The translations under genes were made by a program, and so were the position numbers. A stretch of DNA of 64,000 bases from contig NZ_CP023688.1 of the NCBI RefSeq assembly GCF_008704655.1, forward strand, positions 4,216,001 to 4,280,000. The letters run 5' to 3'. Source of the DNA: Streptomyces rimosus. Lineage in GTDB: Bacteria; Actinomycetota; Actinomycetes; Streptomycetales; Streptomycetaceae. Shown here piece after piece: positions 1 through 64,000 of the stretch. The notes below the pieces were generated by a model. That model ran no database searches and had not been told where the DNA came from. It saw only the letters and a list, made by a program, of their open reading frames with translations. Positions within the stretch are counted from its first letter, which is position 1. Each line of letters opens with the position of its first letter.

Positions 1-2
1 CT

Positions 3-2276
3 CATACGGAGCACTTGCCCCCGCGCATCGGCAGCCATGCGGAATGGCCCGCACGGATCCGCCCGGAGGTGGCCGACGCCGTCCGCGCGGCCGGGATCGA
101 GCGCCCGTGGACGCATCAGGCCCGTACGGTCGAGCACGCGCTGCGCGGCGAGTCGGTCGTCATCGCCACCGGTACCGCGTCCGGCAAATCGCTCGCCTAT
201 CTGGTGCCGGTGCTGTCCGGCCTCCTGGAGGGCTCCGAGGCCCCGAACGGGCGCGGCGCCACGGCCCTGTACCTCGCGCCCACCAAGGCGCTCGCCGCCG
301 ACCAGCGGCGCGCCGTCGGCGAGCTGGCGGCGCCGCTGGGCAGCGCGGTGCGGCCCGCCGTGTACGACGGGGACACGCCGGTCGAGGAACGCGAATGGGT
401 GCGCCAGTACGGCAACTACGTGCTCACCAACCCCGACATGCTGCACCTGGGCATCCTCCCGGCCCACCCCCGCTGGTCGTCCTTCCTGCGCGCCCTGAAG
501 TACGTCGTCATCGACGAGTGCCACACTTACCGGGGCGTCTTCGGCTCCCATGTGGCGCAGGTCATACGCCGCCTGCGGCGGATCTGCGCCCGGTACGGGT
601 CCGAGCCGGTCTTCCTGCTGGCCTCGGCCACCGCCGCCGAGCCGGCGCAGGCGGCCGAGCGGCTCATCGGGCAGCCTGTGGCCGAGGTCACGGAGGACAC
701 CTCGCCGCGCGGCGAGGTCGTGTTCGCCCTGTGGGAACCGCCGCTGACGGAGCTGCACGGCGAGCAGGGCGCACCCGTACGCCGTACCGCCACCGCCGAA
801 ACCGCCGACCTGCTGACCGACCTCGCCCTCCAGGACGTACGCACCGTCGCCTTCGTACGGTCCCGGCGCGGCGCCGAGCTGATCGCCCTCATCACGCAGG
901 AGCGGCTGGGGGCGATCGACCGGGCGCTGGCGAGTCGGGTGGCGGCGTACCGGGGCGGCTATCTGCCCGAGGAGCGGCGCGCGCTGGAGCGCGCGCTGCA
1001 CACCGGTGACCTGCTCGGCCTGGCCGCCACCACGGCCCTGGAGCTGGGCGTGGACGTCTCCGGCCTGGACGCGGTCCTGATCGCCGGATATCCGGGCACC
1101 CGCGCCTCCCTGTGGCAGCAGGCCGGGCGGGCGGGACGCAGCGGCCAGGGGGCGCTCGCGATCCTCGTCGCCCGCGACGACCCGCTGGACACCTACCTCG
1201 TGCACCACCCCGAGGCGCTGTTCGACCAGCCCGTGGAATCCACCGTCCTGGACCCGGACAACCCGTACGTCCTCGCCCCGCACCTGTGCGCAGCGGCCGC
1301 CGAACTGCCGCTCACCGAGGACGACTTCTCGCTCTTCGGCCCGGCCGTGCCGCACATCCTGCCCTCCTTGGAGGCGCGCAAGCTGCTGCGCCGCCGTGCC
1401 AAGGCGTGGCACTGGACCCGCCGCGAACGGGCCGCCGACCTCGCGGACATCCGGGGCCAGGGCGGCTCGCCCGTACAGATCGTGGAGGCGGGCACCGGCC
1501 GGCTGCTGGGCACGGTGGACGCGGCCGCCGCGCACACCACCGTCCACGGCGGCGCCGTCCACCTGCACCAGGGCCGTACGTACCTGGTCAAGCACCTGGA
1601 CCTGGAAGACGACGTGGCCCTCGTCGAGGAGGCCGACCCGCCGTATTCGACGACCGCCCGCGACACCACCGCCGTCTCCATCCTGGAGACCGAGACGGAG
1701 ATCCCCTGGGGCGACTCGCGGCTGTGCTTCGGCTCGGTCGAGGTCACCAACCAGGTCGTCTCCTACCTGCGCCGCCGGCTCATCACCGGCGAGGTGCTGG
1801 GCGAGACCAAGCTCGACCTGCCGCCCCGTACGCTGCGCACCCGGGCCGTGTGGTGGACCGTCACCGAGGACCAGCTCGACGCGGCGCGGGTCAACCCCGA
1901 ACAGCTCGGCGGCGCCCTGCACGCGGCCGAACACGCCTCCATCGGGCTGCTGCCGCTGTTCGCCACCTGCGACCGCTGGGACATCGGCGGCGTCTCCCTC
2001 CCCCTGCACCCCGACACGCTCCTGCCCACCGTCTTCGTCTACGACGGCCACCCGGGCGGCGCGGGCTTCGCCGAACGCGCCTTCCACACCGCCCCCGAAT
2101 GGCTCGCCGCCACCCGCAAGGCCATCGCCTCCTGTGAGTGCGAGGCCGGCTGCCCGTCCTGCATCCAGTCCCCCAAGTGCGGCAACGGCAACGACCCCCT
2201 CCACAAACGGGGCGCCGTCCGCCTCCTGACGGAACTCCTGAGGCATGCGCCGCGACGGCCTGCCGAGAACAGCTGA
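3..2276 (+). CDS. DEAD/DEAH-box helicase with DUF1998 C-terminal domain (5' truncated)
   Basis: ATP-dependent superfamily 2 helicase of the MrfA-like group, probably acting in DNA repair or processing. The open frame runs off the left edge: codons from position 3 read HTEHLPP, so the TTG at 15 is not the true start. Visible motifs are ATGTASGKS (Walker A), VVIDECHTY (DEAH-like motif II), LLASATA (motif III) and QQAGRAGRSGQG (motif VI). The DUF1998 part, in roughly the last 200 residues, ends in a cysteine cluster CECEAGCPSCIQSPKC that probably binds metal. From memory the neighbourhood matches S. coelicolor around SCO3550. Family assignment is firm; the exact substrate is not shown by the sequence. 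Confidence 0.93.
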   Translation, partial: HTEHLPPRIGSHAEWPARIRPEVADAVRAAGIERPWTHQARTVEHALRGESVVIATGTASGKSLAYLVPVLSGLLEGSEAPNGRGATALYLAPTKALAADQRRAVGELAAPLGSAVRPAVYDGDTPVEEREWVRQYGNYVLTNPDMLHLGILPAHPRWSSFLRALKYVVIDECHTYRGVFGSHVAQVIRRLRRICARYGSEPVFLLASATAAEPAQAAERLIGQPVAEVTEDTSPRGEVVFALWEPPLTELHGEQGAPVRRTATAETADLLTDLALQDVRTVAFVRSRRGAELIALITQERLGAIDRALASRVAAYRGGYLPEERRALERALHTGDLLGLAATTALELGVDVSGLDAVLIAGYPGTRASLWQQAGRAGRSGQGALAILVARDDPLDTYLVHHPEALFDQPVESTVLDPDNPYVLAPHLCAAAAELPLTEDDFSLFGPAVPHILPSLEARKLLRRRAKAWHWTRRERAADLADIRGQGGSPVQIVEAGTGRLLGTVDAAAAHTTVHGGAVHLHQGRTYLVKHLDLEDDVALVEEADPPYSTTARDTTAVSILETETEIPWGDSRLCFGSVEVTNQVVSYLRRRLITGEVLGETKLDLPPRTLRTRAVWWTVTEDQLDAARVNPEQLGGALHAAEHASIGLLPLFATCDRWDIGGVSLPLHPDTLLPTVFVYDGHPGGAGFAERAFHTAPEWLAATRKAIASCECEAGCPSCIQSPKCGNGNDPLHKRGAVRLLTELLRHAPRRPAENS

Positions 2277-2295
2277 AAGGTCACCGCCCTCCCCC

Positions 2296-2814
2296 ATGGC
2301 CGTCTTCTGTTGCGCCAAGTGCGGTGCCACGCTCACGCCCGACCTGCGGGCGCTGGCCGCTGTACCCGACGTGTCGGCGCACGAGAAGGACCGCGACAGG
2401 AAGACGGGCCTGGCGCCGTCCACCGTGCCGCCGGGCCACTACGCGATCGATCCCGAACCGTGGGGCGCCCCCTTCGTGGCCCCCGGCCCCGGTGACCGGC
2501 GCGGAGGCGACGACGACCGTGCCCTGCTCATGCCACCGGACATGACGGGCATGATCTCCGCCGACCCCCGGGACAGCGTGATCGTGCACCCCGACGACGT
2601 ACCCGGCCTACGGCCGGCCGACGGACTCGGCAAGCACCACGGCTGCTGCGGGCCGTTGGGCACCGGGGGACGCAATAGGGCCTGCGGTGCTTGCGGGACC
2701 CTTGTCGCCACACTGGCCGCGGATTGCATGGGACCTCACGAACTGCATCTTGACCCCGTTCGGGTGTGGGCGGACCTCTCCTCCCGCCACCTCGCTCCGA
2801 CCCGCCTCACGTAG
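2296..2814 (+). CDS. Small zinc-ribbon-like hypothetical protein
   Basis: A 172-residue protein starting at ATG 2296, 19 bp after the helicase stop. It has a CAKC pair near the N-terminus and a CGAC pair near residue 140, an arrangement typical of zinc-ribbon proteins that use two knuckles. Between them are proline- and aspartate-rich stretches without recognised domains. Same-strand placement suggests co-transcription with the helicase. It overlaps the convergent cupin gene by 8 bp. Function unknown; the metal site is inferred from the cysteine spacing. Confidence 0.6.
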   Translation: MAVFCCAKCGATLTPDLRALAAVPDVSAHEKDRDRKTGLAPSTVPPGHYAIDPEPWGAPFVAPGPGDRRGGDDDRALLMPPDMTGMISADPRDSVIVHPDDVPGLRPADGLGKHHGCCGPLGTGGRNRACGACGTLVATLAADCMGPHELHLDPVRVWADLSSRHLAPTRLT

Positions 2815-3106
2815 CCTCGACGATCACCAAGGTCCCGCGGCTCCCGGCGCGCACCGCGTGCGGAGCGCCCGCCGGCACCACGTACATCTCGCCCTGCCCT
2901 ACGGACACGGCCGCGCCGTCGACCGTCAGCTCCAACCTGCCGTCGAGCACGAACAGCACCTCGGCCGTGTCATGGGCCTCCTCCTCTCCCGGCAGCTCAT
3001 TCATGCGCAGCACCTTCACGTCGGCCGCGCCCGCTCGCCCCAGGGAACGAGAACTCCAGGCGCCCGGCAGCGCATCCGCCACCTTCCGTACGTCGATCGC
3101 CGTCAC
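2807..3106 (-). CDS. Small cupin-domain protein
   Basis: A 99-aa single-domain cupin. The start is GTG at 3106, preceded by a strong GGGGGAGG ribosome binding site. The two cupin motifs are visible as HDTAEVLFVLDGRLEL, with Gly-x-Leu after the His/Glu ligands, and PAGAPHAV (second His). Small cupins of this kind bind a metal or small ligand. The following intergenic DNA up to 3260 contains no gene. Substrate unknown. Confidence 0.8.
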   Translation of the reverse strand: MTAIDVRKVADALPGAWSSRSLGRAGAADVKVLRMNELPGEEEAHDTAEVLFVLDGRLELTVDGAAVSVGQGEMYVVPAGAPHAVRAGSRGTLVIVEAT

Positions 3107-3260
3107 GGCATGCCTCCCCCACGGGCCCCTCCTGTCCTGCCCGGAGGGGCCCGCACGTCGCGTTCAGTGGATGCCTGAACGCTAGGCGAGCAGGGACGAC
3201 GGGTGGTCGACCGTTCGGTAAAACCTCCTCGGGACGGGGCGTGGGGACCGTTGGGATGGG

Positions 3261-3647
3261 TCAGGTGCCGGGGGCGTCGCCGCCGGGTATGGGCTCCGTT
3301 CCCAGGGCCGTGGGCGGACCCGCGCGGGCGCGGATGTCCGAGGTGAACGGTCCGGTACGGGCGCGTGCCGTGACGTCCGCGATGTCGCCCCGTACGGTGC
3401 ACCGCACCAGACGCGCGTCCTGGGCGGCCACCACCCGGCGCGCGGCGCCGCAGGCCGCCGTCGCGCTCCCGAGTGCCCGGTCCGCGGCGGCCAGCGCCGC
3501 CAAGTCCGCCGCCGCGCCCGCCCGGTGACGTGCCACGACCACCTGGGCCATGGCGATCACCACCGCGAACACCGTGCACAGCGCCATCGCCGCGAACACC
3601 GCCCACACCGTGGCCGAGCCCTCATCGCCCCACCGTGTCCTCCGCAA
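3261..3647 (-). CDS. TadE-like / helicase-secretion neighbourhood protein, Tad pilus operon
   Basis: Last gene of the Tad operon. It encodes about 128 aa with an N-terminal hydrophobic helix (roughly residues 13-40) preceded by a glycine/charged motif DEGSATVW that resembles the pseudopilin-processing region. The stretch AAADLAALAAA follows, as in actinobacterial TadE/TadG-like proteins of the helicase/secretion neighbourhood family. The only in-frame start giving the full helix is TTG 3647, which overlaps the upstream tadE by 26 bp, so translational coupling is likely. Predicted minor pilin or pilus-assembly factor in the membrane. The exact start is uncertain. Confidence 0.78.
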   Translation of the reverse strand: MRRTRWGDEGSATVWAVFAAMALCTVFAVVIAMAQVVVARHRAGAAADLAALAAADRALGSATAACGAARRVVAAQDARLVRCTVRGDIADVTARARTGPFTSDIRARAGPPTALGTEPIPGGDAPGT

Positions 3648-4011
3648 GAGCCGTCGCCTCCCCTCGGAGCGTCAGCGCGAGCGCCGCCGGGCCGGGCGCC
3701 GCCGCGATCACGCGTACCTGCACCAGGTCGCCCTTCCGTGACTGCGCCACCCGCGCACCTCGCGGGGCCGCGCCACGGGCCACCGCGTCGACGGCCGCCG
3801 GCGTCTCCGACCGGGCCGCCGCCCGTGCCCCGGCCCGCGCCGCGTCCACGCACTGGATCTGGGCGCACGCGGCCATCAGGCCCCAGAGGAGCGCCCCCGT
3901 GAACAGGACCAAGGCCGGGATCACCAGAGCGGCTTCGGCCGTTACGTACCCTTCGTCGCGTACGGGCTTCCCGCGCCGCACGTGCCTCTCATCGCGCTCG
4001 TCGTCAGACAT
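3622..4011 (-). CDS. tadE: TadE family minor pilin-like protein
   Basis: A 129-aa protein. A charged N-terminus is followed by DEGYVTAEAALVIPALVLF, the typical TadE segment in which a Gly/Glu site precedes one transmembrane helix (about residues 22-48). Next comes CVDAARAGARAAAR, characteristic of TadE-like proteins. The start overlaps the stop of the Flp pilin gene by 8 bp. Role: minor pseudopilin of the Flp/Tad pilus, processed by a prepilin peptidase not encoded here. Confidence 0.83.
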   Translation of the reverse strand: MSDDERDERHVRRGKPVRDEGYVTAEAALVIPALVLFTGALLWGLMAACAQIQCVDAARAGARAAARSETPAAVDAVARGAAPRGARVAQSRKGDLVQVRVIAAAPGPAALALTLRGEATALAEDTVGR

Positions 4012-4246
4012 CGACGCCGAGGGCCTTCCCGATCACCGAGCGCAACGCCGCTTCCACCGCGCCGCCCGACAGCACCTTGTAGAGCACGGCCGCGGCCGCA
4101 CACGCCGCCAGCGTCCCCACGGCATACTCCGCCGTGGTCATGCCCCGGTCCGCCGCGTCACCGCGCCGGACAGCCAGGGCCGCGGCCACTCCCCTGGCGC
4201 GTCCGGCCATCAGAAGGCCACGCGGAAACCACCGTCGTACGAACAT
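4004..4246 (-). CDS. Flp-type pilin (DUF4244)
   Basis: An 80-aa pilin subunit. An AAGGGGG ribosome binding site is followed by two consecutive ATGs (4249 and 4246); the second has the better spacing. After a basic leader comes RGMTTAEYAVGTLAACAAAAVLYKVL: a Gly-Met-Thr-Thr-Ala-Glu-Tyr processing site followed by a hydrophobic helix, with the conserved glutamate at +5 as in class IVb prepilins. It lies between tadC and tadE, so it is the probable major Flp pilin. The 74 bp between it and tadC may carry its own promoter or a processing site. Confidence 0.85.
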   Translation of the reverse strand: MFVRRWFPRGLLMAGRARGVAAALAVRRGDAADRGMTTAEYAVGTLAACAAAAVLYKVLSGGAVEAALRSVIGKALGVDV

Positions 4247-4320
4247 CATTTCCCCCTTGATCGTGTGCTCAGAAATTGGTCGGTCTGAGATGTTGGTGTG
4301 GATATGGCGCGGGCCGTCAG

Positions 4321-5169
4321 TCAGTTGTGTGCCATGAGCTCTCCCGCCAGCCCGATCAGCACCGGTGCCACCCCGATCACCAGAAACGCGGGCAAGAAGC
4401 ACGCCGCCAGCGGAAACGTGACCAACACCGCGGCTCGTCGCGCCCGTTCGGCCGCTGTACGGTGCGCCGCCGCGCGGAGCCCCGCGGCGATCCGGGCGAC
4501 GCCTTCTACGGCCGGGACTCCGGATATGCCCGCCCGCTCCATGCAGCGGGTCAGGTCACGGGCGCCGGGGAGTTCCCCGAATCGCTGCCACGCCGCCGAC
4601 GGCTCGGCGCCCAGCCGGAGTTCGGCGGCCACACGTCGCAGCCGTACGCCGACCGTGCCGTCCGCCGACCGCCCCACCGCATCGGCGGCTTCTCTCGGCC
4701 CGGCGCCCGCCGCGAGGCAAGCGGCCAGCAGGTCCGCCGCCGGTGCCAGCGCCGCGCGCAGGCCCGCCTCCGCCGCCCGCCGCTCCGCCCGCGCCTTCGC
4801 ACGACGCTGCCGTAGGCCGGCTCCGTACGCCACGGCGAGTCCGATCACGACGCCGGTCGCTCCGCCGACGAGAATGGCCACGGCCGCCGCAACCGCCGCG
4901 CCCCTCGCCCACTCCCGCAACCACCCGACCCGCCTCCTTCGAGCCCGATCCCAGAACAAAGACCGAGGCAGAGACCTAGACCGCTCCCCGAACCCGTCAT
5001 CCAGTAGCGCCCAGGCCCGTCGCCGCGCAGTCCGTACGCCGTGGCACTCCCGTACGGCCGAGAGCACACACGCCCCGGCGACGAGAATCGACAGAACAAT
5101 CCCCAGGCTGTGGATAACGTTCGGGACATCGCCACCCCCGGTGGGGCCCCGGAGAGCGTCAGTGGACAT
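4321..5169 (-). CDS. tadC: Type II secretion F-domain protein TadC
   Basis: Inner-membrane platform protein of the Tad pilus, 282 aa from ATG 5169. It has an N-terminal membrane helix (about 15-40), a second helix pair around 100-130, a cytoplasmic T2SSF-type domain with REAADAVGRSADG and ERAGISGVP, and a terminal hydrophobic hairpin (LAACFLPAFLVIGVAPVLIGLAG). The start lies inside the end of tadB (11-bp overlap), indicating coupled translation. Confidence 0.87.
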   Translation of the reverse strand: MSTDALRGPTGGGDVPNVIHSLGIVLSILVAGACVLSAVRECHGVRTARRRAWALLDDGFGERSRSLPRSLFWDRARRRRVGWLREWARGAAVAAAVAILVGGATGVVIGLAVAYGAGLRQRRAKARAERRAAEAGLRAALAPAADLLAACLAAGAGPREAADAVGRSADGTVGVRLRRVAAELRLGAEPSAAWQRFGELPGARDLTRCMERAGISGVPAVEGVARIAAGLRAAAHRTAAERARRAAVLVTFPLAACFLPAFLVIGVAPVLIGLAGELMAHN

Positions 5170-6151
5170 GTCCGCTCCCCTCCGCGGCCCTGATGATGCG
5201 AGCCGTCCAGGCCACGCCGCACCACTCCAGAAGGCCACCGACCAGCAAGCACGCCCATCCGGCGGGGGTGTGCAACAGCACTCGGAGCGGGTCCGCGCCC
5301 AGCGCGCTGCCCAGCGCGAGACCGCCGGCCGGCAGGAGCGCGAGCATCAGCGCTGTTGCTCGCGGCCCGGCCAACTGCGCTTTCAAATCGTCGCTTTGGT
5401 CGCGCTGCTCCCGGAGACCCGAAGCGATGCGGTCCAGCCCGGCGGCCAGTCCGGCACCGCCGACCACCGCCACCTGCCAGCACGCCGCCACACCGGCCAG
5501 CCCTTCCGCGCCGGGCAGCCGCGCCGCCGCCCGTAAGGCCCGTGGCACATCACCGCCGAACCGCGCCGCCGCCACCACTGCGGTGCCCGCCTCGCCGAAG
5601 CCCTCGGCACCGGTTGCCACGAGTGCCTGGCCGGGCTGACGGCCGGCCCGCAACTCGCCCGCCACCGCCTCGCACAGCTCGATCACCGCGTCACCCCGGC
5701 GCTCCCGCTCCCGCTCTCGTTCGCGGGCCCGCAACCGGCGCCGGATCAGGGCCATCGACACCACGGCGCCGACCACCGGCAGCACCGACCTGATCAGCAC
5801 GCCGACGACGATGCCGACGGGTACGCACCACAACTCCCAAGGAGTGCGGGGGTTCTCGCTCGGCTCATCCGCGCTACGGCCCCGGATGCACCGGGAGGCC
5901 GTTCGGTAAGCCCATCGCCGGGCCTTTTCTTGTCGCTTCCTCAGCGTCTGCCGGAGTCGTACTTGTGCTCCGCCGGGCGGTGCAGGAGCAGTAGCGCCCT
6001 CCGGGCCCGCCCGCTCTCCGCCCACGAACAGCAACCGTGCCCGTCGTACGTCGTCGTTCCGTCCACCGGACATCCAGACCGCAACTCCCGCGCACAGCAC
6101 CGCCGCACACACCGGGACCGTCCCGACCATCGCCGCGCCGACCTGGCTCAT
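5159..6151 (-). CDS. tadB: Type II secretion F-domain protein TadB
   Basis: Partner of TadC, 330 aa. The start at 6151 is set by the ATGA overlap with the cpaF stop. Visible parts are an N-terminal helix, a basic linker with arginine/glutamate runs ([16 protein letters not shown]), an F-domain core with [10 protein letters not shown] and [18 protein letters not shown], and two C-terminal transmembrane segments ending [11 protein letters not shown]. An upstream in-frame extension exists but would overlap cpaF deeply and has no Shine-Dalgarno site. Confidence 0.87.
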
Positions 6152-7353
6152 TTCGCGCCCCTCCCCCGCTCGCAGAGCTTCGTCAACCGCGCCCACCCGG
6201 GCGCCTCTTGGAAGCCGTCCGGCGCCCACACCGCGGCCGGTACGGTCACCACGAATCCGTCCCGCCCCCGCTCCAGCACGTCCACCTGCGCAAGCCGCCG
6301 ACGGCCGGATCTGTCCCGTACGAGATGCAGCACCACCGACAGGGCGGCCGCCAGCTGGCTGTGCAGCGCTGCCCGGTCGAGCCCGGCCGTCGAACCGAGG
6401 GCCTCCAGGCGCGCCGGTACGTCGCACGGGGCGTTCGCGTGCACGGTGCCCGAGCCGCCCTCATGGCCGGTATTCAGCGCCGCCAGCAGGTCCGTGACCT
6501 CCGCGCCGCGCACCTCGCCGACCACCAGCCGGTCCGGGCGCATCCGCAGGGCCTGCCGCACGAGGTCCCGCAGGGTGACGCGGCCGGCGCCCTCCTGGTT
6601 CGCGGGCCGGGTCTCCAGCCGTACGACGTGAGGGTGGTGCGGTCTCAGCTCCGCGGAATCCTCGGCCAGTACGAGCCGTTCGGACGGGCCGACGAGGCTC
6701 AGCAACGAGCTGAGCAGGGTTGTCTTTCCGGAGCCCGTACCGCCGCTGATCAGGAAGGAGAGCCGGGCGTCCAGCACGGCGCGCAGCAGCCGGTCGCCGT
6801 CCGGCGGCACCGTGCCCGCCGCCACCAGTTCGGCCAGGGTGAAGGCGCGCGGGCGCAGGACGCGCAGCGACAGGCAGGTGCCCGCGACCGCCACCGGGGG
6901 CAGTACGGCGTGCAGGCGGGTGCCGTCGGGCAGACGGGCGTCCACCCAGGGGCGGGCGTCGTCCAGCCGCCGTCCGGCCACGGACGCCAGCCGCTGCGCG
7001 AGGCGGCGTACGGCTGCCTCGTCGGCGAAGCGCACGGGCGTGCGCTCCAGGCCGGCGCCCCGGTCGACCCACACCTCGTCCGGCGCGGTGACCAGTACGT
7101 CCGTCACATCCGGTGCGGTGATGAGCGGTTCGAGGGGGCCGCTGCCGATCATTTCCGACCGCAGGGCGGACACAACGCCCAGCACCTCCGCGTCCCCGAG
7201 CAGCCGTCCCTCGGCGCGCAGCGCCATCGCCACCCGCGCGGGCGTCGGCTCCGCCCCGGCCTCGGCCAGCCGCCCTCGTACCGCCTCCAGCAGTCCGGCA
7301 CCGATCCCCGGCCGAGCGGCGGAAGGCATGTCCTCGGGGCCTACCGTCCTCAT
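6148..7353 (-). CDS. cpaF: Pilus assembly ATPase CpaF/TadA
   Basis: Secretion ATPase (GspE family) that powers Flp pilus assembly. The 401 aa contain an N-terminal domain, [11 protein letters not shown] (Walker A, about residue 230), [10 protein letters not shown] (Asp box), [15 protein letters not shown] (Walker B with catalytic Glu) and GTVHAN (His box). The start overlaps the cpaE stop by ATGA (7350-7353) and the stop overlaps the tadB start the same way, so the three genes form a tightly coupled block. Confidence 0.95.
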
Positions 7354-8540
7354 GACGAGTCACCCCCGGCACCCGCACCGCAGCCCGCCCACCGCTCCGG
7401 CCGGACCGCCGACCGCTCCGCCTCCCCGGCCGCCTGCCGCCGCGGCACCACCCGCTCCCACAGCGCCTCTCCGAAGTGCCGCAACGGTCCCCGCGCGTTC
7501 GACCCGGGCGGTGCCCCGCGCCTCAGGTCGGCGGAGAGGCCGGGCTCCCAGCCCAGCTCCCCGGCCAGTGGCAGGGCCAGCAAACGGGCGACCTCCTCGG
7601 GGCTCAGCTCGGGGGCGCGGCCGGCGTCCGTCCCGGGGCCGTCGCGCGTCACCACCCGTAGATCGGGCAGCACCGCCCGGACGCCCGCCGCCACCCGCCG
7701 GGCCGCCGCGACCGCCCGGAGTTCGGCGGGGACGACCAGCAGGCCGACATCGACCTGCGCGAGGGCTTCCGCGACCGCGTCGTCCAGCCGGCGCGGCAGG
7801 TCGACCACCACGGCGCCGCCCCGTCTGCGCGCCGCCGCCACGACCGCGCGCATCGCCTGGGGCGGGATCACCACCGCGTCGCCGCGGTCCCAGCTCAGTA
7901 CGCGCAGGGAATGCAGCCGCGGCAGCGACTCCTCCAGGGCGCCGCCGGCCACCCGGCCGCGCGACTCGGCGAAGGCGGGCCAGCGCAGCCCCTCCTCCTT
8001 CTCGCCGCCGAGCAGGACGTCGAGACCGCCGCCCAGCGGGTCCGCGTCGATCAGAATCGTGCGCCGGTGGGCGCGGGCGGCAGTGACGGCCAGGGCGCAG
8101 GCGAGGGTGCTCGCGCCGGCGCCGCCGCTGCCGCCGATCACCCCCACCGTCACGGCGGCGGGACCGGCGCCCTCCGCCGCGTCGGCGATGCGGTCCACCA
8201 GCCAGCTCTCGCCGCCGGGGAGCACCAGCACCCGTTCGGCGCCGAGGGCGACGGCCAACTGCCACAGCGGCCGCTCGTCCGCGCCCCGGGCGACGAGCAC
8301 CACGCCGTCCCGGCGGGCCGCGCCGCACAGCCGGGGCGCGCAGTCGTCACCGACGATCACCAGCGGGGCCGACGCCCAGCCCCGGCCGCGGCTGCGGGCC
8401 GTGCCGCCCCGCGCCACTTCCGGTGTCGTACCGGCCGCGGCGCACAGTCTCAGTAGGTCGTCGAGGAGGGTGTCGTCCTCCGTGACGATCAGCGGTCCGC
8501 CGGGATGTTCAGCCGTCCCCTGCGGTTGATCGGAAGTCAT
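7350..8540 (-). CDS. cpaE: CpaE/septum-site-like MinD-type ATPase of the Tad operon
   Basis: First gene of the Tad operon, 396 aa from ATG 8540. It has an N-terminal receiver-like region (about 1-120) without an evident phosphoacceptor context, then a ParA/MinD ATPase. The deviant Walker A is VIGGSGGAGASTLACALA: the usual GKTT is replaced by GAST and no lysine is present. ILIDADPLGGGLD (Walker A' switch) and VVVDLPRRLDD follow. In actinobacterial genomes these proteins are annotated CpaE-like or septum site-determining protein. Expected to localise pilus assembly. Confidence 0.85.
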   Translation of the reverse strand: MTSDQPQGTAEHPGGPLIVTEDDTLLDDLLRLCAAAGTTPEVARGGTARSRGRGWASAPLVIVGDDCAPRLCGAARRDGVVLVARGADERPLWQLAVALGAERVLVLPGGESWLVDRIADAAEGAGPAAVTVGVIGGSGGAGASTLACALAVTAARAHRRTILIDADPLGGGLDVLLGGEKEEGLRWPAFAESRGRVAGGALEESLPRLHSLRVLSWDRGDAVVIPPQAMRAVVAAARRRGGAVVVDLPRRLDDAVAEALAQVDVGLLVVPAELRAVAAARRVAAGVRAVLPDLRVVTRDGPGTDAGRAPELSPEEVARLLALPLAGELGWEPGLSADLRRGAPPGSNARGPLRHFGEALWERVVPRRQAAGEAERSAVRPERWAGCGAGAGGDSS

Positions 8541-9012
8541 GCGTCCGGCCACGTTCCGTTCCCCAATCGCTACACAACTCACACATCCGCGAACTCGCGG
8601 ACTTTCACCGTGCAGCGATCCGGAAAATCCCGCGGATCTTGGTCCAAAACTGTGGACAACTCAATGCCTGTGAATATCCCAGTCACCTATACCGGCGACC
8701 TTGAGGGCTCCCTTAGAGCAGCGCCACGACTACGCTCGGTGACCTATAACAGGCGTCAGCAAGCCATGATCGAACATTCAAGAGGAAGCGGCTGATCCGC
8801 CTCGGACGGCCAAAAACGCGTCCGGACATGCGACGACCCCCGCCGGGGGGGAGAGCGGGGGTCGTCCCCACGGCCGACTCGGGGGGGGAGGAGTCGGACC
8901 GGGTTAGCACGGTCGCGAACGATCCGTGACTTCCATGGTGTACCCGAGAGCCTTCTCAGGCAAACCCACGCGCCACACCTTACGCCGAATGGTGGGCGCC
9001 TATGCTCGCCTC
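8541..9012. other. Divergent intergenic region between the Tad operon and the HAD gene
   Basis: About 470 bp with no convincing gene. It must hold the promoter(s) of the minus-strand Tad operon and of the plus-strand HAD gene. Its right half contains two consecutive G-rich hairpins (8832-8897), annotated separately. Confidence 0.6.
8832..8897. promoter_or_regulatory. Two consecutive strong hairpins in a divergent promoter region
   Basis: First hairpin: a 12-bp perfect stem (8832-8843 with 8855-8866; half-site gacgacccccgc). Second: a 7-bp stem ccgactc/gagtcgg (8874-8880 with 8891-8897) with a G-run loop. They lie 116-180 bp before the HAD start on the plus strand, where no gene ends nearby. 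They are therefore not simple read-through terminators of a visible gene. A leader or attenuator, or a small RNA, is possible. Confidence 0.5.
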
Positions 9013-9873
9013 GTGGAAAACCACTCCGTGCCCCACTCGGCGACTCACTCGACACCCCGCACAGCCGCGTTCTTCGACCTGGACAAGACAGTCATTGCTA
9101 AGTCGAGCACGCTGACCTTCAGCAAGTCGTTCTACCAAGGCGGCCTGATCAATCGCCGGGCCGTACTGCGCACCGCCTACGCCCAGTTCGTCTTCCTCGC
9201 CGGCGGCGCGGACCACGAGCAGATGGAGCGGATGCGCGAATACCTCTCGGCGCTCTGCCGGGGCTGGGACGTGGCCCAGGTCCGGGAGATCGTCGCGGAG
9301 ACCCTCCACGAACTGATCGACCCGCTCATCTACGACGAGGCCGCCTCCCTCATCGAGGAGCACCACACCGCCGGCCGCGACGTGGTGATCGTCTCCACCT
9401 CGGGCGCCGAGGTGGTCGAGCCGATCGGCCGGCTGCTCGGCGCCGACCGCGTGGTGGCCACCCGTATGGTCGTCGGCGACGACGGCCGCTTCACGGGCGA
9501 GGTGGAGTACTACGCCTACGGGCCGACCAAGGCGCAGGCGGTCAAGGACCTCGCCGCCTCGGAGGGCTACGACCTGGCGCGCTGCTACGCCTACAGCGAT
9601 TCGGCGACCGACGTACCGATGCTCGAAGCCGTCGGGCACCCCTTCGCGGTCAATCCGGACCGGGCGCTGCGCCGCGAGGCCGCCAACCGGGGCTGGCCGG
9701 TGCTCTCCTTCAACCGGCCGGTCCAGCTCAAGCAGCGACTGCCGTCCCTGAGCATGCCGTCGCGGCCGGTGCTGGCCACGGTGGCCGCCATAGGAGCGGC
9801 CGCCGCGACGGCGGGCCTGGTCTGGTACGCGAGCCGGCGGCGCCCGGATTTTGCCCGTATCACCCGAGTTTGA
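9013..9873 (+). CDS. HAD-superfamily subfamily IB hydrolase
   Basis: Phosphatase of the HAD-IB (SerB/phosphoserine phosphatase-like) family, 286 aa. The GTG start at 9013 was chosen because the family usually begins about 15 residues before the catalytic block. Motif I is AFFDLDKTVIAKSS (nucleophile Asp in DxDxT), motif II VSTSGAEV, motif III the Lys region GPTKAQAV, and motif IV YSDSATDVPMLEAVG. A C-terminal hydrophobic stretch (VLATVAAIGAAAATAGLVWYASRRR) suggests a membrane anchor. Single-gene unit; substrate unknown. Confidence 0.88.
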   Translation: MENHSVPHSATHSTPRTAAFFDLDKTVIAKSSTLTFSKSFYQGGLINRRAVLRTAYAQFVFLAGGADHEQMERMREYLSALCRGWDVAQVREIVAETLHELIDPLIYDEAASLIEEHHTAGRDVVIVSTSGAEVVEPIGRLLGADRVVATRMVVGDDGRFTGEVEYYAYGPTKAQAVKDLAASEGYDLARCYAYSDSATDVPMLEAVGHPFAVNPDRALRREAANRGWPVLSFNRPVQLKQRLPSLSMPSRPVLATVAAIGAAAATAGLVWYASRRRPDFARITRV

Positions 9874-10196
9874 AGGGAAAAGTAAAGAACTGTGGTGAGG
9901 GGTTCCGCTTTCCTCGCGCCAGGAGTACAAAGGACGTAACGGCCCGCGAGACCGAGGACATCCGAGAGGAAGACCTTTCACGCATCAAGGCCCCACGGAC
10001 CGAAGCACGAAAGCCGGGCACCCACGCGACGCCGACCCGTCGATTACGGGCCAGCCGCACCAGGTAACGGACCAAGTACTCCGACCTGATCGGCACATAC
10101 GGAGCACGCTTGGTAACCCGGCGGACGTGCCAGCGGCGGTACCGGAAGGACTGGGTACCGCCGCATCTCTTTGCGGCGCGGGCCCCCGCGAACGGC
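9874..10196. other. Convergent intergenic region without a gene
   Basis: About 320 bp between the HAD stop and the stop of the minus-strand Fic-like gene. No credible ORF, tRNA or strong repeat was seen. Confidence 0.5.
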
Positions 10197-11018
10197 TTAC
10201 GCCGCCCCGCGCTGCATCGCCTCGCACACCGCCGTGCTCTCGCGGGCGCCCAGCTCGACCGCCCGCCCGCAGTGCGCGATCCACGCCGCCATGCCCTCCG
10301 GAGTGCCGGACACATAGCTCTCCAGCGCGGCCACATAGGCGGCCCGGTCCTGTTCGGCGTGGCCGACCTCCGCGGGGCACACCGACTTCGGGTCGAGACC
10401 GCTGCCCACGAGTACGAGGCGTTCGGCCGCCCGCGCGACCAGCCCGTTGTACGAGCCGAAGGGCCGCAACGCCAACAGTTCGCCGTGCACCACCGCGGCC
10501 ACCACCAGAGCGGGCGCCTCGCTGCCCGCCAGCAGCAGCCGCGCCAGCCCGTCCAGCCGCCCGGCCACTTCGTCGGCGTCCGGCAGCGGAAGCTCCACCA
10601 GGGGTTCGTCCACGGGCTCGCCCGCGAGCCGGGGCCGCCCGACCGAGTCCTGGTCCGCGTCGCCGCTCGCCGCCACCAGGTGCAGCCGCGCCAGCACCCG
10701 CAGCGGCGACTGCCGCCACACGCTCAGCAGCTGCCCGGCCTCCGCGGTCAGCCGCAACGCGGCGCCGACCGTCCGCGGCTCGCCCTCGACGCCGAAGTCG
10801 CTGCGCCGCCGCACCTCCTCCAGCGCCCAGTCGGCACCGGCCAGCGCCGCGGAAGCGCGCGCGCCGCGCAGCGCCGCCTCGGAGGTGACCTCGTTGCTGC
10901 GCCGCCGCATGATCCGGTGCCCGTAGACCCGGTCCACGCTCTTGCGTACGGAGTCCACGGAGTCGGCGACGCCCGGGAGCGAGGCCAGGGTCGCGAGCGG
11001 ATCGGCTGTCGTACTCAT
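10197..11018 (-). CDS. Fic-like domain protein with a degenerate active-site motif
   Basis: A 273-aa protein often labelled oxidoreductase in Streptomyces; no Rossmann motif is visible. The region around residue 190 reads VVHGELLALRPFGSYNGLVARAAERL. It follows the Fic layout (H-x3-L-x-x-I-HPF-x2-GNGR-x2-R) but has RPF in place of HPF and YNG in place of GNGR. The AMP-transfer histidine is therefore absent. Fold assignment is inference from this motif; AMPylation activity is unlikely. It is divergent from the CooC-like gene with a 110-bp gap. Confidence 0.6.
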   Translation of the reverse strand: MSTTADPLATLASLPGVADSVDSVRKSVDRVYGHRIMRRRSNEVTSEAALRGARASAALAGADWALEEVRRRSDFGVEGEPRTVGAALRLTAEAGQLLSVWRQSPLRVLARLHLVAASGDADQDSVGRPRLAGEPVDEPLVELPLPDADEVAGRLDGLARLLLAGSEAPALVVAAVVHGELLALRPFGSYNGLVARAAERLVLVGSGLDPKSVCPAEVGHAEQDRAAYVAALESYVSGTPEGMAAWIAHCGRAVELGARESTAVCEAMQRGAA

Positions 11019-11128
11019 GGGTACGACCCTACGCACCTCACAGGCCGCAAGGCCGAACCGCTCGAATGAGTGGTCTTCTTCACCCGAACCTCTCACCCAA
11101 GGCAACCTCGCGATTACGCTTCGTGAAC

Positions 11129-12124
11129 ATGAAGATCGCGTTCGTGGGGAAGGGCGGCAGTGGCAAGACCACGCTGTCCTCCCTGTTCATCCGCCACCTC
11201 GCCGCCGCCCGCGTCCCCGTGATCGCGGTGGACGCCGACATCAACCAGCACCTGGCCACCGCCCTCGGCATGGACGAGGCGGAGGCCGCCGCGCTGCCCG
11301 CGCTCGGTGCCCGGCTGCCGCTGGTCAAGGACTATCTGCGGGGCACCAACCCGCGTATCGCCTCCGCCGAGACGATGATCAAGACGACGCCGCCCGGGGA
11401 GGGCTCCCGGCTGCTGCGCGTCGTCGAGGAGAACCCGGTGTACGCGGCCTGCGCCCGGCCGGTGCTCCTGGAGGAGGGCGAAACGGTGCGCCTGATGGCG
11501 ACCGGGCCCTTTGCCGAGTCCGACCTCGGGGTGGCCTGTTACCACTCCAAGGTCGGCGCGGTGGAACTGTGCCTGAACCACCTCGTGGACGGCCGCGACG
11601 AGTACGTCGTCGTCGACATGACGGCCGGTTCGGACTCCTTCGCCTCCGGCATGTTCACCCGTTTCGACCTGACCTTCCTGGTCGCCGAGCCGACCCGTAA
11701 GGGCGTCGCGGTCTACCGCCAGTACCGGGACTACGCACGCGACTACGGCATCGCCCTCAAGGTCGTCGGCAACAAGGTCCAGGGCCCGGACGACGCCGCC
11801 TTCCTGGCCGACGAGGTGGGCGAGGACCTGCTGCTGACGGTGGGGGACTCGGCGTGGGTGCGGGCCATGGAGAAGGGCCGGCCGCACCGCTTCGACCTGC
11901 TGGAGGCCGACCACCGGCAGGCCCTGAAGGAGCTGCACGCCGCCGCTGACGAAACGTACGAGCAGCGCGACTGGGAGCGCTACACCCGCCAGATGGTGCA
12001 CTTCCACCTCAAGAACGCGGAGAGCTGGGCGAACGCGAAGACGGGCGCCGACCTGGCCGCCCAGGTCGACCCCGCCTTCGTACTCGCCGAGCCCGCGCCG
12101 GCGGGCGCCCCGCAGCCCGCCTGA
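11129..12124 (+). CDS. CooC/MinD-like ATP-binding protein
   Basis: SIMIBI-class ATPase of 331 aa starting at ATG 11129. The N-terminus is MKIAFVGKGGSGKTTLSSLF: a deviant Walker A with the signature lysine, as in CooC nickel-insertion and CobQ/MinD proteins. IAVDADINQHLA follows, and YVVVDMTAGSDSFASGMF is Walker B. Such proteins often act in metal-centre maturation or carrier-type switching; the partner is unknown. It stands alone, followed by the minus-strand lipoprotein gene. Confidence 0.85.
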   Translation: MKIAFVGKGGSGKTTLSSLFIRHLAAARVPVIAVDADINQHLATALGMDEAEAAALPALGARLPLVKDYLRGTNPRIASAETMIKTTPPGEGSRLLRVVEENPVYAACARPVLLEEGETVRLMATGPFAESDLGVACYHSKVGAVELCLNHLVDGRDEYVVVDMTAGSDSFASGMFTRFDLTFLVAEPTRKGVAVYRQYRDYARDYGIALKVVGNKVQGPDDAAFLADEVGEDLLLTVGDSAWVRAMEKGRPHRFDLLEADHRQALKELHAAADETYEQRDWERYTRQMVHFHLKNAESWANAKTGADLAAQVDPAFVLAEPAPAGAPQPA

Positions 12125-12171
12125 CACGTCACCGCGGCACCGCGCCGCCCGCCCGACGCCGTGGCTCCGTC

Positions 12172-13461
12172 CTACTCCGCGTCCTTTCGCGCCGGCTTGG
12201 CCGGGCCGGCCGAGCCGGCGGGTCCGCCCGGCGCGCCGGGCTCCGCGGAGGGCGCGGTCAGATAGCTCTTCCAGCCGCCCTTCGGGGCCTCGCCCACCGG
12301 CAGCGCGCGCAGCTTGTCCAGCACCCGCGGGTCCTGCGCGTCCAGCCAGTCGGCCAGTTGCTTGAACGTCACGCACCGCACGCCCTCACGGGGGCAGATG
12401 GTCTTGATGGCGTCCTCCACGGCGCGCATGTAGGTGCCGCCGTTCCAGGACTCGAAGTGGTTGCCCACGAAGAGCGGCGCCCGGTTGCCCTTGTCGGCGC
12501 GCTCGAACGCGGCGACCAGGCCGTCCCGCATCTGCTTGCCCCAGGTGGCGTGCATCGCCGGGTTGCCCCTGGTCGTACCGGACTGGTTGGCCAGGAAGTT
12601 GTAGTCCATCGAGAGCGTCTCGAAGGACCGGCCCGGTACGGGGATCTGCTGGAGCGGGAAGTCCCAGATGCCGTCGATCTGCTTGGGCCACAGCTGCCGG
12701 CCGCCGACCGAGCTGGAGTCGTAGCGGAAGCCCATCGCCTTGGCGGCCGGGATCAGGTTGCGCTGGCCTTCCAGGCAGGGGGCGCGCCCGCCGACGAGTT
12801 CCTTGCTGTAGTCGAACGGCAGCGGCTTCTCGGACTTCAGCCCGGTGTTGGTCTTCCAGGACTTGACGAACGCCTCGGCCTGCCGGATCTCGCTCTTCCA
12901 CTCCTCCGGCGACCAGGTGCCCACCCCGCCGTTGGCGCCGCAGAAGTGGCCGTTGAAGTGGGTGCCGATCTCGTTGCCGTCCATCCAGGCGCCGCGCATC
13001 TGCTCGACGGTGGCCCGGACCCCCTTGACGTCGTTGAAGCCGATGTCGGAGGCGCCGGGGCTGTGCTTGGGCGGCTGGTACACCTCCTTCTTGTTGCCCG
13101 GCAGCAGGTAGACGCCGCTGAGGAAGTACGTCATCCGGGCGTCGTACTTCTTGCCGACCGCCCGGAAGTGGGAGAACAGCTTCTGGCTGTCCTCACCGGC
13201 GCCGTCCCAGGAGAAGACCACGAACTGCGGCGGCCGTTCCCCGGGTCTGAGGCGTTCGGCCTTCGGCTGCATCGGCTGCGCCCCGGTGTACGCGGTCGAG
13301 CCGTCGCCGATCAGCTTGATCTGCTGGGCGGTGCGCTGCGGCGCCGCCCGGCCCCCTTGGGCGCCGTTCGGACCGTTCCCGTCCCCCGCGGCGCAGCCGG
13401 CGACCGCCGCCAGCGCCAACGTCGTGACGATCCCGGCCGTGACCTTCGTTGCGGCTGCCAT
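12172..13461 (-). CDS. Polysaccharide deacetylase-like lipoprotein
   Basis: An exported lipoprotein of 429 aa. The signal peptide (residues 1-23) ends in the lipobox VAGC. The mature part has FSWDGAGEDS (Asp of the NodB-type metal site) and an EIGTHFNGHFCG segment giving the His-x3-His pair of carbohydrate esterase family 4. The overall fold is thus deacetylase-like, though the spacing departs from classical NodB. The C-terminus is rich in Pro, Gly and Ala. Predicted cell-surface glycan or peptidoglycan modification; substrate unknown. Confidence 0.78.
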   Translation of the reverse strand: MAAATKVTAGIVTTLALAAVAGCAAGDGNGPNGAQGGRAAPQRTAQQIKLIGDGSTAYTGAQPMQPKAERLRPGERPPQFVVFSWDGAGEDSQKLFSHFRAVGKKYDARMTYFLSGVYLLPGNKKEVYQPPKHSPGASDIGFNDVKGVRATVEQMRGAWMDGNEIGTHFNGHFCGANGGVGTWSPEEWKSEIRQAEAFVKSWKTNTGLKSEKPLPFDYSKELVGGRAPCLEGQRNLIPAAKAMGFRYDSSSVGGRQLWPKQIDGIWDFPLQQIPVPGRSFETLSMDYNFLANQSGTTRGNPAMHATWGKQMRDGLVAAFERADKGNRAPLFVGNHFESWNGGTYMRAVEDAIKTICPREGVRCVTFKQLADWLDAQDPRVLDKLRALPVGEAPKGGWKSYLTAPSAEPGAPGGPAGSAGPAKPARKDAE

Positions 13462-13788
13462 CAGCCACCTCGCTCCCTGGTGTGCGAACTGCGGGACGGA
13501 AAAATCGAAAAAGCTGATTAACCGCTCTTAAGCTCGCATAAGCCAAGGAAAGGTCCTTAAAAGGACAAGCGACTCGGCGCCACATTCACTCGAAGGACGG
13601 AACGATTGCCCCGGATGCCCGAAAAAGCTTCTCCCGACCTTTACGCGTCATTACGCTTCATTTACCGATGCTTGAGAGCCACCGAGCCGTCAGAACATGA
13701 CTCCGGTCGGCCGGCTCGCGTCCCGCCGCAGCACACCGCCGCCCACGATCGCGCCCCGCGCGACCGCGCCGCCCCGGAGGAGACGGGA
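13462..13788. other. Divergent promoter region, lipoprotein gene / sulP-CA gene
   Basis: About 325 bp. The frame of the plus-strand transporter is open back to ATG 13606, but that N-terminal stretch is low quality and the ribosome binding site favours 13789. Promoters for both genes are expected here. No distinct repeat seen. Confidence 0.5.
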
Positions 13789-16086
13789 ATGTCGCAGTTC
13801 CAGAAGCCCCCAGGGCCACCGACCGCGCCGAGTTCGCCACACCCCCGGCCGCCGTCCGGCAGCCGCCGGGCGGCCTGGCACGGCGACCTGTCCGCCTCGC
13901 TCGTCGTCTTCCTGATCGCCGTACCGCTCTCGCTCGGCCTCGCGCTGGCCACCGGCGCGCCCCTCCAGGCGGGTCTGATCGCCACGGCCGTCGGCGGCAT
14001 CGTCGCCGGGCTGCTCGGCGGCGCGCCCCTCCAGGTCAGCGGCGCCGCGACGAGCCTGCTCGTGGTCACCGCCGAGCTGGTCCAGCGCTACGGCTGGCGC
14101 GCCACCTGCGCCATCACGGTCCTCGCCGGGCTGACCCAACTGGCCCTCGGCGCCGTACGGGTCGCCAGGGGCGCGCTCGCGATCAGTCCCGCGATCGTGC
14201 ACGGCATGCTCGCAGGCATCGGCGTCACGATCGCCGTCGGGCAGCTGCACGTGGCGCTCGGCGGCAGCCCCGACAGCTCGGCGGTCGACAATCTCGCGGC
14301 GCTGCCCGGCCAGTTGGCGCACCCGCACGCGTCCGCCCTGCTCATCGGCGCCGTCACGGTCGCGGTGCTGGCCGGCTGGCCGCGGCTGCCGGGGCGGACC
14401 GGCCGGCTGCTGCGTACGGTTCCCGCCCCGCTGGCCGCCGTGGCCGCCGCCACCGCCGTGAGCGCGGCCGTGCCGGTCCCGCGCGTCGCGCTGCCCGACT
14501 GGGCGCCGCAGGCGCTGCCCGCCCTCCCGGACGCCCCGGTCCTGGCGATCGCCGCGGCCGTCCTGACCGTCACCCTCGTCGCCAGCATGGAGTCGCTGCT
14601 GTCGGCGGTCGCGGTGGACCGCCTCGCCGCCGACCGCACCGACCGCGTCGGCCCCGCGCCCCGTACCGACCTGAACCGCGAACTGGCGGGCCAGGGCGTC
14701 GCCAACGCCCTCTCCGGGCTGCTGGGCGGCCTGCCGGTGGCCGGCGGCGCGATGCGCGGCTCGGCGAACGTGCGGGCGGGCGCGGCCACCCGGCGCGCGA
14801 CCGTGCTGCACGGCGTCTGGGTGGTGCTGTGCGCCGGTCTGCTCGCCTCGGCCCTGGAACTGATCCCGCTGGCCTCGCTCGCCGCCCTGGTCATGGTCGT
14901 CGGCGTACGGATGGTGAGCTTCGCGCACATCAAGCACGTACAGCGGCACCGCGAATTCCCGGTCTACGCGGCCACCTTGGGCGGTGTGGTGCTCTTCGGC
15001 GTGCTCCAGGGGGTGGGCCTGGGGATCGCGGTCGCGGTCTTCCTGTCACTGCGGCGGCTGACCCACACCCGGGTCACGGTCAGCGTCGAGGAGGGCCGCC
15101 ACCGGGTCCGGGTCAACGGGCAGTTGACGTTCCTCGCGGTACCGAGGCTGACCCGGGCCCTGGCCCAGATCCCCGCCGACGCGGTCGTGGTGATCGAGCT
15201 GGGCGGTTCCTTCATGGACCACGCCGCGTACGAAGCCCTGCGGGCCTGGACCGACGCGCACCGCGCCGGCGGCGGCTGGGTGAGCCTCGGCGGGCGCGCC
15301 GGGCGCCCGATCGCGGAGCCCGCGAGCGTCCACCACTGCCGGCCGTGGACCCCGTGGCGCAACCATCACTGCACCCGTCCGCCCCAGGAAGCGACGTCAC
15401 CGTCCAGCGGCAGTCAACTGCTCGGCGGGGTGCGCGCGTTCCAGCGCCATACGGCTCCGCTCGTACGGGACGAGCTGGCGCGGCTGGCCCACGAAGGCCA
15501 GCGGCCCAGCCAGCTCTTCCTGACCTGCGCCGACTCACGGCTGGTCACCAGCATGATCACCGCGAGCGGTCCGGGCGACCTGTTCACCGTCCGCAACGTC
15601 GGCAACCTGATGCCGCCGCCCGGCACGGACCACACCTGCGACTCGGTGGGCGCGGCCATCGAGTACGCCGTCGAGGTGCTGAAGGTCGGCTCGCTGACCG
15701 TCTGCGGGCATTCGGGGTGCGGCGCGATGCAGGCGCTGCTCGGCGCCGACCACGAGCCGGGCGCGCAGACACCGCTCGCGCGCTGGCTGCGGCACGGCCG
15801 TCCGAGCCTGGCGCGCATGCAGCGGATCGGGCGGCTGGGCCGGGGCGAGGTGGCGCTGGCCGAGCGCCCGGTGGCCGACGACGTGGAACGGCTCGCGCTC
15901 GTCAACGTCGTGCAGCAGCTGCACCACTTGATGTCGTACCCCTGCGTCGCCCGGCGTGTCGCCGAGGGCGCGCTCACCCTGCACGGGATGTACTTCCACG
16001 TGGCCGAGGCCCAGGCGTACGTCCTCGACCGGGCCACCGGGACGTTCTGCGCGGTACGGCCGGGAGCGGCGGCGGTGACGGCGTGA
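13789..16086 (+). CDS. SulP-family anion transporter fused to beta-carbonic anhydrase
   Basis: A 765-aa fusion. Residues ~25-470 form a SulP/SLC26 permease with about ten hydrophobic helices (first LVVFLIAVPLSLGLALATGAP) and a short STAS-like tail (VRVNGQLTFLAVPRL). The last ~220 residues are a beta-carbonic anhydrase with zinc ligands in CADSR and HSGCGAM, plus FTVRNVGNLM. The fusion implies bicarbonate transport coupled to CO2 hydration. The start is ATG 13789 after GGAGGAGACGG; a longer form from 13606 is possible. The architecture is known in actinobacteria. Confidence 0.93.
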   Translation: MSQFQKPPGPPTAPSSPHPRPPSGSRRAAWHGDLSASLVVFLIAVPLSLGLALATGAPLQAGLIATAVGGIVAGLLGGAPLQVSGAATSLLVVTAELVQRYGWRATCAITVLAGLTQLALGAVRVARGALAISPAIVHGMLAGIGVTIAVGQLHVALGGSPDSSAVDNLAALPGQLAHPHASALLIGAVTVAVLAGWPRLPGRTGRLLRTVPAPLAAVAAATAVSAAVPVPRVALPDWAPQALPALPDAPVLAIAAAVLTVTLVASMESLLSAVAVDRLAADRTDRVGPAPRTDLNRELAGQGVANALSGLLGGLPVAGGAMRGSANVRAGAATRRATVLHGVWVVLCAGLLASALELIPLASLAALVMVVGVRMVSFAHIKHVQRHREFPVYAATLGGVVLFGVLQGVGLGIAVAVFLSLRRLTHTRVTVSVEEGRHRVRVNGQLTFLAVPRLTRALAQIPADAVVVIELGGSFMDHAAYEALRAWTDAHRAGGGWVSLGGRAGRPIAEPASVHHCRPWTPWRNHHCTRPPQEATSPSSGSQLLGGVRAFQRHTAPLVRDELARLAHEGQRPSQLFLTCADSRLVTSMITASGPGDLFTVRNVGNLMPPPGTDHTCDSVGAAIEYAVEVLKVGSLTVCGHSGCGAMQALLGADHEPGAQTPLARWLRHGRPSLARMQRIGRLGRGEVALAERPVADDVERLALVNVVQQLHHLMSYPCVARRVAEGALTLHGMYFHVAEAQAYVLDRATGTFCAVRPGAAAVTA

Positions 16087-16307
16087 CCGGGCGGGCGGAG
16101 GGGCAGTGGCAGGAGCGGGTGGAAGGGCGTCGGCCCGCACGCCTGTCTCACCCCTTCCGGCCACCCTCATCCCCCACCGGAAATGCCACTTGACCTGCGG
16201 ACAGTAAAGGTCTACACCAATTTTTGTCCACAGCCCTTGTCAGGCCGGGCGGTGGGCTGATGAGCTATGGCCGGGACACATCGCACGCCCTGGGAATGGG
16301 AGATGAC

Positions 16308-18272
16308 GTGAGCAACGAAAGCCTGGCCAACCTTTTGAAGGAGGAGCGGCGGTTCGCGCCGCCCGCGGAACTGGCCGCGAACGCCAACGTCACCGCCGAG
16401 GCGTACGAACGGGCCGCAGCGGACCGGCTGGGCTTCTGGGCCACCCAGGCCAAGCGCCTGACCTGGGCGAGCGAGCCCACCGAAACGCTCGACTGGTCCA
16501 ACCCGCCGTTCGCCAAGTGGTTCGCCGACGGCAAGCTCAACGTCGCGTACAACTGCGTGGACCGCCATGTGGAGAACGGCCTCGGCGACCGCGTGGCCAT
16601 CCACTTCGAGGGCGAGCCCGGCGACACCCGCGCCATCACCTACGCCGAGCTCCAGCGCGAGGTCTCGCAGGCCGCCAACGCGCTGACCGAGCTGGGCGTG
16701 GTGGCCGGCGACCGGGTCGCGATCTACCTGCCGATGATCCCCGAGGCGGTCATCGCCATGCTGGCCTGCGCCCGCCTGGGCGCTCCGCACTCGGTCGTCT
16801 TCGGCGGCTTCTCCGCGGACGCGCTGGCGACCCGTATCAACGACGCCGACGCCCGCGTCGTGATCACCGCGGACGGCGGCTACCGGCGCGGCAAGCCCTC
16901 CGCCCTCAAGCCCGCCGTCGACGAGGCGCTGACCCGCCCGGGTACGGAGAACGTGCGCAGCGTCCTGGTCGTGCGCCGCACCGGCCAGGAGGACGTGGCC
17001 TGGACCGAGGGCCGCGACGTGTGGTGGCACGAGATCGTCGGGCGGCAGAGCGAGACCCACACCCCGGAGGCGTTCGACGCCGAGCACCCGCTGTTCATCC
17101 TCTACACCTCCGGCACCACCGGTAAGCCCAAGGGCATCCTGCACACCACCGGCGGCTACCTCACCCAGGTGGCCTACACCCACCACGCCGTCTTCGACCT
17201 CAAGCCGGAGACCGACGTCTACTGGTGCACCGCCGACGTCGGCTGGGTCACCGGCCACTCGTACATCACCTACGGCCCGCTGGCCAACGGCGCGACCGAG
17301 GTGCTCTACGAGGGCACGCCCGACACCCCGCACCAGGGCCGCTGGTGGGAGATCGTGCAGAAGTACGGCGTCACGATCCTCTACACGGCTCCGACCGCGA
17401 TCCGCGCGTGCATGAAGTGGGGCGACGACATCCCCGCCAAGTACGACCTGTCCTCGCTGCGGGTCCTCGGTTCGGTGGGCGAGCCCATCAACCCGGAGGC
17501 GTGGATGTGGTACCGCAAGCACATCGGCGCCGACCAGGCCCCGATCGTGGACACCTGGTGGCAGACGGAGACCGGCGGCATGATGCTCAGCCCGCTGCCG
17601 GGCGTCACGGAGACCAAGCCCGGCTCCGCGCAGCGCCCGCTGCCCGGCATCGCGGCCACCGTCGTGGACGACGAGGCCCACGAGGTGCCGGACGGAGGCG
17701 GCGGCTACCTGGTCCTGACCGAGCCGTGGCCGTCCATGCTCCGCACGATCTGGGGCGACGACCAGCGCTACCTGGACACCTACTGGTCCCGCTTCCAGGA
17801 CAAGTACTTCGCGGGTGACGGCGCGAAGAAGGACGAGGACGGCGACATCTGGCTGCTCGGCCGGGTGGACGACGTGATGCTGGTGTCCGGCCACAACATC
17901 TCCACCACCGAGGTCGAGTCCGCGCTGGTCTCGCACCCCAAGGTCGCCGAGGCCGCGGTCGTCGGCGCGGCCGACCCGCAGACGACCCAGGCGATCTGCG
18001 CGTTCGTCATCCTGCGCGGTGGCGCGGCCGAGGACGAGGGGCTCGTGGAGGAGCTGCGGGCGCACGTCGCCAAGCAGCTGGGCCCGATCGCCAAGCCGAA
18101 GCGGATCATGCCGGTGGCCGAGCTGCCGAAGACCCGCTCCGGCAAGATCATGCGCCGGCTGCTGCGGGACGTGGCCGAGAACCGCGACCTGGGCGACGTC
18201 ACGACGCTGACCGACTCCACGGTCATGGACCTCATCCAGGCCAAGCTGCCGAGCGCGTCGAGCGAGGACTGA
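16308..18272 (+). CDS. acsA: Acetyl-CoA synthetase
   Basis: AMP-forming acetate:CoA ligase, 654 aa from GTG 16308 (GGGAGATGAC upstream). A1 to A10 motifs include [11 protein letters not shown] (P-loop), WWQTETGG (acetyl pocket Trp and catalytic motif), [13 protein letters not shown] (hinge Asp) and [13 protein letters not shown], whose lysine is the conserved, acetylation-controlled catalytic residue. The long N-terminal ACAS_N domain (SNPPFAKWF) separates it from generic AMP ligases. Converts acetate to acetyl-CoA for central metabolism. Confidence 0.96.
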
Positions 18273-18426
18273 GCACCGGGGGCGTATGGGGTCCGTACGA
18301 GGTCCGTACGCCCCGTGCAGAGGCACCCGCAAACCCCTGAAGAAGCAGCACACCGCAGGCACACCGGCGGCCGGCACCGGAGATTCGCGCTCGACCGAGC
18401 GTTCCGAGGACTGACCGCCGCCCCGC

Positions 18427-18460
18427 AGGGCACCCGTCCGCAGGCCGGCCGGGTGCCCTT
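18427..18460 (+). terminator. Rho-independent-like terminator downstream of acsA
   Basis: A 10-bp stem agggcacccg/cgggtgccct with a 14-nt loop, followed by TTTCCTG. A second, imperfect ggggcgta/tacgcccc hairpin lies just after the acsA stop. The remaining ~200 bp up to nhaA contain no gene. Confidence 0.65.
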
Positions 18461-18669
18461 TCCTGTTCCGGGCTCCCCTCACCTGCTGCCGGGCGGCTGA
18501 ACGCCCCATATGCCCGTAAGGTGAAGTTCGCCGGAATGTTCCTTGTGCGGCCCAGGTAGAGTATGGATCGCGTCAAGAACGCGACAACATCACACCGAGG
18601 GTGCGCCGGGAAGTCTGGTCGGCAACTGCAACAGCCATATTCAGCTGCCGTACGACCGGAGGTCCTCGC

Positions 18670-20064
18670 GTGAGCGCGCCCCACACCCGCCGATCCACAT
18701 TCCTCGGGCGGATGTCCCTGCCCGAGCGGACCTTCATCACGGACGCCCTGCGCGCCGAGACGGTGGGCGGTGTTCTGCTGCTGATCGCCGCCGTCGTGGC
18801 CCTCGTGTGGGCGAACACGCTGGGCGGCAGCTACGAGGCGGTACGCAGCTTCCACCTCGGCTTCGGCTCCATCGGGCTGGACCTGTCCGTACAGCACTGG
18901 GCCGCCGACGGCCTGCTCGCCGTCTTCTTCTTCGTCGCCGGCATCGAGCTGAAGCGCGAACTGGTCGCGGGCGATCTGCGCGAGCCCAAGAAGGCCGTCC
19001 TCCCGGTGGTCGCCGCGCTGTGCGGCATGGCGATGCCCGCGCTCGTCTACTTCCTGGTCAACACGGTGGGCGGCGGCTCGACGAACGGCTGGGCGGTGCC
19101 GACCGCCACCGACATCGCCTTCGCGCTGGCCGTCCTCGCCGTCATCGGCACGTCCCTGCCGTCCGCGCTGCGCGCCTTCCTGCTCACCCTCGCCGTCGTC
19201 GACGACCTCTTCGCGATCCTGATCATCGCGGTCTTCTTCACCTCGCAGCTCAACTTCGTGGCGCTCGGCTTCGCCGTCGCCGGCCTCGCCGTCTTCTACC
19301 TGCTGCTGCGCAAGGGCGTACGCGGCTGGTACATCTACGTGCCGCTCGCCCTGGTCATCTGGGGCCTGATGTACAACAGCGGCGTCCACGCCACCATCGC
19401 GGGCGTCGCCATGGGCCTGATGCTGCGCTGCCACCGCCGCGACGGCGAGGAGCAGTCGCCGGGCGAGCACATCGAGCACCTAGTGCGGCCCGTCTCGGCC
19501 GGTCTCGCGGTGCCGCTGTTCGCCCTCTTCTCGGCGGGTGTGTCGGTCTCCGGCGGCGCGCTGCACGACGTCTTCACCAAGCCGGAGACGCTGGGTGTGG
19601 TGCTCGGTCTCGTCGTCGGCAAGGCGGTCGGCATATTCGGCGGCACGTGGTGCGCGGCCCGCTTCACCAAGGCCGAGCTGAACCCCGACCTGAGATGGCC
19701 GGACGTGTTCGCCGTCGCCGCGCTCGCCGGCATCGGCTTCACGGTCTCCCTGCTCATCGGCGAGCTGGCGTTCACCGACGACCCGCTGCTGACCGACGAG
19801 ATCAAGGCAGCCGTGCTGACCGGCTCGCTGATCGCCGCGGTGTTCTCCGGAATCCTGCTGAAGATACGTAACGCCAAGTACCGCAAGCTCTGCGACGAAG
19901 AGGACCGGGACGAGGACCTGGACGGCATCCCGGACGTGTACGAACAGGGCAACCCGGAGTACCACCTGAGGATGGCGAAGATCTTGGAAGCGAAGGCCGC
20001 GGAACACCGCCGCCTTGCCGAAGTGGCCTCCGGCGCCGACGCCGGGGACGATGGTCCGGCATGA
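18670..20064 (+). CDS. nhaA: Na+/H+ antiporter NhaA
   Basis: Inner-membrane sodium/proton antiporter, 464 aa. The start GTG 18670 follows GGAGGTCC. Visible are the helix IV motif PTATDIAFALAVLA and the paired aspartates VVDDLFAILII (ion-binding site on helix V), plus ten to twelve hydrophobic segments. A hydrophilic tail of about 60 residues (EEDRDEDLDGIPDVYEQG) exceeds the enterobacterial length and looks like an actinobacterial extension. The downstream holin-X-like gene is 44 bp away on the same strand. Confidence 0.94.
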   Translation: MSAPHTRRSTFLGRMSLPERTFITDALRAETVGGVLLLIAAVVALVWANTLGGSYEAVRSFHLGFGSIGLDLSVQHWAADGLLAVFFFVAGIELKRELVAGDLREPKKAVLPVVAALCGMAMPALVYFLVNTVGGGSTNGWAVPTATDIAFALAVLAVIGTSLPSALRAFLLTLAVVDDLFAILIIAVFFTSQLNFVALGFAVAGLAVFYLLLRKGVRGWYIYVPLALVIWGLMYNSGVHATIAGVAMGLMLRCHRRDGEEQSPGEHIEHLVRPVSAGLAVPLFALFSAGVSVSGGALHDVFTKPETLGVVLGLVVGKAVGIFGGTWCAARFTKAELNPDLRWPDVFAVAALAGIGFTVSLLIGELAFTDDPLLTDEIKAAVLTGSLIAAVFSGILLKIRNAKYRKLCDEEDRDEDLDGIPDVYEQGNPEYHLRMAKILEAKAAEHRRLAEVASGADAGDDGPA

Positions 20065-20108
20065 TCTGAGAGGCTTTGCATCCGGGAGAAGACAAGAGGG
20101 AGACGTCG

Positions 20109-20567
20109 ATGAGCACAGCCGACGACGGCGCGGACCGCAGCCTCGGACAGCTGGTGGCCACGGCCACCGCCGAGATGTCCGCGCTGGTGCACGACGAAAT
20201 CGCACTGGCCAAGGCCGAGCTGCGGCAGGACGCGAAGCGGGCCGGCATCGGCAGCGCCGCGTTCCTCGCGGCGGGCGCGCTCGCGCTGTTTGCGCTGCCG
20301 GTGCTGAGCTTCGCGGCCGCCTACGGCATCCACAATCTCGGGCTCGGCCTCGCCTGGTCCTTCCTGATCGTCGGCGGCGCCTTCCTGGTCATCGCCCTGC
20401 TGCTGGTGCTGGTGGCGGTGGCCAAGCTGAAGAAGATCAAGAAGCCGGAGAAGACCATCACCTCGGCCAAGGAGACCGCGGCCGTCCTGCAGAACGTCAA
20501 GCCGCATCCGCGTCCGGCCACCGAGGACCACCCGGTCCTGGAGTCTGTGACACGCTCCTCCGTATGA
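20109..20567 (+). CDS. Holin-X-like membrane protein (DUF1469)
   Basis: A 152-aa protein. An amphipathic N-terminus (TATAEMSALVHDEIALAKAEL) is followed by two transmembrane helices (about 60-80 and 90-115) and a lysine-rich tail. This is the layout of the actinobacterial putative holin-X / phage holin family. These are chromosomal and the phage link is by name only. Its stop overlaps the next start by ATGA (20564-20567). Confidence 0.82.
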   Translation: MSTADDGADRSLGQLVATATAEMSALVHDEIALAKAELRQDAKRAGIGSAAFLAAGALALFALPVLSFAAAYGIHNLGLGLAWSFLIVGGAFLVIALLLVLVAVAKLKKIKKPEKTITSAKETAAVLQNVKPHPRPATEDHPVLESVTRSSV

Positions 20568-21490
20568 CGGCTCCCGACAGTTCCGACGCGGTCGTACGTC
20601 CCGACGGGCCCTGGATCCACCGGGACGTGGCGGCCAACGGCGCGCGTTTCCACATCGCCGAGATGGGCGACGGCCCGCTGGTGCTGTTGCTGCACGGCTT
20701 CCCGCAGTTCTGGTGGGCCTGGCGGCATCAGCTCCCGGCGCTCGCCGAGGCGGGTTTCCGTGCGGTGGCGATGGACCTGCGGGGCGTGGGCGGCAGCGAC
20801 CGTACGCCGCGCGGTTACGATCCGGCCAACCTGGCCCTGGACATCACCGGCGTCGTACGGTCCCTCGGCGAGCCGGACGCCGCGCTCGTCGGGCACGACC
20901 TCGGCGGCTACCTGGCATGGACGGCGGCTGTGATGCGGCCGAAGCTGGTGCGGCGGCTGGCGGTGTCCTCGATGCCGCACCCGCGGCGCTGGCGGGCGGC
21001 GATGCTCGCCGACTTCAAGCAGAGCAGGCAGAGCTCCCACATCTGGGGGTTCCAGCAGCCGTGGCTGCCCGAGCGCCGACTGGTGGCGGACGACGCCGCC
21101 CTGGTGGGGCGTCTGATCCGGGACTGGTCCGGGCCGCAGCTGCCCGAGGACGAGGACATCGACGTCTACCGGCGGGCGATGACGATCCCCTCGACGGCGC
21201 ACTGCACGGTCGAGCCGTACCGCTGGATGGTGCGCTCGATGGCCCGGCCGGACGGCATCCAGTTCAACCGGCGCATGAAGTGGCCCGTACGGGTGCCGAC
21301 GCTGCACCTGCACGGCTCGCTCGACCCGGTGGTGCGCACCCGCAGCGCGGCCGGCTCCGGGGAGTACGTGGAGGCCCCGTACCGCTGGCGGCTCTTCGAC
21401 GGCCTCGGGCACTTCCCGCACGAGGAGGACCCGGTGGCGTTCTCCACCGAGCTGATCAACTGGCTGAAGGACCCGGAGCCCGACCGGTAG
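20564..21490 (+). CDS. Alpha/beta-fold hydrolase (epoxide hydrolase-like)
   Basis: A 308-aa hydrolase with LHGFPQFWWAWRHQ (oxyanion HGFP motif), GHDLGGYLAW (nucleophile elbow with Asp, as in epoxide hydrolases and haloalkane dehalogenases) and a C-terminal GLGHFPHEEDP (catalytic His). Asp in place of Ser in the elbow favours an epoxide hydrolase-type reaction. Translation is coupled to the upstream holin-X-like gene by a 4-bp overlap. Substrate unknown. Confidence 0.88.
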   Translation: MTAPDSSDAVVRPDGPWIHRDVAANGARFHIAEMGDGPLVLLLHGFPQFWWAWRHQLPALAEAGFRAVAMDLRGVGGSDRTPRGYDPANLALDITGVVRSLGEPDAALVGHDLGGYLAWTAAVMRPKLVRRLAVSSMPHPRRWRAAMLADFKQSRQSSHIWGFQQPWLPERRLVADDAALVGRLIRDWSGPQLPEDEDIDVYRRAMTIPSTAHCTVEPYRWMVRSMARPDGIQFNRRMKWPVRVPTLHLHGSLDPVVRTRSAAGSGEYVEAPYRWRLFDGLGHFPHEEDPVAFSTELINWLKDPEPDR

Positions 21491-21663
21491 GACCGGCGGC
21501 CGGAACCGTTCGTTCCGCGCCGGTGCGGCCGGGGTACCCGGGTCGGGTGGTACGACACGCCGAGCCGATCCGAACGCACGTATGACGAACAGCCAATTGC
21601 CGCCCGCATAGGCCAATTGACGGCCCGCCGAGCGATTACGGAGCCCGGAGCACGGGCAGAGTC

Positions 21664-21867
21664 GTGGGTATGGGCTGGACGCACGACTACCGTGACGTGG
21701 CACGCGATCGCCGCAGCAGCGCCGCTGCGACGGGCACTCCGGAGAGGGGGGCCTCGGACCTTGTGTCCGGTGGGTCCCCCGACCTCGCCCACCCGCTGGG
21801 CATTCCGCGCATCCTGCGCCGCCGTGCGCGCTGGATGACCGCGCGGCTCAAGCATCCACGGACCTGA
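21664..21867 (+). CDS. Small hypothetical protein (67 aa), weak support
   Basis: An ORF in the ~440-bp gap between two convergent genes. It begins MGMGWTHDYRD and is rich in arginine. There is no strong ribosome binding site, and two overlapping frames are also open, as is common in this G+C-rich DNA. It is listed because the frame has a plausible hydrophilic composition; it may be spurious. Confidence 0.3.
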   Translation: MGMGWTHDYRDVARDRRSSAAATGTPERGASDLVSGGSPDLAHPLGIPRILRRRARWMTARLKHPRT

Positions 21868-21933
21868 CCGCCGGAGCCCCGGCCGGGGCGGGGGCTTGCG
21901 CCTGCCCGCCCGGTCCCCGTCCGGTCCTTGGTG

Positions 21934-23142
21934 TCACATCGCGCAGCCCTGGCTGTCCACCGGCCGCTCGGCCGTGCGCCCCTGGGTGATGTCCGAGCGG
22001 ATCTCGTCGGCGGTGAGCGCGTAGCCGGTGTTGGTGTCGTCCAGGGACTTGGCGAAGACCACTCCGTAGACCTCGCCGTTCGGCGTGAGCAGCGGGCCGC
22101 CGGAGTTGCCCTGCCGGACCGTGGCGTACAGGGAGTAGACGTCGCGGGCGACCGTGCCGCGGTGGTAGATGTCCGGCCCGTCGGCCTTGATGCGGCTGCG
22201 GATACGGGCCGCGCGGACGTCGTAGCCGCCGTTCTCCGGGAACCCGGCGACGATGGCGCCCTTGCCGGTGCCCGCGGCGTCCTGTGCGAAGCGCAGCGCG
22301 GGCGCGGACAGCGACGGCACGTCGAGCACCGCGATGTCGCGCTGCCAGTCGTAGAGGACGACCTTCGCGTCGTACGTACGGCCCTCGCCGCCTATCTGGA
22401 CCGTCGGCTCCTTGACGCCTCCCACCACGTGGGCGTTGGTCATCACACGGTGCGGCGCGAAGACGAAACCGCTGCCTTCGAGGACCTTGCCGCAGCTCGG
22501 GGCCGTGCCGACGACCTTGACGATGCTCTTGCGGGCCCGCGCCGTGACGGGGCTGCTGGCCAGCTTGGGGTCCGGGGCGGGCACCGCGTGGATCGGCTCG
22601 TTCGAGAACGGCGTGAAGACCTGCGGGAAGCCGTTCTGCTTGAGGACCGACTGGAAGTCCTTGAACCAGTTGTTCGCCTCCTCCGGCATCACCTGGGTGA
22701 CGCCGAGCAGCACCTTGGAGTTGCGGACCACCTTGCCCAGCGTCGGTATCGAGGTCTGGGCCAGCATGGAGCCGATGAGCCAGGCGACCAGCAGCATGGC
22801 CAGGACGTTGACCAGCGCGCCGCCGGTGGCGTCCAGGGCGCGCGCCGGTGACCAGGTGATGTATCTCCGGAGTTTGTTGCCCAGGTGGGTGGTGAGGGCC
22901 TGGCCCACCGAGGCGCACACGATCACGATGGCGACCGCCGCGATCGCCGCGAAGGTGCCCGGGGTGGCGTCGTCGGTGATCTCGTTCCAGATCACCGGCA
23001 GCACATAGACCGCGACCAGGCCGCCTCCGAGGAAGCCGATCACGGAGAGGATGCCGACGACGAAGCCCTGGCGGTAGCCGACGACGGCGAACCACACCGC
23101 GGCGGCCAACAGCACGATGTCCAGCACGTTCACGCCCGACAC
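21934..23142 (-). CDS. MarP-like membrane serine protease (CvpA + trypsin-like domains)
   Basis: A 402-aa protein resembling mycobacterial MarP, an acid-resistance periplasmic protease. Residues 1-130 hold four hydrophobic helices of the CvpA domain (VLLAAAVWFAVVGYRQGF). The C-terminal S1 protease has NAHVVGG (His), RDIAVLDV (Asp) and RQGNSGGPLL (Ser nucleophile). Start GTG 23142 was chosen over GTG 23133 for Shine-Dalgarno spacing. It lies 4 bp after the Nudix stop, so it is in the same transcription unit. Confidence 0.9.
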   Translation of the reverse strand: MSGVNVLDIVLLAAAVWFAVVGYRQGFVVGILSVIGFLGGGLVAVYVLPVIWNEITDDATPGTFAAIAAVAIVIVCASVGQALTTHLGNKLRRYITWSPARALDATGGALVNVLAMLLVAWLIGSMLAQTSIPTLGKVVRNSKVLLGVTQVMPEEANNWFKDFQSVLKQNGFPQVFTPFSNEPIHAVPAPDPKLASSPVTARARKSIVKVVGTAPSCGKVLEGSGFVFAPHRVMTNAHVVGGVKEPTVQIGGEGRTYDAKVVLYDWQRDIAVLDVPSLSAPALRFAQDAAGTGKGAIVAGFPENGGYDVRAARIRSRIKADGPDIYHRGTVARDVYSLYATVRQGNSGGPLLTPNGEVYGVVFAKSLDDTNTGYALTADEIRSDITQGRTAERPVDSQGCAM

Positions 23143-23146
23143 CGTC

Positions 23147-23851
23147 TCACGCGCGCCGGTCGAGCGGGACCTGCTTGGCACGGTCCCATGGCAGCTCCCA
23201 CCCCGCGTAGTGCAGGATCCGGTCAATCACGCCCGCGGTGAAACCCCAGACCAGCGCGTCCTCGACGAGGAAGGCGGGGCCGACGTGGCCGCTGGGGTGG
23301 CGGGTGGTCACCCGGTGGGCGGGGTCCGTGAGATCCGCCACGGGCACCGTGAAGACCCGGGCCGTCTCCGCCTCGTCCACCGCGCCGACCGGACTCGGCT
23401 CGCGCCACCAGCCCAGTACGGGCGTGACGACGAACCCGCTGACGGGGATGTACAGCCGCGGCAGCACACCGAAGACCTGGACGCCGGCCGGATCGAGGCC
23501 GGTCTCCTCCCACGCCTCGCGCAGCGCCGCGCGCACCGGGCCCGCGCCCTCCGGGTCGCCGTCCTCGGGGTCGAGGGCGCCGCCGGGGAACGAGGGCTGT
23601 CCGGCGTGCGAGCGCAGGGTGCCGGCGCGCTCCATGAGCAGCAGCTCGGGGCCGCGGTCGCCGTGCCCGAACAGGACCAGTACGGCGGACGGCCGGCCGC
23701 CGGTCTCGGGCGGCAGGAACCGGCTGAGCTGGTGGGGCTCGATCGTGGCGGCGGCACGGGCCACCGGCGCCAGCCACTGCGGCAGGCCGTCGGTGCGGAC
23801 CGCCGTCTCATACGCCGCGGTCTTCGCGTACTGCTCCCGTGCGCTCGTCAT
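23147..23851 (-). CDS. Nudix hydrolase, CoA pyrophosphatase type
   Basis: A 234-aa Nudix protein with ATG 23851 after GAGGGGG. The Nudix region includes PSFPGGALDPEDGDPE and LREAWEETGLD. It also has the NuCoA-type upstream segment RAGTLRSHAGQPSFPGG, which points to hydrolysis of CoA derivatives. First gene of a two-gene unit with the MarP-like protease. Confidence 0.86.
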   Translation of the reverse strand: MTSAREQYAKTAAYETAVRTDGLPQWLAPVARAAATIEPHQLSRFLPPETGGRPSAVLVLFGHGDRGPELLLMERAGTLRSHAGQPSFPGGALDPEDGDPEGAGPVRAALREAWEETGLDPAGVQVFGVLPRLYIPVSGFVVTPVLGWWREPSPVGAVDEAETARVFTVPVADLTDPAHRVTTRHPSGHVGPAFLVEDALVWGFTAGVIDRILHYAGWELPWDRAKQVPLDRRA

Positions 23852-24005
23852 ACGCGCCCCCTCAGGCCCTGGATCGGTGGGATCGATGGTCATGCGGCCG
23901 TGGCCGGTCCTATTCGGGCTGAGTCATTTCGCGGCCGGTTCGGTTCCGCTTCCCGTGTGAGCGTTTGGTACCGGGCGGGGGCGCGGGGGCGGCGCGCGGC
24001 GGTGT

Positions 24006-25355
24006 TCACCGGCCCGCCAGCGGGGGCGCGGGCTGTCCCGGATAGTCGGCCGGGGGCCGCAGCCGCTGGCCCGGCTGGCCGCCCATCTCGTACTTGAGCA
24101 GCTTCTTCGCCTTCTCCGGGTCCAGCTCGCCCTCGCCGTACGACGGGCAGTCGTGGGCGATGGGGCAGGCGCCGCAGGCGGGCTTGCGGGAATGGCAGAC
24201 GCGGCGGCCGTGGAAGACCACGCGGTGCGAGAGCATCGTCCACTCGCTCTTGGGGAAGATCTCGGCGATCTCCGCCTCGACCTTCTCCGGGTCCTGCTGC
24301 TCGGTCCAGCGGAAGCGGCGGACCAGCCGGCCGAAGTGGGTGTCGACCGTGATCCCCGGGACGCCGAAGGCATTGCCCAGGACGACATTGGCGGTCTTGC
24401 GGCCGACGCCCGGCAGCGTCACCAGGTCCTCCAGGCGGCCGGGGACCTCGCCGTCGAAACGGTCCCGTAGCGCCGTGGAGAGGCCGAGCAGCGACTTGGC
24501 CTTGGCCCGGAAGAAGCCGGTCGGCCGGATCAGCTCCTCCAGCCGCTCGGGCTCGGCGGCGGCCATGTCCTCCGGAGTGGGATAGGCGGCGAACAGGGCG
24601 GGGGTGGTCTGGTTGACCCGCAGGTCGGTGGTCTGCGCGGACAGGACCGTGGCGACGAGCAGCTCGAAGGAGTTGCGGAAGTCCAGCTCGGGATGGGCGT
24701 ACGGATAGACCTCGGCCAGCTCGCGGTTCATCCGGCGGGCACGGCGCACCATGGCCGCACGGGACTCGGGCTTGGCGGGGGACTTGGGGGCGGGCTGTTT
24801 GGCGGCGGGCTGCGTGGAGGCTGCGGGCTTGGTGGCCTTGGCGGCCTTCTTGGCGGGGGCGGTCTTCTTGGCGGCCGTCTTCGTGGCAGCCGACTTTCCG
24901 GCAGTGGCCTTCTCGGCGGCTGCCTTCTTGGCGGGGGCCTTCTTGGCCGCGGTCTTCCCAGCCGCAGTCTTCTTGGCCGCAGTCTTCGTCGCCGCCGTCT
25001 TCTCGGCGGCCGTCTGCTCGGCAGTCGCCTTCTTGACCCCGGCCTTCTTAGCCGCGGTCTCCCCGGCCGCAGGCTTCGACGCTGCCGCCTTCTTGGCAGT
25101 CGCCTTCTTGGCCGCGGTCTTCTTCGCGACAGCCGGTTCCGCCGCCGCCTTCTTCGCAGCGACCTGCTTGGCGGCAGAGGTCCCAGTCGTAGCCGTTGCG
25201 GCGGACTTCTTCCGTGTCGTCGCCTTTTTCGCTCTTTCCCCGGTTTTCGCCGCCTTCGCGGCCTCGGCGGGCGCCTGTTCGCCCACAGCGGAATCGCGGC
25301 CCGCGCTCACTCGCTCAGCCCCCTGGTCCTGTGCTCTCACCGGCGTATTGGACAC
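24006..25355 (-). CDS. nth: Endonuclease III with long histone-like Lys/Ala tail
   Basis: DNA glycosylase/AP lyase of base excision repair. From GTG 25355 it has 449 aa, about twice the usual 210-250. The catalytic part (last ~240 aa) shows [14 protein letters not shown] (helix-hairpin-helix with catalytic Lys), [13 protein letters not shown] (catalytic Asp) and the 4Fe-4S loop C-x6-C-x2-C-x5-C. Residues ~25-205 are a low-complexity tail of repeated AAKK/KKTA units, like histone H1 or HupS-type tails, probably binding DNA non-specifically. The paralogous repeat DNA may vary in length between strains. Confidence 0.93.
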
Positions 25356-25459
25356 TCGGCCAGCGTAAGGCCACCCACTGACATCCGGTCCGATCTCCCT
25401 GACCGGTGGGCCCAATCGGCCCCCTGCCGTATGGCTTGCGCCACGGGTCCGGCATCCTT

Positions 25460-25473
25460 GTGATTGATCGCAC
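25460..25473. promoter_or_regulatory. Candidate Crp-binding site upstream of crp
   Basis: GTGATTGATCGCAC fits, with one mismatch, the GTG-N6-GNCAC motif I recall for Streptomyces Crp. It lies 65-78 bp before the crp start in the nth/crp divergent region, a plausible position for autoregulation. Motif recalled, not computed. Confidence 0.35.
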
Positions 25474-25537
25474 TGTTTTGCATTCCGGCATGATGGGGAC
25501 CAAGGTCCCTTTGAGCATGTCGACAAGGAGAGATCTC

Positions 25538-26212
25538 GTGGACGACGTTCTGCGGCGCGCACCGCTCTTCGCGGCGCTCGATGACGAGCAGGCGGCCGAG
25601 CTGCGCGCCTCGATGGGAGAGGTCACGCTCGCCCGCGGCGACGCCCTGTTCCACGAAGGGGACCCGGGCGACCGCCTGTACGTGGTCACCGAGGGCAAGG
25701 TCAAGCTGCACCGCACCTCCCCCGACGGACGGGAGAACATGCTCGCCGTCCTCGGCCCCGGTGAGCTGATCGGCGAGCTCTCCCTCTTCGACCCGGGCCC
25801 GCGTACCGCCACCGCCACCGCACTCACCGAGGTCAAGCTGCTGGGCCTGGGCCACGGCGACCTCCAGCCCTGGCTGAACGCCCGCCCGGAGGTCGCGACC
25901 GCCCTGCTGCGCGCCGTCGCGCGCCGCCTGCGCAAGACCAACGACCAGATGTCCGACCTGGTCTTCTCCGACGTGCCGGGCCGTGTCGCCCGCGCGCTCC
26001 TGGACCTGTCGCGCCGCTTCGGCGTGCAGTCCGAGGAGGGCATCCACGTCGTGCACGACCTCACGCAGGAGGAGCTGGCCCAGCTCGTCGGCGCCTCGCG
26101 CGAGACGGTCAACAAGGCCCTCGCGGACTTCGCCGGCCGCGGCTGGCTGCGCCTGGAGGCGCGCGCGGTGATCCTGCTGGACGTGGAGCGCCTGGCGAAG
26201 CGTTCGCGCTGA
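25538..26212 (+). CDS. crp: Crp/Fnr-family transcription regulator Crp
   Basis: Global regulator of germination, development and antibiotic production in streptomycetes. The 224 aa start at GTG 25538 behind AAGGAGAG. The cyclic-nucleotide domain has [20 protein letters not shown] (phosphate-binding cassette with Glu, Arg, Thr). The C-terminal HTH is [20 protein letters not shown]. Length and context, divergent from nth, match the S. coelicolor Crp locus from memory. Confidence 0.95.
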
Positions 26213-26253
26213 CGCGCGCCGGCCGCCGCGCCGCACGCCACACCGGACACCGG

Positions 26254-26286
26254 AAGGGTCCCGCTCCCCCGAGGAGCGGGACCCTT
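26254..26286 (+). terminator. Terminator downstream of crp
   Basis: A 14-bp perfect stem aagggtcccgctcc/ggagcgggaccctt around a 5-nt loop, followed by T-rich sequence, 42 bp after the crp stop. Confidence 0.85.
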
Positions 26287-26314
26287 TCGCGTGAAACCGG
26301 CCAACCGGCCCTAC

Positions 26315-26350
26315 GGCACCCCCGGCACCCCCGGCACCCCCGGCACCCGC
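26315..26350. repeat. Four tandem 9-bp units (ggcaccccc)
   Basis: Three exact copies and one variant (ggcacccgc), between the crp terminator and the agmatine deiminase-like gene. Simple-sequence tract, probably slippage-generated. Confidence 0.8.
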
Positions 26351-26419
26351 CCGCGCCCATAGCAGGCCCTACAGAGCCCGTAGGGCCCTATGCCACCGCC
26401 CTATGGCACCCGCAGAGCC

Positions 26420-27589
26420 TCACGCCACCCACGGCACCTGCTGCGTAGCGCAGTGAACGCCGCCCCCACCCTCCCCGACCGCGTCGATCGACACCTGCCG
26501 GATCTCCCGGCCGGGATGCAGCTCGCGCAGCACCCCGGCGGCCCGGTCGTCGGCCCGCCGGTCGCCGAAGCGCGGCAGGACCACCACGCCGTTCGCCACG
26601 TAGTAGTTCAGGTACGAGGCCAGGAACGCCGGGCCCCGGTCGCCGATCGCGTACGGGTCGGGCTCCTCCACCTCGACGATCTCCAGCCGCCTGCCCCGGG
26701 CGTCCCGCGCCTTCATGAGGACGCCACGGGCCTGCTCGTACACCCGTGTCCAGACGTCCGGGCCGTCCCCCTTCCAGGGGCGGTTCAGGGCGACCACGCC
26801 CGGCTCCACGAAGCGGGCGATGGTGTCGACGTGGCAGTCGGTGATGTCCTCGCCGCGCACGCCCGCGAGCCAGACCACCCGGGACACGCCAAGGACGCGG
26901 CACAGCTCCCGCTCGATCTCCGCCCGCGTCCTGCCGGGGTTGCGGTTCGGGTTGACCAGCGAACTCTCGGTGGCGAGCAGGGTTCCCTCACCGTCGACCT
27001 CCACGGAGCCGCCCTCGGCGACGATCCCGGCATCGATACGGGCGATCCCCGCGTGGCCCAGCAGCCCGCGGGCCACCCCGGCATCGCGCGGGTGGCGCTG
27101 CTTGCCGCCCCACCCGTTGAAGTGGAGGTCGACGCCCGCGCGGCCGGGCCCCGGTGACGTAGCCGGCCGGGTGACGAAGACCGGACCGGTATCGCGTATC
27201 CACAGGTCATCGACCGGTATCGGCACGATCTCCACGGACGTACCGCACCCCGCGCGGGCCTGCGCCTTCTCCTCCGGGGCGGCCAGCAGCACGACCGGCT
27301 CGTACTCGGCGAGCGTGCGCGCCAGTCGGGCGATGTCGCGCTGCACGGCGGGGGCCTGGTCCTTCCAGGGGGAGTCGGCCGGCGGCCAGGCGAGGTACGT
27401 GGCGGCATGGGGACCCCACTCGGCAGGCATCCGGGCGGGACCGGACGCGGCGGTCGGCGCGGTGGCCCCGGGACTGCCGGAGGCCCCGGGCGACCACGCG
27501 GCGTACGCGAGGCCCGTACCCGCCAGCGCTCCCAGGCCGCCGAGCCCCAGCAGCCTGCGGCGCGACAGAAGGCGTCGTGGTCGGTTCAT
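26420..27589 (-). CDS. Tat-exported agmatine deiminase / peptidylarginine deiminase-family enzyme
   Basis: Guanidino-group-modifying enzyme of the PAD_porph family, 389 aa. The N-terminus carries a twin-arginine signal (SRRRLLGLGG, then a hydrophobic stretch), so it is exported, unlike cytosolic AguA. Catalytic elements are WIRDTGPVFV (Asp), CHVDTIARF (His) and GGGVHCATQQVP (nucleophile Cys). Expected reaction: agmatine or a related guanidine to the ureido form plus ammonia. It is divergent from a TetR gene with a shared palindromic operator, suggesting ligand-induced control. Confidence 0.86.
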   Translation of the reverse strand: MNRPRRLLSRRRLLGLGGLGALAGTGLAYAAWSPGASGSPGATAPTAASGPARMPAEWGPHAATYLAWPPADSPWKDQAPAVQRDIARLARTLAEYEPVVLLAAPEEKAQARAGCGTSVEIVPIPVDDLWIRDTGPVFVTRPATSPGPGRAGVDLHFNGWGGKQRHPRDAGVARGLLGHAGIARIDAGIVAEGGSVEVDGEGTLLATESSLVNPNRNPGRTRAEIERELCRVLGVSRVVWLAGVRGEDITDCHVDTIARFVEPGVVALNRPWKGDGPDVWTRVYEQARGVLMKARDARGRRLEIVEVEEPDPYAIGDRGPAFLASYLNYYVANGVVVLPRFGDRRADDRAAGVLRELHPGREIRQVSIDAVGEGGGGVHCATQQVPWVA

Positions 27590-27640
27590 GACCGGCTGTT
27601 CTCCTTCCGGGCCGTCCACGGTGCCGGACCGCCCTGCTTT

Positions 27641-27662
27641 CCTGACTGAAATTTCAGTCAGG
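27641..27662. promoter_or_regulatory. Palindromic operator between PAD-like gene and TetR
   Basis: A perfect 22-bp palindrome with half-site cctgactgaaa. It sits 52 bp upstream of the PAD-like start and 82 bp upstream of the tetR start. Size and symmetry are typical of TetR operators; binding by the adjacent regulator is inferred. Confidence 0.75.
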
Positions 27663-27743
27663 GCCCTGGGGTCGAACGTAGCACCGGCGAGAACCGATGG
27701 CGACCGGTTACCGCTGACCGGCCACCGAGTACGGTGGTCGACT

Positions 27744-28343
27744 GTGTCCGAGCGCCGAGTACAGATCCTGGAAGCCGCGACCCGCACCATCGCGCGAAAC
27801 GGCGTACGCGGCCTGCGGGTGGAGGAGATCGCCGCCGAGGCCGGGGTGTCCACCGGGCTGATCTACTACCACTTCGGCGGGCGCGCCGAACTGCTGCGCC
27901 GCACCCTCGACTTCATCGGCGAACGCGCCGAACGCCACACCACGCCGGACCCGGAGACGGTGCGCCTCGCGGGCCCGCGCGCCCAGTTGGAAGAGATGCT
28001 GCTGCGCGAGCTCCAGGACACCCCCGAGATGGTGGAGAACAGCACCGCCTGGGGCGAGTTCCAGTCCAGCGCCGTCTTCGACACCGGACTGCGGGAGCAG
28101 TTGCGCGAGGCGACCCGGCAGTGGACCGACGACCTGGCCGACCTCGTACGGGAAGCCCAGGCCGCGGGCACGGCCGACCGCGACGCCCCGGTGGCCGACG
28201 TGGCCGAACGGCTCACCGCGCTGGTGGAAGGGCTCAGCACCCGCTGGCTGAGCGGTTCGGTGCCGCTGGACCGCGCCCGCGAGCTGCTGCGCGGAGGGAT
28301 CGAGCGGGAGCTGGGGCCCGCGACGGACGACGATCCTGCTTAG
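27744..28343 (+). CDS. TetR-family transcription regulator
   Basis: A 199-aa repressor from GTG 27744. The N-terminal HTH reads VEEIAAEAGVSTGLIYYHFGGRAELLRRTL, a clear TetR recognition region. The C-terminal ligand domain (about 60-199) is rich in Glu, Arg and Leu. It probably represses the divergent PAD-like gene and itself through the palindrome at 27641-27662. Confidence 0.9.
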   Translation: MSERRVQILEAATRTIARNGVRGLRVEEIAAEAGVSTGLIYYHFGGRAELLRRTLDFIGERAERHTTPDPETVRLAGPRAQLEEMLLRELQDTPEMVENSTAWGEFQSSAVFDTGLREQLREATRQWTDDLADLVREAQAAGTADRDAPVADVAERLTALVEGLSTRWLSGSVPLDRARELLRGGIERELGPATDDDPA

Positions 28344-28379
28344 GCCCCACTCCGGTCGGCTCTCGGATCAGTCCACCCC

Positions 28380-29210
28380 TCAGATCAACCCGTGCTCCCC
28401 CAAGTAATCCAACTGCGCCCGCACCGACAACTCCGCCGCCGGCCACAGCGTGCGGTCCACGTCCGCGTACACGCTCGCCACGACCTCCGACGGCGTCCGG
28501 TGACCGGCCTCGACCGCCGTCTCCACCTGGGCCAGCCGGTTGGCGCGGTGCGCGAGGTAGAACTCGACCGCGCCCTGCGCGTCGTTCAGCACGGGGCCGT
28601 GGCCGGGGAGCACGGTCGTCACGCCGTCGTCGACCGTCAGCGAGCGCAGCCGCCGCAGCGAGTCGAGGTAGTCGCCGAGGCGGCCGTCCGGGTGCGCGAC
28701 GACGGTGGTGCCGCGGCCCAGGATCGTGTCGCCGGTCAGGACGGCGGCGTCGGCCGGGAGGTGGAAGGAGAGCGAGTCTGCGGTGTGGCCGGGGGTCGGT
28801 ACGACGCGCAGCTCCAGGCCGCCGGTGGTGATCACGTCACCGGCCGCCAGCCCCTCGTCGCCGAGGCGCAGCGCCGGGTCCAGCGCCCGTACGGCCGTGC
28901 CGGTCAGCTCCGCGAACCGCGCGGCGCCCTCGGCGTGGTCCGGGTGACCATGCGTCAGCAGGGTCAGGCCGATGCGCTTCCCGGCCTGTTCGGCGGCGTC
29001 CACGACGGCCTTGAGGTGGGTCTCGTCCAGCGGGCCCGGGTCGATGACGACCGCCAGGTCCGCGTCGGGCTCGGCGACGATCCAGGTGTTGGTGCCGTCC
29101 AGGGTCATCGGGGACGGGTTCGGCGCGAGCACGCACCGGGCGCGGTCGGTGGCGGGCCCGGCGATGGCCCCGCCGCGGGGCTGGCCGGGGAGGGCGGCTG
29201 CGTACGTCAT
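28380..29210 (-). CDS. MBL-fold metallo-hydrolase
   Basis: A 276-aa beta-lactamase-fold hydrolase. The metal motif is THGHPDHAEG, with further ligands in TPGHTADS, TGDTILG and LPGHGPV. The C-terminal ~60 residues form a winged-helix-like tail, as in LACTB2-type RNases. Start ATG 29210 overlaps the Nudix stop by ATGA, so the pair is co-translated. Possible roles are RNA or small-molecule hydrolysis. Confidence 0.88.
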   Translation of the reverse strand: MTYAAALPGQPRGGAIAGPATDRARCVLAPNPSPMTLDGTNTWIVAEPDADLAVVIDPGPLDETHLKAVVDAAEQAGKRIGLTLLTHGHPDHAEGAARFAELTGTAVRALDPALRLGDEGLAAGDVITTGGLELRVVPTPGHTADSLSFHLPADAAVLTGDTILGRGTTVVAHPDGRLGDYLDSLRRLRSLTVDDGVTTVLPGHGPVLNDAQGAVEFYLAHRANRLAQVETAVEAGHRTPSEVVASVYADVDRTLWPAAELSVRAQLDYLGEHGLI

Positions 29211-30193
29211 GCGGTGGGCTCTCCCGTGGTCGTGGGCGGGGGCATGGGCGGGGGCGTGGTCCGGGATGGGACCGAGGCGTCCGGGCGCTCGGCGGAGGCG
29301 ATGTGCTCGGGGTCGGCGTGCCCGGAGGCGACGTGCTTGGTGAACTCGTCGTGCCCCGGCCAGCTCAGGACGATCTCGCCGCCCCTGACCTCGGCCCGCG
29401 CGAGAACGGGCGCCAGGTCCCGCCCGCCGGCCGCGGCGAGGGCTTCGGCGGCGCTCCCGTACGGCTCCAGGCTGCGCAGCGTGGAGATGGTCGGCGGCAT
29501 CATCAGCAGTTCGCCGCGGTCGTAGCCGGCGGCGGCTTCGGCGGGGCGGATCCACACCGTACGGTCGGCCTCGGTGGACGCGTTCCGGCAGCGCTGTCCG
29601 GCGGGCAGGGCGGCCACGAAGAACCAGGTGTCGTAGCGGCGCGGCTCGAACTCCGGGGTGATCCAGCGCGCCCAGGCGCCCAGCAGGTCGCTGCGCAGGA
29701 CGAGGCCGCGGCGGTCCAGGAAGTCGGCGAAGGACAGTTCGCGGGCGACCAGCGCCGCGCGGTCCGCCTCCCAGTCGCCCCCCGTCGTGTCCGCGACCAC
29801 GGTGTCCGCCGAGGCCCCGGCGAGCAGCACGCCCGCCTCCTCGAACGTCTCCCGGACGGCCGCGCAGACCACGGCCTGCGCCGCGGCCTCCTCCCCGGTC
29901 CCGAAGCCGAGCCGGGCGGCCCACTCGGCCCGCGAGGGCCCGGCCCAGGCCACCGGCCGTTCGTCCCGCGCGTCGACGGACCCGCCGGGGTAGGCGTACG
30001 CGCCGCCCGCGAAGGCCATCGAGGCGCGTCTGCGCAGCATGTGGACGGCCGGGCCGCCGGTGCCGGTGTCCCGCAGCAGCAGGACGGTCGCGGCCCGGCG
30101 GGGCGCCGCGGGGGTCAGCTCGCCCTGCGCGAGGGCCCGGATGCGGTCCGGCCATTCCGGCGGATACCACTGGCCGTTGGGGGTCGACGACAT
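29207..30193 (-). CDS. Nudix hydrolase family protein
   Basis: A 328-aa protein with MAFAGGAYAYPGGSVD and VRETFEEAGVLLAG, the latter carrying the RExxEExG core. An insertion between the GG and REx parts makes it resemble NUDT19-type (CoA diphosphatase) proteins. Paired with the downstream MBL-fold gene, a combination often seen in actinobacteria. Confidence 0.82.
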   Translation of the reverse strand: MSSTPNGQWYPPEWPDRIRALAQGELTPAAPRRAATVLLLRDTGTGGPAVHMLRRRASMAFAGGAYAYPGGSVDARDERPVAWAGPSRAEWAARLGFGTGEEAAAQAVVCAAVRETFEEAGVLLAGASADTVVADTTGGDWEADRAALVARELSFADFLDRRGLVLRSDLLGAWARWITPEFEPRRYDTWFFVAALPAGQRCRNASTEADRTVWIRPAEAAAGYDRGELLMMPPTISTLRSLEPYGSAAEALAAAGGRDLAPVLARAEVRGGEIVLSWPGHDEFTKHVASGHADPEHIASAERPDASVPSRTTPPPMPPPTTTGEPTA

Positions 30194-30406
30194 GGCCGGA
30201 TGCTATGCGCTTGCGCGTGGATGTTCGAGGGGGCCCCGGACACGGCGGGGCCGGGCGGCCCGGATTCCCGGCCCGCCCGGCCCTTGAAGCTCTTCGGTTT
30301 CGTACGGGTACGGAACGCCCGCCCGGCCGTCGCCGGACGCCGGAGCCTCCCGGTTCGGAGCCTCCTGGTGCCGTACGGATACGGAGTGCGGAGTTCCCGC
30401 CCGACG

Positions 30407-30871
30407 TCAGTCCGCGACCTCGACCTGCATCTCGACCTCGACCGGCGCGTCGATCGGCAGCACGGCCACGCCCACCGCGGAGCGGGCGTGCACGCCCTTG
30501 TCGCCCAGCACCTCGCCCAGCAGCTCGCTGGCGCCGTTGATGACGCCGGGCTGCCCGGTGAAGCCGGGGGCCGAGGCGACGAAGCCGACGACCTTGACGA
30601 CCCGGACGATCTTGTCGAGGTCGCCGATCACGGACTTCACGGCGGCCAGCGCGTTCAGCGCGCAGGTCGCGGCCAGCTCCTTGGCCTGCTCCGGGCTGAC
30701 CTCGGCGCCCACCTTGCCGGCGGCCGGCAGCGCGCCGTCCACCATCGGCAGCTGGCCGGAGGTGTGGACGTACGCGCCCGAGCGCACCGCGGGCTGGTAC
30801 GCGGCCAGCGGCGGCACCACCTGGGGCAGCTTCAGGCCCAGCTCGGCGAGCTTGTCCTCCACCGCGCTCAT
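30407..30871 (-). CDS. RidA family (YjgF/YER057c) protein
   Basis: A 154-aa enamine/imine deaminase-like protein. Visible family features are TSGQLPM, the segment VNPEQAKELAAT-like (here VSPEQAKELAAT), GVHARSAVGVAVLPIDAPVE with the conserved Arg, and the acidic terminal strand. Start ATG 30871 overlaps the stop of the upstream 53-aa gene by ATGA. Removes reactive enamines or imines in the cytosol. Confidence 0.88.
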   Translation of the reverse strand: MSAVEDKLAELGLKLPQVVPPLAAYQPAVRSGAYVHTSGQLPMVDGALPAAGKVGAEVSPEQAKELAATCALNALAAVKSVIGDLDKIVRVVKVVGFVASAPGFTGQPGVINGASELLGEVLGDKGVHARSAVGVAVLPIDAPVEVEMQVEVAD

Positions 30872-31029
30872 GCCTGCTTCTCCCGCTTCAGGTAGGCCAC
30901 CAGCTGCTCCGGGTTGTTCGGGCCCGGCACGACCTGGACCAGCTCCCAGCCGTCCTCGCCCCAGGTGTCCAGAATCTGCTTGGTCGCGTGCACCAGCAGC
31001 GGCACGGTCACGTATTCCCACTTGGTCAT
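30868..31029 (-). CDS. Small DUF4177 protein
   Basis: A 53-aa protein beginning MTKWEYVTVPLLVHATKQIL and containing WGEDGWELVQVVPGP, the DUF4177 signature. It is translationally coupled to ridA by a 4-bp overlap. Function unknown. It has its own upstream region facing the ArsA-like operon. Confidence 0.82.
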   Translation of the reverse strand: MTKWEYVTVPLLVHATKQILDTWGEDGWELVQVVPGPNNPEQLVAYLKREKQA

Positions 31030-31191
31030 GAGGCCGAGCGTAATGCCTGTACGGGCGGGCCGCGGACGCGGCGGGCGGAGGCGGTCGCCGCGCGTCCCGC
31101 CCCGCGCGCGGCACGTCCGGTACGCCCCCGGCGCACAACCCGGCGGCGGTCCCGTGCGTAGCCCGTACCCGGACTGGTTAGGCTCCTTGGC

Positions 31192-32187
31192 GTGAGCAGG
31201 CTCCATGTCGTCAGCGGCAAGGGCGGTACCGGCAAGACCACGGTCGCCGCTGCCCTCGCCCTCGCCCTGGCCACCGAGGGTCGCCGTACCCTCCTGGTCG
31301 AGGTCGAGGGCCGGCAGGGCATTGCCCAGGTGTTCGAGACCGAGGCGCTTCCGTACGAGGAGCGCAAGATCGCGGTAGCTCCGGGACCAGGAGGAGGGGA
31401 CGTTTATGCACTGGCCATCGACGCCGAGCGCGCCCTGCTGGACTACCTCCAGATGTTCTACAAGCTCGGCGGCGCCGGCCGCGCCCTGAAGAAGCTCGGC
31501 GCGATCGACTTCGCCACCACCATCGCCCCCGGCCTGCGGGACGTCCTGCTGACCGGCAAGGCGTGCGAGGCGGTGCGCCGCAAGGACAAACGCGGGCGCT
31601 TCGTGTACGACGCCGTCGTCATGGACGCCCCGCCCACCGGCCGCATCACCCGCTTCCTGAACGTGAACGACGAGGTCGCGGGACTGGCGAAGATCGGCCC
31701 GATCCACAACCAGGCCCAGGCCGTGATGCGGGTGCTGAAATCCCCCGAGACGGCCGTCCACCTGGTGACGCTGCTGGAGGAGATGCCCGTCCAGGAGACG
31801 GTGGACGGCATCGCGGAACTGCGCGCGGCCGGTCTGCCGGTGGGCGGCGTGGTGATCAACATGACCCGGCCCGAGGTACTGGACAACGGCGAGGTGGACA
31901 TCGCCGCCAACGGCGCCCGTACCGGCATCGCCGAGGCGCTCGCCGGGGCCGGTCTGGGCGGGGGCCGCCGCGGCGCGGCCGGCGTGGCCTGGGCCGACCG
32001 GCTCATCGACCCGCTCCTCGAAGAGGCCCGCGAGCACGCCCAGCGCGTCGACCTGGAGCGCGCCGAACACGCCGAGCTGGCCGGACTCGGCCTGCCCACC
32101 TACGAGTTGGAGCTGCTCCCGGAGGGAGTGGACCTCGCCGGGCTGTACCGGCTGGCGAGGGACCTGCGGAAACAGGGGCCCATATGA
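31192..32187 (+). CDS. ArsA/Get3-like ATPase, first of a pair
   Basis: A 331-aa ATPase. The start GTG 31192 gives VSRLHVVSGKGGTGKTTVAAAL with the ArsA-type deviant Walker A (GKGGTGKTT). VMDAPPTGRITRFL is the switch region. No arsenical transporter is nearby and no metalloid-binding Cys triad is evident, so arsenic resistance is unlikely. The pair sits beside wblA in Streptomyces. The stop overlaps the next start by ATGA, so the two probably form a heterodimeric ATPase. Confidence 0.88.
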   Translation: MSRLHVVSGKGGTGKTTVAAALALALATEGRRTLLVEVEGRQGIAQVFETEALPYEERKIAVAPGPGGGDVYALAIDAERALLDYLQMFYKLGGAGRALKKLGAIDFATTIAPGLRDVLLTGKACEAVRRKDKRGRFVYDAVVMDAPPTGRITRFLNVNDEVAGLAKIGPIHNQAQAVMRVLKSPETAVHLVTLLEEMPVQETVDGIAELRAAGLPVGGVVINMTRPEVLDNGEVDIAANGARTGIAEALAGAGLGGGRRGAAGVAWADRLIDPLLEEAREHAQRVDLERAEHAELAGLGLPTYELELLPEGVDLAGLYRLARDLRKQGPI

Positions 32188-33566
32188 GCGCGGACGCACC
32201 CACCCAGGACGACGGCACCGCACCGTCCCGGCGCACCGCACCACCCGCACCCGGGCACGGCGCGCTGGACTCACCCGCCGCCCGCCTGGAGGTCGACCCG
32301 CTGCTGGACGACCCGCGCACCCGTATCGTCGTGTGCTGCGGCTCCGGCGGCGTCGGCAAGACCACGACCGCCGCCGCCCTCGGCGTACGCGCCGCCGAGC
32401 GCGGTCGGAAGGCCGTCGTACTGACCATCGACCCGGCCCGCCGGCTGGCGCAGTCCATGGGCATCTCGGAACTGGACAACGTGCCCCGCCGGGTCAAGGG
32501 CGTGGACGAGTCGGCCGGTGGCGAGCTGCACGCCATGATGCTCGACATGAAGCGCACCTTCGACGAGATCGTCGAGGCGCACGCGGACGGCGAGCGGGCC
32601 CGCGCGATCCTGGAGAACCCCTTCTACCAGTCCCTGTCGGCCGGGTTCGCGGGCACGCAGGAGTACATGGCCATGGAGAAGCTGGGCCAGCTGCGCACCC
32701 GCGACGCGTGGGACCTGATCATCGTGGACACCCCGCCCAGCCGCTCCGCGCTCGACTTCCTGGACGCGCCCAAGCGTCTCGGGTCCTTCCTGGACGGCAA
32801 GTTCATCCGGGTGCTGATGGCGCCCGCGAAGGCCGGCGGGCGGGCCGGGATGAAGTTCCTCAACGTCGGCATGTCGATGATGACCGGCACGCTCAGCAAG
32901 ATCATGGGCGGTCAACTGCTGCGTGACGTCCAGACGTTCGCCGCCGCCATGGACACCATGTTCGGCGGCTTCCGTACGCGCGCGGACGCGACGTACCGGC
33001 TGCTCCAGGCGCCCGGCACGGCGTTCCTGGTCGTGGCGGCGCCGGAGCGGGACGCGCTGCGGGAGGCCGCGTACTTCGTGGAGCGGCTGGCCGCCGAGCA
33101 GATGCCGCTGGCCGGGCTGGTGCTGAACCGGGTGCACGGCAGCGGCGCCGCGCAGCTCAGCGCGGAGCGGGCACTGGCCGCGGCGGAAGCCCTCTCGGAG
33201 CCGTCCGACGCCCGGTCTGAAAATCTTGGCGGAGACGGCATTGTGGATCTAGAGGCTGGGAAGGCTGATTCTCGTACCGCCGACGGCCCCTCCCCCGCCG
33301 CGGCGGACCCCTCGACAACGGACGACTCCCCGTCGGCGGCCCGTCTCGCCGCCGGCCTCCTGCGGCTGCACGCCGAGCGCATGCATGTGCTCGCGCGCGA
33401 GCGCCGCACGCGCGACCGCTTCACCGCGCTGCACCCCGAGGTCCCGGTGGCGGAGATCGCCGCGCTGCCCGGCGATGTCCACGACCTGGCGGGGTTGCGG
33501 GCGATCGGGGAGCGGCTGGCCGTACAGGAGCGTGGGGTGGAGAAGAGTGAGGACGGGGAGGGCTGA
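32184..33566 (+). CDS. ArsA/Get3-like ATPase, second of a pair
   Basis: A 460-aa partner with CCGSGGVGKTTTAAALG (Walker A, about residue 52) and IIVDTPPSRSALDFLD (switch II). It is longer than the first by an acidic N-terminal extension and a low-complexity insertion near residue 350 (LGGDGIVDLEAGKADSRTADG). The DNA of that insertion looks less codon-biased than its flanks, so a small insertion is possible. Stop/start overlap with the first gene. Confidence 0.87.
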   Translation: MSADAPTQDDGTAPSRRTAPPAPGHGALDSPAARLEVDPLLDDPRTRIVVCCGSGGVGKTTTAAALGVRAAERGRKAVVLTIDPARRLAQSMGISELDNVPRRVKGVDESAGGELHAMMLDMKRTFDEIVEAHADGERARAILENPFYQSLSAGFAGTQEYMAMEKLGQLRTRDAWDLIIVDTPPSRSALDFLDAPKRLGSFLDGKFIRVLMAPAKAGGRAGMKFLNVGMSMMTGTLSKIMGGQLLRDVQTFAAAMDTMFGGFRTRADATYRLLQAPGTAFLVVAAPERDALREAAYFVERLAAEQMPLAGLVLNRVHGSGAAQLSAERALAAAEALSEPSDARSENLGGDGIVDLEAGKADSRTADGPSPAAADPSTTDDSPSAARLAAGLLRLHAERMHVLARERRTRDRFTALHPEVPVAEIAALPGDVHDLAGLRAIGERLAVQERGVEKSEDGEG

Positions 33567-34149
33567 GCCGGGGAAGGTGGGGGTTCCGTTACGAGCGTGG
33601 GACTGCGCGGAGAGCAGGATCGAGGGACCGTTGTCCCGACCGGACCGCCGTCCCGGTCAACGGCTGATCACCGCTGATCATTACCAACCATCGCTGGTCA
33701 TAACCAACCACCGCTGGTCATCACCGGCCACCGCTGATCGCTGACCGCCACAAGCGCCCGCGCCATGGGCGCCCGTGACCGTAGCCGCGTCGGTCGAGAT
33801 CGCACCGGTGGACATCGCGTCGGCCGAAGCCGTACGGGCAGCCAACGGCACGCTCCGGGCGCGCACAGCTCACACGCCCATCCGTACCGCTCACGCCCAC
33901 TTCGGCCCGCGCGCAGGCAACACGTCGGCAGTCGCCGTACACCGCACGTACGCAAACCGCACGTACGCAAGACCACCGGCCCGCGTCGGCCATGCACGCG
34001 CCGACCACCGCACCGGTCCCACCGGACCCGATACCGAACGGGGTATCGAACCCGGCCCTGCCCGGCGGCACGCCGGACCGCGCGCCGGTCCGCGTCGGCT
34101 CGCGCCGACACCACCGGACCGCCCGGACCACGGCGAACGGACTCCGGGC
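33567..34149. other. Intergenic region with short tandem repeats
   Basis: About 580 bp between the ArsA-like pair and wblA (converging). Besides the 20-bp repeat annotated below, it contains two exact 15-bp copies of accgcacgtacgcaa (33941-33955 and 33956-33970). Overlapping open frames in several registers have no ribosome binding sites and unnatural composition, so I call no gene. Confidence 0.55.
33661..33740. repeat. Four imperfect tandem 20-bp repeats
   Basis: Units at 33661, 33681, 33701 and 33721, sharing the pattern ...ccaaccaccgctggtca. The two central units differ at two or three positions. They lie in the 3' intergenic DNA after the ArsA-like operon. Role unknown. Confidence 0.8.
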
Positions 34150-34542
34150 CTAGCCCACTGCGGCGTAGTTGTCGTACGTACCGCCGTAGCGGTTGCCGTA
34201 CGCGTTGTCGTAGGTGTTCTCGTACGTTTCGTCGTCGTCACAGTCGACGGGCAGGATGCCCGTGCTGCGCTCGTATTCCGTACGCGCCGTCTCCAGCAGC
34301 CGGCGCCACGAGGTGACGGTCGGGCGGCGGCGCAGCAGCGCCCTCCGCTCGCGCTCGGTCATGCCGCCCCAGACTCCGAACTCCACGCGGTTGTCCAAGG
34401 CGTCGGCCAGGCACTCCGTCCGCACCGGGCATCCGGTGCAGACCGCCTTGGCCCGGTTCTGGGCCGCTCCCTGAACGAACAGCTCGTCCGGATCGGTGGT
34501 GCGGCAGGCTGCCTGTGTACTCCAGTCGGTTACCCAGCTCAT
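34150..34542 (-). CDS. wblA: WhiB-family regulator WblA
   Basis: Iron-sulfur transcription factor that controls sporulation and represses antibiotic production in streptomycetes. The 130 aa have cysteine ligands in QAACRTTD and CTGCPVRTEC, the GVWGGM turn, and RERRALLRRRPTV basic residues. Start ATG 34542. The last ~25 residues are a Tyr/Asn/Asp-rich repeat (YENTYDNAYGNRYGG) whose DNA is a degenerate 12-bp-type repeat. Position next to a class A PBP and the ArsA-like pair supports the wblA call. Confidence 0.9.
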   Translation of the reverse strand: MSWVTDWSTQAACRTTDPDELFVQGAAQNRAKAVCTGCPVRTECLADALDNRVEFGVWGGMTERERRALLRRRPTVTSWRRLLETARTEYERSTGILPVDCDDDETYENTYDNAYGNRYGGTYDNYAAVG

Positions 34543-35074
34543 GCTGGCGCCGTCCTCTCCCGAATCGAGGCTCCCCCACGGCGGCAAGCGGCATATTCAC
34601 CGTTGCCAGTTGAGGACGTTACGGAAGGCGAGCAGGGCGCAACACCCCCTTCGGGCCCAATCTTGAATGGCCCGAACGGACTATGCGTACGCGGCAGATC
34701 ACCCAACGGAGTGAGCCGGGGGCATAGGCCACCTTTCCGGCACCATGGGGCACTTCGCCAGGACCACAGCGGGTTTCCGGTGACACATGCGGACGTACGG
34801 GGCACGCTCGACGACCGGAGGCGGGGTTGACGCATCGATGTGATGCGTCTGCCGCACCGGACGGGATCAGGTTAAACGAACAGATGCGCCCCTGTCCGGC
34901 GATTGAGAACGTAGCCATCTGACGAAGTCGGACCGACCGGCCGTTCACCCCTGGCCGGAAAGCTTCCACCGTTGTCCGGATCGGATCGACCGGCAGGCCG
35001 CGGCCCGGTACGCGGACGTCCCGAACGGAGCCCCGCTCCCGCCGGACCCCGCGCCCGAGGCTTAGGGTGCCCCC
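34543..35074. promoter_or_regulatory. Divergent wblA / PBP control region
   Basis: About 530 bp without a credible gene between the two divergent starts. A long wblA leader is expected and promoters for both genes must lie here. No hairpin or repeat stands out. Confidence 0.45.
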
Positions 35075-37306
35075 ATGGGTAAGAAGCGCGACGGCGGGGG
35101 TCTGACCAAGACCCAGCAGGCCGCTAAATTCCTGGGTGTCAGCGTGCTGGCCGGAGCGGTGCTGGCGGGTCTGGCCCTCCCCGCCGCCGGCGCGCTGGGC
35201 CTTGCGGCCAAGGGATCGGTCGAGGGGTTCGACGAGATCCCGGCCAACCTGAAGACGCCGCCGCTGAGCCAGCGGACCACCATCCTCGACGCGAAGGGCG
35301 GCGAGATCGCCAAGGTCTACTCGCGGGACCGCACCGTGGTCGACCTCAAGGACATGTCGCCGTACATCCAGAAGGCGATCGTCGCCATCGAGGACGCGCG
35401 TTTCTACCAGCACGGCGCGATCGACCTGAAGGGCATCCTGCGCGCGCTCAACAAGAACGCGCGGTCCGGCGGGGTGTCCGAAGGTGCATCGACGCTGACG
35501 CAGCAGTACGTGAAGAACGTCTTCATCGAGGAGGCCGGCGACGACCCGGACAAGGTCGCCCAGGCCACGCAGCAGACCATCGGCCGCAAGGTCAAGGAGC
35601 TGAAGTACGCGATCCAGGTGGAGGAGGAGCTCGGCAAACGCAAGATCCTCCAGAACTACCTGAACATCACCTTCTTCGGGCAGCAGGCGTACGGCGTCGA
35701 GGCGGCCTCCCAGCGGTACTTCAGCAAGCACGCCAAGGACCTCACGCTGGACGAGTCCGCGCTGCTGGCGGGCATCGTGCAGTCGCCGAGCCGCTACGAC
35801 CCGGTCAACGACCCCAAGGAGGCGCAGCGCCGCCGTAACACCGTGCTCCAGCGGATGGCCGACACCAAGGCCGTCACGCAGGCGCAGGCCGACGCCGCCG
35901 CCAAGAAGCCGATCAAACTCGACGTCAGCCGGCCCAAGAACGGATGCATCACGGCAAGTTCGGGTGCCGGCTTCTTCTGTGACTACGTACGCGAGGTCCT
36001 GCTCAACGACCCGGCCTTCGGCAAGACCCGCAAGGCGCGCGGAAAGCGCTGGAACCAGGGCGGCCTGACGATCCGTACGACGCTGGACCCGCAGACCCAG
36101 AAGTCGATCCAGTCCGCCGTCACCGGCCGGGTCTACGACAACGACCCGGTCGCCGCCGCGGCGACCATCGTCCAGCCCGGCACCGGAAAGATCCTGGGCA
36201 TGGGCCAGTCACGTCCGTACGGCTTCGGTCAGAACCAGACCCAGATGAATCTGTCCGTCGACCAGAAGATGGGCGGCGGCGCGGGCTACCAGCCCGGCTC
36301 GACGTTCAAGCCAGTGATCGCGGCGGCGGCCCTGGAGGCGGGCAAGAGCCCGGAGCAGACGTACTCGTCCCCGTACAAGATGCCGTACCCGAGCCCGGTC
36401 TCCACCTGCACCGGGCAGTGGACGGGCCACGCCCCGGTCTCGAACGAGAACACCTCCGAGGTCGGCCCGTACAGCATGAAGGAGGCGACCGCGAAGTCGG
36501 TCAACACCTACTTCGTACAGCTGATCAGCGACATCGGCATCTGCCCGGTGGTCAAGATGGCCAAGGAGATGGGCATCCAGCGGGCCAACGGCCACGACGT
36601 GGAGCAGAAGCCCGCCATCGCGCTCGGCTCCCCCGAGGTGTCCCCGCTGACCATGGCCAACGCGTACGCCACCTTCGCCAACGAGGGCGTCGCCTGCACC
36701 CCGGTGGCCATCGAGTCGATCACCGACACGACCGGCAAGGCGCTGACCGTACCGAAGACCAGCTGCCACCGCGCGATGTCGCAGAACACCGCCAAGACCA
36801 TCAACGCGCTGCTCAAGGGCGTGGTCGAGGACGGCACCGGCAAGCAGGCCGGCCTCCAGGGCCGGGACAGCGCGGGCAAGACCGGCACCACCGACAACCG
36901 CTACGCCGCCTGGTTCACCGGCTACACCCCGAACATGGCCGGCGCGGTCTGGGTCGGCGACCCCGCCCACAAGCGCCGGATGTTCGACATCACCATCGGC
37001 GGCACCTTCCACGACAAGGTGTACGGCGCGGACACCCCCGGCCCGATCTGGCGCCAGGCGATGTCGGGCGCCCTGTCCGGCCGCCCCGCCCCGTCCCTGC
37101 CCACCGTCCCGATCGGCGACTCCGGCAAGAACAAGGACGACAACAAGGGCGGCGGAGGCGGCGGGGGCGGCGGGCATCACCGTCCGCCGCATCGGCCCGG
37201 CGGGGGTGGCGGTGGCGGTGGCGGTGGCGGTGGCCACGATGACAAGCCGGGTGGGGGATGGGAGATTCCTGGGTTCCCGAACTTGTTCGGGGGGACGGGG
37301 GGCTGA
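35075..37306 (+). CDS. Class A penicillin-binding protein (transglycosylase/transpeptidase)
   Basis: Bifunctional peptidoglycan synthase, 743 aa. One N-terminal membrane helix (FLGVSVLAGAVLAGLALPAAG). The glycosyltransferase domain shows AIEDARFYQHGAIDLKG (catalytic Glu) and GASTLTQQYVKN. The transpeptidase has PGSTFKP (Ser-x-x-Lys), SVNTYF (Ser-x-Asn) and KTGTTDN. It ends in a flexible tail of glycine runs with His and Pro clusters (about 690-743), a low-complexity stretch prone to slippage. Confidence 0.95.
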   Translation: MGKKRDGGGLTKTQQAAKFLGVSVLAGAVLAGLALPAAGALGLAAKGSVEGFDEIPANLKTPPLSQRTTILDAKGGEIAKVYSRDRTVVDLKDMSPYIQKAIVAIEDARFYQHGAIDLKGILRALNKNARSGGVSEGASTLTQQYVKNVFIEEAGDDPDKVAQATQQTIGRKVKELKYAIQVEEELGKRKILQNYLNITFFGQQAYGVEAASQRYFSKHAKDLTLDESALLAGIVQSPSRYDPVNDPKEAQRRRNTVLQRMADTKAVTQAQADAAAKKPIKLDVSRPKNGCITASSGAGFFCDYVREVLLNDPAFGKTRKARGKRWNQGGLTIRTTLDPQTQKSIQSAVTGRVYDNDPVAAAATIVQPGTGKILGMGQSRPYGFGQNQTQMNLSVDQKMGGGAGYQPGSTFKPVIAAAALEAGKSPEQTYSSPYKMPYPSPVSTCTGQWTGHAPVSNENTSEVGPYSMKEATAKSVNTYFVQLISDIGICPVVKMAKEMGIQRANGHDVEQKPAIALGSPEVSPLTMANAYATFANEGVACTPVAIESITDTTGKALTVPKTSCHRAMSQNTAKTINALLKGVVEDGTGKQAGLQGRDSAGKTGTTDNRYAAWFTGYTPNMAGAVWVGDPAHKRRMFDITIGGTFHDKVYGADTPGPIWRQAMSGALSGRPAPSLPTVPIGDSGKNKDDNKGGGGGGGGGHHRPPHRPGGGGGGGGGGGGHDDKPGGGWEIPGFPNLFGGTGG

Positions 37307-37330
37307 GGCTCTTCGGGGGCCGGCCGGATA

Positions 37331-37378
37331 TACGTAAGGGGCGCTTCCACCTGGTGGTGGAAGCGCCCCTTACGTATG
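37331..37378. terminator. Very long bidirectional terminator-like hairpin
   Basis: A perfect 21-bp stem (37331-37351 with 37358-37378) beginning atacgtaaggggcgcttcca, with a 6-nt loop. It lies 24 bp after the PBP stop and should terminate transcription from both directions. Confidence 0.9.
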
Positions 37379-37392
37379 CGGCAGGGCTCGGG

Positions 37393-37464
37393 GGTGCGGC
37401 TCTTCCGTACGGCTGCGGTGCGGCTCTTCCGTACGGCCACGGTGCGGCTCGTACGTACGGCAGC
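37393..37464. repeat. Three tandem 24-bp repeats
   Basis: Units start at 37393, 37417 and 37441 with ggtgcggctcttccgtacgg. The first two are nearly identical and the third diverges in the middle. Located between the PBP terminator and the convergent yqeY end. Confidence 0.85.
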
Positions 37465-37540
37465 CAGCTACGCCGCCGCAGTGGGCGGGCCGGGGCCCGC
37501 CGGACTCCGCCTGCCCCCGCGCCCCTGCTCTCGGCTTCGC

Positions 37541-38005
37541 TCAGCCCGCGAGCAGCTTCTTGACCACCGCGGCCACCCGGCCGCCCTCGGCCCGGCCCGC
37601 GATCTTCGGGTTCACGATCTTCATGACGGCGCCCATCGCCTTCGGCCCCTCGGCGCCGCCCGCCTTCGCCTCCGCGATGGCCTCGGCGACCAGGTTCTCC
37701 AGCTCCTCGTCCGTGAGCGGCTTGGGCAGGTACGTGGCGAGCACCTCGCCCTCCGCACGCTCCCGATCCGCCTGCTCGGCACGGCCGCCCTTGTCGAACG
37801 CCTCGGCGGCCTCCCGGCGCTTCTTCGCCTCCCGCGCGATGATCTTCTCGACCTCGGCGTCCGAGAGCTCGCGCGCCTCGGTGCCCGCGACCTCCTCCTT
37901 CTGGACGGCGGTCAGAGTGAGACGGAGGGTGGAAGAGCGCAGCTCGTCACGGGCCCTGATGGCCGTGGTGAGGTCGTCCTGCAGCTTCGACTTGAGCGTG
38001 GTCAT
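37541..38005 (-). CDS. GatB/YqeY domain-containing protein
   Basis: A 154-aa YqeY homologue from ATG 38005: MTTLKSKLQDDLTTAIRARD, then EVEKIIAREAKKRREA and terminal GRVAAVVKKLLAG. It is related to the tail domain of amidotransferase GatB and thought to have a tRNA-linked accessory role. Monocistronic by context. Confidence 0.92.
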   Translation of the reverse strand: MTTLKSKLQDDLTTAIRARDELRSSTLRLTLTAVQKEEVAGTEARELSDAEVEKIIAREAKKRREAAEAFDKGGRAEQADRERAEGEVLATYLPKPLTDEELENLVAEAIAEAKAGGAEGPKAMGAVMKIVNPKIAGRAEGGRVAAVVKKLLAG

Positions 38006-38292
38006 GACGTCGAGTATGCCCGCACGCGGCGCCTAACGCCGCACCATTAAGCGGTGGGGACGGGCCGGGGCGGGCCGAGCGCCACTTAGCGCCACCCGCG
38101 AGTTCCACGTACCGGCCACCCCCGAGTGCCACGCCCCGTCGCCCCCGGAAGGCGCGGCACCTGCCAAGGTCTACGCAGCCCACGTACCGACGGGCATCGC
38201 CCCCGCCGGGGAGCCCCCCCAGATCCGCCCCCATAGGGCCCCACCCCCACACCCATGCGCACCACCCCTCCTCCCTCTGCCACGATGGAGCC

Positions 38293-39231
38293 ATGCGCGC
38301 TCGTTACGGAGTCCCCTTGTCCATCGCCGCGGTCGGCGCGGCGGGCCTGGCCTACGCCGCCGGATTCGAAGTCCGCTCCTTCAGACTGCGCCGGGTCACC
38401 GTGCCCGTACTGCCTCCCGGTATGCGGCCGTTGCGCGTGCTCCAGGTCTCGGACATCCACATGGTCAGCGGGCAGCGCAAGAAGCAGCGCTGGCTCCAGT
38501 CGCTGGCCGGACTGCGGCCCGACTTCGTGATCAACACGGGCGACAACCTCTCCGACCCCGAGGGCGTCCCGGAGGCCCTGGACGCGCTCGGCCCGCTCAT
38601 GGAGTTCCCCGGTGCGTACGTCTTCGGCTCCAACGACTACTACGGACCGAAGCTGCGCAACCCCGCCCGCTACCTGATCGAGAAGGCCCAGAAGCGCCAC
38701 GGTCTGAACGGCAACCCGCCCGCCGTCGGCGCCGTCCACAACCCCTGGGAAGACCTGCGCGACGCCTTCGACACGGCCGGCTGGCTCAACCTCTCCAACA
38801 CCCGCGGCCGCCTCAAGCTCGACGGCTCGGCCGGCGGCGTCGAAATCGCGCTGACCGGCCTGGACGACCCGCACATCAAGCGCGACCGCTACGCCCAGGT
38901 CGCCGGCGGCCCCGAACCCGACGCCGACCTCTCCCTGGCCGTCGTCCACGCCCCGTACCTGCGCTCCCTGGACGCCTTCACGGCCGACGGCTACCCGCTG
39001 ATCCTGGCCGGCCACACCCACGGCGGCCAGCTCTGCATCCCCTTCTACGGGGCCCTCGTCACCAACTGCGACATCGACACCGACCGGGTGAAGGGCCTCT
39101 CCACCCACACCGCGGGCGGCAACACCTCCTACCTCCACGTCTCCGCAGGCTGCGGCACCAACCGCTACACCCCGGTCCGCTTCGCCTGCCCACCGGAGGC
39201 GACACTGCTGACCCTCACACCGCGCGACTGA
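38293..39231 (+). CDS. Metallophosphoesterase (YkuE/calcineurin-like)
   Basis: A 312-aa phosphoesterase with a hydrophobic N-terminus (LSIAAVGAAGLAYAAGF) that may anchor it in the membrane. Metal motifs are VSDIHM (DxH), NTGDN (GD), GSNDYYG (GNxD-like) and AGHTHGGQ (GHxH). Members of this group cleave phosphoesters in lipid or nucleotide substrates. Single gene after a promoter region at 38006-38292. Confidence 0.9.
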   Translation: MRARYGVPLSIAAVGAAGLAYAAGFEVRSFRLRRVTVPVLPPGMRPLRVLQVSDIHMVSGQRKKQRWLQSLAGLRPDFVINTGDNLSDPEGVPEALDALGPLMEFPGAYVFGSNDYYGPKLRNPARYLIEKAQKRHGLNGNPPAVGAVHNPWEDLRDAFDTAGWLNLSNTRGRLKLDGSAGGVEIALTGLDDPHIKRDRYAQVAGGPEPDADLSLAVVHAPYLRSLDAFTADGYPLILAGHTHGGQLCIPFYGALVTNCDIDTDRVKGLSTHTAGGNTSYLHVSAGCGTNRYTPVRFACPPEATLLTLTPRD

Positions 39232-39301
39232 TCAGCGGGCGACGGGCACCGCGCCTGCCCCAGCCGACGCGACGCATCTCACACCGCGGCCTGGCCCGGA
39301 T

Positions 39302-39482
39302 GGCCGGGCCTCCGTGTCCGCCCCCACGGCCGGGCCTCCGTGTCCGCCCCCACGGCCGGGCCTCCGTGTCGCCCTCGCGGCCGGACCTCGGTATCCGCCC
39401 CCACGGCCGGACCTCGGTGTCCGCCCCCACCGCCAGGCCTCCGTGTCCACCCCCGCGGCCGGGCCATCACGTCCCCTCCCAC
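39302..39482. repeat. Seven tandem ~26-bp repeats
   Basis: Units start at 39302, 39328, 39354, 39379, 39405, 39431 and 39457. The consensus begins ggccgggcctccgtgtccgc and ends cccac. The first two are identical, one is 25 bp, and later units diverge. They fill the gap between the phosphoesterase and the Pr6Pr protein. There are no spacers, so this is not a CRISPR array. Confidence 0.92.
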
Positions 39483-39652
39483 GGTCAGACAGTCACGCCC
39501 CCACTCCCCTACAGCCACGCCCAGGTGGCAACCGTCCCCGACCGGCACACCCCCGGCATACTCCGCCCCTCCCCCTGCACGCACACTGGGCCTCCCCCTA
39601 CGGATTCACCACACCTTCACCATCCCGCCCCGCTCCCGTCTAGCGTGGGGGG

Positions 39653-40468
39653 ATGATCGAGCCCACCAGCGCCCGCGTCCCCCGCTCCCGCCCATCGCAG
39701 GCCACCTCCCACGCCTCCTCCCGCTACGCCCGGGGAGCGGCGTTCGCCTCCGCCCACACCCCTGCCTCCGCGGTCGTCCCCCCGGTGCGCCGCCCAGTGG
39801 CCGCGATCTTCCGACTGCTGATCGCCCTGGCCGCCCTGACCGGCCTCGTCCTGGACATCGCGATCACCCCGGACCTGGGCCGCCTCTTCAGCTACTTCAC
39901 CGTCCAGACGAACATCGCCGTGGCCGTCTGCTTCGCCTGGTCGGCATACCGCGCCTGGGCCGCCCGCCCGCCGATCTCCCCACGGATCACTGGCGCGGTC
40001 CTCCTCTACATAGCCATCACCGGCCTCGTCTACCACGTCATCCTCACCAACGACTCCAGCGGCTTCTCCATGACCGGGACCCCGGAGCACGACACCGTCC
40101 GCACCGTCTCCACCCACCTCCTGCACACCGTCACCCCCATCGGCGCCGCCCTGGACTGGCTCCTGCTCACCGCCCCCCGCGGCTTCCGCTGGCGCCACGC
40201 CGCCCAGTGGCTGGCCTACCCCTTCCTCTACCTCCCCTTCGCCCTCATCCGCGGCGCCCTCCTCGCCCCCGGCACCGAAGGCCGCTACCCGTACCCCTTC
40301 CTCGACGTAGACCTCCACGGCTACGCCGGCATCGCCCTGAACACCCTCATCTTCGGCTCCGCCTTCTACGCCCTGGCCCTCCTCCTCGTCACCATCGACC
40401 AGGTCAGGCCCCACCCCCGCCGCCCCGAGAACCGGATTTCACCTTCGGGGATCGGTCCGCTAAAGTAG
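39653..40468 (+). CDS. Pr6Pr-family integral membrane protein
   Basis: A 271-aa membrane protein with six predicted helices. Signature parts are FSYFTVQTNIAVAVCFAW (Pr6Pr/FAR-17a-like motif) and HTVTPIGAALDWLLL, followed by PYPFLDVDLHGYAGIALN. Its close relatives are uncharacterised in bacteria. It ends 12 bp before the tRNA-Pro gene. Confidence 0.82.
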   Translation: MIEPTSARVPRSRPSQATSHASSRYARGAAFASAHTPASAVVPPVRRPVAAIFRLLIALAALTGLVLDIAITPDLGRLFSYFTVQTNIAVAVCFAWSAYRAWAARPPISPRITGAVLLYIAITGLVYHVILTNDSSGFSMTGTPEHDTVRTVSTHLLHTVTPIGAALDWLLLTAPRGFRWRHAAQWLAYPFLYLPFALIRGALLAPGTEGRYPYPFLDVDLHGYAGIALNTLIFGSAFYALALLLVTIDQVRPHPRRPENRISPSGIGPLK

Positions 40469-40480
40469 AGCTCGTTGCTT

Positions 40481-40554
40481 CGGGGTGTGGCGCAGCTTGG
40501 CAGCGCGCTTCGTTCGGGACGAAGAGGTCGTGGGTTCAAATCCCGCCACCCCGA
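40481..40554 (+). tRNA. tRNA-Pro (anticodon CGG)
   Basis: A 74-nt cloverleaf: acceptor cggggtg/caccccg, D arm with agcttggca, anticodon stem cttcg/cgaag with loop ttcggga (anticodon cgg), T arm gtggg-ttcaaat-cccgc, discriminator a. No CCA is encoded. Its 3' end is duplicated at 43732-43758, marking it as the attachment site of the following element. Confidence 0.95.
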
Positions 40555-40558
40555 CTGA
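40532..40558 (+). repeat. Left copy of the att-like direct repeat (3' end of tRNA-Pro)
   Basis: Covers the T arm and acceptor strand, gggttca..tcccgccaccccgactga. It matches 25 of 27 bases with 43732-43758 and the last 18 bases are identical. Typical attL of a tRNA-targeting integrative element, exactly 3200 bp from its partner. Confidence 0.8.
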
Positions 40559-40569
40559 AGGAACACCAG

Positions 40570-40609
40570 GTCAGGGGCCTGATCCGCGAAAGCGGGTCGG
40601 GTCCCTGAC
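40570..40609 (+). terminator. Hairpin downstream of tRNA-Pro
   Basis: An 18-bp stem with several G-U pairs closed by a GAAA tetraloop (gtcaggggcctgatccgc left arm), followed by TCGTTTCT. It starts 16 nt after the tRNA, as expected of its terminator, now inside the element side. Confidence 0.8.
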
Positions 40610-40965
40610 TCGTTTCTGGAGTCCCCTGGAAGGGGATCTTGGAGCCTCCCCCTGGACGACACCCACGACATACGCGTGGCGCACGTCACAGTCGATTGCA
40701 AATAGCGGCGCTTCCATGCAGTCGGCGGCCCCAGCCCTGCTCCCAATTGCTGGCGCTCCGATGGCCAGTTCCTTCCGCCATGTGTCTTGTCAGTTCCCCC
40801 TGCTATGCAAGACAGGAGTGGATCGCGCATTCGAAGCAGGGGGGGGAGGCGCGGCTCATGGCAGTCCTGACCGTCATCGGCGGCAGCAGACACAACCCAC
40901 AGGCCCTATTCCCCACCGGCTCATGCCGCCATATCCTCGCGGTCACGCGGGAGGGAGGGCCACCT

Positions 40966-41469
40966 GTGGCGGCAGAGGCGACAAGCTGGCAGAAGGAACA
41001 GGTCAGCCGTGCCTACGTGCATGCCCTCGCCACGCAGGGTGGCTACACGCTCTGCGACTGGAACGTGGACAAGGACGGCGTAGATGTCACCCTCCGCTCG
41101 GGCCCATGGATGGTGGATATCCAGCTCAAGTGCACACAGAGTCCCCGTATCGTCCGCGGTGGATTCAGCTTTGACCTCGACGTGGAAACGTACGACAAGC
41201 TCCGCAATCCGGACCGTTCGGCCCCAGGCCACCTCGCGTTACTGATCGTCCCTCCGGACATTGGCCGATGGGTCATCCACCAGTCAGAATCGATCGTCCT
41301 CGCATGTCACGGCTACTGGGCGTCGCTTCACGGACTGGGTTGTGCAAGCGGGAGCGTCACCACAGCAATCCACTTACCCGAGCATCAACCGCTCACAGTG
41401 AAAGCCATGGGCACGATGTTCGACGCAGCGCGTCGTATGGCCAACTCTGCTGGCCGAGGGGTGAACTGA
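40966..41469 (+). CDS. DUF4365-type PD-(D/E)XK-like protein
   Basis: A 167-aa protein from GTG 40966, preceded by GGGAGGGAGGG at good spacing. The region DKDGVDVTLRSGPWMVDIQLK has the Asp...x-Gln-x-Lys layout of PD-(D/E)XK nuclease folds seen in DUF4365 and Mrr-like proteins. PPDIGRWVIH and a short C-terminal helix follow. Such domains are common in defence islands. One base separates its stop from the next start, so the two genes form an operon. Active-site call is by eye; nuclease activity is inferred. Confidence 0.7.
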   Translation: MAAEATSWQKEQVSRAYVHALATQGGYTLCDWNVDKDGVDVTLRSGPWMVDIQLKCTQSPRIVRGGFSFDLDVETYDKLRNPDRSAPGHLALLIVPPDIGRWVIHQSESIVLACHGYWASLHGLGCASGSVTTAIHLPEHQPLTVKAMGTMFDAARRMANSAGRGVN

Positions 41470-41470
41470 A

Positions 41471-42607
41471 GTGATGCGCATGAACCCCGGCTTCGGCCCG
41501 GAAGAGATTCGGAGCTATCTCAAGGTAGCTGGCTGGTCACCGGTGTCGGGCAGTGACTTGGCCGAGCTATGGCGACTTCCCGGCTCATCTGAGGAAGTTG
41601 TCCTGGTTCCCATGAAACCGGGAGCACCGGACTTCGCGAAGCGAACGAACATCTTGCTGAATGATCTATGCCGCATCGAATCCCGCGACGCTATCACCGT
41701 GCACGATGCCATCGCCACCGTCTATCACGATGTTACTGATCTCAGAGCATCCCACCCCTCCCTGAGTGACGGCTCCATTCCGCTGGAGGCGGGTTACGAG
41801 CTGTTCATCTCCGCCAAGCGCCTACGTGTGGCATCTGCAGCTGCGTCGATCCGCCGACAAGGGCATTTCCGCAACTTCCCTGCCCGAGCACGAGACCAGG
41901 CCCGCGAGGTCCGACTCGGCCAGACACGTCGCGGTTCGTACATCGTGCCCATCATCAGCCAGGCCCGTTCTCCCGAGGACGTGTACGCCCCGCAGCAAGA
42001 GCACATCGACATCGAGGTTGAGGAGACGCTCTTCGACCGGCGCGTCACCGCCACCATGTCCCGTGCCCTGGGCGTACTGGAAGAGATGGCAAGCGCTCGC
42101 CGGCAACCCACCCTCAGCGAGATCGCCGACTCGGTCGGCGAGGGAGTCTCGTACGAGTTGTGCCAGGCATTGACCAAAGTGGTCAACACGGAATCGGTCG
42201 GCGCACTCGACATCACTTTCAACTGGTCCCGAGTAGCAGCTCCACCGCCAGGATCCTCTGCCCAAGTGGAGTTCAACCGGGATGCGATCGACATCGTGGA
42301 CCGAATCTCCCGTCACCTGAGAACGCAGCTCTATACCCGTGAGCATGTGATCTACGGGGTCATCACCGACTTGAGCCGCCGCCCCGAGGAGGAAACCGGA
42401 CGTGTGGGCATCGAGACGTTGATCAAGCGACGACGCAGGACAGTCTGGATCGACCTAGCCGACGAGCCGTACCACTTGGCGGTCCGTTGCCACGACACCG
42501 GCACGCCCGTCAGGGTCCGTGGCGTACTGAGCAGTCCACCGGGCGGGACAGCTTCTATGGAGGTACGCCAGTTCGGCCCCGACACCTCGCTCGGCTCCGA
42601 CGAGTGA
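41471..42607 (+). CDS. Unknown 378-aa protein, partner of the DUF4365-type gene
   Basis: Not recognised. It begins with adjacent GTG/ATG codons (41471, 41474) directly after the upstream stop. It is soluble, with no signal or membrane helix. Residues ~1-130 look alpha/beta (DAITVHDAIATVYHDVTDL). Residues ~190-240 resemble a helix-turn-helix (TLSEIADSVGEGVSYELCQAL). The last ~100 residues (RRRRTVWIDLADEPYHLAVRCHD, then RVRGVLSSPPGG) look like a beta-rich domain. Codon use is markedly less G+C-biased than in flanking genes. With its nuclease-like neighbour it could form a defence or regulatory module; this is inference. Confidence 0.75.
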   Translation: MMRMNPGFGPEEIRSYLKVAGWSPVSGSDLAELWRLPGSSEEVVLVPMKPGAPDFAKRTNILLNDLCRIESRDAITVHDAIATVYHDVTDLRASHPSLSDGSIPLEAGYELFISAKRLRVASAAASIRRQGHFRNFPARARDQAREVRLGQTRRGSYIVPIISQARSPEDVYAPQQEHIDIEVEETLFDRRVTATMSRALGVLEEMASARRQPTLSEIADSVGEGVSYELCQALTKVVNTESVGALDITFNWSRVAAPPPGSSAQVEFNRDAIDIVDRISRHLRTQLYTREHVIYGVITDLSRRPEEETGRVGIETLIKRRRRTVWIDLADEPYHLAVRCHDTGTPVRVRGVLSSPPGGTASMEVRQFGPDTSLGSDE

Positions 42608-43237
42608 ACCTTCCCTCGAGCGCCTGTGCTTTAAGTTCCTCGGCGCCGACCAGACGAACAGGTTGGCAGCTGCATTGGTGCGACCGGGAAGCACACCACC
42701 GCCCCGAGACCAGCTCCGAACCGCCCTACTGCCCCTGGCCGATTGCAACCTGACGTCCTCCATGGCACGGCGAGGTCCCGTCCCTTCACACGCGTAGGCC
42801 GAAGGGGCCTCTTGCCGAAGCTGAGGCGTCTCAAGCCATCGGGCACCGTCCATAGCACTGACCTGCGCCAGCACTTTCGCGAACGGCCAGTCGCCGACTC
42901 GACCGCAGGGGCACCCCAGGGCATCACTAAAGAGCGTCTGTCACAACTGCGGGTGCGCCTCCAAAGGGGCGCGATAGGGGCAGGCGGCGTGCTGGTTGGC
43001 ACAACCGTCGAGCGAGACGACGATCACGGACGGCTCCATGTGAATACTCACCGACCGCACCGCCGACTGCACGGCCGTCCCCGCCAGCCCTGGACCCTCC
43101 TCGCTTGCTGGGCCGCTGCTCGCGGCGCACAGGGCTTCCAACTACTTCACGAGTCCAGCGAACCCACAACCGCGTACACCCCATAGCCCGATACGGAGGG
43201 GCGACCAGTAAACTCGGCTCGCGCCTACGCCTTTAAG
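42608..43237. other. Gene-poor DNA within the element
   Basis: About 630 bp with short open frames on both strands, none with a ribosome binding site or a recognisable domain. Probably decayed remnants of earlier cargo or of a lost recombinase. Confidence 0.5.
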
Positions 43238-43513
43238 ATGCAGAACATGCCGAGATTTCCCGAGTTTGACGCTTCTTCCCTTCGCCGCACCAGCTCAGTT
43301 GAGGGTGGGTTTCCCTGGCGCGGCCAGACCGTAACCCTCTTACGGATCGATGCGAAAGGGGTCGTCACCCAGGCGACACGCATAACCGAGAAGCGGGCCA
43401 TGCTGGCACACGCCGGGCCGAAGGACCTGGTACTTGCTGCATGGCCCGGGCAGTGGTCCCAGGACGTGTTCGTGGTGGACGACTTCAAGGCCGCCTGCGA
43501 AGAAATAGGCTAA
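43238..43513 (+). CDS. Small hypothetical protein (91 aa) in the element
   Basis: Starts at ATG 43238 (MQNMPRFPEF) or ATG 43247. No Shine-Dalgarno site is seen, but an AT-rich tttaag lies just upstream, compatible with a leaderless transcript. The product is a compact alpha/beta polypeptide (VTLLRIDAKGVVTQATRITEKRA, then WSQDVFVVDDFKAACEEIG) with good composition. No family recognised. Confidence 0.6.
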   Translation: MQNMPRFPEFDASSLRRTSSVEGGFPWRGQTVTLLRIDAKGVVTQATRITEKRAMLAHAGPKDLVLAAWPGQWSQDVFVVDDFKAACEEIG

Positions 43514-43731
43514 CCCGGACCGATCCGAGGACCGAGTTCCCTCGTCCAACACCTCCCCCACGACGAACTGATTCGCTACGAGCAGCAGTCTCCCACCTTG
43601 GCGGGAGGCATCTGGGAGACGTTCTTCTCCGCAATTGTTGCGTGGTTACCCCAGACCGAGACCAGCGCCCTGACCTGCACGGATTTCATTGTTGGCAGGT
43701 GAGGCGCGTGTGCCCGGGTCGGAGAGCTTCC

Positions 43732-43758
43732 GGGTTCAGCTCCCGCCACCCCGACTGA
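43732..43758 (+). repeat. Right copy of the att-like direct repeat
   Basis: gggttcagctcccgccacc followed by ccgactga: the 3' end of tRNA-Pro with two mismatches in the T loop. Partial similarity extends further left into the anticodon arm region (gcgcg...cggg). Candidate attR. Confidence 0.78.
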
Positions 43759-43768
43759 GAAATAGGAG

Positions 43769-43808
43769 GCTGGAGGGCCGGTACTGGATCCAGTACCGGC
43801 CCTCCAGC
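43769..43808. terminator. Perfect 40-bp palindrome after attR
   Basis: An 18-bp stem (gctggagggccggtactg left arm) around gatc. It lies 10 nt after the tRNA-end copy, just where the original terminator of tRNA-Pro would sit if the element inserted between tRNA and terminator. Confidence 0.85.
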
Positions 43809-43940
43809 TATGTCCTTGCGTGTGCACGGCGTATCGCTCCGGCCGAGCGCGGAACGCGCTGTCCAGAGGCGTTGCCGAGGTACCGCGCGCGAGCAAGATG
43901 GGCGCCCCTGTGGCTGGGGCCCCCATCTGCGGCCCGGCCG

Positions 43941-44909
43941 TCATATGGACGTCCCGCGGTGAGCCAGGAGCGTCCCCAGTGCTGTTCGCTCATGTATGAC
44001 CGATCGTCCCGCGCGGGTTGTGGTGAGGAGGCCGGCGGCGCGTAGTGCTGTGGTGTGGGCGGAGATGGTGGGGGCGCTGACGTTCAGGCTGCGGGCCAGG
44101 GCGGTGGTGGTGTGGGGGGTGGTTAGTAGGCGGAGGAGTTGGGTTCGGGTGGGGCCTAGGGCTGCTGTTAGGGGGTCGTGGGGAGACTTGGTGGTGGGTT
44201 GGAGGGGGAGGTGGGGGCCGGCTGGGTAGGTGAGGTGTAAGGGGTGGTCGGGGTGGTGGGCTGCTAGGGGGTGGCTGGTCCAGTGGAAGGTGGGGTGTAG
44301 GAGGACGCCTTGGCCGGTGAGGGTGATGTGCTGGTCCTTGGGCGAGGGGACTTCCCATGTGTTGTCCCTGAGGCGGGAGTTGGGGACTAGGTGGGTCAGG
44401 GCGTGGGCGGTGCCGTGTTCGGCTGTGGTGAGGGCGTGGCGGGTGAACTCGTCGCGGTGGAGGTCCTGGATCAGGGGCCATACGGGGCGTAGGACGGTTT
44501 CGAAGGCCGCGTGTTGAGCCTGTTCGAAGAGGTGCCAGGAACCGGGGTCGTTTTGGTGGAGGGCCCGGATCCAGGGCGGTGGTGGGTGGGGGGCTGAGGC
44601 GTAGATGCGTTGGAGTTCGGAGCGGATGGCGGTGGGGTGGGTCGCGCGGATGGATTCCAGGGCGTCGGTGAGTGAGTCGTTGTAGGTGTCGAGGAAGACG
44701 GGGGCGTTGCCTGCCGGGGCCAAGGCGCGGAGCGGGAGGACGGTTGGCGGGAGGGAGCGGAGGAGGCGTTGTCGCCAGCGGGCGTAGAGGAGGGGGTCGT
44801 CGGTGCTGGTGGCCTTCATGAAGGCGGTGTTGAGTTCGATGAGGGGTGCCGGGCGGGGTGCGAAGCGGACGCGGGCGAAGTCGGCGGCCGTGAAGTGGAT
44901 GCGGAGCAC
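43941..44909 (-). CDS. ArsR-type regulator with DUF5937 N-terminal domain
   Basis: A 322-aa winged-helix protein. GTG 44909 after AGGGGGACC gives VLRIHFTAADFARVRFAPRPAPL, the usual beginning of DUF5937/ArsR-like regulators in streptomycetes. The C-terminal HTH is TTALARSLNVSAPTISAHTTALRAAGLL. The coding strand is unusually C-rich (CAC, CCC, ACC codons), leaving long G runs on the plus strand. No metal-binding cysteines are evident. Target unknown; the hydrolase gene lies upstream, divergently. Confidence 0.85.
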   Translation of the reverse strand: MLRIHFTAADFARVRFAPRPAPLIELNTAFMKATSTDDPLLYARWRQRLLRSLPPTVLPLRALAPAGNAPVFLDTYNDSLTDALESIRATHPTAIRSELQRIYASAPHPPPPWIRALHQNDPGSWHLFEQAQHAAFETVLRPVWPLIQDLHRDEFTRHALTTAEHGTAHALTHLVPNSRLRDNTWEVPSPKDQHITLTGQGVLLHPTFHWTSHPLAAHHPDHPLHLTYPAGPHLPLQPTTKSPHDPLTAALGPTRTQLLRLLTTPHTTTALARSLNVSAPTISAHTTALRAAGLLTTTRAGRSVIHERTALGTLLAHRGTSI

Positions 44910-45137
44910 TGGTCCCCCTGGATGTGAGGCATGTGAGGCACTGGTCCTCTGGTGGTGTCGCTCGTCATCGTGCTGATGGTGTCGCGCCATCGTTTTGGGC
45001 TGGAGCTAAAGGATCGTGGGGTCCTCCCTCCGGGCGTCAGCCTGGTGACGGCAGCAGGTTGGCAGACAGAGCAGTCGGCAGGTGGCTGATGGCTGATGGC
45101 TGACGGCTCATGACTGATGGCAGCGCGGAGGACGGGG

Positions 45138-46691
45138 ATGGATATGTCGGGTGTCGGGGTTGTTGGAGCCGAGGGTGGCGAGGCTCGGGGTAGCGGGGTG
45201 GTCGAGGCTGGCGGTGCTGAGGTTCGGGGTGGCGGGGTTGTCGCGGCCGGTGATGCCGGGGCTGAGGTTGGCGGGGTTGTCGCAGCTGGCGGTGCCGGAG
45301 CTGGTTGTGGCGGGGTTGTCGGGGCCGGGGCTGCCGAGGTTCGGGGTGCCGGAGCTGGGGGTGGCGTTGTCGCGGCTGGGGCTGGGCGGCGGGGTTTTGC
45401 TAAGGCGGTGGTGTTGGGGGTGGGGGCGCTGTTCGGTGGAGGTGGGGGTGGGGGGAAGGCGGTGGCTGTGGGGGGTGGGTGGGGTGGTCGTGGCCGCGCT
45501 GGCTGCGTGTCGGTGGGGGCGGGGGCCGTACGGGGCGGGTCGGTGGGGGCTGGGCGGGTGGGGAGTGGTGAGGGGGTGGTGTTGGAGTTGCCGGGGGCTG
45601 GTGGGGGCTATTCGGTGGGGGTTGCGGAGTTGTATCTGGTGGATCGCCGGCGGCGGGATCCGTGGGAGGGGATTGCGGTGCGGGAGGTGGTGGTGTCGGT
45701 GTTTTATCCGGCGGGTGAGGTGCGGGGGCTTTCCTTGGCGCGGCAGTTTTCGCCGGCAGTGGCAGGAGTGTTCGGGGAGGTGATGCCGCTGGTGCGGCCG
45801 GGGTTGCCTCGGGTGGGGGCGAACTGGGCGGGTACGGCTACGCATGCGTATGTGGGTGCGCCTGTACTGGGTGGGCGGTGGCCGGTGTTGGTGTACAGCC
45901 CAGGCGGCGGGGATCCGCGGGGCTTGGGGACTTGTGTTGCTGAGGAGTTGGCGAGTTGGGGATGGGTGGTGGTGTGTGTCGATCACCCTGGGGACGCGGT
46001 GGCGGTGGAGTTTCCTGGGGACAGGGTCGGGCGGGAGAGGGTGCGGACGACCGTCTTCAGGGGGGATCCGAGGGCGGATGCGGGGGTGTTTCGGACCATG
46101 GTCGGGGCTCGGGTGGCGGATGTGCGGTTTGTGTTGGATGAGTTGGGGAGCTTTGCGGCGGGGCGTGGGGTGGATGCGGCGGGGCGGGCGGTGCCGAGGG
46201 GGTTCGGGCGGGCGCTGGATCTGCGGCGGGTCGGGGTGTACGGGCATTCGGCGGGCGGGACGGCTGCGGCACAGGCAATGTATGAGGATCGGCGTATCGG
46301 GGCGGCCGTGAATTGGGAGGGCTTCCTCGACCAGGCGCCGGGGGCGTCCGGGCGGCCCGGAGAGCTGTTGCCGGTGGCTCGGTGTGGGGTGGATCGGCCG
46401 CTGCTCCTGGTGGGTACGGACGGGTTCGCCGGGCGGGAGGAGTTGGGGCGGTCCTGGTCGGCCGTACGCGCCCATTCGGGCGGACGTGTGCGGCAGCGGC
46501 GGTTCGCGGACGCTGCGCACTGGGTGTTCACGGATTACGCCGCGATGGTGCCGCAGTTGCAGACTGCCGGGCTGATGTCGGCTGAGGCCCGGAAGGGGTT
46601 GGTGGGCAGCGTCGCCCCGGAAGTGTCGGTGCCGGAAGTACGGCGGAGTGTGCGGAGGTTCTTTGAGGGGTGGCGGCTGGGGTGGTGGTGA
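45138..46691 (+). CDS. Alpha/beta hydrolase (PAF-acetylhydrolase II-like) with repetitive N-terminus
   Basis: About 517 aa from ATG 45138 (GGAGGACGGGG upstream). The catalytic part (about residue 170 on) has WPVLVYSPGGGDPRG (oxyanion region), VVVCVDHPGDAVAVEFP, GVYGHSAGGTAAAQAM (Ser nucleophile), LLLVGTDGFAG (Asp region) and ADAAHWVFTDY (His). This fits lipases of the PAF-AH isoform II group. Residues 1-90 are Gly/Val/Ala repeats of about 13 aa. The true start may lie downstream of them, near the hydrophobic KAVVLGVGALF stretch. Confidence 0.75.
   Translation: MDMSGVGVVGAEGGEARGSGVVEAGGAEVRGGGVVAAGDAGAEVGGVVAAGGAGAGCGGVVGAGAAEVRGAGAGGGVVAAGAGRRGFAKAVVLGVGALFGGGGGGGKAVAVGGGWGGRGRAGCVSVGAGAVRGGSVGAGRVGSGEGVVLELPGAGGGYSVGVAELYLVDRRRRDPWEGIAVREVVVSVFYPAGEVRGLSLARQFSPAVAGVFGEVMPLVRPGLPRVGANWAGTATHAYVGAPVLGGRWPVLVYSPGGGDPRGLGTCVAEELASWGWVVVCVDHPGDAVAVEFPGDRVGRERVRTTVFRGDPRADAGVFRTMVGARVADVRFVLDELGSFAAGRGVDAAGRAVPRGFGRALDLRRVGVYGHSAGGTAAAQAMYEDRRIGAAVNWEGFLDQAPGASGRPGELLPVARCGVDRPLLLVGTDGFAGREELGRSWSAVRAHSGGRVRQRRFADAAHWVFTDYAAMVPQLQTAGLMSAEARKGLVGSVAPEVSVPEVRRSVRRFFEGWRLGWW
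45150..45395. repeat. Degenerate tandem repeat (~39 bp) at the hydrolase 5' end
   Basis: Recurring ggcggggttgtcg-c-gctgg blocks that encode GGVVAAGGAGA-like units on the plus strand. On the minus strand the same DNA reads as Pro/Ser/Thr/Asn repeats (DNPAT). Phase is roughly kept at multiples of three. Just upstream, at 45080-45120, is a tggctga-type microrepeat. Confidence 0.7.
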
Positions 46692-46698
46692 GCCCCGC

Positions 46699-46744
46699 GG
46701 GGGGGTGCCCCTATGGGTTTCGTCAACCCGTGGGGGCACCCCCC
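46699..46744 (+). terminator. Terminator after the hydrolase gene
   Basis: A long, slightly imperfect hairpin: ggggggtgcccc...tgggtt pairing with aaccc...ggggcacccccc, starting 8 bp after the stop. Confidence 0.8.
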
Positions 46745-46851
46745 AATCAGAATCAAGTCAAGATCCCACCCCCACCCCCGCCCACCATGGGCGAGCACCC
46801 CCCACCCGGCTAAGGTCGAAGGAAGCAGGGGCGGGGAGGGGGTGGGCTTGG

Positions 46852-47103
46852 GTGGTTTCGGATGAGGCTGTGGTGGGGTGTGCCGGGGAGTTGGTGATCG
46901 GGACCCGGGGGGCGGCTGGGGCCGGTGAGGTGCTGGTGCGGGTCAGGGGTGGTACGGAGACGTTTTTGGCCTGGTCCGCCGAGCCGCTGGCCCGCGGGAC
47001 GCGCGTCCTGGTGGTCACCTCGCGGGGCGGCCGGCAGGTCGATGTGATCGAGTGGGCCGATCCATTGGACGCGTTGGCCGGTGACGCCGGCGACGCCGGT
47101 TGA
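46852..47103 (+). CDS. NfeD-like OB-fold protein
   Basis: An 83-aa soluble protein from GTG 46852, behind GGGGAGGGGG. It carries VGCAGELVIGTRGAAGAGEVLVRVRGG and RGTRVLVVTSRGGRQVDVIEW, the beta-barrel pattern of NfeD C-terminal domains. The membrane part of NfeD is missing. Followed 14 bp later by an SPFH gene, the usual NfeD partner. Confidence 0.78.
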   Translation: MVSDEAVVGCAGELVIGTRGAAGAGEVLVRVRGGTETFLAWSAEPLARGTRVLVVTSRGGRQVDVIEWADPLDALAGDAGDAG

Positions 47104-47117
47104 GGAGACGACGAAAG

Positions 47118-48287
47118 ATGTTCGGTTACCGCGTTCCCGCCCCCGACGAGGCGATGCTGATATCGGGTGGCAGGCGTGGGCTCGGGGGTGCGCCGTTCCG
47201 TGTCGTGACCGGTCACGGGAAATTCGTGTTGCCGGTCTTCCGCAAGACGCGCTTTTTGACGCTGGCGATGTGCGAGTCGGAGGTCGTCGAGACCTGTGTG
47301 ACGCGGCAGGGCATCGCGCTGACGGTACGCGCCGTGATCGCGTTCAAGGTCGGCAACGACGTCGAGAGCATCGTCAACGCCGGTCAGCGCTTCCTCTCCG
47401 ACCAGGACCAGATGTCGGTGCTGACCGGCCGGATCTTCGCCGGGCACCTGCGGTCCATCATCGGGTCGATGACGGTCGAGGAGATCGTCACCGAGCGGCA
47501 GAAGCTGGCCACCGAGGTGCTGGACACCTCCAAGGCCGAGATGGCGAAGATCGGGCTGCACGTGGACTCGTTGCAGATCCAGTCGATCGACGACGGGGAC
47601 ACCGGCTACATAGAGGCCATGTCGGCCCCGCACAAGGCGGCGATCCAGCGGCAGGCGCAGATCGCCCAGGCGCAGGCGACGCAGGCCGCGGCCGAGGCGG
47701 AGCAGGAGGCGGCGCGCAAGCAGGCCGAGTACGCGCGGCAGACCGCCGTCGTACAGGCGCAGTACAACGCCGAGGTGGACCGCGCGCAGGCCCAGGCCGC
47801 GCAGGCGGGCCCGCTGGCGGAGGCGCACGCGCAGCAGGAGGTGCTGGACGCGCAGACCGAGCTGGCCGAGCGGGCGGCTCAGTTGCGTCAGCAGCAGCTG
47901 GTGGCGGAGGTCGTCAAGCCGGCCGAGGCGGACGCGGAGCGTATCCGGGTGCTCGCCATGGCCGAGGCCGAGCGGATGAAGATCCAGGCGGAGGCGGCCG
48001 CCTCGTACGACCGGGTGGCGCTGGACCGGATGCTGATCGACCAGCTGCCGCAGATCGTCAAGGAGGCTGCGGCCGGTCTCTCCGGCGCGAACGTGAACGT
48101 GCTGAACGGTACGGACGGGCTCGGCGAGATCGCGGCCGGGCTGGTGGGCCAGGGGCTGACGATCCTGGATTCCGTACGGCGCAACCTGGGCGCCCCGGGA
48201 GAGGGCTCCTCCGGGGACGGTACGGACGGCCGCAAGAGCCGCGGCGACAGCGCGGAGCGCCACGGCGGACGCGTCGAGATCGAATAG
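47118..48287 (+). CDS. SPFH/flotillin-like protein
   Basis: A 389-aa protein with an N-terminal SPFH domain (about 1-190: MFGYRVPAPDEAMLISGG, then VRAVIAFKVGNDVESIVNAGQRFL) and an alanine/glutamine/glutamate-rich coiled coil (about 190-320: AEAEQEAARKQAEYARQ). Membrane-microdomain scaffold of the flotillin group, associated with the inner membrane without a clear transmembrane helix. Paired with the NfeD-like gene. Confidence 0.9.
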   Translation: MFGYRVPAPDEAMLISGGRRGLGGAPFRVVTGHGKFVLPVFRKTRFLTLAMCESEVVETCVTRQGIALTVRAVIAFKVGNDVESIVNAGQRFLSDQDQMSVLTGRIFAGHLRSIIGSMTVEEIVTERQKLATEVLDTSKAEMAKIGLHVDSLQIQSIDDGDTGYIEAMSAPHKAAIQRQAQIAQAQATQAAAEAEQEAARKQAEYARQTAVVQAQYNAEVDRAQAQAAQAGPLAEAHAQQEVLDAQTELAERAAQLRQQQLVAEVVKPAEADAERIRVLAMAEAERMKIQAEAAASYDRVALDRMLIDQLPQIVKEAAAGLSGANVNVLNGTDGLGEIAAGLVGQGLTILDSVRRNLGAPGEGSSGDGTDGRKSRGDSAERHGGRVEIE

Positions 48288-48336
48288 GTCGAATAGACGG
48301 CGAGGAGACGGGACAGGTGTGTGGTGCCGATCCCGA

Positions 48337-48364
48337 AGCCGCCTCACACGCCCGTGAGGCGGCT
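48337..48364. terminator. Bidirectional terminator at the cluster's left edge
   Basis: An 11-bp perfect stem agccgcctcac/gtgaggcggct between the convergent SPFH gene and the methyltransferase gene. It probably marks the left boundary of the biosynthetic cluster. Confidence 0.85.
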
Positions 48365-48375
48365 GCCCCTCCCCT

Positions 48376-49026
48376 TCACGTCACCCGTTGGAAAAGGTCC
48401 AAGCGATACGAGTTGCCGTGCCGGTGACTGGTCCGGCCCTCGATCGGCCGGAGGTCCGCCCGGTCGCGGAAGACCTTGTGCACCCCGTGGCCGGTCACGA
48501 TCTCCGCGGCGGCTTCCGTGGCGGGCGTGGTGCCGGGCTCGTCATGGACCCAATGCGCCAGCAGTACGTGCCCGCCCGGCCGAAGCAGGGCGGCGATCCG
48601 CGCAGCGGTCACATCGAGGTCGGGGCCCGAGAGGTAGTAACCGACCTCGGACATCACGATGAGGTCCAGCGGGTCCGCCAGGTGGGCCGGGAGGCTCTTG
48701 GCGTCCAGTTCGCCGGGGACGCGGAGGGTGCCGAAGGTGAGGTGGGGCAGGTCGGCGCAGTGCTGCCGGGCCTGTTCGACCGCGGCGGCGGAGCAGTCCG
48801 TGGCCAGCAGCTGGTCGCAGTGCGGCGCCAGCAGCCGGGTGAGGGCGCCGACGCCGCAGCCGATCTCCAGGGCCGAGCGGAAGCGTCCGGCCGGCAGCAG
48901 GGCGGCCGTGTCGGCGAACTTCTCCTGTTCGTACGGCTTGTGGAGGGTTCCCCACGGGTCGGGCTTGGACCGGTAGACCTTGTCGAAGTGTTCAGCCGAC
49001 ACCGATGTGCGGGGGCTGCCCGGCAT
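48376..49026 (-). CDS. NodS-like SAM-dependent methyltransferase
   Basis: A 216-aa class I methyltransferase. The N-terminus SAEHFDKVYRSKPDPWG and motif I ALEIGCGVGALTRLLAP, followed by LATDCSAAAVEQAR, are typical of the NodS group, which N-methylates amino groups of lipo-chitooligosaccharides. MSEVGYYLSG is the post-II region. The start overlaps the PIG-L gene by 35 bp. Predicted to N-methylate an amine of the cluster product, possibly one released by the PIG-L enzyme or the ureohydrolase. Confidence 0.85.
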   Translation of the reverse strand: MPGSPRTSVSAEHFDKVYRSKPDPWGTLHKPYEQEKFADTAALLPAGRFRSALEIGCGVGALTRLLAPHCDQLLATDCSAAAVEQARQHCADLPHLTFGTLRVPGELDAKSLPAHLADPLDLIVMSEVGYYLSGPDLDVTAARIAALLRPGGHVLLAHWVHDEPGTTPATEAAAEIVTGHGVHKVFRDRADLRPIEGRTSHRHGNSYRLDLFQRVT

Positions 49027-49795
49027 GACGGTTCCCTTCTCCGTTGTCGAGGGTGGCGGGGACCGCTTCCCAGATGAGTTCCGCCTGGAGCGGGCCCGGC
49101 CGCCGCAGGAACGGCCCGTGGCCGACCGCCACCGGCGCGAGCTGCGAGGTGTAGGACAGGACCGCCGCCCGTTTCGCGGCCCATTCGCGCTCGTCCAGGC
49201 GGATGTCGTGCGCCACGCGCAGCTCGTATGTGGCGGACAGGTCGCGGTAGGCGCCGCCGTACTTGTCGGAGCCGGCGAGCCGCTCGACCGCCGCGTCCGT
49301 GCCCCACTTGCGGACGCCGCCGGTGTAGGGCAGGTCCGCGTAGACGTACGGAGCCGGGCCGGGGCGTCCGGCCAGCGCCGCGAGGGCCTGGTCGCGTACG
49401 GCGGTGTGGTCGGGCTGATTGGTGCCGAGGGGGACCAGCACTCTGGTCTGCGGGGGAAGTGCGGTCAGGAAGTCGGCCAGCCCCGCCAGGTCGCCCCCCT
49501 CGCGGTACGGGCTGTCCGGGTTCGGGAGGGTCACCTGCTCGGCGCCGAGCAGTGCGCAGGCACGGGCGTCCTCGGCCAGGCGCTCGTGGTACGCCTCTTC
49601 CGGGGTGGCGAAGCCGCAGCCCGCGTCCCACCAGGAGATCCGGTCCGCCGCCGGGGCGCCGCCGTGGACGGTGACCACGGCGGTGGGCCCGGCGGTGCGG
49701 CCGAGGTATCCGGCGACGGACAGCGCGGCGTCGTCGAAGTGCGGCGAGAGGACCACGGTCGTCCAGCGCGGACCACGGCCAGGTGTGGCGGTCAC
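48992..49795 (-). CDS. PIG-L family N-deacetylase-like hydrolase
   Basis: A 267-aa zinc hydrolase from GTG 49795. Motif LSPHFDDAALS is the His-x-Asp-Asp site of PIG-L/MshB/LmbE enzymes and NQPDHTAVRDQ gives the distal His. The family deacetylates N-acetylglucosaminyl groups or cleaves other amides. The start overlaps the acyltransferase stop by GTGA. With a glycosyltransferase and a NodS-like methyltransferase it suggests a deacetylate-then-methylate step on a sugar or amine. Confidence 0.87.
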   Translation of the reverse strand: MTATPGRGPRWTTVVLSPHFDDAALSVAGYLGRTAGPTAVVTVHGGAPAADRISWWDAGCGFATPEEAYHERLAEDARACALLGAEQVTLPNPDSPYREGGDLAGLADFLTALPPQTRVLVPLGTNQPDHTAVRDQALAALAGRPGPAPYVYADLPYTGGVRKWGTDAAVERLAGSDKYGGAYRDLSATYELRVAHDIRLDEREWAAKRAAVLSYTSQLAPVAVGHGPFLRRPGPLQAELIWEAVPATLDNGEGNRHAGQPPHIGVG

Positions 49796-50499
49796 GGCTG
49801 GGCAGACGGCTCGGCGGGCTGTCCGGCACCGTCTGCCGCGGCGACCGAGGCGAGCAGCAGGCCCGCCGACGTCTTGCCGGTGGGGCTGGTGATGTACTCG
49901 GCGAGCAGGCGGCGTGCCTCGGCCTTGTCGGCCTCGGGGATGGTGTCGGGGAGGACGAAGGTCGGGTCGGTGCGCTTGAGTTCCTCGACCGCCGCGTAGT
50001 ACTCGTGCCGCAGCAGGCCCCATACGGCGCCGTCGTGGTGACGGCCGTCGAGGTAGAAGTACTCGCGCAGGATGCCTTCGAGGGTGAAGCCGACGCCGGT
50101 CACCAGGCGCATCACGTTCTTGTTGTAGAGCGCGGTGGTGAACGTGACCCGGTGGGCGTTGCGTGCGTGGAAGAGGTGGTCGATGAGCAGGTCGAACGCC
50201 TCGGCGCCGAAGCCGCGGCGCCACAGTTCGGGGTCGCCGATCGCGCCGCCGAGCACATAGCCGCCGACCGGGCCCTGTGCCTTGTAGTGCACCGCGCCCA
50301 CGGTCCGGTCCTCGCCGTCGCGCACCGCGAACTGCCGCAGGCCGCCGGTGTGGTCGAGCTTGCGGAAGTCCTCGGCGGTGACCACGTCGCCTTCGGTGGC
50401 GGCCATCACGGCGGCGGCCGAGTCGGGGCCGAACCACTGGGCCATCAGCTCGTAGTCCTGGTCGGCGGGGCGTTCGAGCCGGACGAGTTTGCCCTGCAT
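49792..50499 (-). CDS. GNAT-family acyltransferase, candidate lipid-to-peptide ligase
   Basis: A 235-aa GNAT (GGAGAA before ATG 50499). Acyl-CoA-binding features are VLGGAIGDPELWRRGFGAEAFDLLIDHLF and HRVTFTTALYNKNVMRLVTGVGFTLEGILREY, as in RimJ/RimL-type N-terminal transferases. In goadvionin biosynthesis (established) a GNAT, GdvG, condenses a long acyl chain with the lanthipeptide N-terminus. GNAT lipidases also act in selidamide pathways. Here it lies in the same cluster as LanKC and an ACP, so it is my candidate for joining acyl-ACP to the peptide. Simple acetylation is the alternative. Confidence 0.82.
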   Translation of the reverse strand: MQGKLVRLERPADQDYELMAQWFGPDSAAAVMAATEGDVVTAEDFRKLDHTGGLRQFAVRDGEDRTVGAVHYKAQGPVGGYVLGGAIGDPELWRRGFGAEAFDLLIDHLFHARNAHRVTFTTALYNKNVMRLVTGVGFTLEGILREYFYLDGRHHDGAVWGLLRHEYYAAVEELKRTDPTFVLPDTIPEADKAEARRLLAEYITSPTGKTSAGLLLASVAAADGAGQPAEPSAQP

Positions 50500-50588
50500 C
50501 AGTTCTCCGTTCCGGTCCTGCGCGAGGACCGTGGTCGCGGTGCTGTCGTAGCGGTGGTGTCGTAACGGTGCTGTGGTGGCCGGCCCGG

Positions 50589-51788
50589 TCAGCCCGTACG
50601 GACCGTGGTGGCAGCGGACCCGGCGCCGGCCACCAGGGCCTCGATGCGGTCGGCGGCTTCGGCCGCTCCCCCGGCCCCGCCCACCTCGTCCCGCATGCGC
50701 GCGACCCGGGACCGGATTCCGCCGTCGGTCATGACGCGTATCAGGGCGGTGCGCAGCGTGTCCGCGTCCAGGTGGTCGCGGTCCAGGCGCACGCCGAGGC
50801 CGAGGGCGTCGATGCGTTCGGCGACGGCGGTCTGTTCCTGGGTCTGCGGTACGGCCACCATGGGAGTGCCGTGCAGCAGGGCCTCCATGGTGGAGCCCAT
50901 GCCGGCGTGGGTGACGAAGGAGTCGGCGTGACGCAGTACGTCGAGCTGGGGGACGTGCGGGTGGGCCTCGACGTTTCCGGGGAGCGGGCCGATGGCGGCG
51001 CGGTCCATGCCCGGCCCGTAGGCCATGACGACCTGCCAGGGCTGCGATGCGACCGCCTCGCCGCACATACGGAAGAACTCGGGCCAGTCGTAGCAAGCCG
51101 TGCCGAGGGCGATCAGCAGGACCGGGCGGCCGTCCCCGGCCGGGCGCCAGCTGCCCTGGAAGCCGCGGTCGCCGGCGCACGGCCCGACGAAGGCGAACCG
51201 GTCGTCGAAGGTCTCGCCGTGGTACTGGAACGCGCGCGGCAGGAAGACCAGGCGCAGGTCCTCGGTGTGGCCGAGGAAGTCGGTGACCGAGCGGCCGGAC
51301 AGGTCGTGGGCGGCCAGGAACCGGGTCAGCTCCCGGGCGAAGCGCAGGACGCCGGGGTGCAGCGGGTTGTCGGCCAGGAACTCGGCCTCCAGCGAGAAGT
51401 GCTCGTTGGAGACGAACGAGGGCCACATCTCCGCCGCCGGCAGCCGCCACTTCGCGGCGAGCACCCGGCCCGCCCAGGCGATGCCGTCGTACGCGATCAC
51501 CTCGGGCCGGTCGGTGGCCCAGGCGTTCTCCAGCACGTCCAGCGTGGCCCTGGCCTCGCGCAGGAAGTCCATGGGAGAGATGGCCAGGCCGTCTTCGGTG
51601 AGCGCGTCGTCCACCGGGTTGCGGTAGACGACGGGTTCGGCGCCCGCGGCCCGTACGGCGGGCGCGAACGCCTCGGTGACGGCGTAGGAGACCCGGTGGC
51701 CGCGCCGGACGAGTTCCGCGACGAGGCCGAGTGTCGGGTTCACATGGCCGTGCCAGGCGATGGAGACGAAGCCGATGTGGCGCGGCAA
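50589..51788 (-). CDS. MGT-family GT-B glycosyltransferase
   Basis: A 399-aa glycosyltransferase like macrolide-inactivating OleD/MGT. TTG 51788 behind GGGGGAGG gives LPRHIGFVSIAWHGHVNPTLGL, the typical N-terminus. An in-frame TTG at 51821 has no ribosome binding site. The C-terminal donor site shows VTHAGMGSTMEALLHGTPMVAVPQ and TQEQTAVAERI. It probably transfers a UDP-sugar to the final product, either as a tailoring step or for self-protection. Confidence 0.88.
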   Translation of the reverse strand: MPRHIGFVSIAWHGHVNPTLGLVAELVRRGHRVSYAVTEAFAPAVRAAGAEPVVYRNPVDDALTEDGLAISPMDFLREARATLDVLENAWATDRPEVIAYDGIAWAGRVLAAKWRLPAAEMWPSFVSNEHFSLEAEFLADNPLHPGVLRFARELTRFLAAHDLSGRSVTDFLGHTEDLRLVFLPRAFQYHGETFDDRFAFVGPCAGDRGFQGSWRPAGDGRPVLLIALGTACYDWPEFFRMCGEAVASQPWQVVMAYGPGMDRAAIGPLPGNVEAHPHVPQLDVLRHADSFVTHAGMGSTMEALLHGTPMVAVPQTQEQTAVAERIDALGLGVRLDRDHLDADTLRTALIRVMTDGGIRSRVARMRDEVGGAGGAAEAADRIEALVAGAGSAATTVRTG

Positions 51789-51885
51789 GGCGCCCTCCCC
51801 CGTAGACGACGTTGTTGACAAAATATGACTACAGATTCAGCATATTCGACAACTCATGACTGGCGGTAGAGGGGCGGGGCGGCCG
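51789..51885. promoter_or_regulatory. Divergent promoter region of the cluster
   Basis: About 100 A+T-richer bp between the glycosyltransferase and the 199-aa gene. It holds ttgaca, two (a)tgac repeats 10 bp apart (51816 and 51826), another tgact at 51857, and an imperfect inverted repeat gttg-acaaaatatg / catattcgacaac. The tgact half-sites recur at 61760-61925, suggesting a shared regulator. No regulator gene is visible in the window. Confidence 0.5.
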
Positions 51886-52485
51886 ATGGCGACAGCGGAG
51901 ACGGGCCGGGCGGGCACCGGGCCCGACAGCGGCCGGCAGCCGGGCACCGTACGTCACGGAGCCGGCCTGGCGGCCACCGACGCCGGTCAACTGACCGACG
52001 CGGCAGGGAAGTTCGGGACGGCTGGCTTCACCGCCGCTCCCGAAGCGCACGTCAAGCCGGTGGACGCGGTCACCTGGGCGCTGCGGACCGCGTTCGAGGC
52101 CCTGCCGGAAGCCGTACGGACCACCGCCCCGCTGTACGTCCTGAGCGGCGCGTACAGCTCGTGGGCCGCCCGCCACTTCGTACGGCGCTGCCATGACACC
52201 GAGCGGCGGCTGCGGCCCTCGGACTCGATCGGCCTGGAGACCTCCGAGCTGGTCCGCCCCTACACCACCGCGTCCGGGCACCGCGGGGGCTGCTACCTCC
52301 TCGCGCCACTGCCGGTGGACACACAGGGCCCGGAGCGGGCCGCGGACGCGCCGCGCCCGCCCTGGCCCCTGGCCGCCATGCCGGGACCGGCCGTCCACCT
52401 GGACCTCTTCGTCTCACCCGGCGACGGCCCGCGCCCGGTGCACTGCCTCGCCGTCGCCACCGCCTGGAGTGTCACATGCCCGTGA
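51886..52485 (+). CDS. Unrecognised protein, possibly a ketosynthase-like accessory
   Basis: A 199-aa product from ATG 51886, behind GAGGGGCGGGG. It overlaps the downstream ketosynthase by 10 bp. The middle part (VDAVTWALRTAFEALPEAV, then APLYVLSGAYSSWAARHF) is loosely reminiscent of short N-terminal ketosynthase-like domains (PF13723 type), but there is no active-site Cys-His-His. The C-terminus is proline-rich and ends in a hydrophobic strand. Co-translation with the ketosynthase suggests an acyl-chain role. I cannot assign a family with confidence. Confidence 0.6.
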   Translation: MATAETGRAGTGPDSGRQPGTVRHGAGLAATDAGQLTDAAGKFGTAGFTAAPEAHVKPVDAVTWALRTAFEALPEAVRTTAPLYVLSGAYSSWAARHFVRRCHDTERRLRPSDSIGLETSELVRPYTTASGHRGGCYLLAPLPVDTQGPERAADAPRPPWPLAAMPGPAVHLDLFVSPGDGPRPVHCLAVATAWSVTCP

Positions 52486-53636
52486 AGGACCCCGTCAGTA
52501 ACCCCGTCAACGACATCGTCATCAGCGGCCTCGGGCTGGTCACCCCCTTCGGATCGGGCGTCGCGCCCTACTGGCGGGGGCTGCTCGAAGGCCGCTCGGC
52601 GCTGCGTCCGGCCCGGCGCTTCAAGGCGCCGTCCTATCGGGGCGAGCCGGTGGGCGAGGTGCCCGGACCGGACCCCGCGGCCGGGACGCCCCGTAAGAGC
52701 GCCTATGCGCGGTCCGCCATCGCGGAGGCCGTGGAGGCCGCCGGGCTGCCGGGCGTGCCGCGGGACGCCCTGGTGATCCTCGTCGGCCAGGCGCCGGGCA
52801 CGGGTCCGGAATCCGGCGCGGACCCCGCCTCCGAGCAGGAGTTCCTGGGCCCCGACCCGTCCGGCACCCTCGGTCCCGCCTTCGCGCCCGGCCGCGTCCT
52901 GCACCTCTCGCACGCCTGCGCCTCGGCCGTCTTCGCCGTCGGCTTCGCCCGCGAGGCCCTGCGCGCGGGTGTCGCGCCGGTCGCCGTGGTGGCGGGCTCG
53001 TCGGTCCTCAACCGGTACGAGTACGCGAGCATGGACGTCGTACGGGCCGTGGGCCGCGACGCCGCCCGCCCGTTCGACGCCGGGCGGGCGGGTATCTCGC
53101 TCGGCGAGGGCGGGGGAGCCGTCGTGCTGGAGACGGCCGGGCACGCCCGGTCGCGAGGCCATGTGGCCGATCTCGTGGTCGCCGGTGCGGCCTGCCGGGT
53201 GGCCGGGGCCAAGGCCGCAGCGTCGGACGCGGAGCTGATCGGCGCGTGCATGCGGGACGCGCTGGGGGACGCCGCGGTGGACGGGCTGGACCATGTGCAC
53301 GCCCACGCGACCGGCACCGCTCAGGGTGACGCCGCCGAACTCGCGGCCATCGAGGCCATCGCCGCCGAAACCGGCTCTTCCGCTCTGCCCGTCAGTTCGC
53401 ACAAGGGCGCCATCGGCCACCTGCTGCACATCTCGGGAGCCCCGGCCCTGGCCGCCGCCGCGCTGACCTTGCGTACCGGGACCGTTCCGCCGACCGCCGG
53501 GCTGGCGTCGGCGGAGGACACGGACCGGGTGGTGCTGCCGACGGCGCCGCTGCGGTTGCCGTCGGCCCGTACCGCCGCGGTGAACAGCTTCGGGTTCGGG
53601 GGGAACAACGCCTCGCTGATCCTGCGGGCCGTTTGA
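52476..53636 (+). CDS. FabF/KAS-II-like beta-ketoacyl synthase (plus strand)
   Basis: A 386-aa condensing enzyme. Catalytic triad: Cys in LSHACASAVFA, His in HAHATGTAQGDAAEL, His in KGAIGHLLHISG. NSFGFGGNNASL is the C-terminal signature. All three residues are present, so it is not an inactive chain-length factor. It probably elongates or primes the acyl chain on the discrete ACP. Translationally coupled to the 199-aa gene and convergent with the AMP ligase. Confidence 0.9.
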   Translation: MPVKDPVSNPVNDIVISGLGLVTPFGSGVAPYWRGLLEGRSALRPARRFKAPSYRGEPVGEVPGPDPAAGTPRKSAYARSAIAEAVEAAGLPGVPRDALVILVGQAPGTGPESGADPASEQEFLGPDPSGTLGPAFAPGRVLHLSHACASAVFAVGFAREALRAGVAPVAVVAGSSVLNRYEYASMDVVRAVGRDAARPFDAGRAGISLGEGGGAVVLETAGHARSRGHVADLVVAGAACRVAGAKAAASDAELIGACMRDALGDAAVDGLDHVHAHATGTAQGDAAELAAIEAIAAETGSSALPVSSHKGAIGHLLHISGAPALAAAALTLRTGTVPPTAGLASAEDTDRVVLPTAPLRLPSARTAAVNSFGFGGNNASLILRAV

Positions 53637-53671
53637 ACAGGCTGGATAACCGCGGGGATTGACGAAAGCGG

Positions 53672-53704
53672 CCGGCGGGCGGGACGCGATGTCCCGCCCG
53701 CCGG
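53672..53704. terminator. Bidirectional terminator between ketosynthase and AMP ligase
   Basis: A perfect 14-bp stem ccggcgggcgggac/gtcccgcccgccgg with a 5-nt loop, between two convergent stop codons. Confidence 0.88.
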
Positions 53705-53706
53705 TC

Positions 53707-55161
53707 TCAGCTTTCCAGCCCCACCATCCCCCGCAACGCCCCCGCGTCCACCTTTCCGTTGGCCGACAGCGGGAAGCTCTCCACCACGTGGACCGCGTTG
53801 GGCTGCTCGTACTCCGCCAGGTGTGTGGCCAGCCGGCGCCGCCACTCGGCGGGGGCGCCGCCCTCCGGGTCCGCCACGACGAAGTGCAGCGCGCTGCCGC
53901 GCCGGCTGTCCTCGACCGCCAGTACCTTCACCTGCCGCCCGGCGGCCTCCGCCTTGCGCTCCAGGCTCTCCGGGTAGAGCGTGAAGCCCAGCCGGTGCAC
54001 CGCCTGGTTGCGGCCGACCACGTGCAGGTTGCCCGCCTCGTCGAAGCGGCCGAGGTCGGCGGTCGGGTACCAGGTCGTGTGGCGTACGGGCGTGAGCGTG
54101 CCGTCCTCCAGCAGGTAGCCCTCCATCAGGCCCGGCGAGTCCACCTCGATCTCGCCCAGTTCGCCGGGCGCGGCCTCCCGGCCGTCCGGGGTGACCACCC
54201 GTATCCGTACGCCGGGCAGCGGACGGCCGCAGCCGGTCGGCGCTTCGGGCGTGGCCAGCGCGACGTTGCCCAGCTCGCTGAGGCCGTAGCCGTCCAGCAG
54301 CGGACGGCCCATGGCGGCCGGGAAGGCTTCGGCGAGCGGGGCGGGCAGCGGGGCGCCGCCCACGCCCCAGATCCGCACCCCGGCGAGGGCCGAGCGCAGT
54401 TCCGGGCGACGGCGGACGACGCCGAGCAGCGAGTGGTACGTGGACGGGGCGGCGTCCACGGCCGTGACGCCGTGCGCGGCGGCCTGGCCGACGGCGATGT
54501 CCAGCCGCTGGTACGGCGTGACGACCAGGGTGCAGCGGGCCAGCCACCACAGCAGGACGACGGACAGGCCGTACTGGTGGGAGAAGGGCAGCAGCGGGGC
54601 GAGCACGTCGTCGGCGCGGTAGCCCATGGCCTGGATGGTGCGCAGCGTGTTGTCGTGCACCGCGGGGCCCGACTTCACGATGCCTTTGGGGCGGCCGGTG
54701 GTGCCGGAGGACCACAGCACCACGGCATCCGGGCGCGCGAGCCAGGCGGTGAGATCGACCTCACCGGAGGGGGGCTCGGTGTCCGCGCCGAGGCCGGGGT
54801 AGCCGAGCACCCGGTCGGCGGGGAAGGCGGGGTCGGTGGTGCCGTCGGTGAGCAGCCAGCGGGCACGGGCCTGGCGGGCGGTGGCCCGGCCGTCGGCGGC
54901 GGACTGGCGGTGGTCGACCGGTACGAGCGAGGTGTCCAGGTGCATCAGGGCGAGCAGCGCCACGACGTAGTCGACGCAGTTGTCGCCCTTGACCAGGACG
55001 CGGTCGCCGGGGCATATGCCGCGGTCGCGCAGGACCCGGGCGGCGGCCAGCACCCGGCCGGTGAGGTCCGGCCCCGAAAGGCCGCCCTCGGCCGCGCCGA
55101 CGAGCCGGGGGGCGGGGACGGGGGGCGCCATCGTTTCGGTCATGCGGAGATCCGCTCCCAT
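53707..55161 (-). CDS. AMP-dependent acyl ligase
   Basis: A 484-aa class I adenylating enzyme. Motifs are VVLWSSGTTGRPKGIVKSG (A3), LLDGYGLSELGNVAL (A5), TADLGRFDEAGNLHVVGRN (A7-A8) and SANGKVDAGAL (A10 lysine). Shorter than NRPS domains and without a fused carrier. It should activate a carboxylic acid and load CoA or the stand-alone ACP, plausibly the starter. Start 55161 is 9 bp after the dehydratase stop; ATG 55143 is an alternative. Confidence 0.9.
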   Translation of the reverse strand: MGADLRMTETMAPPVPAPRLVGAAEGGLSGPDLTGRVLAAARVLRDRGICPGDRVLVKGDNCVDYVVALLALMHLDTSLVPVDHRQSAADGRATARQARARWLLTDGTTDPAFPADRVLGYPGLGADTEPPSGEVDLTAWLARPDAVVLWSSGTTGRPKGIVKSGPAVHDNTLRTIQAMGYRADDVLAPLLPFSHQYGLSVVLLWWLARCTLVVTPYQRLDIAVGQAAAHGVTAVDAAPSTYHSLLGVVRRRPELRSALAGVRIWGVGGAPLPAPLAEAFPAAMGRPLLDGYGLSELGNVALATPEAPTGCGRPLPGVRIRVVTPDGREAAPGELGEIEVDSPGLMEGYLLEDGTLTPVRHTTWYPTADLGRFDEAGNLHVVGRNQAVHRLGFTLYPESLERKAEAAGRQVKVLAVEDSRRGSALHFVVADPEGGAPAEWRRRLATHLAEYEQPNAVHVVESFPLSANGKVDAGALRGMVGLES

Positions 55162-55170
55162 GAGTTGGAG

Positions 55171-55632
55171 TCAGCTTTTGTCATCGTTGCCGCGGCGGTC
55201 CGGCAGCAGCAGGGTGGAGGTCACGGTGCTCACCGGTGACCCGTCGGTGGCCCGGAACGCGCTCTCCAGCACCACGACCTCGCGGCCCGCGCGCCGGGAC
55301 GCGTCCTTCAGCCGTACGGTCACCAGCAGTTCGTCCCCGGCGTACGCGGGGCGGTGGTGCACGAAGCGCTCCTCGCGGTGGATCGTGCCCGCGCCGTCGG
55401 CGGGGGCGCCGAGATCGCGCAGCAGCCGTTCCTCGGCGCGGATCGCGAGGACGGCGAGGAACGTCGGCGGGGCGAGGACGTCCGGGTGGCCCAGGGCGCG
55501 GGCCGCCGCGGGGTCCGTGTGCGCGGGGTCGGCGGTGCCCACGGCCGCGGCGAACTCGCGGATCTTCTCGCGCTCGACCGCGTACGGGCCGAAGACGGCC
55601 CGGCGGCCGTCCTCCTCCCCCGACACGCTCAT
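55171..55632 (-). CDS. HadA/MaoC-type (FAS1-like) dehydratase
   Basis: A 153-aa hot-dog-fold protein. KIREFAAAVGTADPAHTDP and FLAVLAIRAEERLL follow the FAS1-like N-terminal MaoC family (HadA-type). RPAYAGDELLVTVRLKDA is the central strand. HadA-type subunits often need a HadB partner with the catalytic Asp/His, none of which is visible here. Predicted 3-hydroxyacyl-ACP dehydration. It overlaps the ureohydrolase gene by ATGA. Confidence 0.83.
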   Translation of the reverse strand: MSVSGEEDGRRAVFGPYAVEREKIREFAAAVGTADPAHTDPAAARALGHPDVLAPPTFLAVLAIRAEERLLRDLGAPADGAGTIHREERFVHHRPAYAGDELLVTVRLKDASRRAGREVVVLESAFRATDGSPVSTVTSTLLLPDRRGNDDKS

Positions 55633-56654
55633 CTGCCGCCGCCCAGGCCGTCCCGCCGCAGCAGCGGAACCGCCGGGTCCCAGGTCGTGCCTTCTCTGGC
55701 GTCACGCCGGCGGCGGGCGATGCCGGACAGCGCCTCCAGGACGATCCGGTTGCCCAGGTACGCGGTGATGTCGGCGTGGTCGTACGGCGGTGCCACCTCG
55801 ACCACCTCGACGCCGACGACCGGCAGTTCGTAGGCCGCCCGGCGCACCGCGTCCAGCAGCTGCCGCGAGGTCAGGCCGCCGGGCTCGGGGGTGCCGGTGC
55901 CCGGCGCCTGGCCCGGGTCGACCACGTCCACGTCGACGGAGAGGTACACGCCGTCGCAGTCGTCCATGGCGGTGGCGAACGCCTCGGTCAGACAGGTGTC
56001 GAAGCCGCGGGCGGTGATCTCGCTCATCTCGTACGAGCGCATGCCCTGGTCGGCCATCCAGCGCAGCGTCTCCGGGCCGGGCCAGTAGCCGCGCAGCCCC
56101 ATCTGGAGGAAGCGGTCGCCGCGTACCGCGCCGGACTCGATGAGCTGGCGCATCGGCTTGCCGTGCCCGTAGAGCGGGCCGTCCTCCACCTCGCCGGTGT
56201 CGGCGTGCGCGTCGAAGTGCAGCATCGATATGCGCCCGAAGCCGTGGTGGCGGGCGACGGCGCGCATGTCGGGCAGCGCGATGGTGTGGTCGCCGCCGAG
56301 CACGACCGGGATCGCGCCGAGCCCGGCGGTCATCCGTACCGCCCCCTCCACGGTACGGATGCTCTGCTCGATGTCGCCGGAGTAGCAGGGCACGTCCCCG
56401 GCGTCGTAGACCTTCAGTTCGGTCAGCGGGTCCACGCCGAGCGCGAGACTGCGGCGGGCGCCGTTGTGCGGCAGGTAGCAGGCCTGGCGGATGGCGGCCG
56501 GGCCGAAGCGGGCGCCGGGCCGGTGCGAGGTGCCGCCGTCGAAGGGGGCACCGAGGATGATCACGTCCGCGTCCGCAGGCGGGTCGTCCAGGTTCAGGCG
56601 CGGGACGCCGAGGAAGGTGATGTCCGGGCCGAAGGCCGATCCGAGGTGGTGCAC
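55629..56654 (-). CDS. Agmatinase/ureohydrolase-family amidinohydrolase
   Basis: A 341-aa binuclear manganese enzyme. Metal ligands lie in GGDHT, FDAHADTGE and SVDVDVVDP, all intact. The family removes urea from guanidino compounds (agmatine, guanidinobutyrate, proclavaminate). Inside this operon it could unmask a terminal amine from a guanidino starter, as the amidinohydrolases of marginolactone pathways do. One base separates it from the enoyl reductase gene. Confidence 0.92.
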   Translation of the reverse strand: MHHLGSAFGPDITFLGVPRLNLDDPPADADVIILGAPFDGGTSHRPGARFGPAAIRQACYLPHNGARRSLALGVDPLTELKVYDAGDVPCYSGDIEQSIRTVEGAVRMTAGLGAIPVVLGGDHTIALPDMRAVARHHGFGRISMLHFDAHADTGEVEDGPLYGHGKPMRQLIESGAVRGDRFLQMGLRGYWPGPETLRWMADQGMRSYEMSEITARGFDTCLTEAFATAMDDCDGVYLSVDVDVVDPGQAPGTGTPEPGGLTSRQLLDAVRRAAYELPVVGVEVVEVAPPYDHADITAYLGNRIVLEALSGIARRRRDAREGTTWDPAVPLLRRDGLGGGR

Positions 56655-56655
56655 G

Positions 56656-57426
56656 TCAGCTTCCGATCATGTGGTGGCCGCCGTCGGCGTGCACGATCTC
56701 GCCGGTGGTGGCGGGCAGCCAGTCCGAGAGCAGCGCCAGGCAGGTGCGGGCCACCGGCTCGGCGTCCGCGGGGTCCCAGCCCAGCGGGGCGCGCGTCGCC
56801 CAGTCCTTCTCGAAGGCCGGGCCGTCGCCGCCGATGCCGCGGGCGGCCAGGGTGCGCAGCGGGCCCGCCGCGACGAGGTTGACCCGGACGTTGTCGGGCC
56901 CGAGGTCCCTCGCCAGGTAGCGGGAGCAGGCCTCCAGCCCGGCCTTGGCCACGCCCATCCAGTCGTAGCCGGGCCAGGCGCGCGAGGCGTCGAAGTCCAG
57001 GCCCACGATGGAGGCGCCGGGCGCCAGCAGCGGGCGGCAGGCGGTGGCCAGGGCGGTGAGGGAGTACGTGGACGTGTGCAGGGCAGCGGACACGTCGGCC
57101 CACGGCGCCGTCAGGAACCCGCCGTCGAGGCAGGTGGCGGAGGCGTGGGCGACGGAGTGCAGGACGCCGTCGATGCCGTCGAGGTGCGCGCCCACGCGGT
57201 CGGCGAGGGTGGCGAGCTGGTCCGCGTCGGTGACGTCGAGTTCGACGACCGGGGGCTCGTCGGGAAGGCGGCGGGCGAGCCGCTGGACGAGGGTGGGGCG
57301 CCCGTACGCGGTCAGCACGATCCGCGCGCCCTGCTGCTGTGCCAGCCGGGCCACGGCGTAGGCGATGGAACTTTCGCTGATCACACCGGTGATGACCAGC
57401 CTCTTGCCGTCGAGCAGGCCGCTCAT
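56656..57426 (-). CDS. FabI/InhA-type enoyl-ACP reductase
   Basis: A 256-aa SDR. LVITGVISESSIAYAVARLAQQQG is the FabI/InhA NAD-binding N-terminus (Gly-x5-Ser-Ile-Ala). GYDWMGVAKAGLEAC places the catalytic Tyr and Lys in the ENR spacing (Tyr-x6-Lys). HADGGHHMIG is the usual end. Reduces trans-2-enoyl-ACP, so the product chain is expected to be at least partly saturated. Lies downstream of the precursor hairpin in the minus-strand operon. Confidence 0.9.
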   Translation of the reverse strand: MSGLLDGKRLVITGVISESSIAYAVARLAQQQGARIVLTAYGRPTLVQRLARRLPDEPPVVELDVTDADQLATLADRVGAHLDGIDGVLHSVAHASATCLDGGFLTAPWADVSAALHTSTYSLTALATACRPLLAPGASIVGLDFDASRAWPGYDWMGVAKAGLEACSRYLARDLGPDNVRVNLVAAGPLRTLAARGIGGDGPAFEKDWATRAPLGWDPADAEPVARTCLALLSDWLPATTGEIVHADGGHHMIGS

Positions 57427-57461
57427 CCGGGCTCCTCACAGATGGTTCGGGAAAAGAGTTG

Positions 57462-57497
57462 AGCTCCGGTGCCCGCCCGCGGGCGGGCACCGGAGCT
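57462..57497 (-). terminator. Perfect 36-bp palindrome after the lanthipeptide precursor gene
   Basis: An 18-bp stem agctccggtgcccgcccg and its complement, 14 bp past the precursor stop. Probably a partial terminator or RNA-stabilising hairpin that raises precursor mRNA relative to the downstream enzyme genes, as is common in lanthipeptide operons. Confidence 0.88.
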
Positions 57498-57511
57498 GGC
57501 GCTCAGCGCGT

Positions 57512-57598
57512 TCAGCAGTGGCTGCTGACGGTGCTGGAGACGCGCGCGGCCTCCTCGGCGGGGACCTCGAGGCCCTGCAGGTCGAGAACGATCGACAT
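57512..57598 (-). CDS. Class III lanthipeptide (lipolanthine-like) precursor peptide
   Basis: A 28-aa peptide with an excellent GGAGAGGAGG ribosome binding site. It starts MSIVLDLQGLEVPAEEAA; the LDLQGLE-like box resembles the leader recognised by class III synthetases. It ends RVSSTVSSHC. Ser22-x2-Ser25-x2-Cys28 at the very C-terminus is the substrate pattern for labionin/avionin-type rings. A terminal Cys suits oxidative decarboxylation to avionin. The candidate core SSTVSSHC has eight residues, as I recall for goadvionin. It lies 67 bp after the LanKC stop. Role inferred from leader, motif and context. Confidence 0.85.
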   Translation of the reverse strand: MSIVLDLQGLEVPAEEAARVSSTVSSHC

Positions 57599-57665
57599 GG
57601 TGTTTCCTCCTCTCCACTGACTCGGTGTTCGGTTTTTCCGGTCGGCCTGGGGGCCGGCCGGAAGC

Positions 57666-60296
57666 TCAGGGGGCGCGGTGGTCCGCGCCGGTGGGCCGGC
57701 CGCTCCGCGGGGCCAGGAAGGGCAGGAAGTCCCGCCTCCCGTCCAGGGCCGCGGTCAGGGCCAGCAGGATGCCCGGTCCGCCGGTGGCCAGGTCCATCGA
57801 GATCCGGCGCAACTGGTCGCCGGGGAAGGCGAGATGGCCGTGGTAGGACAGCGCGTGCCAGTGCAGCCGTGTCAGGTGCCGCTCGACGCCGAGGTCCGGT
57901 TCCGGCCGCGGGTCGCGGGCCCGCAGCGCGGCGAGCGTGGCCAGCAGGCCGGCCCGGCCGCCGAACAGGTTCGGTTCGATGGTGAACTCCGGCTCCGCGG
58001 CGCGGACCAGCAGCGGCAGTGCCTCCGCCAGCCGTGCGTCGGCGCGGTGGGCCAGCACCTGGTCGGCGACGAGGGCGATGCCCGCGGTGCCCACCTCCAG
58101 GTAGGGCAGCTGACGGAACCCGCCGTCCACCTGGAGCGAACCGTCCTCGCCGGTGGCGCACAGGTCGAGGTCGTGGTGCAGCGCCCGTACGGCCAGGTCG
58201 AGGTGCGCCGCGTCGGACGTGTCCTCGTACAGCCGCAGGAAGAACAGGGCCGCTCCCGACCAGCCGTGCAGCAGTCCGGCCCGGCTGCCCCGGCCGGGGC
58301 CCGCGGCGATGCCCGGGGCGGTCCCGGCCGTGACGGCGGCGGCCGTCCGGTCGGCCAGGCGGAGGGCCTGGTCGCGGTGGTCGCCGCTGCCCGTGCGGGC
58401 GGCGAAGTCCAGCAGGTTCAGTCCGGCCCCCGCCATGCCGCGGAAGAGGCTCACCTCGGCCATCGCGTCCGTGGCCGTCCGACAGCCGTCGAGCAGGCGC
58501 CCGGCGGCCTCCAGATGGCCGAAGCCCGCGAGGACGTGGGCGATGCCGTGCGCTCCGTCGTAGAAGCCGGGCCGCTGCGGCCGGTCGCGTTCGACGGCGT
58601 CCAGCAGCCACTGCTCGTATTCGGGGAAGCGGCCCGCTCCGGCGGTGTCCAGCGCCCACAGGACGCCCGCGGCACCGTAGGCGAAGTTGAGGCCGTCGGT
58701 CGTGAACTGCCGTACGTCTCCGGGGAAGAGCCGGTCGGCGCGCTGCGGCGTGGCGGACAGCAGGACCGCCTCGGCCAGCGACTTGCGTGCCGCGGCCCAG
58801 TCGGGCAGCGAGGTGTCCAGGCGGACGCCCAGCGGTTCGCGGAGCGCCGCGGGCACCCGGTTCAGGGCCGCCTCGCCGGGGGCGAGTTCGTGGCGGAGCG
58901 CGTCCAGGGAGCCGGCCGGCAGGGCGAACCTGCGCTCGGCCACGTCCACGTACGCCGCCGCGCGGCCCGGGTCCAGTTCGTTGAGCCCGGTGAGTGGGAA
59001 GAGCAGCCACAGGCGCAGCGCTGCCAGCGCGTGCCGGTCGATGCCGTAGCCGGTGCGGCCGGTGCCGGCGAAGCCGGGGTGGCCCATGCCGAGCCGGTCC
59101 GCCTCGGCGACGGGGACGCACAGTTCGAAGTCGACCAGCGCGACCTCGTCGGCGTCGTCCGTCTCGGTCACGAGGATGTTCGCCGGGTGGAGGTCGCCGA
59201 AGACCATGCCGCGCTCGTGCACCCGGGCGACCAGGGCATCGATGCGGTCGGCCAGGGCCTGCGCCCGGCGCACGTACGCGCTCAGCGCCGCGGGCTCGGG
59301 GCGGGCCTTGGTCAGCGGGTAGTGCCGGGCGAGCCAGCCTTGGAGGGTGTCGCCCTCCAGGTGCTGCACGGACAGGAAGTGGTGTTCCCACACCACGCGG
59401 TGCTCGTGCAGGGCCGGGATGCCGGGCAGGCCGGCGAGGTGTTCCATGGCCCGGCGTTCGCGGTCCAGCCGGGCGACCGCGTCCAGGCCGAGGCCGTCCA
59501 GTCCGGCGTTCGGGCGGGCCTCCTTGAGGACCACCTTGCGGCCTTCGGTGTCGCGGGCCTGGTAGACGCCGCCGCCGTTGGAGAAGTGCAGGGCGCGCTC
59601 GACCTTGTACGGGAAGTCCGACGCGGAGCCGCCCGCCTGGCGGGCGGCGAGCTGTTCGGCGAGGAAGCCGGGCAGCTCGACCCACTCGGGCACCTCGAAG
59701 ACCGGGCGGCGGCGGTCGGGGACCAGCGTGCCGTCGGGGCGTTCGATGGCGGGCACGGCGGTGCCGTCGTCGTCGGTGCAGTAGCGGGTGACGAAGCCGC
59801 CGTAGCGTACGTGCAGCGGACCGGCGCCCCACCGCAGGTCGGTGAGGATGTACGGACCGGCCGTGCCGTCCAGGCGCTGCCCCAGCTCCACGAGGGTGCG
59901 GTGCAGCTGCTCCTCGTCGGACGGGTAGATCGTCACGAGCTTGCCGCTGGAGGAACGCGGCGCGTACTTGAGGCTGTGGGTGGTCAGGACGTCAACGCCG
60001 CGCAGGAACTTGAACGGCAGGCCGTTCGCGGTGCAGTAGTCCCAGGCGGTGTCCACGACGTGCCGCGCGTTGTCCGGCAGGCCGGAGATGTGGATCTTCC
60101 AGCCCTGCTGCGGCAGGGCGTGGCCGAGCGGGGTGTGGACGATCCACACGTCCATCTCGCGGCGCTCCCAGCCCGCGGGGGCGGGGGCGTGGGTCTGCGC
60201 GAAGGCGTGCGAGTCGTCGGCGGTGTGGCGGCCGGCGATGTCGTAGAAGACGGGGTCGGCCTGGCAGAACGCCTCGGGCTGCGGTCCGGTGGTCAT
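57666..60296 (-). CDS. Class III lanthionine synthetase LanKC
   Basis: An 876-aa trifunctional enzyme. Residues 1-~200: phosphoSer/Thr lyase-like region. ~210-480: Ser/Thr kinase with VVLKEARP (Lys ~258) and GDLHPANILV...VDFELC (catalytic loop and metal-binding Asp). ~540-876: cyclase-like alpha toroid (GFYDGAHGIAHVL, LLHGWSGAALFF, SYHGHLAFPGDQ) with no full Cys-Cys-His zinc set, which sets class III apart from class IV. It phosphorylates, eliminates and cyclises the precursor to labionin/lanthionine rings. The start overlaps the ketosynthase stop by ATGA. Confidence 0.93.
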   Translation of the reverse strand: MTTGPQPEAFCQADPVFYDIAGRHTADDSHAFAQTHAPAPAGWERREMDVWIVHTPLGHALPQQGWKIHISGLPDNARHVVDTAWDYCTANGLPFKFLRGVDVLTTHSLKYAPRSSSGKLVTIYPSDEEQLHRTLVELGQRLDGTAGPYILTDLRWGAGPLHVRYGGFVTRYCTDDDGTAVPAIERPDGTLVPDRRRPVFEVPEWVELPGFLAEQLAARQAGGSASDFPYKVERALHFSNGGGVYQARDTEGRKVVLKEARPNAGLDGLGLDAVARLDRERRAMEHLAGLPGIPALHEHRVVWEHHFLSVQHLEGDTLQGWLARHYPLTKARPEPAALSAYVRRAQALADRIDALVARVHERGMVFGDLHPANILVTETDDADEVALVDFELCVPVAEADRLGMGHPGFAGTGRTGYGIDRHALAALRLWLLFPLTGLNELDPGRAAAYVDVAERRFALPAGSLDALRHELAPGEAALNRVPAALREPLGVRLDTSLPDWAAARKSLAEAVLLSATPQRADRLFPGDVRQFTTDGLNFAYGAAGVLWALDTAGAGRFPEYEQWLLDAVERDRPQRPGFYDGAHGIAHVLAGFGHLEAAGRLLDGCRTATDAMAEVSLFRGMAGAGLNLLDFAARTGSGDHRDQALRLADRTAAAVTAGTAPGIAAGPGRGSRAGLLHGWSGAALFFLRLYEDTSDAAHLDLAVRALHHDLDLCATGEDGSLQVDGGFRQLPYLEVGTAGIALVADQVLAHRADARLAEALPLLVRAAEPEFTIEPNLFGGRAGLLATLAALRARDPRPEPDLGVERHLTRLHWHALSYHGHLAFPGDQLRRISMDLATGGPGILLALTAALDGRRDFLPFLAPRSGRPTGADHRAP

Positions 60297-61636
60297 CGGC
60301 CCTCCTCCTTCGGCTGCCGGTCCTGACGGCCCGCGGTGTCCGCGGCGCCGGGCCAGGCGCGGACGACGAGGACGGCGTTGTGCCCGCCGAACCCGAACGA
60401 GTTGCTGAGCACCGCGCGGACCGCGTGCTCACGGGCCTTGTGCGGTACGTAGTCGAGCGTGGTGTCCTCGGGGTCGTCGCAGTTGACCGTCGGCGGCACC
60501 AGGCCGGTACGGATCGTCTGGACGGCGGCGATCAGCTCCACGGCGCCGGCCGCGCCGATCATGTGGCCGGTCATCGACTTGAGCGAGCTGATGGGCACCC
60601 GCGGGGCGTGGCCGCCGAGGACCGCGTGGATCGCGGCGCTCTCGATGCGGTCGTTGAGCTGGGTGCTGGTGCCGTGTGCCGAGACGTGGTCGATGTCCTC
60701 GGGACGAAGGCCCGCGTCGGCGAGCGCGTCGGTCATCGCCTGCCGGGCGGCCAGGCCGTCGGGGTGCGGGTGGGTCGAGTGGTAGGCGTCGGTGGTGGCG
60801 CCGTACCCGGCCACCTCGGCCAGGATCGTGGCGCCGCGCCGCACCGCGTGCTCGGCGTCCTCCAGGACGACGATGCCGGCGCCCGCGCCCATCACGAAGC
60901 CGTCGCGCTGCCGGTCGAAGGGCCGGCTGACCAGGTGCGGGTCGTCGTCGCGGCGGGAGAGCGCCCCGGCGTTGGCGGCGGCGCCCAGGTCGAGCGGGTT
61001 GACCGCGTCGTCCGCGCCGCCGGCGATCGCGACATCGGCGTAGCCGTGCCGGATCATGCGCAGCGCGTCGCCGACGCAGGTCGCGCCGGTGGCGCAGGCG
61101 GTGACGGTGGCGCCGGAGGCGCCGCGGGCCCCGAAGCGGGCGGCGATCTCACCGGCCGCGCTGTCCAGGGAACCGCCGGAAGCGAGGTAGGGCGTCATCC
61201 GGCGGCGGCCGTGGTCGCGCAGGTCGTGGATGGCCGTGCGCATCAGCTGGCCGGGGCCGTAGCCGGAGCCGACCAGGACGGCCGTACGGGTGGCGAGTTC
61301 CTCGCCGATCGTCAGCCCGGCCTGGTCCATCGCCTGGAGGGCGGCGGCGAGCCCGAACTGCGCGAAGCGGTCCAGGCGCCGGCTCACCTTGTTCGGCATG
61401 TACGGCTTGGGGTCGAAGCCCACGACCTCGCCGGCGAACCGGGTGGGCAGGGCGTCCACGTCGTAGCGCGTGATGGGGCGGATGCCGCTCTGTCCGGCGG
61501 TGGCAGCGGCCCAGAACTCCTCGACGGTGTGGCCGATCGGGGAGATGGTGCCGCAGCCGGTGATCACCACGCGGCGCTCCGCGCCGGCGGGCCGGGTCAG
61601 GGCCGGGTTCCGGTTCGCGTCCTGCGTCGGTGCCAT
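60293..61636 (-). CDS. FabF-type beta-ketoacyl-ACP synthase II (minus strand)
   Basis: A 447-aa KAS-II. VVITGCGTISPIGHTVEEFW is the N-terminus. Catalytic Cys in TACATGATCVGDAL (about residue 180), His in SAHGTSTQLND and His in MTGHMIGAAGAVE. NSFGFGGHNAVLVV ends the fold. First gene of the operon KS-LanKC-precursor-ENR-ureohydrolase-dehydratase-ligase. ATG 61636 has GGAAGGGAGG upstream. Its direct overlap with lanKC ties acyl-chain elongation to lanthipeptide formation. Confidence 0.93.
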   Translation of the reverse strand: MAPTQDANRNPALTRPAGAERRVVITGCGTISPIGHTVEEFWAAATAGQSGIRPITRYDVDALPTRFAGEVVGFDPKPYMPNKVSRRLDRFAQFGLAAALQAMDQAGLTIGEELATRTAVLVGSGYGPGQLMRTAIHDLRDHGRRRMTPYLASGGSLDSAAGEIAARFGARGASGATVTACATGATCVGDALRMIRHGYADVAIAGGADDAVNPLDLGAAANAGALSRRDDDPHLVSRPFDRQRDGFVMGAGAGIVVLEDAEHAVRRGATILAEVAGYGATTDAYHSTHPHPDGLAARQAMTDALADAGLRPEDIDHVSAHGTSTQLNDRIESAAIHAVLGGHAPRVPISSLKSMTGHMIGAAGAVELIAAVQTIRTGLVPPTVNCDDPEDTTLDYVPHKAREHAVRAVLSNSFGFGGHNAVLVVRAWPGAADTAGRQDRQPKEEGR

Positions 61637-61924
61637 GGTCCCGCCTCCCTTCCGTTCGCGTACGTCGTGGGTGTCTTCGGTGGTGGGGCGCGGGGCCCCG
61701 GTGCCGCGGACGGGGGCGGCCGTCCGTCCGGCCCGCCGTCGTCCCGTCCTGGCGACGACGAAAGATTGACACACCCTCGACTCAGGAGTCAAGAAACATG
61801 ACTGACGACTTTTGGAGCCCCGCGAAGGAGCCAACGTCTCGCGTTGACTGTGCACAGAGATTGCTGTTCACTACCGGACTTATGGGAAGTCATGAACTTG
61901 ACTCACTAGTCACGGAGTTTTGAT
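61637..61924. promoter_or_regulatory. Divergent promoter region with repeated TGACT/AGTCA half-sites
   Basis: An A+T-richer 290-bp region between the KS-LanKC operon and the R2-like gene. It holds TTGAC (61766) and TCGAC (61777), 11 bp apart. Palindrome-like gactc-ag-gagtc (61778-61789) and tgact-cact-agtca near 61900 follow, with further tgact copies. On the minus strand ttgact lies 17 bp from a tcaatc box. The density of half-sites suggests an operator for a cluster regulator not encoded in the window. Confidence 0.55.
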
Positions 61925-62914
61925 ATGCCGCGCTGGAGCACCCTGCTGCTCGACGACGCCAAGCTCGCCGAGATGCCCCGCCTGCCCCTGGACGACGTAC
62001 TCCGGCACGCGGACCTCGTCACCGAGCAGCAGCCGCACCCCCAGGCGCTCTACGAGCGCTGGGAGAAGCAGCAGTGGTCCGCCCAGGCCATCGAACTGGA
62101 GCCGGACCGCGAGGACTTCGACAAGCGGCTGCCGCGCTCCGCGCGCAAGGCGATCGAGGAGTCCATCGCCACCTTCATCATCGGCGAGTACACCGGCCTG
62201 GACCTGCTCGGCCCCATCCTGACCGGCGCCCCCGAGGAGCGCGACCACCTCTACCTCGGCACCCAGATCGCCGACGAGACCCGGCACACCCAGCTGATGC
62301 TGCGCCTCGGCGAGGAGCTGCTCGGCCTGGATTCCGACCCCAAGCGGATGCTCGTCCAGGCGTGGAACATGGTCACCCCGCCGCACCGGGACCTCAGCCG
62401 CCTGGAGACCGAGGTCATCCGCGAACTCCAGGAACACCCCTCGGACTACCGGCGCTGGCTGCGCGCCGTGGCGCTCTTCCACCTGATCACCGAGGGCGTG
62501 CTCGCCCTGGTCGGCCAGCGCGCCATCGTCAACTCGCTGCACGGCGTACCGCTGCTGGCCGGGGTGAAGGCCGGCTTCACCGCGATGGCCCGCGACGAGT
62601 CCCGGCACGTCAGCTTCGGCCTGCACGCCCTGCGCATCGGGATCAAGGAGGGCTACGGCGACGACATCCGCGAGGTCATCGAGCAGGCCGCGCCGATCGC
62701 CCTGAACATCGAGGAGGGCGGCCAGGTCGACGACGCCCCGCAGGGGCTGACCATGAAGCAGCTCGGCATCGAGAGCCTGTACCGGCAGCTCCGCCTCATC
62801 GGCATCGAGCGGCAGTTCGCGGACCACGTCGTGGCGCTGTCCATGCCCACGCCGGCCGCCGCCGAAGACGCCGAGGCCGCCGGGAACGCCGAGAACACCG
62901 CCTCGCACTCCTGA
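61925..62914 (+). CDS. R2-like di-iron oxidase (ribonucleotide reductase beta-like)
   Basis: A 329-aa ferritin-like protein. Metal ligands: Glu in FIIGEYTG, Glu/His in ADETRHTQ, Glu in HLITEGVLALVG, and Glu/His in DESRHVSFG. A Glu at the first position, instead of the Asp of class I R2, resembles R2lox-type oxidases. No R1 gene is near, so it is a biosynthetic oxygenase or desaturase candidate for the acyl chain or an amine. Start ATG 61925 behind CACGGAG. It heads the plus-strand unit with ACP and P450. Confidence 0.85.
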   Translation: MPRWSTLLLDDAKLAEMPRLPLDDVLRHADLVTEQQPHPQALYERWEKQQWSAQAIELEPDREDFDKRLPRSARKAIEESIATFIIGEYTGLDLLGPILTGAPEERDHLYLGTQIADETRHTQLMLRLGEELLGLDSDPKRMLVQAWNMVTPPHRDLSRLETEVIRELQEHPSDYRRWLRAVALFHLITEGVLALVGQRAIVNSLHGVPLLAGVKAGFTAMARDESRHVSFGLHALRIGIKEGYGDDIREVIEQAAPIALNIEEGGQVDDAPQGLTMKQLGIESLYRQLRLIGIERQFADHVVALSMPTPAAAEDAEAAGNAENTASHS

Positions 62915-62983
62915 CCCGCCCGGACGCGCCCGCGCGTCCACCGCACCCCGAGCCACACCCCACACCACAGAGAGGTAACCACC

Positions 62984-63229
62984 ATGACGCGTGAAGAGAT
63001 CATCGCCGGACTCGCCGAGATCCTCAACGAGGTCGCCGACGTCGAACCCGCCGAGGTGAGCGAGGAGAAGGCCTTCATCGAGGACCTGGACGTCGACTCG
63101 CTGGCCATGGTCGAGGTCATCGTCGCCGTCGAGGAGCGCTTCGGCGTCAGCCTCCCCGAGGAGGAGCTGAAGGAGCTGCGCCTGGTCTCCGACATCGTGC
63201 TCCGCGTCGAGAAGCAGCTGACGGCCTGA
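62984..63229 (+). CDS. Acyl carrier protein
   Basis: An 81-aa stand-alone ACP. FIEDLDVDSLAMVEVIVAVEE holds the phosphopantetheine Ser in the DSL motif. The length and acidic profile are normal. A strong AGAGAGG ribosome binding site precedes ATG 62984. It should carry the growing acyl chain for the ketosynthases, dehydratase and enoyl reductase of the cluster, and may be the donor for the GNAT. Confidence 0.95.
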   Translation: MTREEIIAGLAEILNEVADVEPAEVSEEKAFIEDLDVDSLAMVEVIVAVEERFGVSLPEEELKELRLVSDIVLRVEKQLTA

Positions 63230-63254
63230 GCGCCGCGGCGGCCCGCACCAGACC

Positions 63255-63294
63255 GGTGCGCCCCGCCCCTGCCCCCGAAGGGGCGGGGCGCACC
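63255..63294 (+). terminator. Strong hairpin between ACP and P450
   Basis: A perfect 16-bp stem ggtgcgccccgcccct/aggggcggggcgcacc with an 8-nt loop, 25 bp past the ACP stop and 18 bp before the P450 start. Probably attenuates read-through so that ACP is made in excess over P450. Confidence 0.88.
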
Positions 63295-63312
63295 TTCCAG
63301 CCAGGAGGCACC

Positions 63313-64000
63313 ATGAGCGACCCGGCCGCGGTACGCCGGGCCCTGCGCGCGCTGTTCAGCCCGCTGGGCTGCCCCGACCCGTACCCGCACTACGCGGTGC
63401 TGCGGGAGCACGGGCCGGTCTCCCGGCTGCCGGACGGCACCGTCGTCGTCAGCCGGCACGCCGACTGCGACCGCGTGCTGCGCGATCCGCTCTTCCGGGT
63501 CGAGGACGACGCGTACCTCGCCCGTACCTGGCCCGAGGGCCGCGACCACCTCAGCGTCTTCTCCCTGATGGGCGAGATGGTCAACCAGAACTCGCCGCAC
63601 CACGAGCGGCTGCGCCGCCTGGTGGGCCGCGCCTTCACCCCGCGCCGGGTGGCCGGGCTGCGGCCCGCGGTGGAGAAGCTGGTCGACGGCCTGCTGGACG
63701 GCCTCGCCGAACGGGCCGCCGGGGGCGCTCCGGTGGATCTGATGGAGCACTTCGCGCTGCCGCTGCCGATCACCGTCATCGGCGAGCTGCTCGGCATCCC
63801 CGAGGAGGACCGCGCCTGGTTCGCGCCGCGCGTGCAGGCCGTCACCTCCGCGATCGAGCAGAACCTCGCCGGGGAGGCGCTGGAGCGCGCGGACGAGGCC
63901 ACCGCGGAGCTGTGGGACCGGCTCGGCGCGCTGGCCGCCCGGCGCCAGGAGGACCCGCGCGCCGACCTGGTCAGCACGCTCATCGCGGTACGCGAGGAGG
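63313..64000 (+). CDS. Cytochrome P450 (3' truncated by the window)
   Basis: The first 229 residues of a bacterial class I P450, with AGGAGG before ATG 63313. It shows HYAVLREHGPVSRLPDG, NSPHHERLRRLVGRAFTPRRV (C-helix with the His-x3-Arg haem-propionate pair) and LPITVIGELLGIPEEDR. The oxygen-binding threonine, ExxR and haem Cys would follow after 64000. Likely hydroxylates or desaturates the lipid or peptide of the cluster product. Confidence 0.92.
   Translation, partial: MSDPAAVRRALRALFSPLGCPDPYPHYAVLREHGPVSRLPDGTVVVSRHADCDRVLRDPLFRVEDDAYLARTWPEGRDHLSVFSLMGEMVNQNSPHHERLRRLVGRAFTPRRVAGLRPAVEKLVDGLLDGLAERAAGGAPVDLMEHFALPLPITVIGELLGIPEEDRAWFAPRVQAVTSAIEQNLAGEALERADEATAELWDRLGALAARRQEDPRADLVSTLIAVREE

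Follow-up and report, generated by a model that had tools for sequence, protein, structure and literature searches.

A probable gene cluster in Streptomyces rimosus for a solabiomycin-like, fatty-acylated class III lanthipeptide

Introduction

Goadvionins are PKS-RiPP lipolanthines with an avionin and a trimethylammonio acyl chain of polyketide type that is joined by a GNAT enzyme. Formation of the avionin needs LanD. Lipoavitides, to judge from a paper title, are reportedly acylated by non-modular fatty acid synthases. The solabiomycins of Streptomyces lydicus are polar-functionalised fatty-acylated RiPPs according to a 2026 review (PMC13192320). There solabiomycin A is given as 13-guanidinotridecanoyl-G-G^-Dhb-I-A^^-G-G-A^ and solabiomycin B as the variant with V, strings that we read as the cores GSTISGGC and GSTVSGGC. 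The same review describes inhibition of Mycobacterium tuberculosis, strictly dependent on a sulfoxide-stabilised ring (PMC13192320). Nocaviogua bears a bismethylated guanidino fatty acid (PMC10435860).

Results and discussion

Organisation of the locus

The window analysed here comprises 64,000 nt of Streptomyces rimosus (contig NZ_CP023688.1, positions 4,216,001 to 4,280,000). The cluster continues for ~10 kb beyond the window end with an MFS, a ThDP enzyme, an aldehyde dehydrogenase (ALDH), another MFS, a regulator and a PPTase-like gene. It contains a minus-strand operon in the order KS1-LanKC-LanA-ENR-ureohydrolase-DH-AMP ligase with gaps, from KS1 to the AMP ligase, of -4, 67, 85, 1, -4 and 9 nt. 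The operon is flanked by genes for an ACP, an R2-like oxidase, a P450, a GNAT, a PIG-L protein, a NodS-like methyltransferase, a glycosyltransferase and a second KS. The initial annotation had described this operon and, apart from the second KS, the same flanking genes. All of its genes show open frames and agree with the family profiles, start codons being assigned from reading frame and context. Its FabF-type KS (KS1) was confirmed whereas its count of a single KS has to be corrected, the second being located at 52476-53636. Gene order is conserved across six loci of this kind, the window-type loci.

A perfect 17-bp inverted repeat with a T-rich stretch after it is located between LanA and ENR (57463..57496, minus strand). 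The 85-nt gap folds at -47.8 kcal/mol, and similar stems are found in all four other loci folded (L012, L013, L014, L015). For LanD and a ketoreductase the initial annotation had pointed beyond position 64000. Neither was found within the cluster including the ~10 kb past the window, and no leader protease is seen among the annotated cluster genes.

Precursor and ring type

LanA (57512..57598, minus strand) encodes a precursor of 28 residues, MSIVLDLQGLEVPAEEAARVSSTVSSHC, with the predicted core SSTVSSHC. It is indicated by its reading frame, an upstream AGGAGG and homologues in 6/6 window-type loci. The peptide contains S-x2-S-x2-C and the xLxLQ-type leader motif VLDLQ, and the gene lies 67 nt from LanKC. 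The precursor recurs unchanged in L012 (S. rimosus WC-3904) and G036, and versions with 76-83% identity occur in L013, L014 and L015. Owing to this conservation in six loci LanA is more than a chance ORF, which was discarded as an explanation. A PHROGs search with LanA gave no match. The tails in window-type loci read SSTVSSHC, SSTISNNC and ASTASNHC. Every precursor read from GNAT-bearing clusters ends in x-S-T-x-S-x-x-C, a pattern which SSTVSSHC fits.

LanKC (57666..60296, minus strand) reaches 1000.7 bits with the class III lanthionine/labionin synthetase profile NF038151 (cut-off 575) and has the RamC-N/lyase, kinase and LanC-like parts of such enzymes, with matches to RamC_N (PF25816, 264 bits) and LANC_like (PF05147). 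The profile match, combined with an xLxLQ leader and S-x2-S-x2-C core adjoining LanKC, assigns the locus to the class III lanthipeptides. LanKC would form a labionin from Ser2, Ser5 and Cys8 of the core and dehydrate Thr3.

Around the cluster, PF02441 (the LanD family) is without a match in all six window-type genomes. The nearest matches are ~180 kb or more away in the window genome and on other contigs in the five others. Matches within ~4 kb of LanKC occur in G094 and G385. A weak one (26.5 bits) on the G194 contig, ~4.5 kb from LanA, was not counted as LanD. Since LanD is lacking at the cluster, an avionin was rejected as the ring and a labionin is predicted, though a LanD encoded elsewhere in the genome might still act. 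The product is therefore not expected to be a lipolanthine in the strict (avionin) sense, the term under which the initial annotation had placed it.

Acyl-chain assembly

KS1 (60293..61636, minus strand) is a FabF-type ketosynthase (TIGR03150, 522.8/493.75) with the motifs ACATG, HGTST and SSLKSMTGH. The enoyl-ACP reductase ENR (56656..57426, minus strand) is of the FabI/InhA type (PRK07889, 393.4/299 bits). DH (55171..55632, minus strand; PF13452, FAS1_DH_region, 94.3 bits) resembles a HadA-like dehydratase subunit while remaining, with 106.8, below the cut-off of 180 of the HadA profile NF040624. The DH query found no match in the L014 and L015 loci, and the G036 sequence reads N over DH. 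The set is completed by the AMP-dependent acyl ligase (53707..55161, minus strand; PF00501, 184 bits) and the acyl carrier protein (62984..63229, plus strand; PRK00982, 101.9/84; phosphopantetheine motif DVDSL). A type I PKS query from G385 produced only partial matches (17-25% of its length) in window-type loci, by which chain assembly by a type I PKS or a multidomain PKS/FAS is ruled out there.

The GNAT acyltransferase (49792..50505, minus strand; PF13302) is a candidate enzyme for coupling acyl-ACP with the N-terminus of the peptide. Matches at E <= 1e-40 were obtained 15 times in 392 Streptomyces genomes, 14 of them with LanKC in the fetched stretch; for the remaining one (G309) the contig ends beside LanA-like ORFs. 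Relatives are 43-47% identical in 7/7 solabiomycin-type loci, 42% in G094 and 35-39% in G361, G385 and G309.

The solabiomycin-type loci stem from seven Streptomyces genomes, with precursors ending in GSTISGGC, GSTVSGGC, GSTVSTGC or GSTISTGC. Identities to the window are 86-88% for ENR and 72-76% for the AMP ligase (6/7 loci each; the seventh locus, G194, is cut by a contig end), and 75-80% for ALDH and 70-73% for the ThDP enzyme (7/7 each). The window locus has both the x-S-T-x-S-x-x-C octapeptide and the ThDP/ALDH/AMP ligase/KS/ENR/ACP/GNAT set of this type. Taken together, the locus probably directs the biosynthesis of a solabiomycin-like class III lanthipeptide bearing a fatty acyl group. 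The ThDP enzyme and the ALDH would supply a guanidino acid derived from arginine, and the AMP ligase would activate this acid. The chain would be lengthened on the ACP, with ketoreduction supplied from primary metabolism, and the GNAT would transfer it in its finished form to the peptide N-terminus.

Discrete type II enzymes had been suggested to mark an undescribed subclass. This is not supported, because the same free-standing set recurs in all seven solabiomycin-type loci, where the region read contains no type I PKS; lipoavitides, by title, are said to be non-modular as well. What we find undescribed is narrower and comprises the pair of KS2 and a half-length KS, the R2-like oxidase, the ureohydrolase and the set of glycosyltransferase (GT), PIG-L and methyltransferase (MT).

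End-group enzymes

The ureohydrolase (55629..56654, minus strand) is a predicted guanidino-acid amidinohydrolase that matches PF00491 (Arginase, 288.8 bits) and the agmatinase profile TIGR01230 (190.4/174.3) and has the motifs GGDH, DAHAD and SVDVDVVDP. Its nearest solved structures are proclavaminate amidinohydrolase, agmatinase 2, guanidinobutyrase and 3-guanidinopropionase. The GT (50589..51815, minus strand; TIGR01426, 413.7/260 bits) is MGT/OleI-like. The PIG-L family deacetylase (48992..49795, minus strand; PF02585, 36.3/28.2 bits) is structurally nearest to the pseudoaglycone deacetylases Dbv21 and teicoplanin Orf2, weakly so with E 2e-5 to 3e-3. The NodS-like class I MT (48376..49026, minus strand; PF05401, 49.2 bits; PF08242, 61.3) scores 65.8 with the NodS profile NF041650, not reaching the cut-off of 300, and has the methyltransferase 4isc and then NodS 3ofj as nearest solved structures.

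Each of these four genes is present in five of the six window-type loci, S. composti being the exception. In the whole S. composti genome ureohydrolase and GT have no match above 41%, MT none above 39% and PIG-L none at E <= 1e-3. S. virginiae and F-2664 have in-cluster copies of all four at 67-88%; relatives of ureohydrolase and GT at 41-42% are located outside the cluster in all three alike. The set appears to have been lost as a unit in S. composti.

In this variant the ureohydrolase would trim the guanidine to an amine, the GT would add a sugar, PIG-L would deacetylate it, and the NodS-like enzyme would N-methylate the amine of the sugar or that at the chain end. A protein search for MT relatives did not separate the two. 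A serious candidate, if somewhat short of an even chance, is methylation at the chain end, on the amine that the ureohydrolase would release. It would give a goadvionin-like tip, methylated or trimethylammonium, with GT and PIG-L serving self-resistance or a separate decoration, and the MGT/OleI family of the GT is of a resistance type. End-methylation is known in goadvionins, a likeness at the level of the products. It is also known in nocaviogua (PMC10435860). Ureohydrolase and MT co-occur in 5/6 loci and are both missing in S. composti. However, GT and PIG-L follow the same presence and absence, so that this pattern cannot distinguish chain-end from sugar methylation, and NodS, the nearest named family of the MT, methylates a sugar amine, which counts against the chain end.

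The latter would rather suit GT, PIG-L and MT working sequentially on one sugar, that is GlcNAc transfer, deacetylation and N-methylation to a glucosamine-type lipolanthipeptide, a route we put forward as tentative but credible. It is favored by the glycopeptide-antibiotic deacetylases nearest to PIG-L, by the adjoining position of PIG-L, MT, GNAT and GT and by the joint lack of GT, PIG-L and MT in S. composti. On the other hand the PIG-L structure match is weak, the sugar donor is hypothetical, and a single modified sugar does not need the ureohydrolase, which is nevertheless missing alongside the others.

Our best reading of the genes is an N-acylated labionin octapeptide with the guanidine end probably trimmed to an amine and decorated. 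At the gene level this supports the initial proposal of a lipidated class III lanthipeptide with free-standing chain enzymes, an amine or guanidine end and sugar and methyl tailoring.

A second ketosynthase and two putative oxidases

KS2 (52476..53636, plus strand; PF00109/PF02801) is a ketosynthase with the motifs HACAS, HATGT and SSHKGAIGH. A classical Cys-less CLF is ruled out by the Cys-His-His motifs. KS2 overlaps by 10 nt with hyp209 (51856..52485, plus strand), which belongs to no protein family. With a weak fold match, the hyp209 model resembles the N-terminal half of the ketosynthase fold, similar to a short CLF (ApeC). KS2 and hyp209 may form a second condensing pair, perhaps of the ApeO/ApeC kind. 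The KS2 query matches in 7/7 solabiomycin-type loci with 32-34% at the place of KS1, hence KS2 was counted absent from them.

The R2-like di-metal oxidase, R2ox (61925..62914, plus strand; PF00268, Ribonuc_red_sm, 47.3/33.6), has an R2-like ligand-binding oxidase as best PDB match (46 bits) and does not reach the R2lox family cut-off (best NF006200, 81.7 vs 194). The motifs ETRH118 and ESRH225 are read in the six window-type sequences, and EARH117 and ESRH224 in G162 and G224. The P450 (63256..64000, plus strand) is cut by the window end, continues to contig position 4280542 and matches PF00067 with 104 bits over L010:256-1542. Both enzymes might oxidise the chain. R2ox, the P450 and the KS2/hyp209 pair are present in 6/6 window-type loci. 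An R2ox search among relatives of G042 and G000 returned no genomes beyond the set already found.

Relatives of KS2 (49-50%) and R2ox (47-52%), together with a match to 29-37% of the hyp209 length (39-41%), are accompanied in G162 and G224 by distant ALDH, ThDP and AMP ligase genes without any LanKC in 59-60 kb, as would be the case if R2ox, KS2, hyp209 and the P450 were a separate pathway merely located inside the cluster. We regard this as improbable, as in 6/6 loci these genes alternate with the lanthipeptide genes in a conserved order, S. composti (59-90% identity) included.

One may combine these elements into a lipolanthipeptide line in which a dedicated amidinohydrolase turns the guanidino-fatty-acid tail into an amine, the molecule bears a deacetylated N-methylated aminosugar, and a KS with a half-length KS partner assembles or shapes the chain together with an R2-type oxidase taken over from an uncharacterised pathway outside the RiPPs. 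The end-group set would be acquired or lost in its entirety, S. composti retaining the guanidine. We consider this combination doubtful.

Comparison with known systems

A plain class III lanthipeptide without acylation, like SapB or the labyrinthopeptins, next to an unrelated fatty-acid locus is very unlikely: LanKCs 49-51% identical do occur in L016 and L019, where the 22 kb read contain no genes for acyl-chain assembly, but here a 4-nt overlap joins KS1 to LanKC, ENR, ureohydrolase, DH and AMP ligase follow downstream of LanA, and the octapeptide ending fits the precursors of GNAT-bearing clusters and not those of L016, L019 and L020.

Microvionin and nocavionin are class III lipolanthines with an N-terminal lipid like the predicted product, but contain the LanD-dependent avionin, and LanD is lacking in the window cluster. 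With goadvionins the window type has in common the class III core and an acyl chain probably joined by a GNAT, and its chain, too, could conceivably be methylated and end in an amine. The goadvionin-like loci G385 and G309 however encode a type I PKS (1876 and 2489 codons as called), G385 also a LanD-family gene, and the window type has neither. Lipoavitides, compared by description only, are likewise N-terminally acylated RiPPs with an acyl group built by free-standing enzymes, but reportedly with a short and different one.

Solabiomycins are most similar, sharing the x-S-T-x-S-x-x-C octapeptide, the predicted labionin-type ring, discrete KS/DH/ENR/ACP, AMP ligase, ThDP, ALDH, GNAT, an XRE regulator and a PPTase-like gene. 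Their LanKCs are nevertheless only 47-48% identical to that of the window, and their loci carry an ABC permease where the window type has an MFS. A FAD-NAD(P)-binding oxidase, which we take to be SolS (query from G137), is found in 7/7 solabiomycin-type and 0/6 window-type loci. This bears on the labionin sulfoxide only; lacking the suspected sulfoxide gene, the window type cannot be assumed to have anti-tubercular activity. The cluster and its S. composti relative offer a natural comparison, one having and the other lacking the ureohydrolase/GT/PIG-L/MT set, suited to address end-group roles, as well as a concrete setting for the roles of R2-like oxidases and half-length ketosynthase partners in acyl-chain assembly. 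From the solabiomycin type the window type is further set apart by KS2/hyp209, R2ox, the P450, the ureohydrolase, GT, PIG-L and MT.

Gene content and layout of the cluster

Genes were called by codon-position G+C, including the stretches beyond the window, and assigned to families by profile searches. The window covers positions 4216001-4280000 of a 9.36 Mb Streptomyces genome in one contig, and the window LanKC shares 97% identity with that of S. rimosus NRRL WC-3904. Leftmost is a minus-strand block of a NodS-like methyltransferase (MT), PIG-L, GNAT and an MGT/OleI-like glycosyltransferase (GT), followed on the plus strand by hyp209, a putative half-ketosynthase-like protein, and the ketosynthase KS2. 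To their right lie AMP ligase, HadA-like dehydratase (DH), ureohydrolase, enoyl-ACP reductase (ENR), the precursor LanA, LanKC and the ketosynthase KS1, all on the minus strand with gaps of -4 to 85 nt, and then R2-like oxidase (R2ox), ACP and P450 on the plus strand. The initial annotation named these genes rightly but its right-hand side was incomplete: past the window follow MFS (genome 4280630-4282228), a ThDP enzyme (4283177-4284955), an aldehyde dehydrogenase (ALDH, 4284892-4286133) and a second MFS (4286254-4287699), all minus, an XRE regulator (4287726-4288997, plus) and a PPTase-like protein (4289069-4289869, minus; PF01648 at 17.5 bits, below the cut-off of 25).

Between LanA and ENR (window 57463-57496) lies a perfect inverted repeat of 17 bp that ends in a T-rich tail. 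Similar stems are found 3' of LanA in the four other loci folded (L012 to L015), and the repeat may hold the level of precursor mRNA above that of the chain genes. In the stretch adjoining the cluster (window 40481-46739), a tRNA-Pro (cgg) is followed by ORFs with lower third-position G+C (about 0.69-0.80), one of them DUF4365; this stretch looks like an integrated element.

Conservation among window-type loci

The LanKC query matched nine loci in the genome collection. Two of them from Umezawaea (L017 and L018, 6.6-12.5 kb) carry a LanKC of ~50% identity with ACP and KS (about 40%) 1.4-2 kb upstream, and possibly represent another acylated class III family. The R2ox query gave six matches at E <= 1e-60 in a sample of 392 Streptomyces genomes, namely the window, G036, G042 and G048 (the latter three at 87-97%) and, more distantly, G162 and G224 (46-51%). 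G042 and G048 show the same PF02441 coordinates as the genomes of L014 (S. virginiae) and L012 (S. rimosus), so each was counted once, resulting in six window-type loci: the window, L012, L013 (S. composti), L014, L015 (NRRL F-2664) and G036. For the genes present, the order from ALDH through GNAT or MT is kept in L012 to L015.

DH is missing from the clusters of S. virginiae and F-2664. The S. composti cluster lacks ureohydrolase, GT, PIG-L and MT, with unrelated genes after GNAT. In the whole S. composti genome PIG-L has no match at E <= 1e-3, MT nothing above 39% (best E 8e-6), and the best ureohydrolase and GT reach 41% each; S. virginiae and F-2664 likewise hold relatives of these two at 41-42% outside the cluster. 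Moreover, L013 contains two identical LanA copies and its own FabG-like ketoreductase (12684-12902 and 14450-15157; FabG1 model 329.5 bits, below the cut-off of 420).

GNAT-bearing loci and solabiomycin

Of the 392 genomes, 53 gave a hit to the GNAT query at E <= 1e-12; 15 matches reached E <= 1e-40, four of them window-type. The eleven others were all searched with the window proteins and for precursors, the survey being confined to matches at least as strong as E 1e-40; gene-by-gene reading covered G137, G094, G385, G309 and G361. Seven of the eleven encode three precursors each, ending in ALGSTISGGC, ALGSTVSGGC, ALGSTVSTGC or ALGSTISTGC. In a 2026 review, solabiomycin A is written 1*GG^2*IA^^GGA^, where 1* is 13-guanidinotridecanoyl and 2* dehydrobutyrine, and solabiomycin B has V in place of I (PMC13192320). 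If labionin arises from Ser2, Ser5 and Cys8 and Thr3 is dehydrated, we read this string as the core G-S-T-I-S-G-G-C. As this equals the precursor ending, the seven loci are called solabiomycin-type.

All seven hold KS1, ThDP enzyme, ALDH, XRE, GNAT, LanKC, an ABC permease and a FAD-NAD(P)-binding protein (PF13454 in G137). DH, ENR, ACP, AMP ligase and the PPTase-like gene occur in six, the exception being G194, which is cut by a contig end. A type I PKS query gave only partial, KS-sized matches in these loci. Hence, if the identification is right, discrete type II enzymes would already belong to a described lipopeptide family, and the earlier proposal that they may mark an undescribed subclass is not supported, the same free-standing set being present there.

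A divergent class III cluster in G361 (C21, about 87000-102000; L082, L083) has GSTISNSC precursors alongside GNAT and a FabG-like gene; its FAD protein resembles the solabiomycin-type counterpart at 38-39%.

Phylogeny and predicted ring type

In the LanKC tree the six window-type and the seven solabiomycin-type sequences each form one clade (both 100/100). The window clade falls together not with the solabiomycin type but with G094/G385, L020 and four LanKCs from Pseudonocardiaceae (88/92, with long-branch warnings), whereas the ENR tree unites window and solabiomycin types (86/94). Pairwise identities agree with both trees: the window LanKC is 51% identical to G385 versus 47-48% to the solabiomycin type, the ENR 86-88% to the solabiomycin type versus 63-65% to G385/G309. 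This is suggestive of a cluster that may be a mosaic.

The search for the LanD fold (PF02441) covered ten genome entries, of which two are duplicates, and then eleven more. The closest match in the window genome is ~180 kb from the cluster, and in the other five window-type genomes matches sit on contigs other than the cluster's (the G395 cluster is on contig C7; the G393 matches have positions past the end of its 29,680-base cluster contig). In contrast, a match and LanKC are no more than about 4 kb apart in G094 and G385, and G385 additionally carries a type I PKS gene. Based on this difference the window-type ring is predicted to be labionin and that of G094 and G385 avionin, the chemistry of microvionin, while a distant LanD is possible for the window type.

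Proposed pathway

ThDP enzyme and ALDH would yield an arginine-derived guanidino acid, which the AMP ligase would activate. The chain would be lengthened on ACP by KS1, perhaps with KS2/hyp209, together with DH and ENR, the ketoreductase step being supplied by primary metabolism. LanKC would form the ring, a protease encoded elsewhere would cut off the leader, and GNAT would move the chain onto the peptide N-terminus. Ureohydrolase, oxidases, GT, PIG-L and MT would act last. Since the closest solved relatives of the ureohydrolase include guanidino-acid enzymes, its sequence fits removal of guanidine from the tail or from the starter. NodS works on a sugar amine; candidate targets of MT are the chain amine or a sugar amine. 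OleI is a resistance enzyme, and R2 proteins have a characteristic di-metal ligand pattern.

Comparison with known systems

Goadvionins carry a polyketide chain and involve GdvG, and lipoavitides bear an acyl group. Other reports describe a bismethylated guanidino fatty acid in nocaviogua (PMC10435860), class III lanthipeptides lipidated by GNAT (PMC13060382) and, in wide lanthipeptide mining, birimositide as another S. rimosus compound (PMC7268733). Our literature search found no description of this cluster, which the primary solabiomycin papers may list.

Two clusters without LanKC (G162:C6 about 97000-107400, L032; G224:C3 about 92500-102900, L033) have ALDH, part of hyp209, ThDP enzyme, AMP ligase, KS2 and R2ox in common with the window; by eye, the former also contains ATP-grasp, FkbH-like and asparagine-synthase-like genes.

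R2ox, P450, KS2, hyp209 and MFS are present in 6/6 window-type versus 0/7 solabiomycin-type loci, not counting a P450 match in G191 that covers 26% of the protein, nor the 32-34% KS2 matches, which fall on KS1. Ureohydrolase, GT, PIG-L and MT occur in 5/6 versus 0/7. Conversely, the FAD protein and the ABC permease are found in none of the six window-type but in all seven solabiomycin-type loci.
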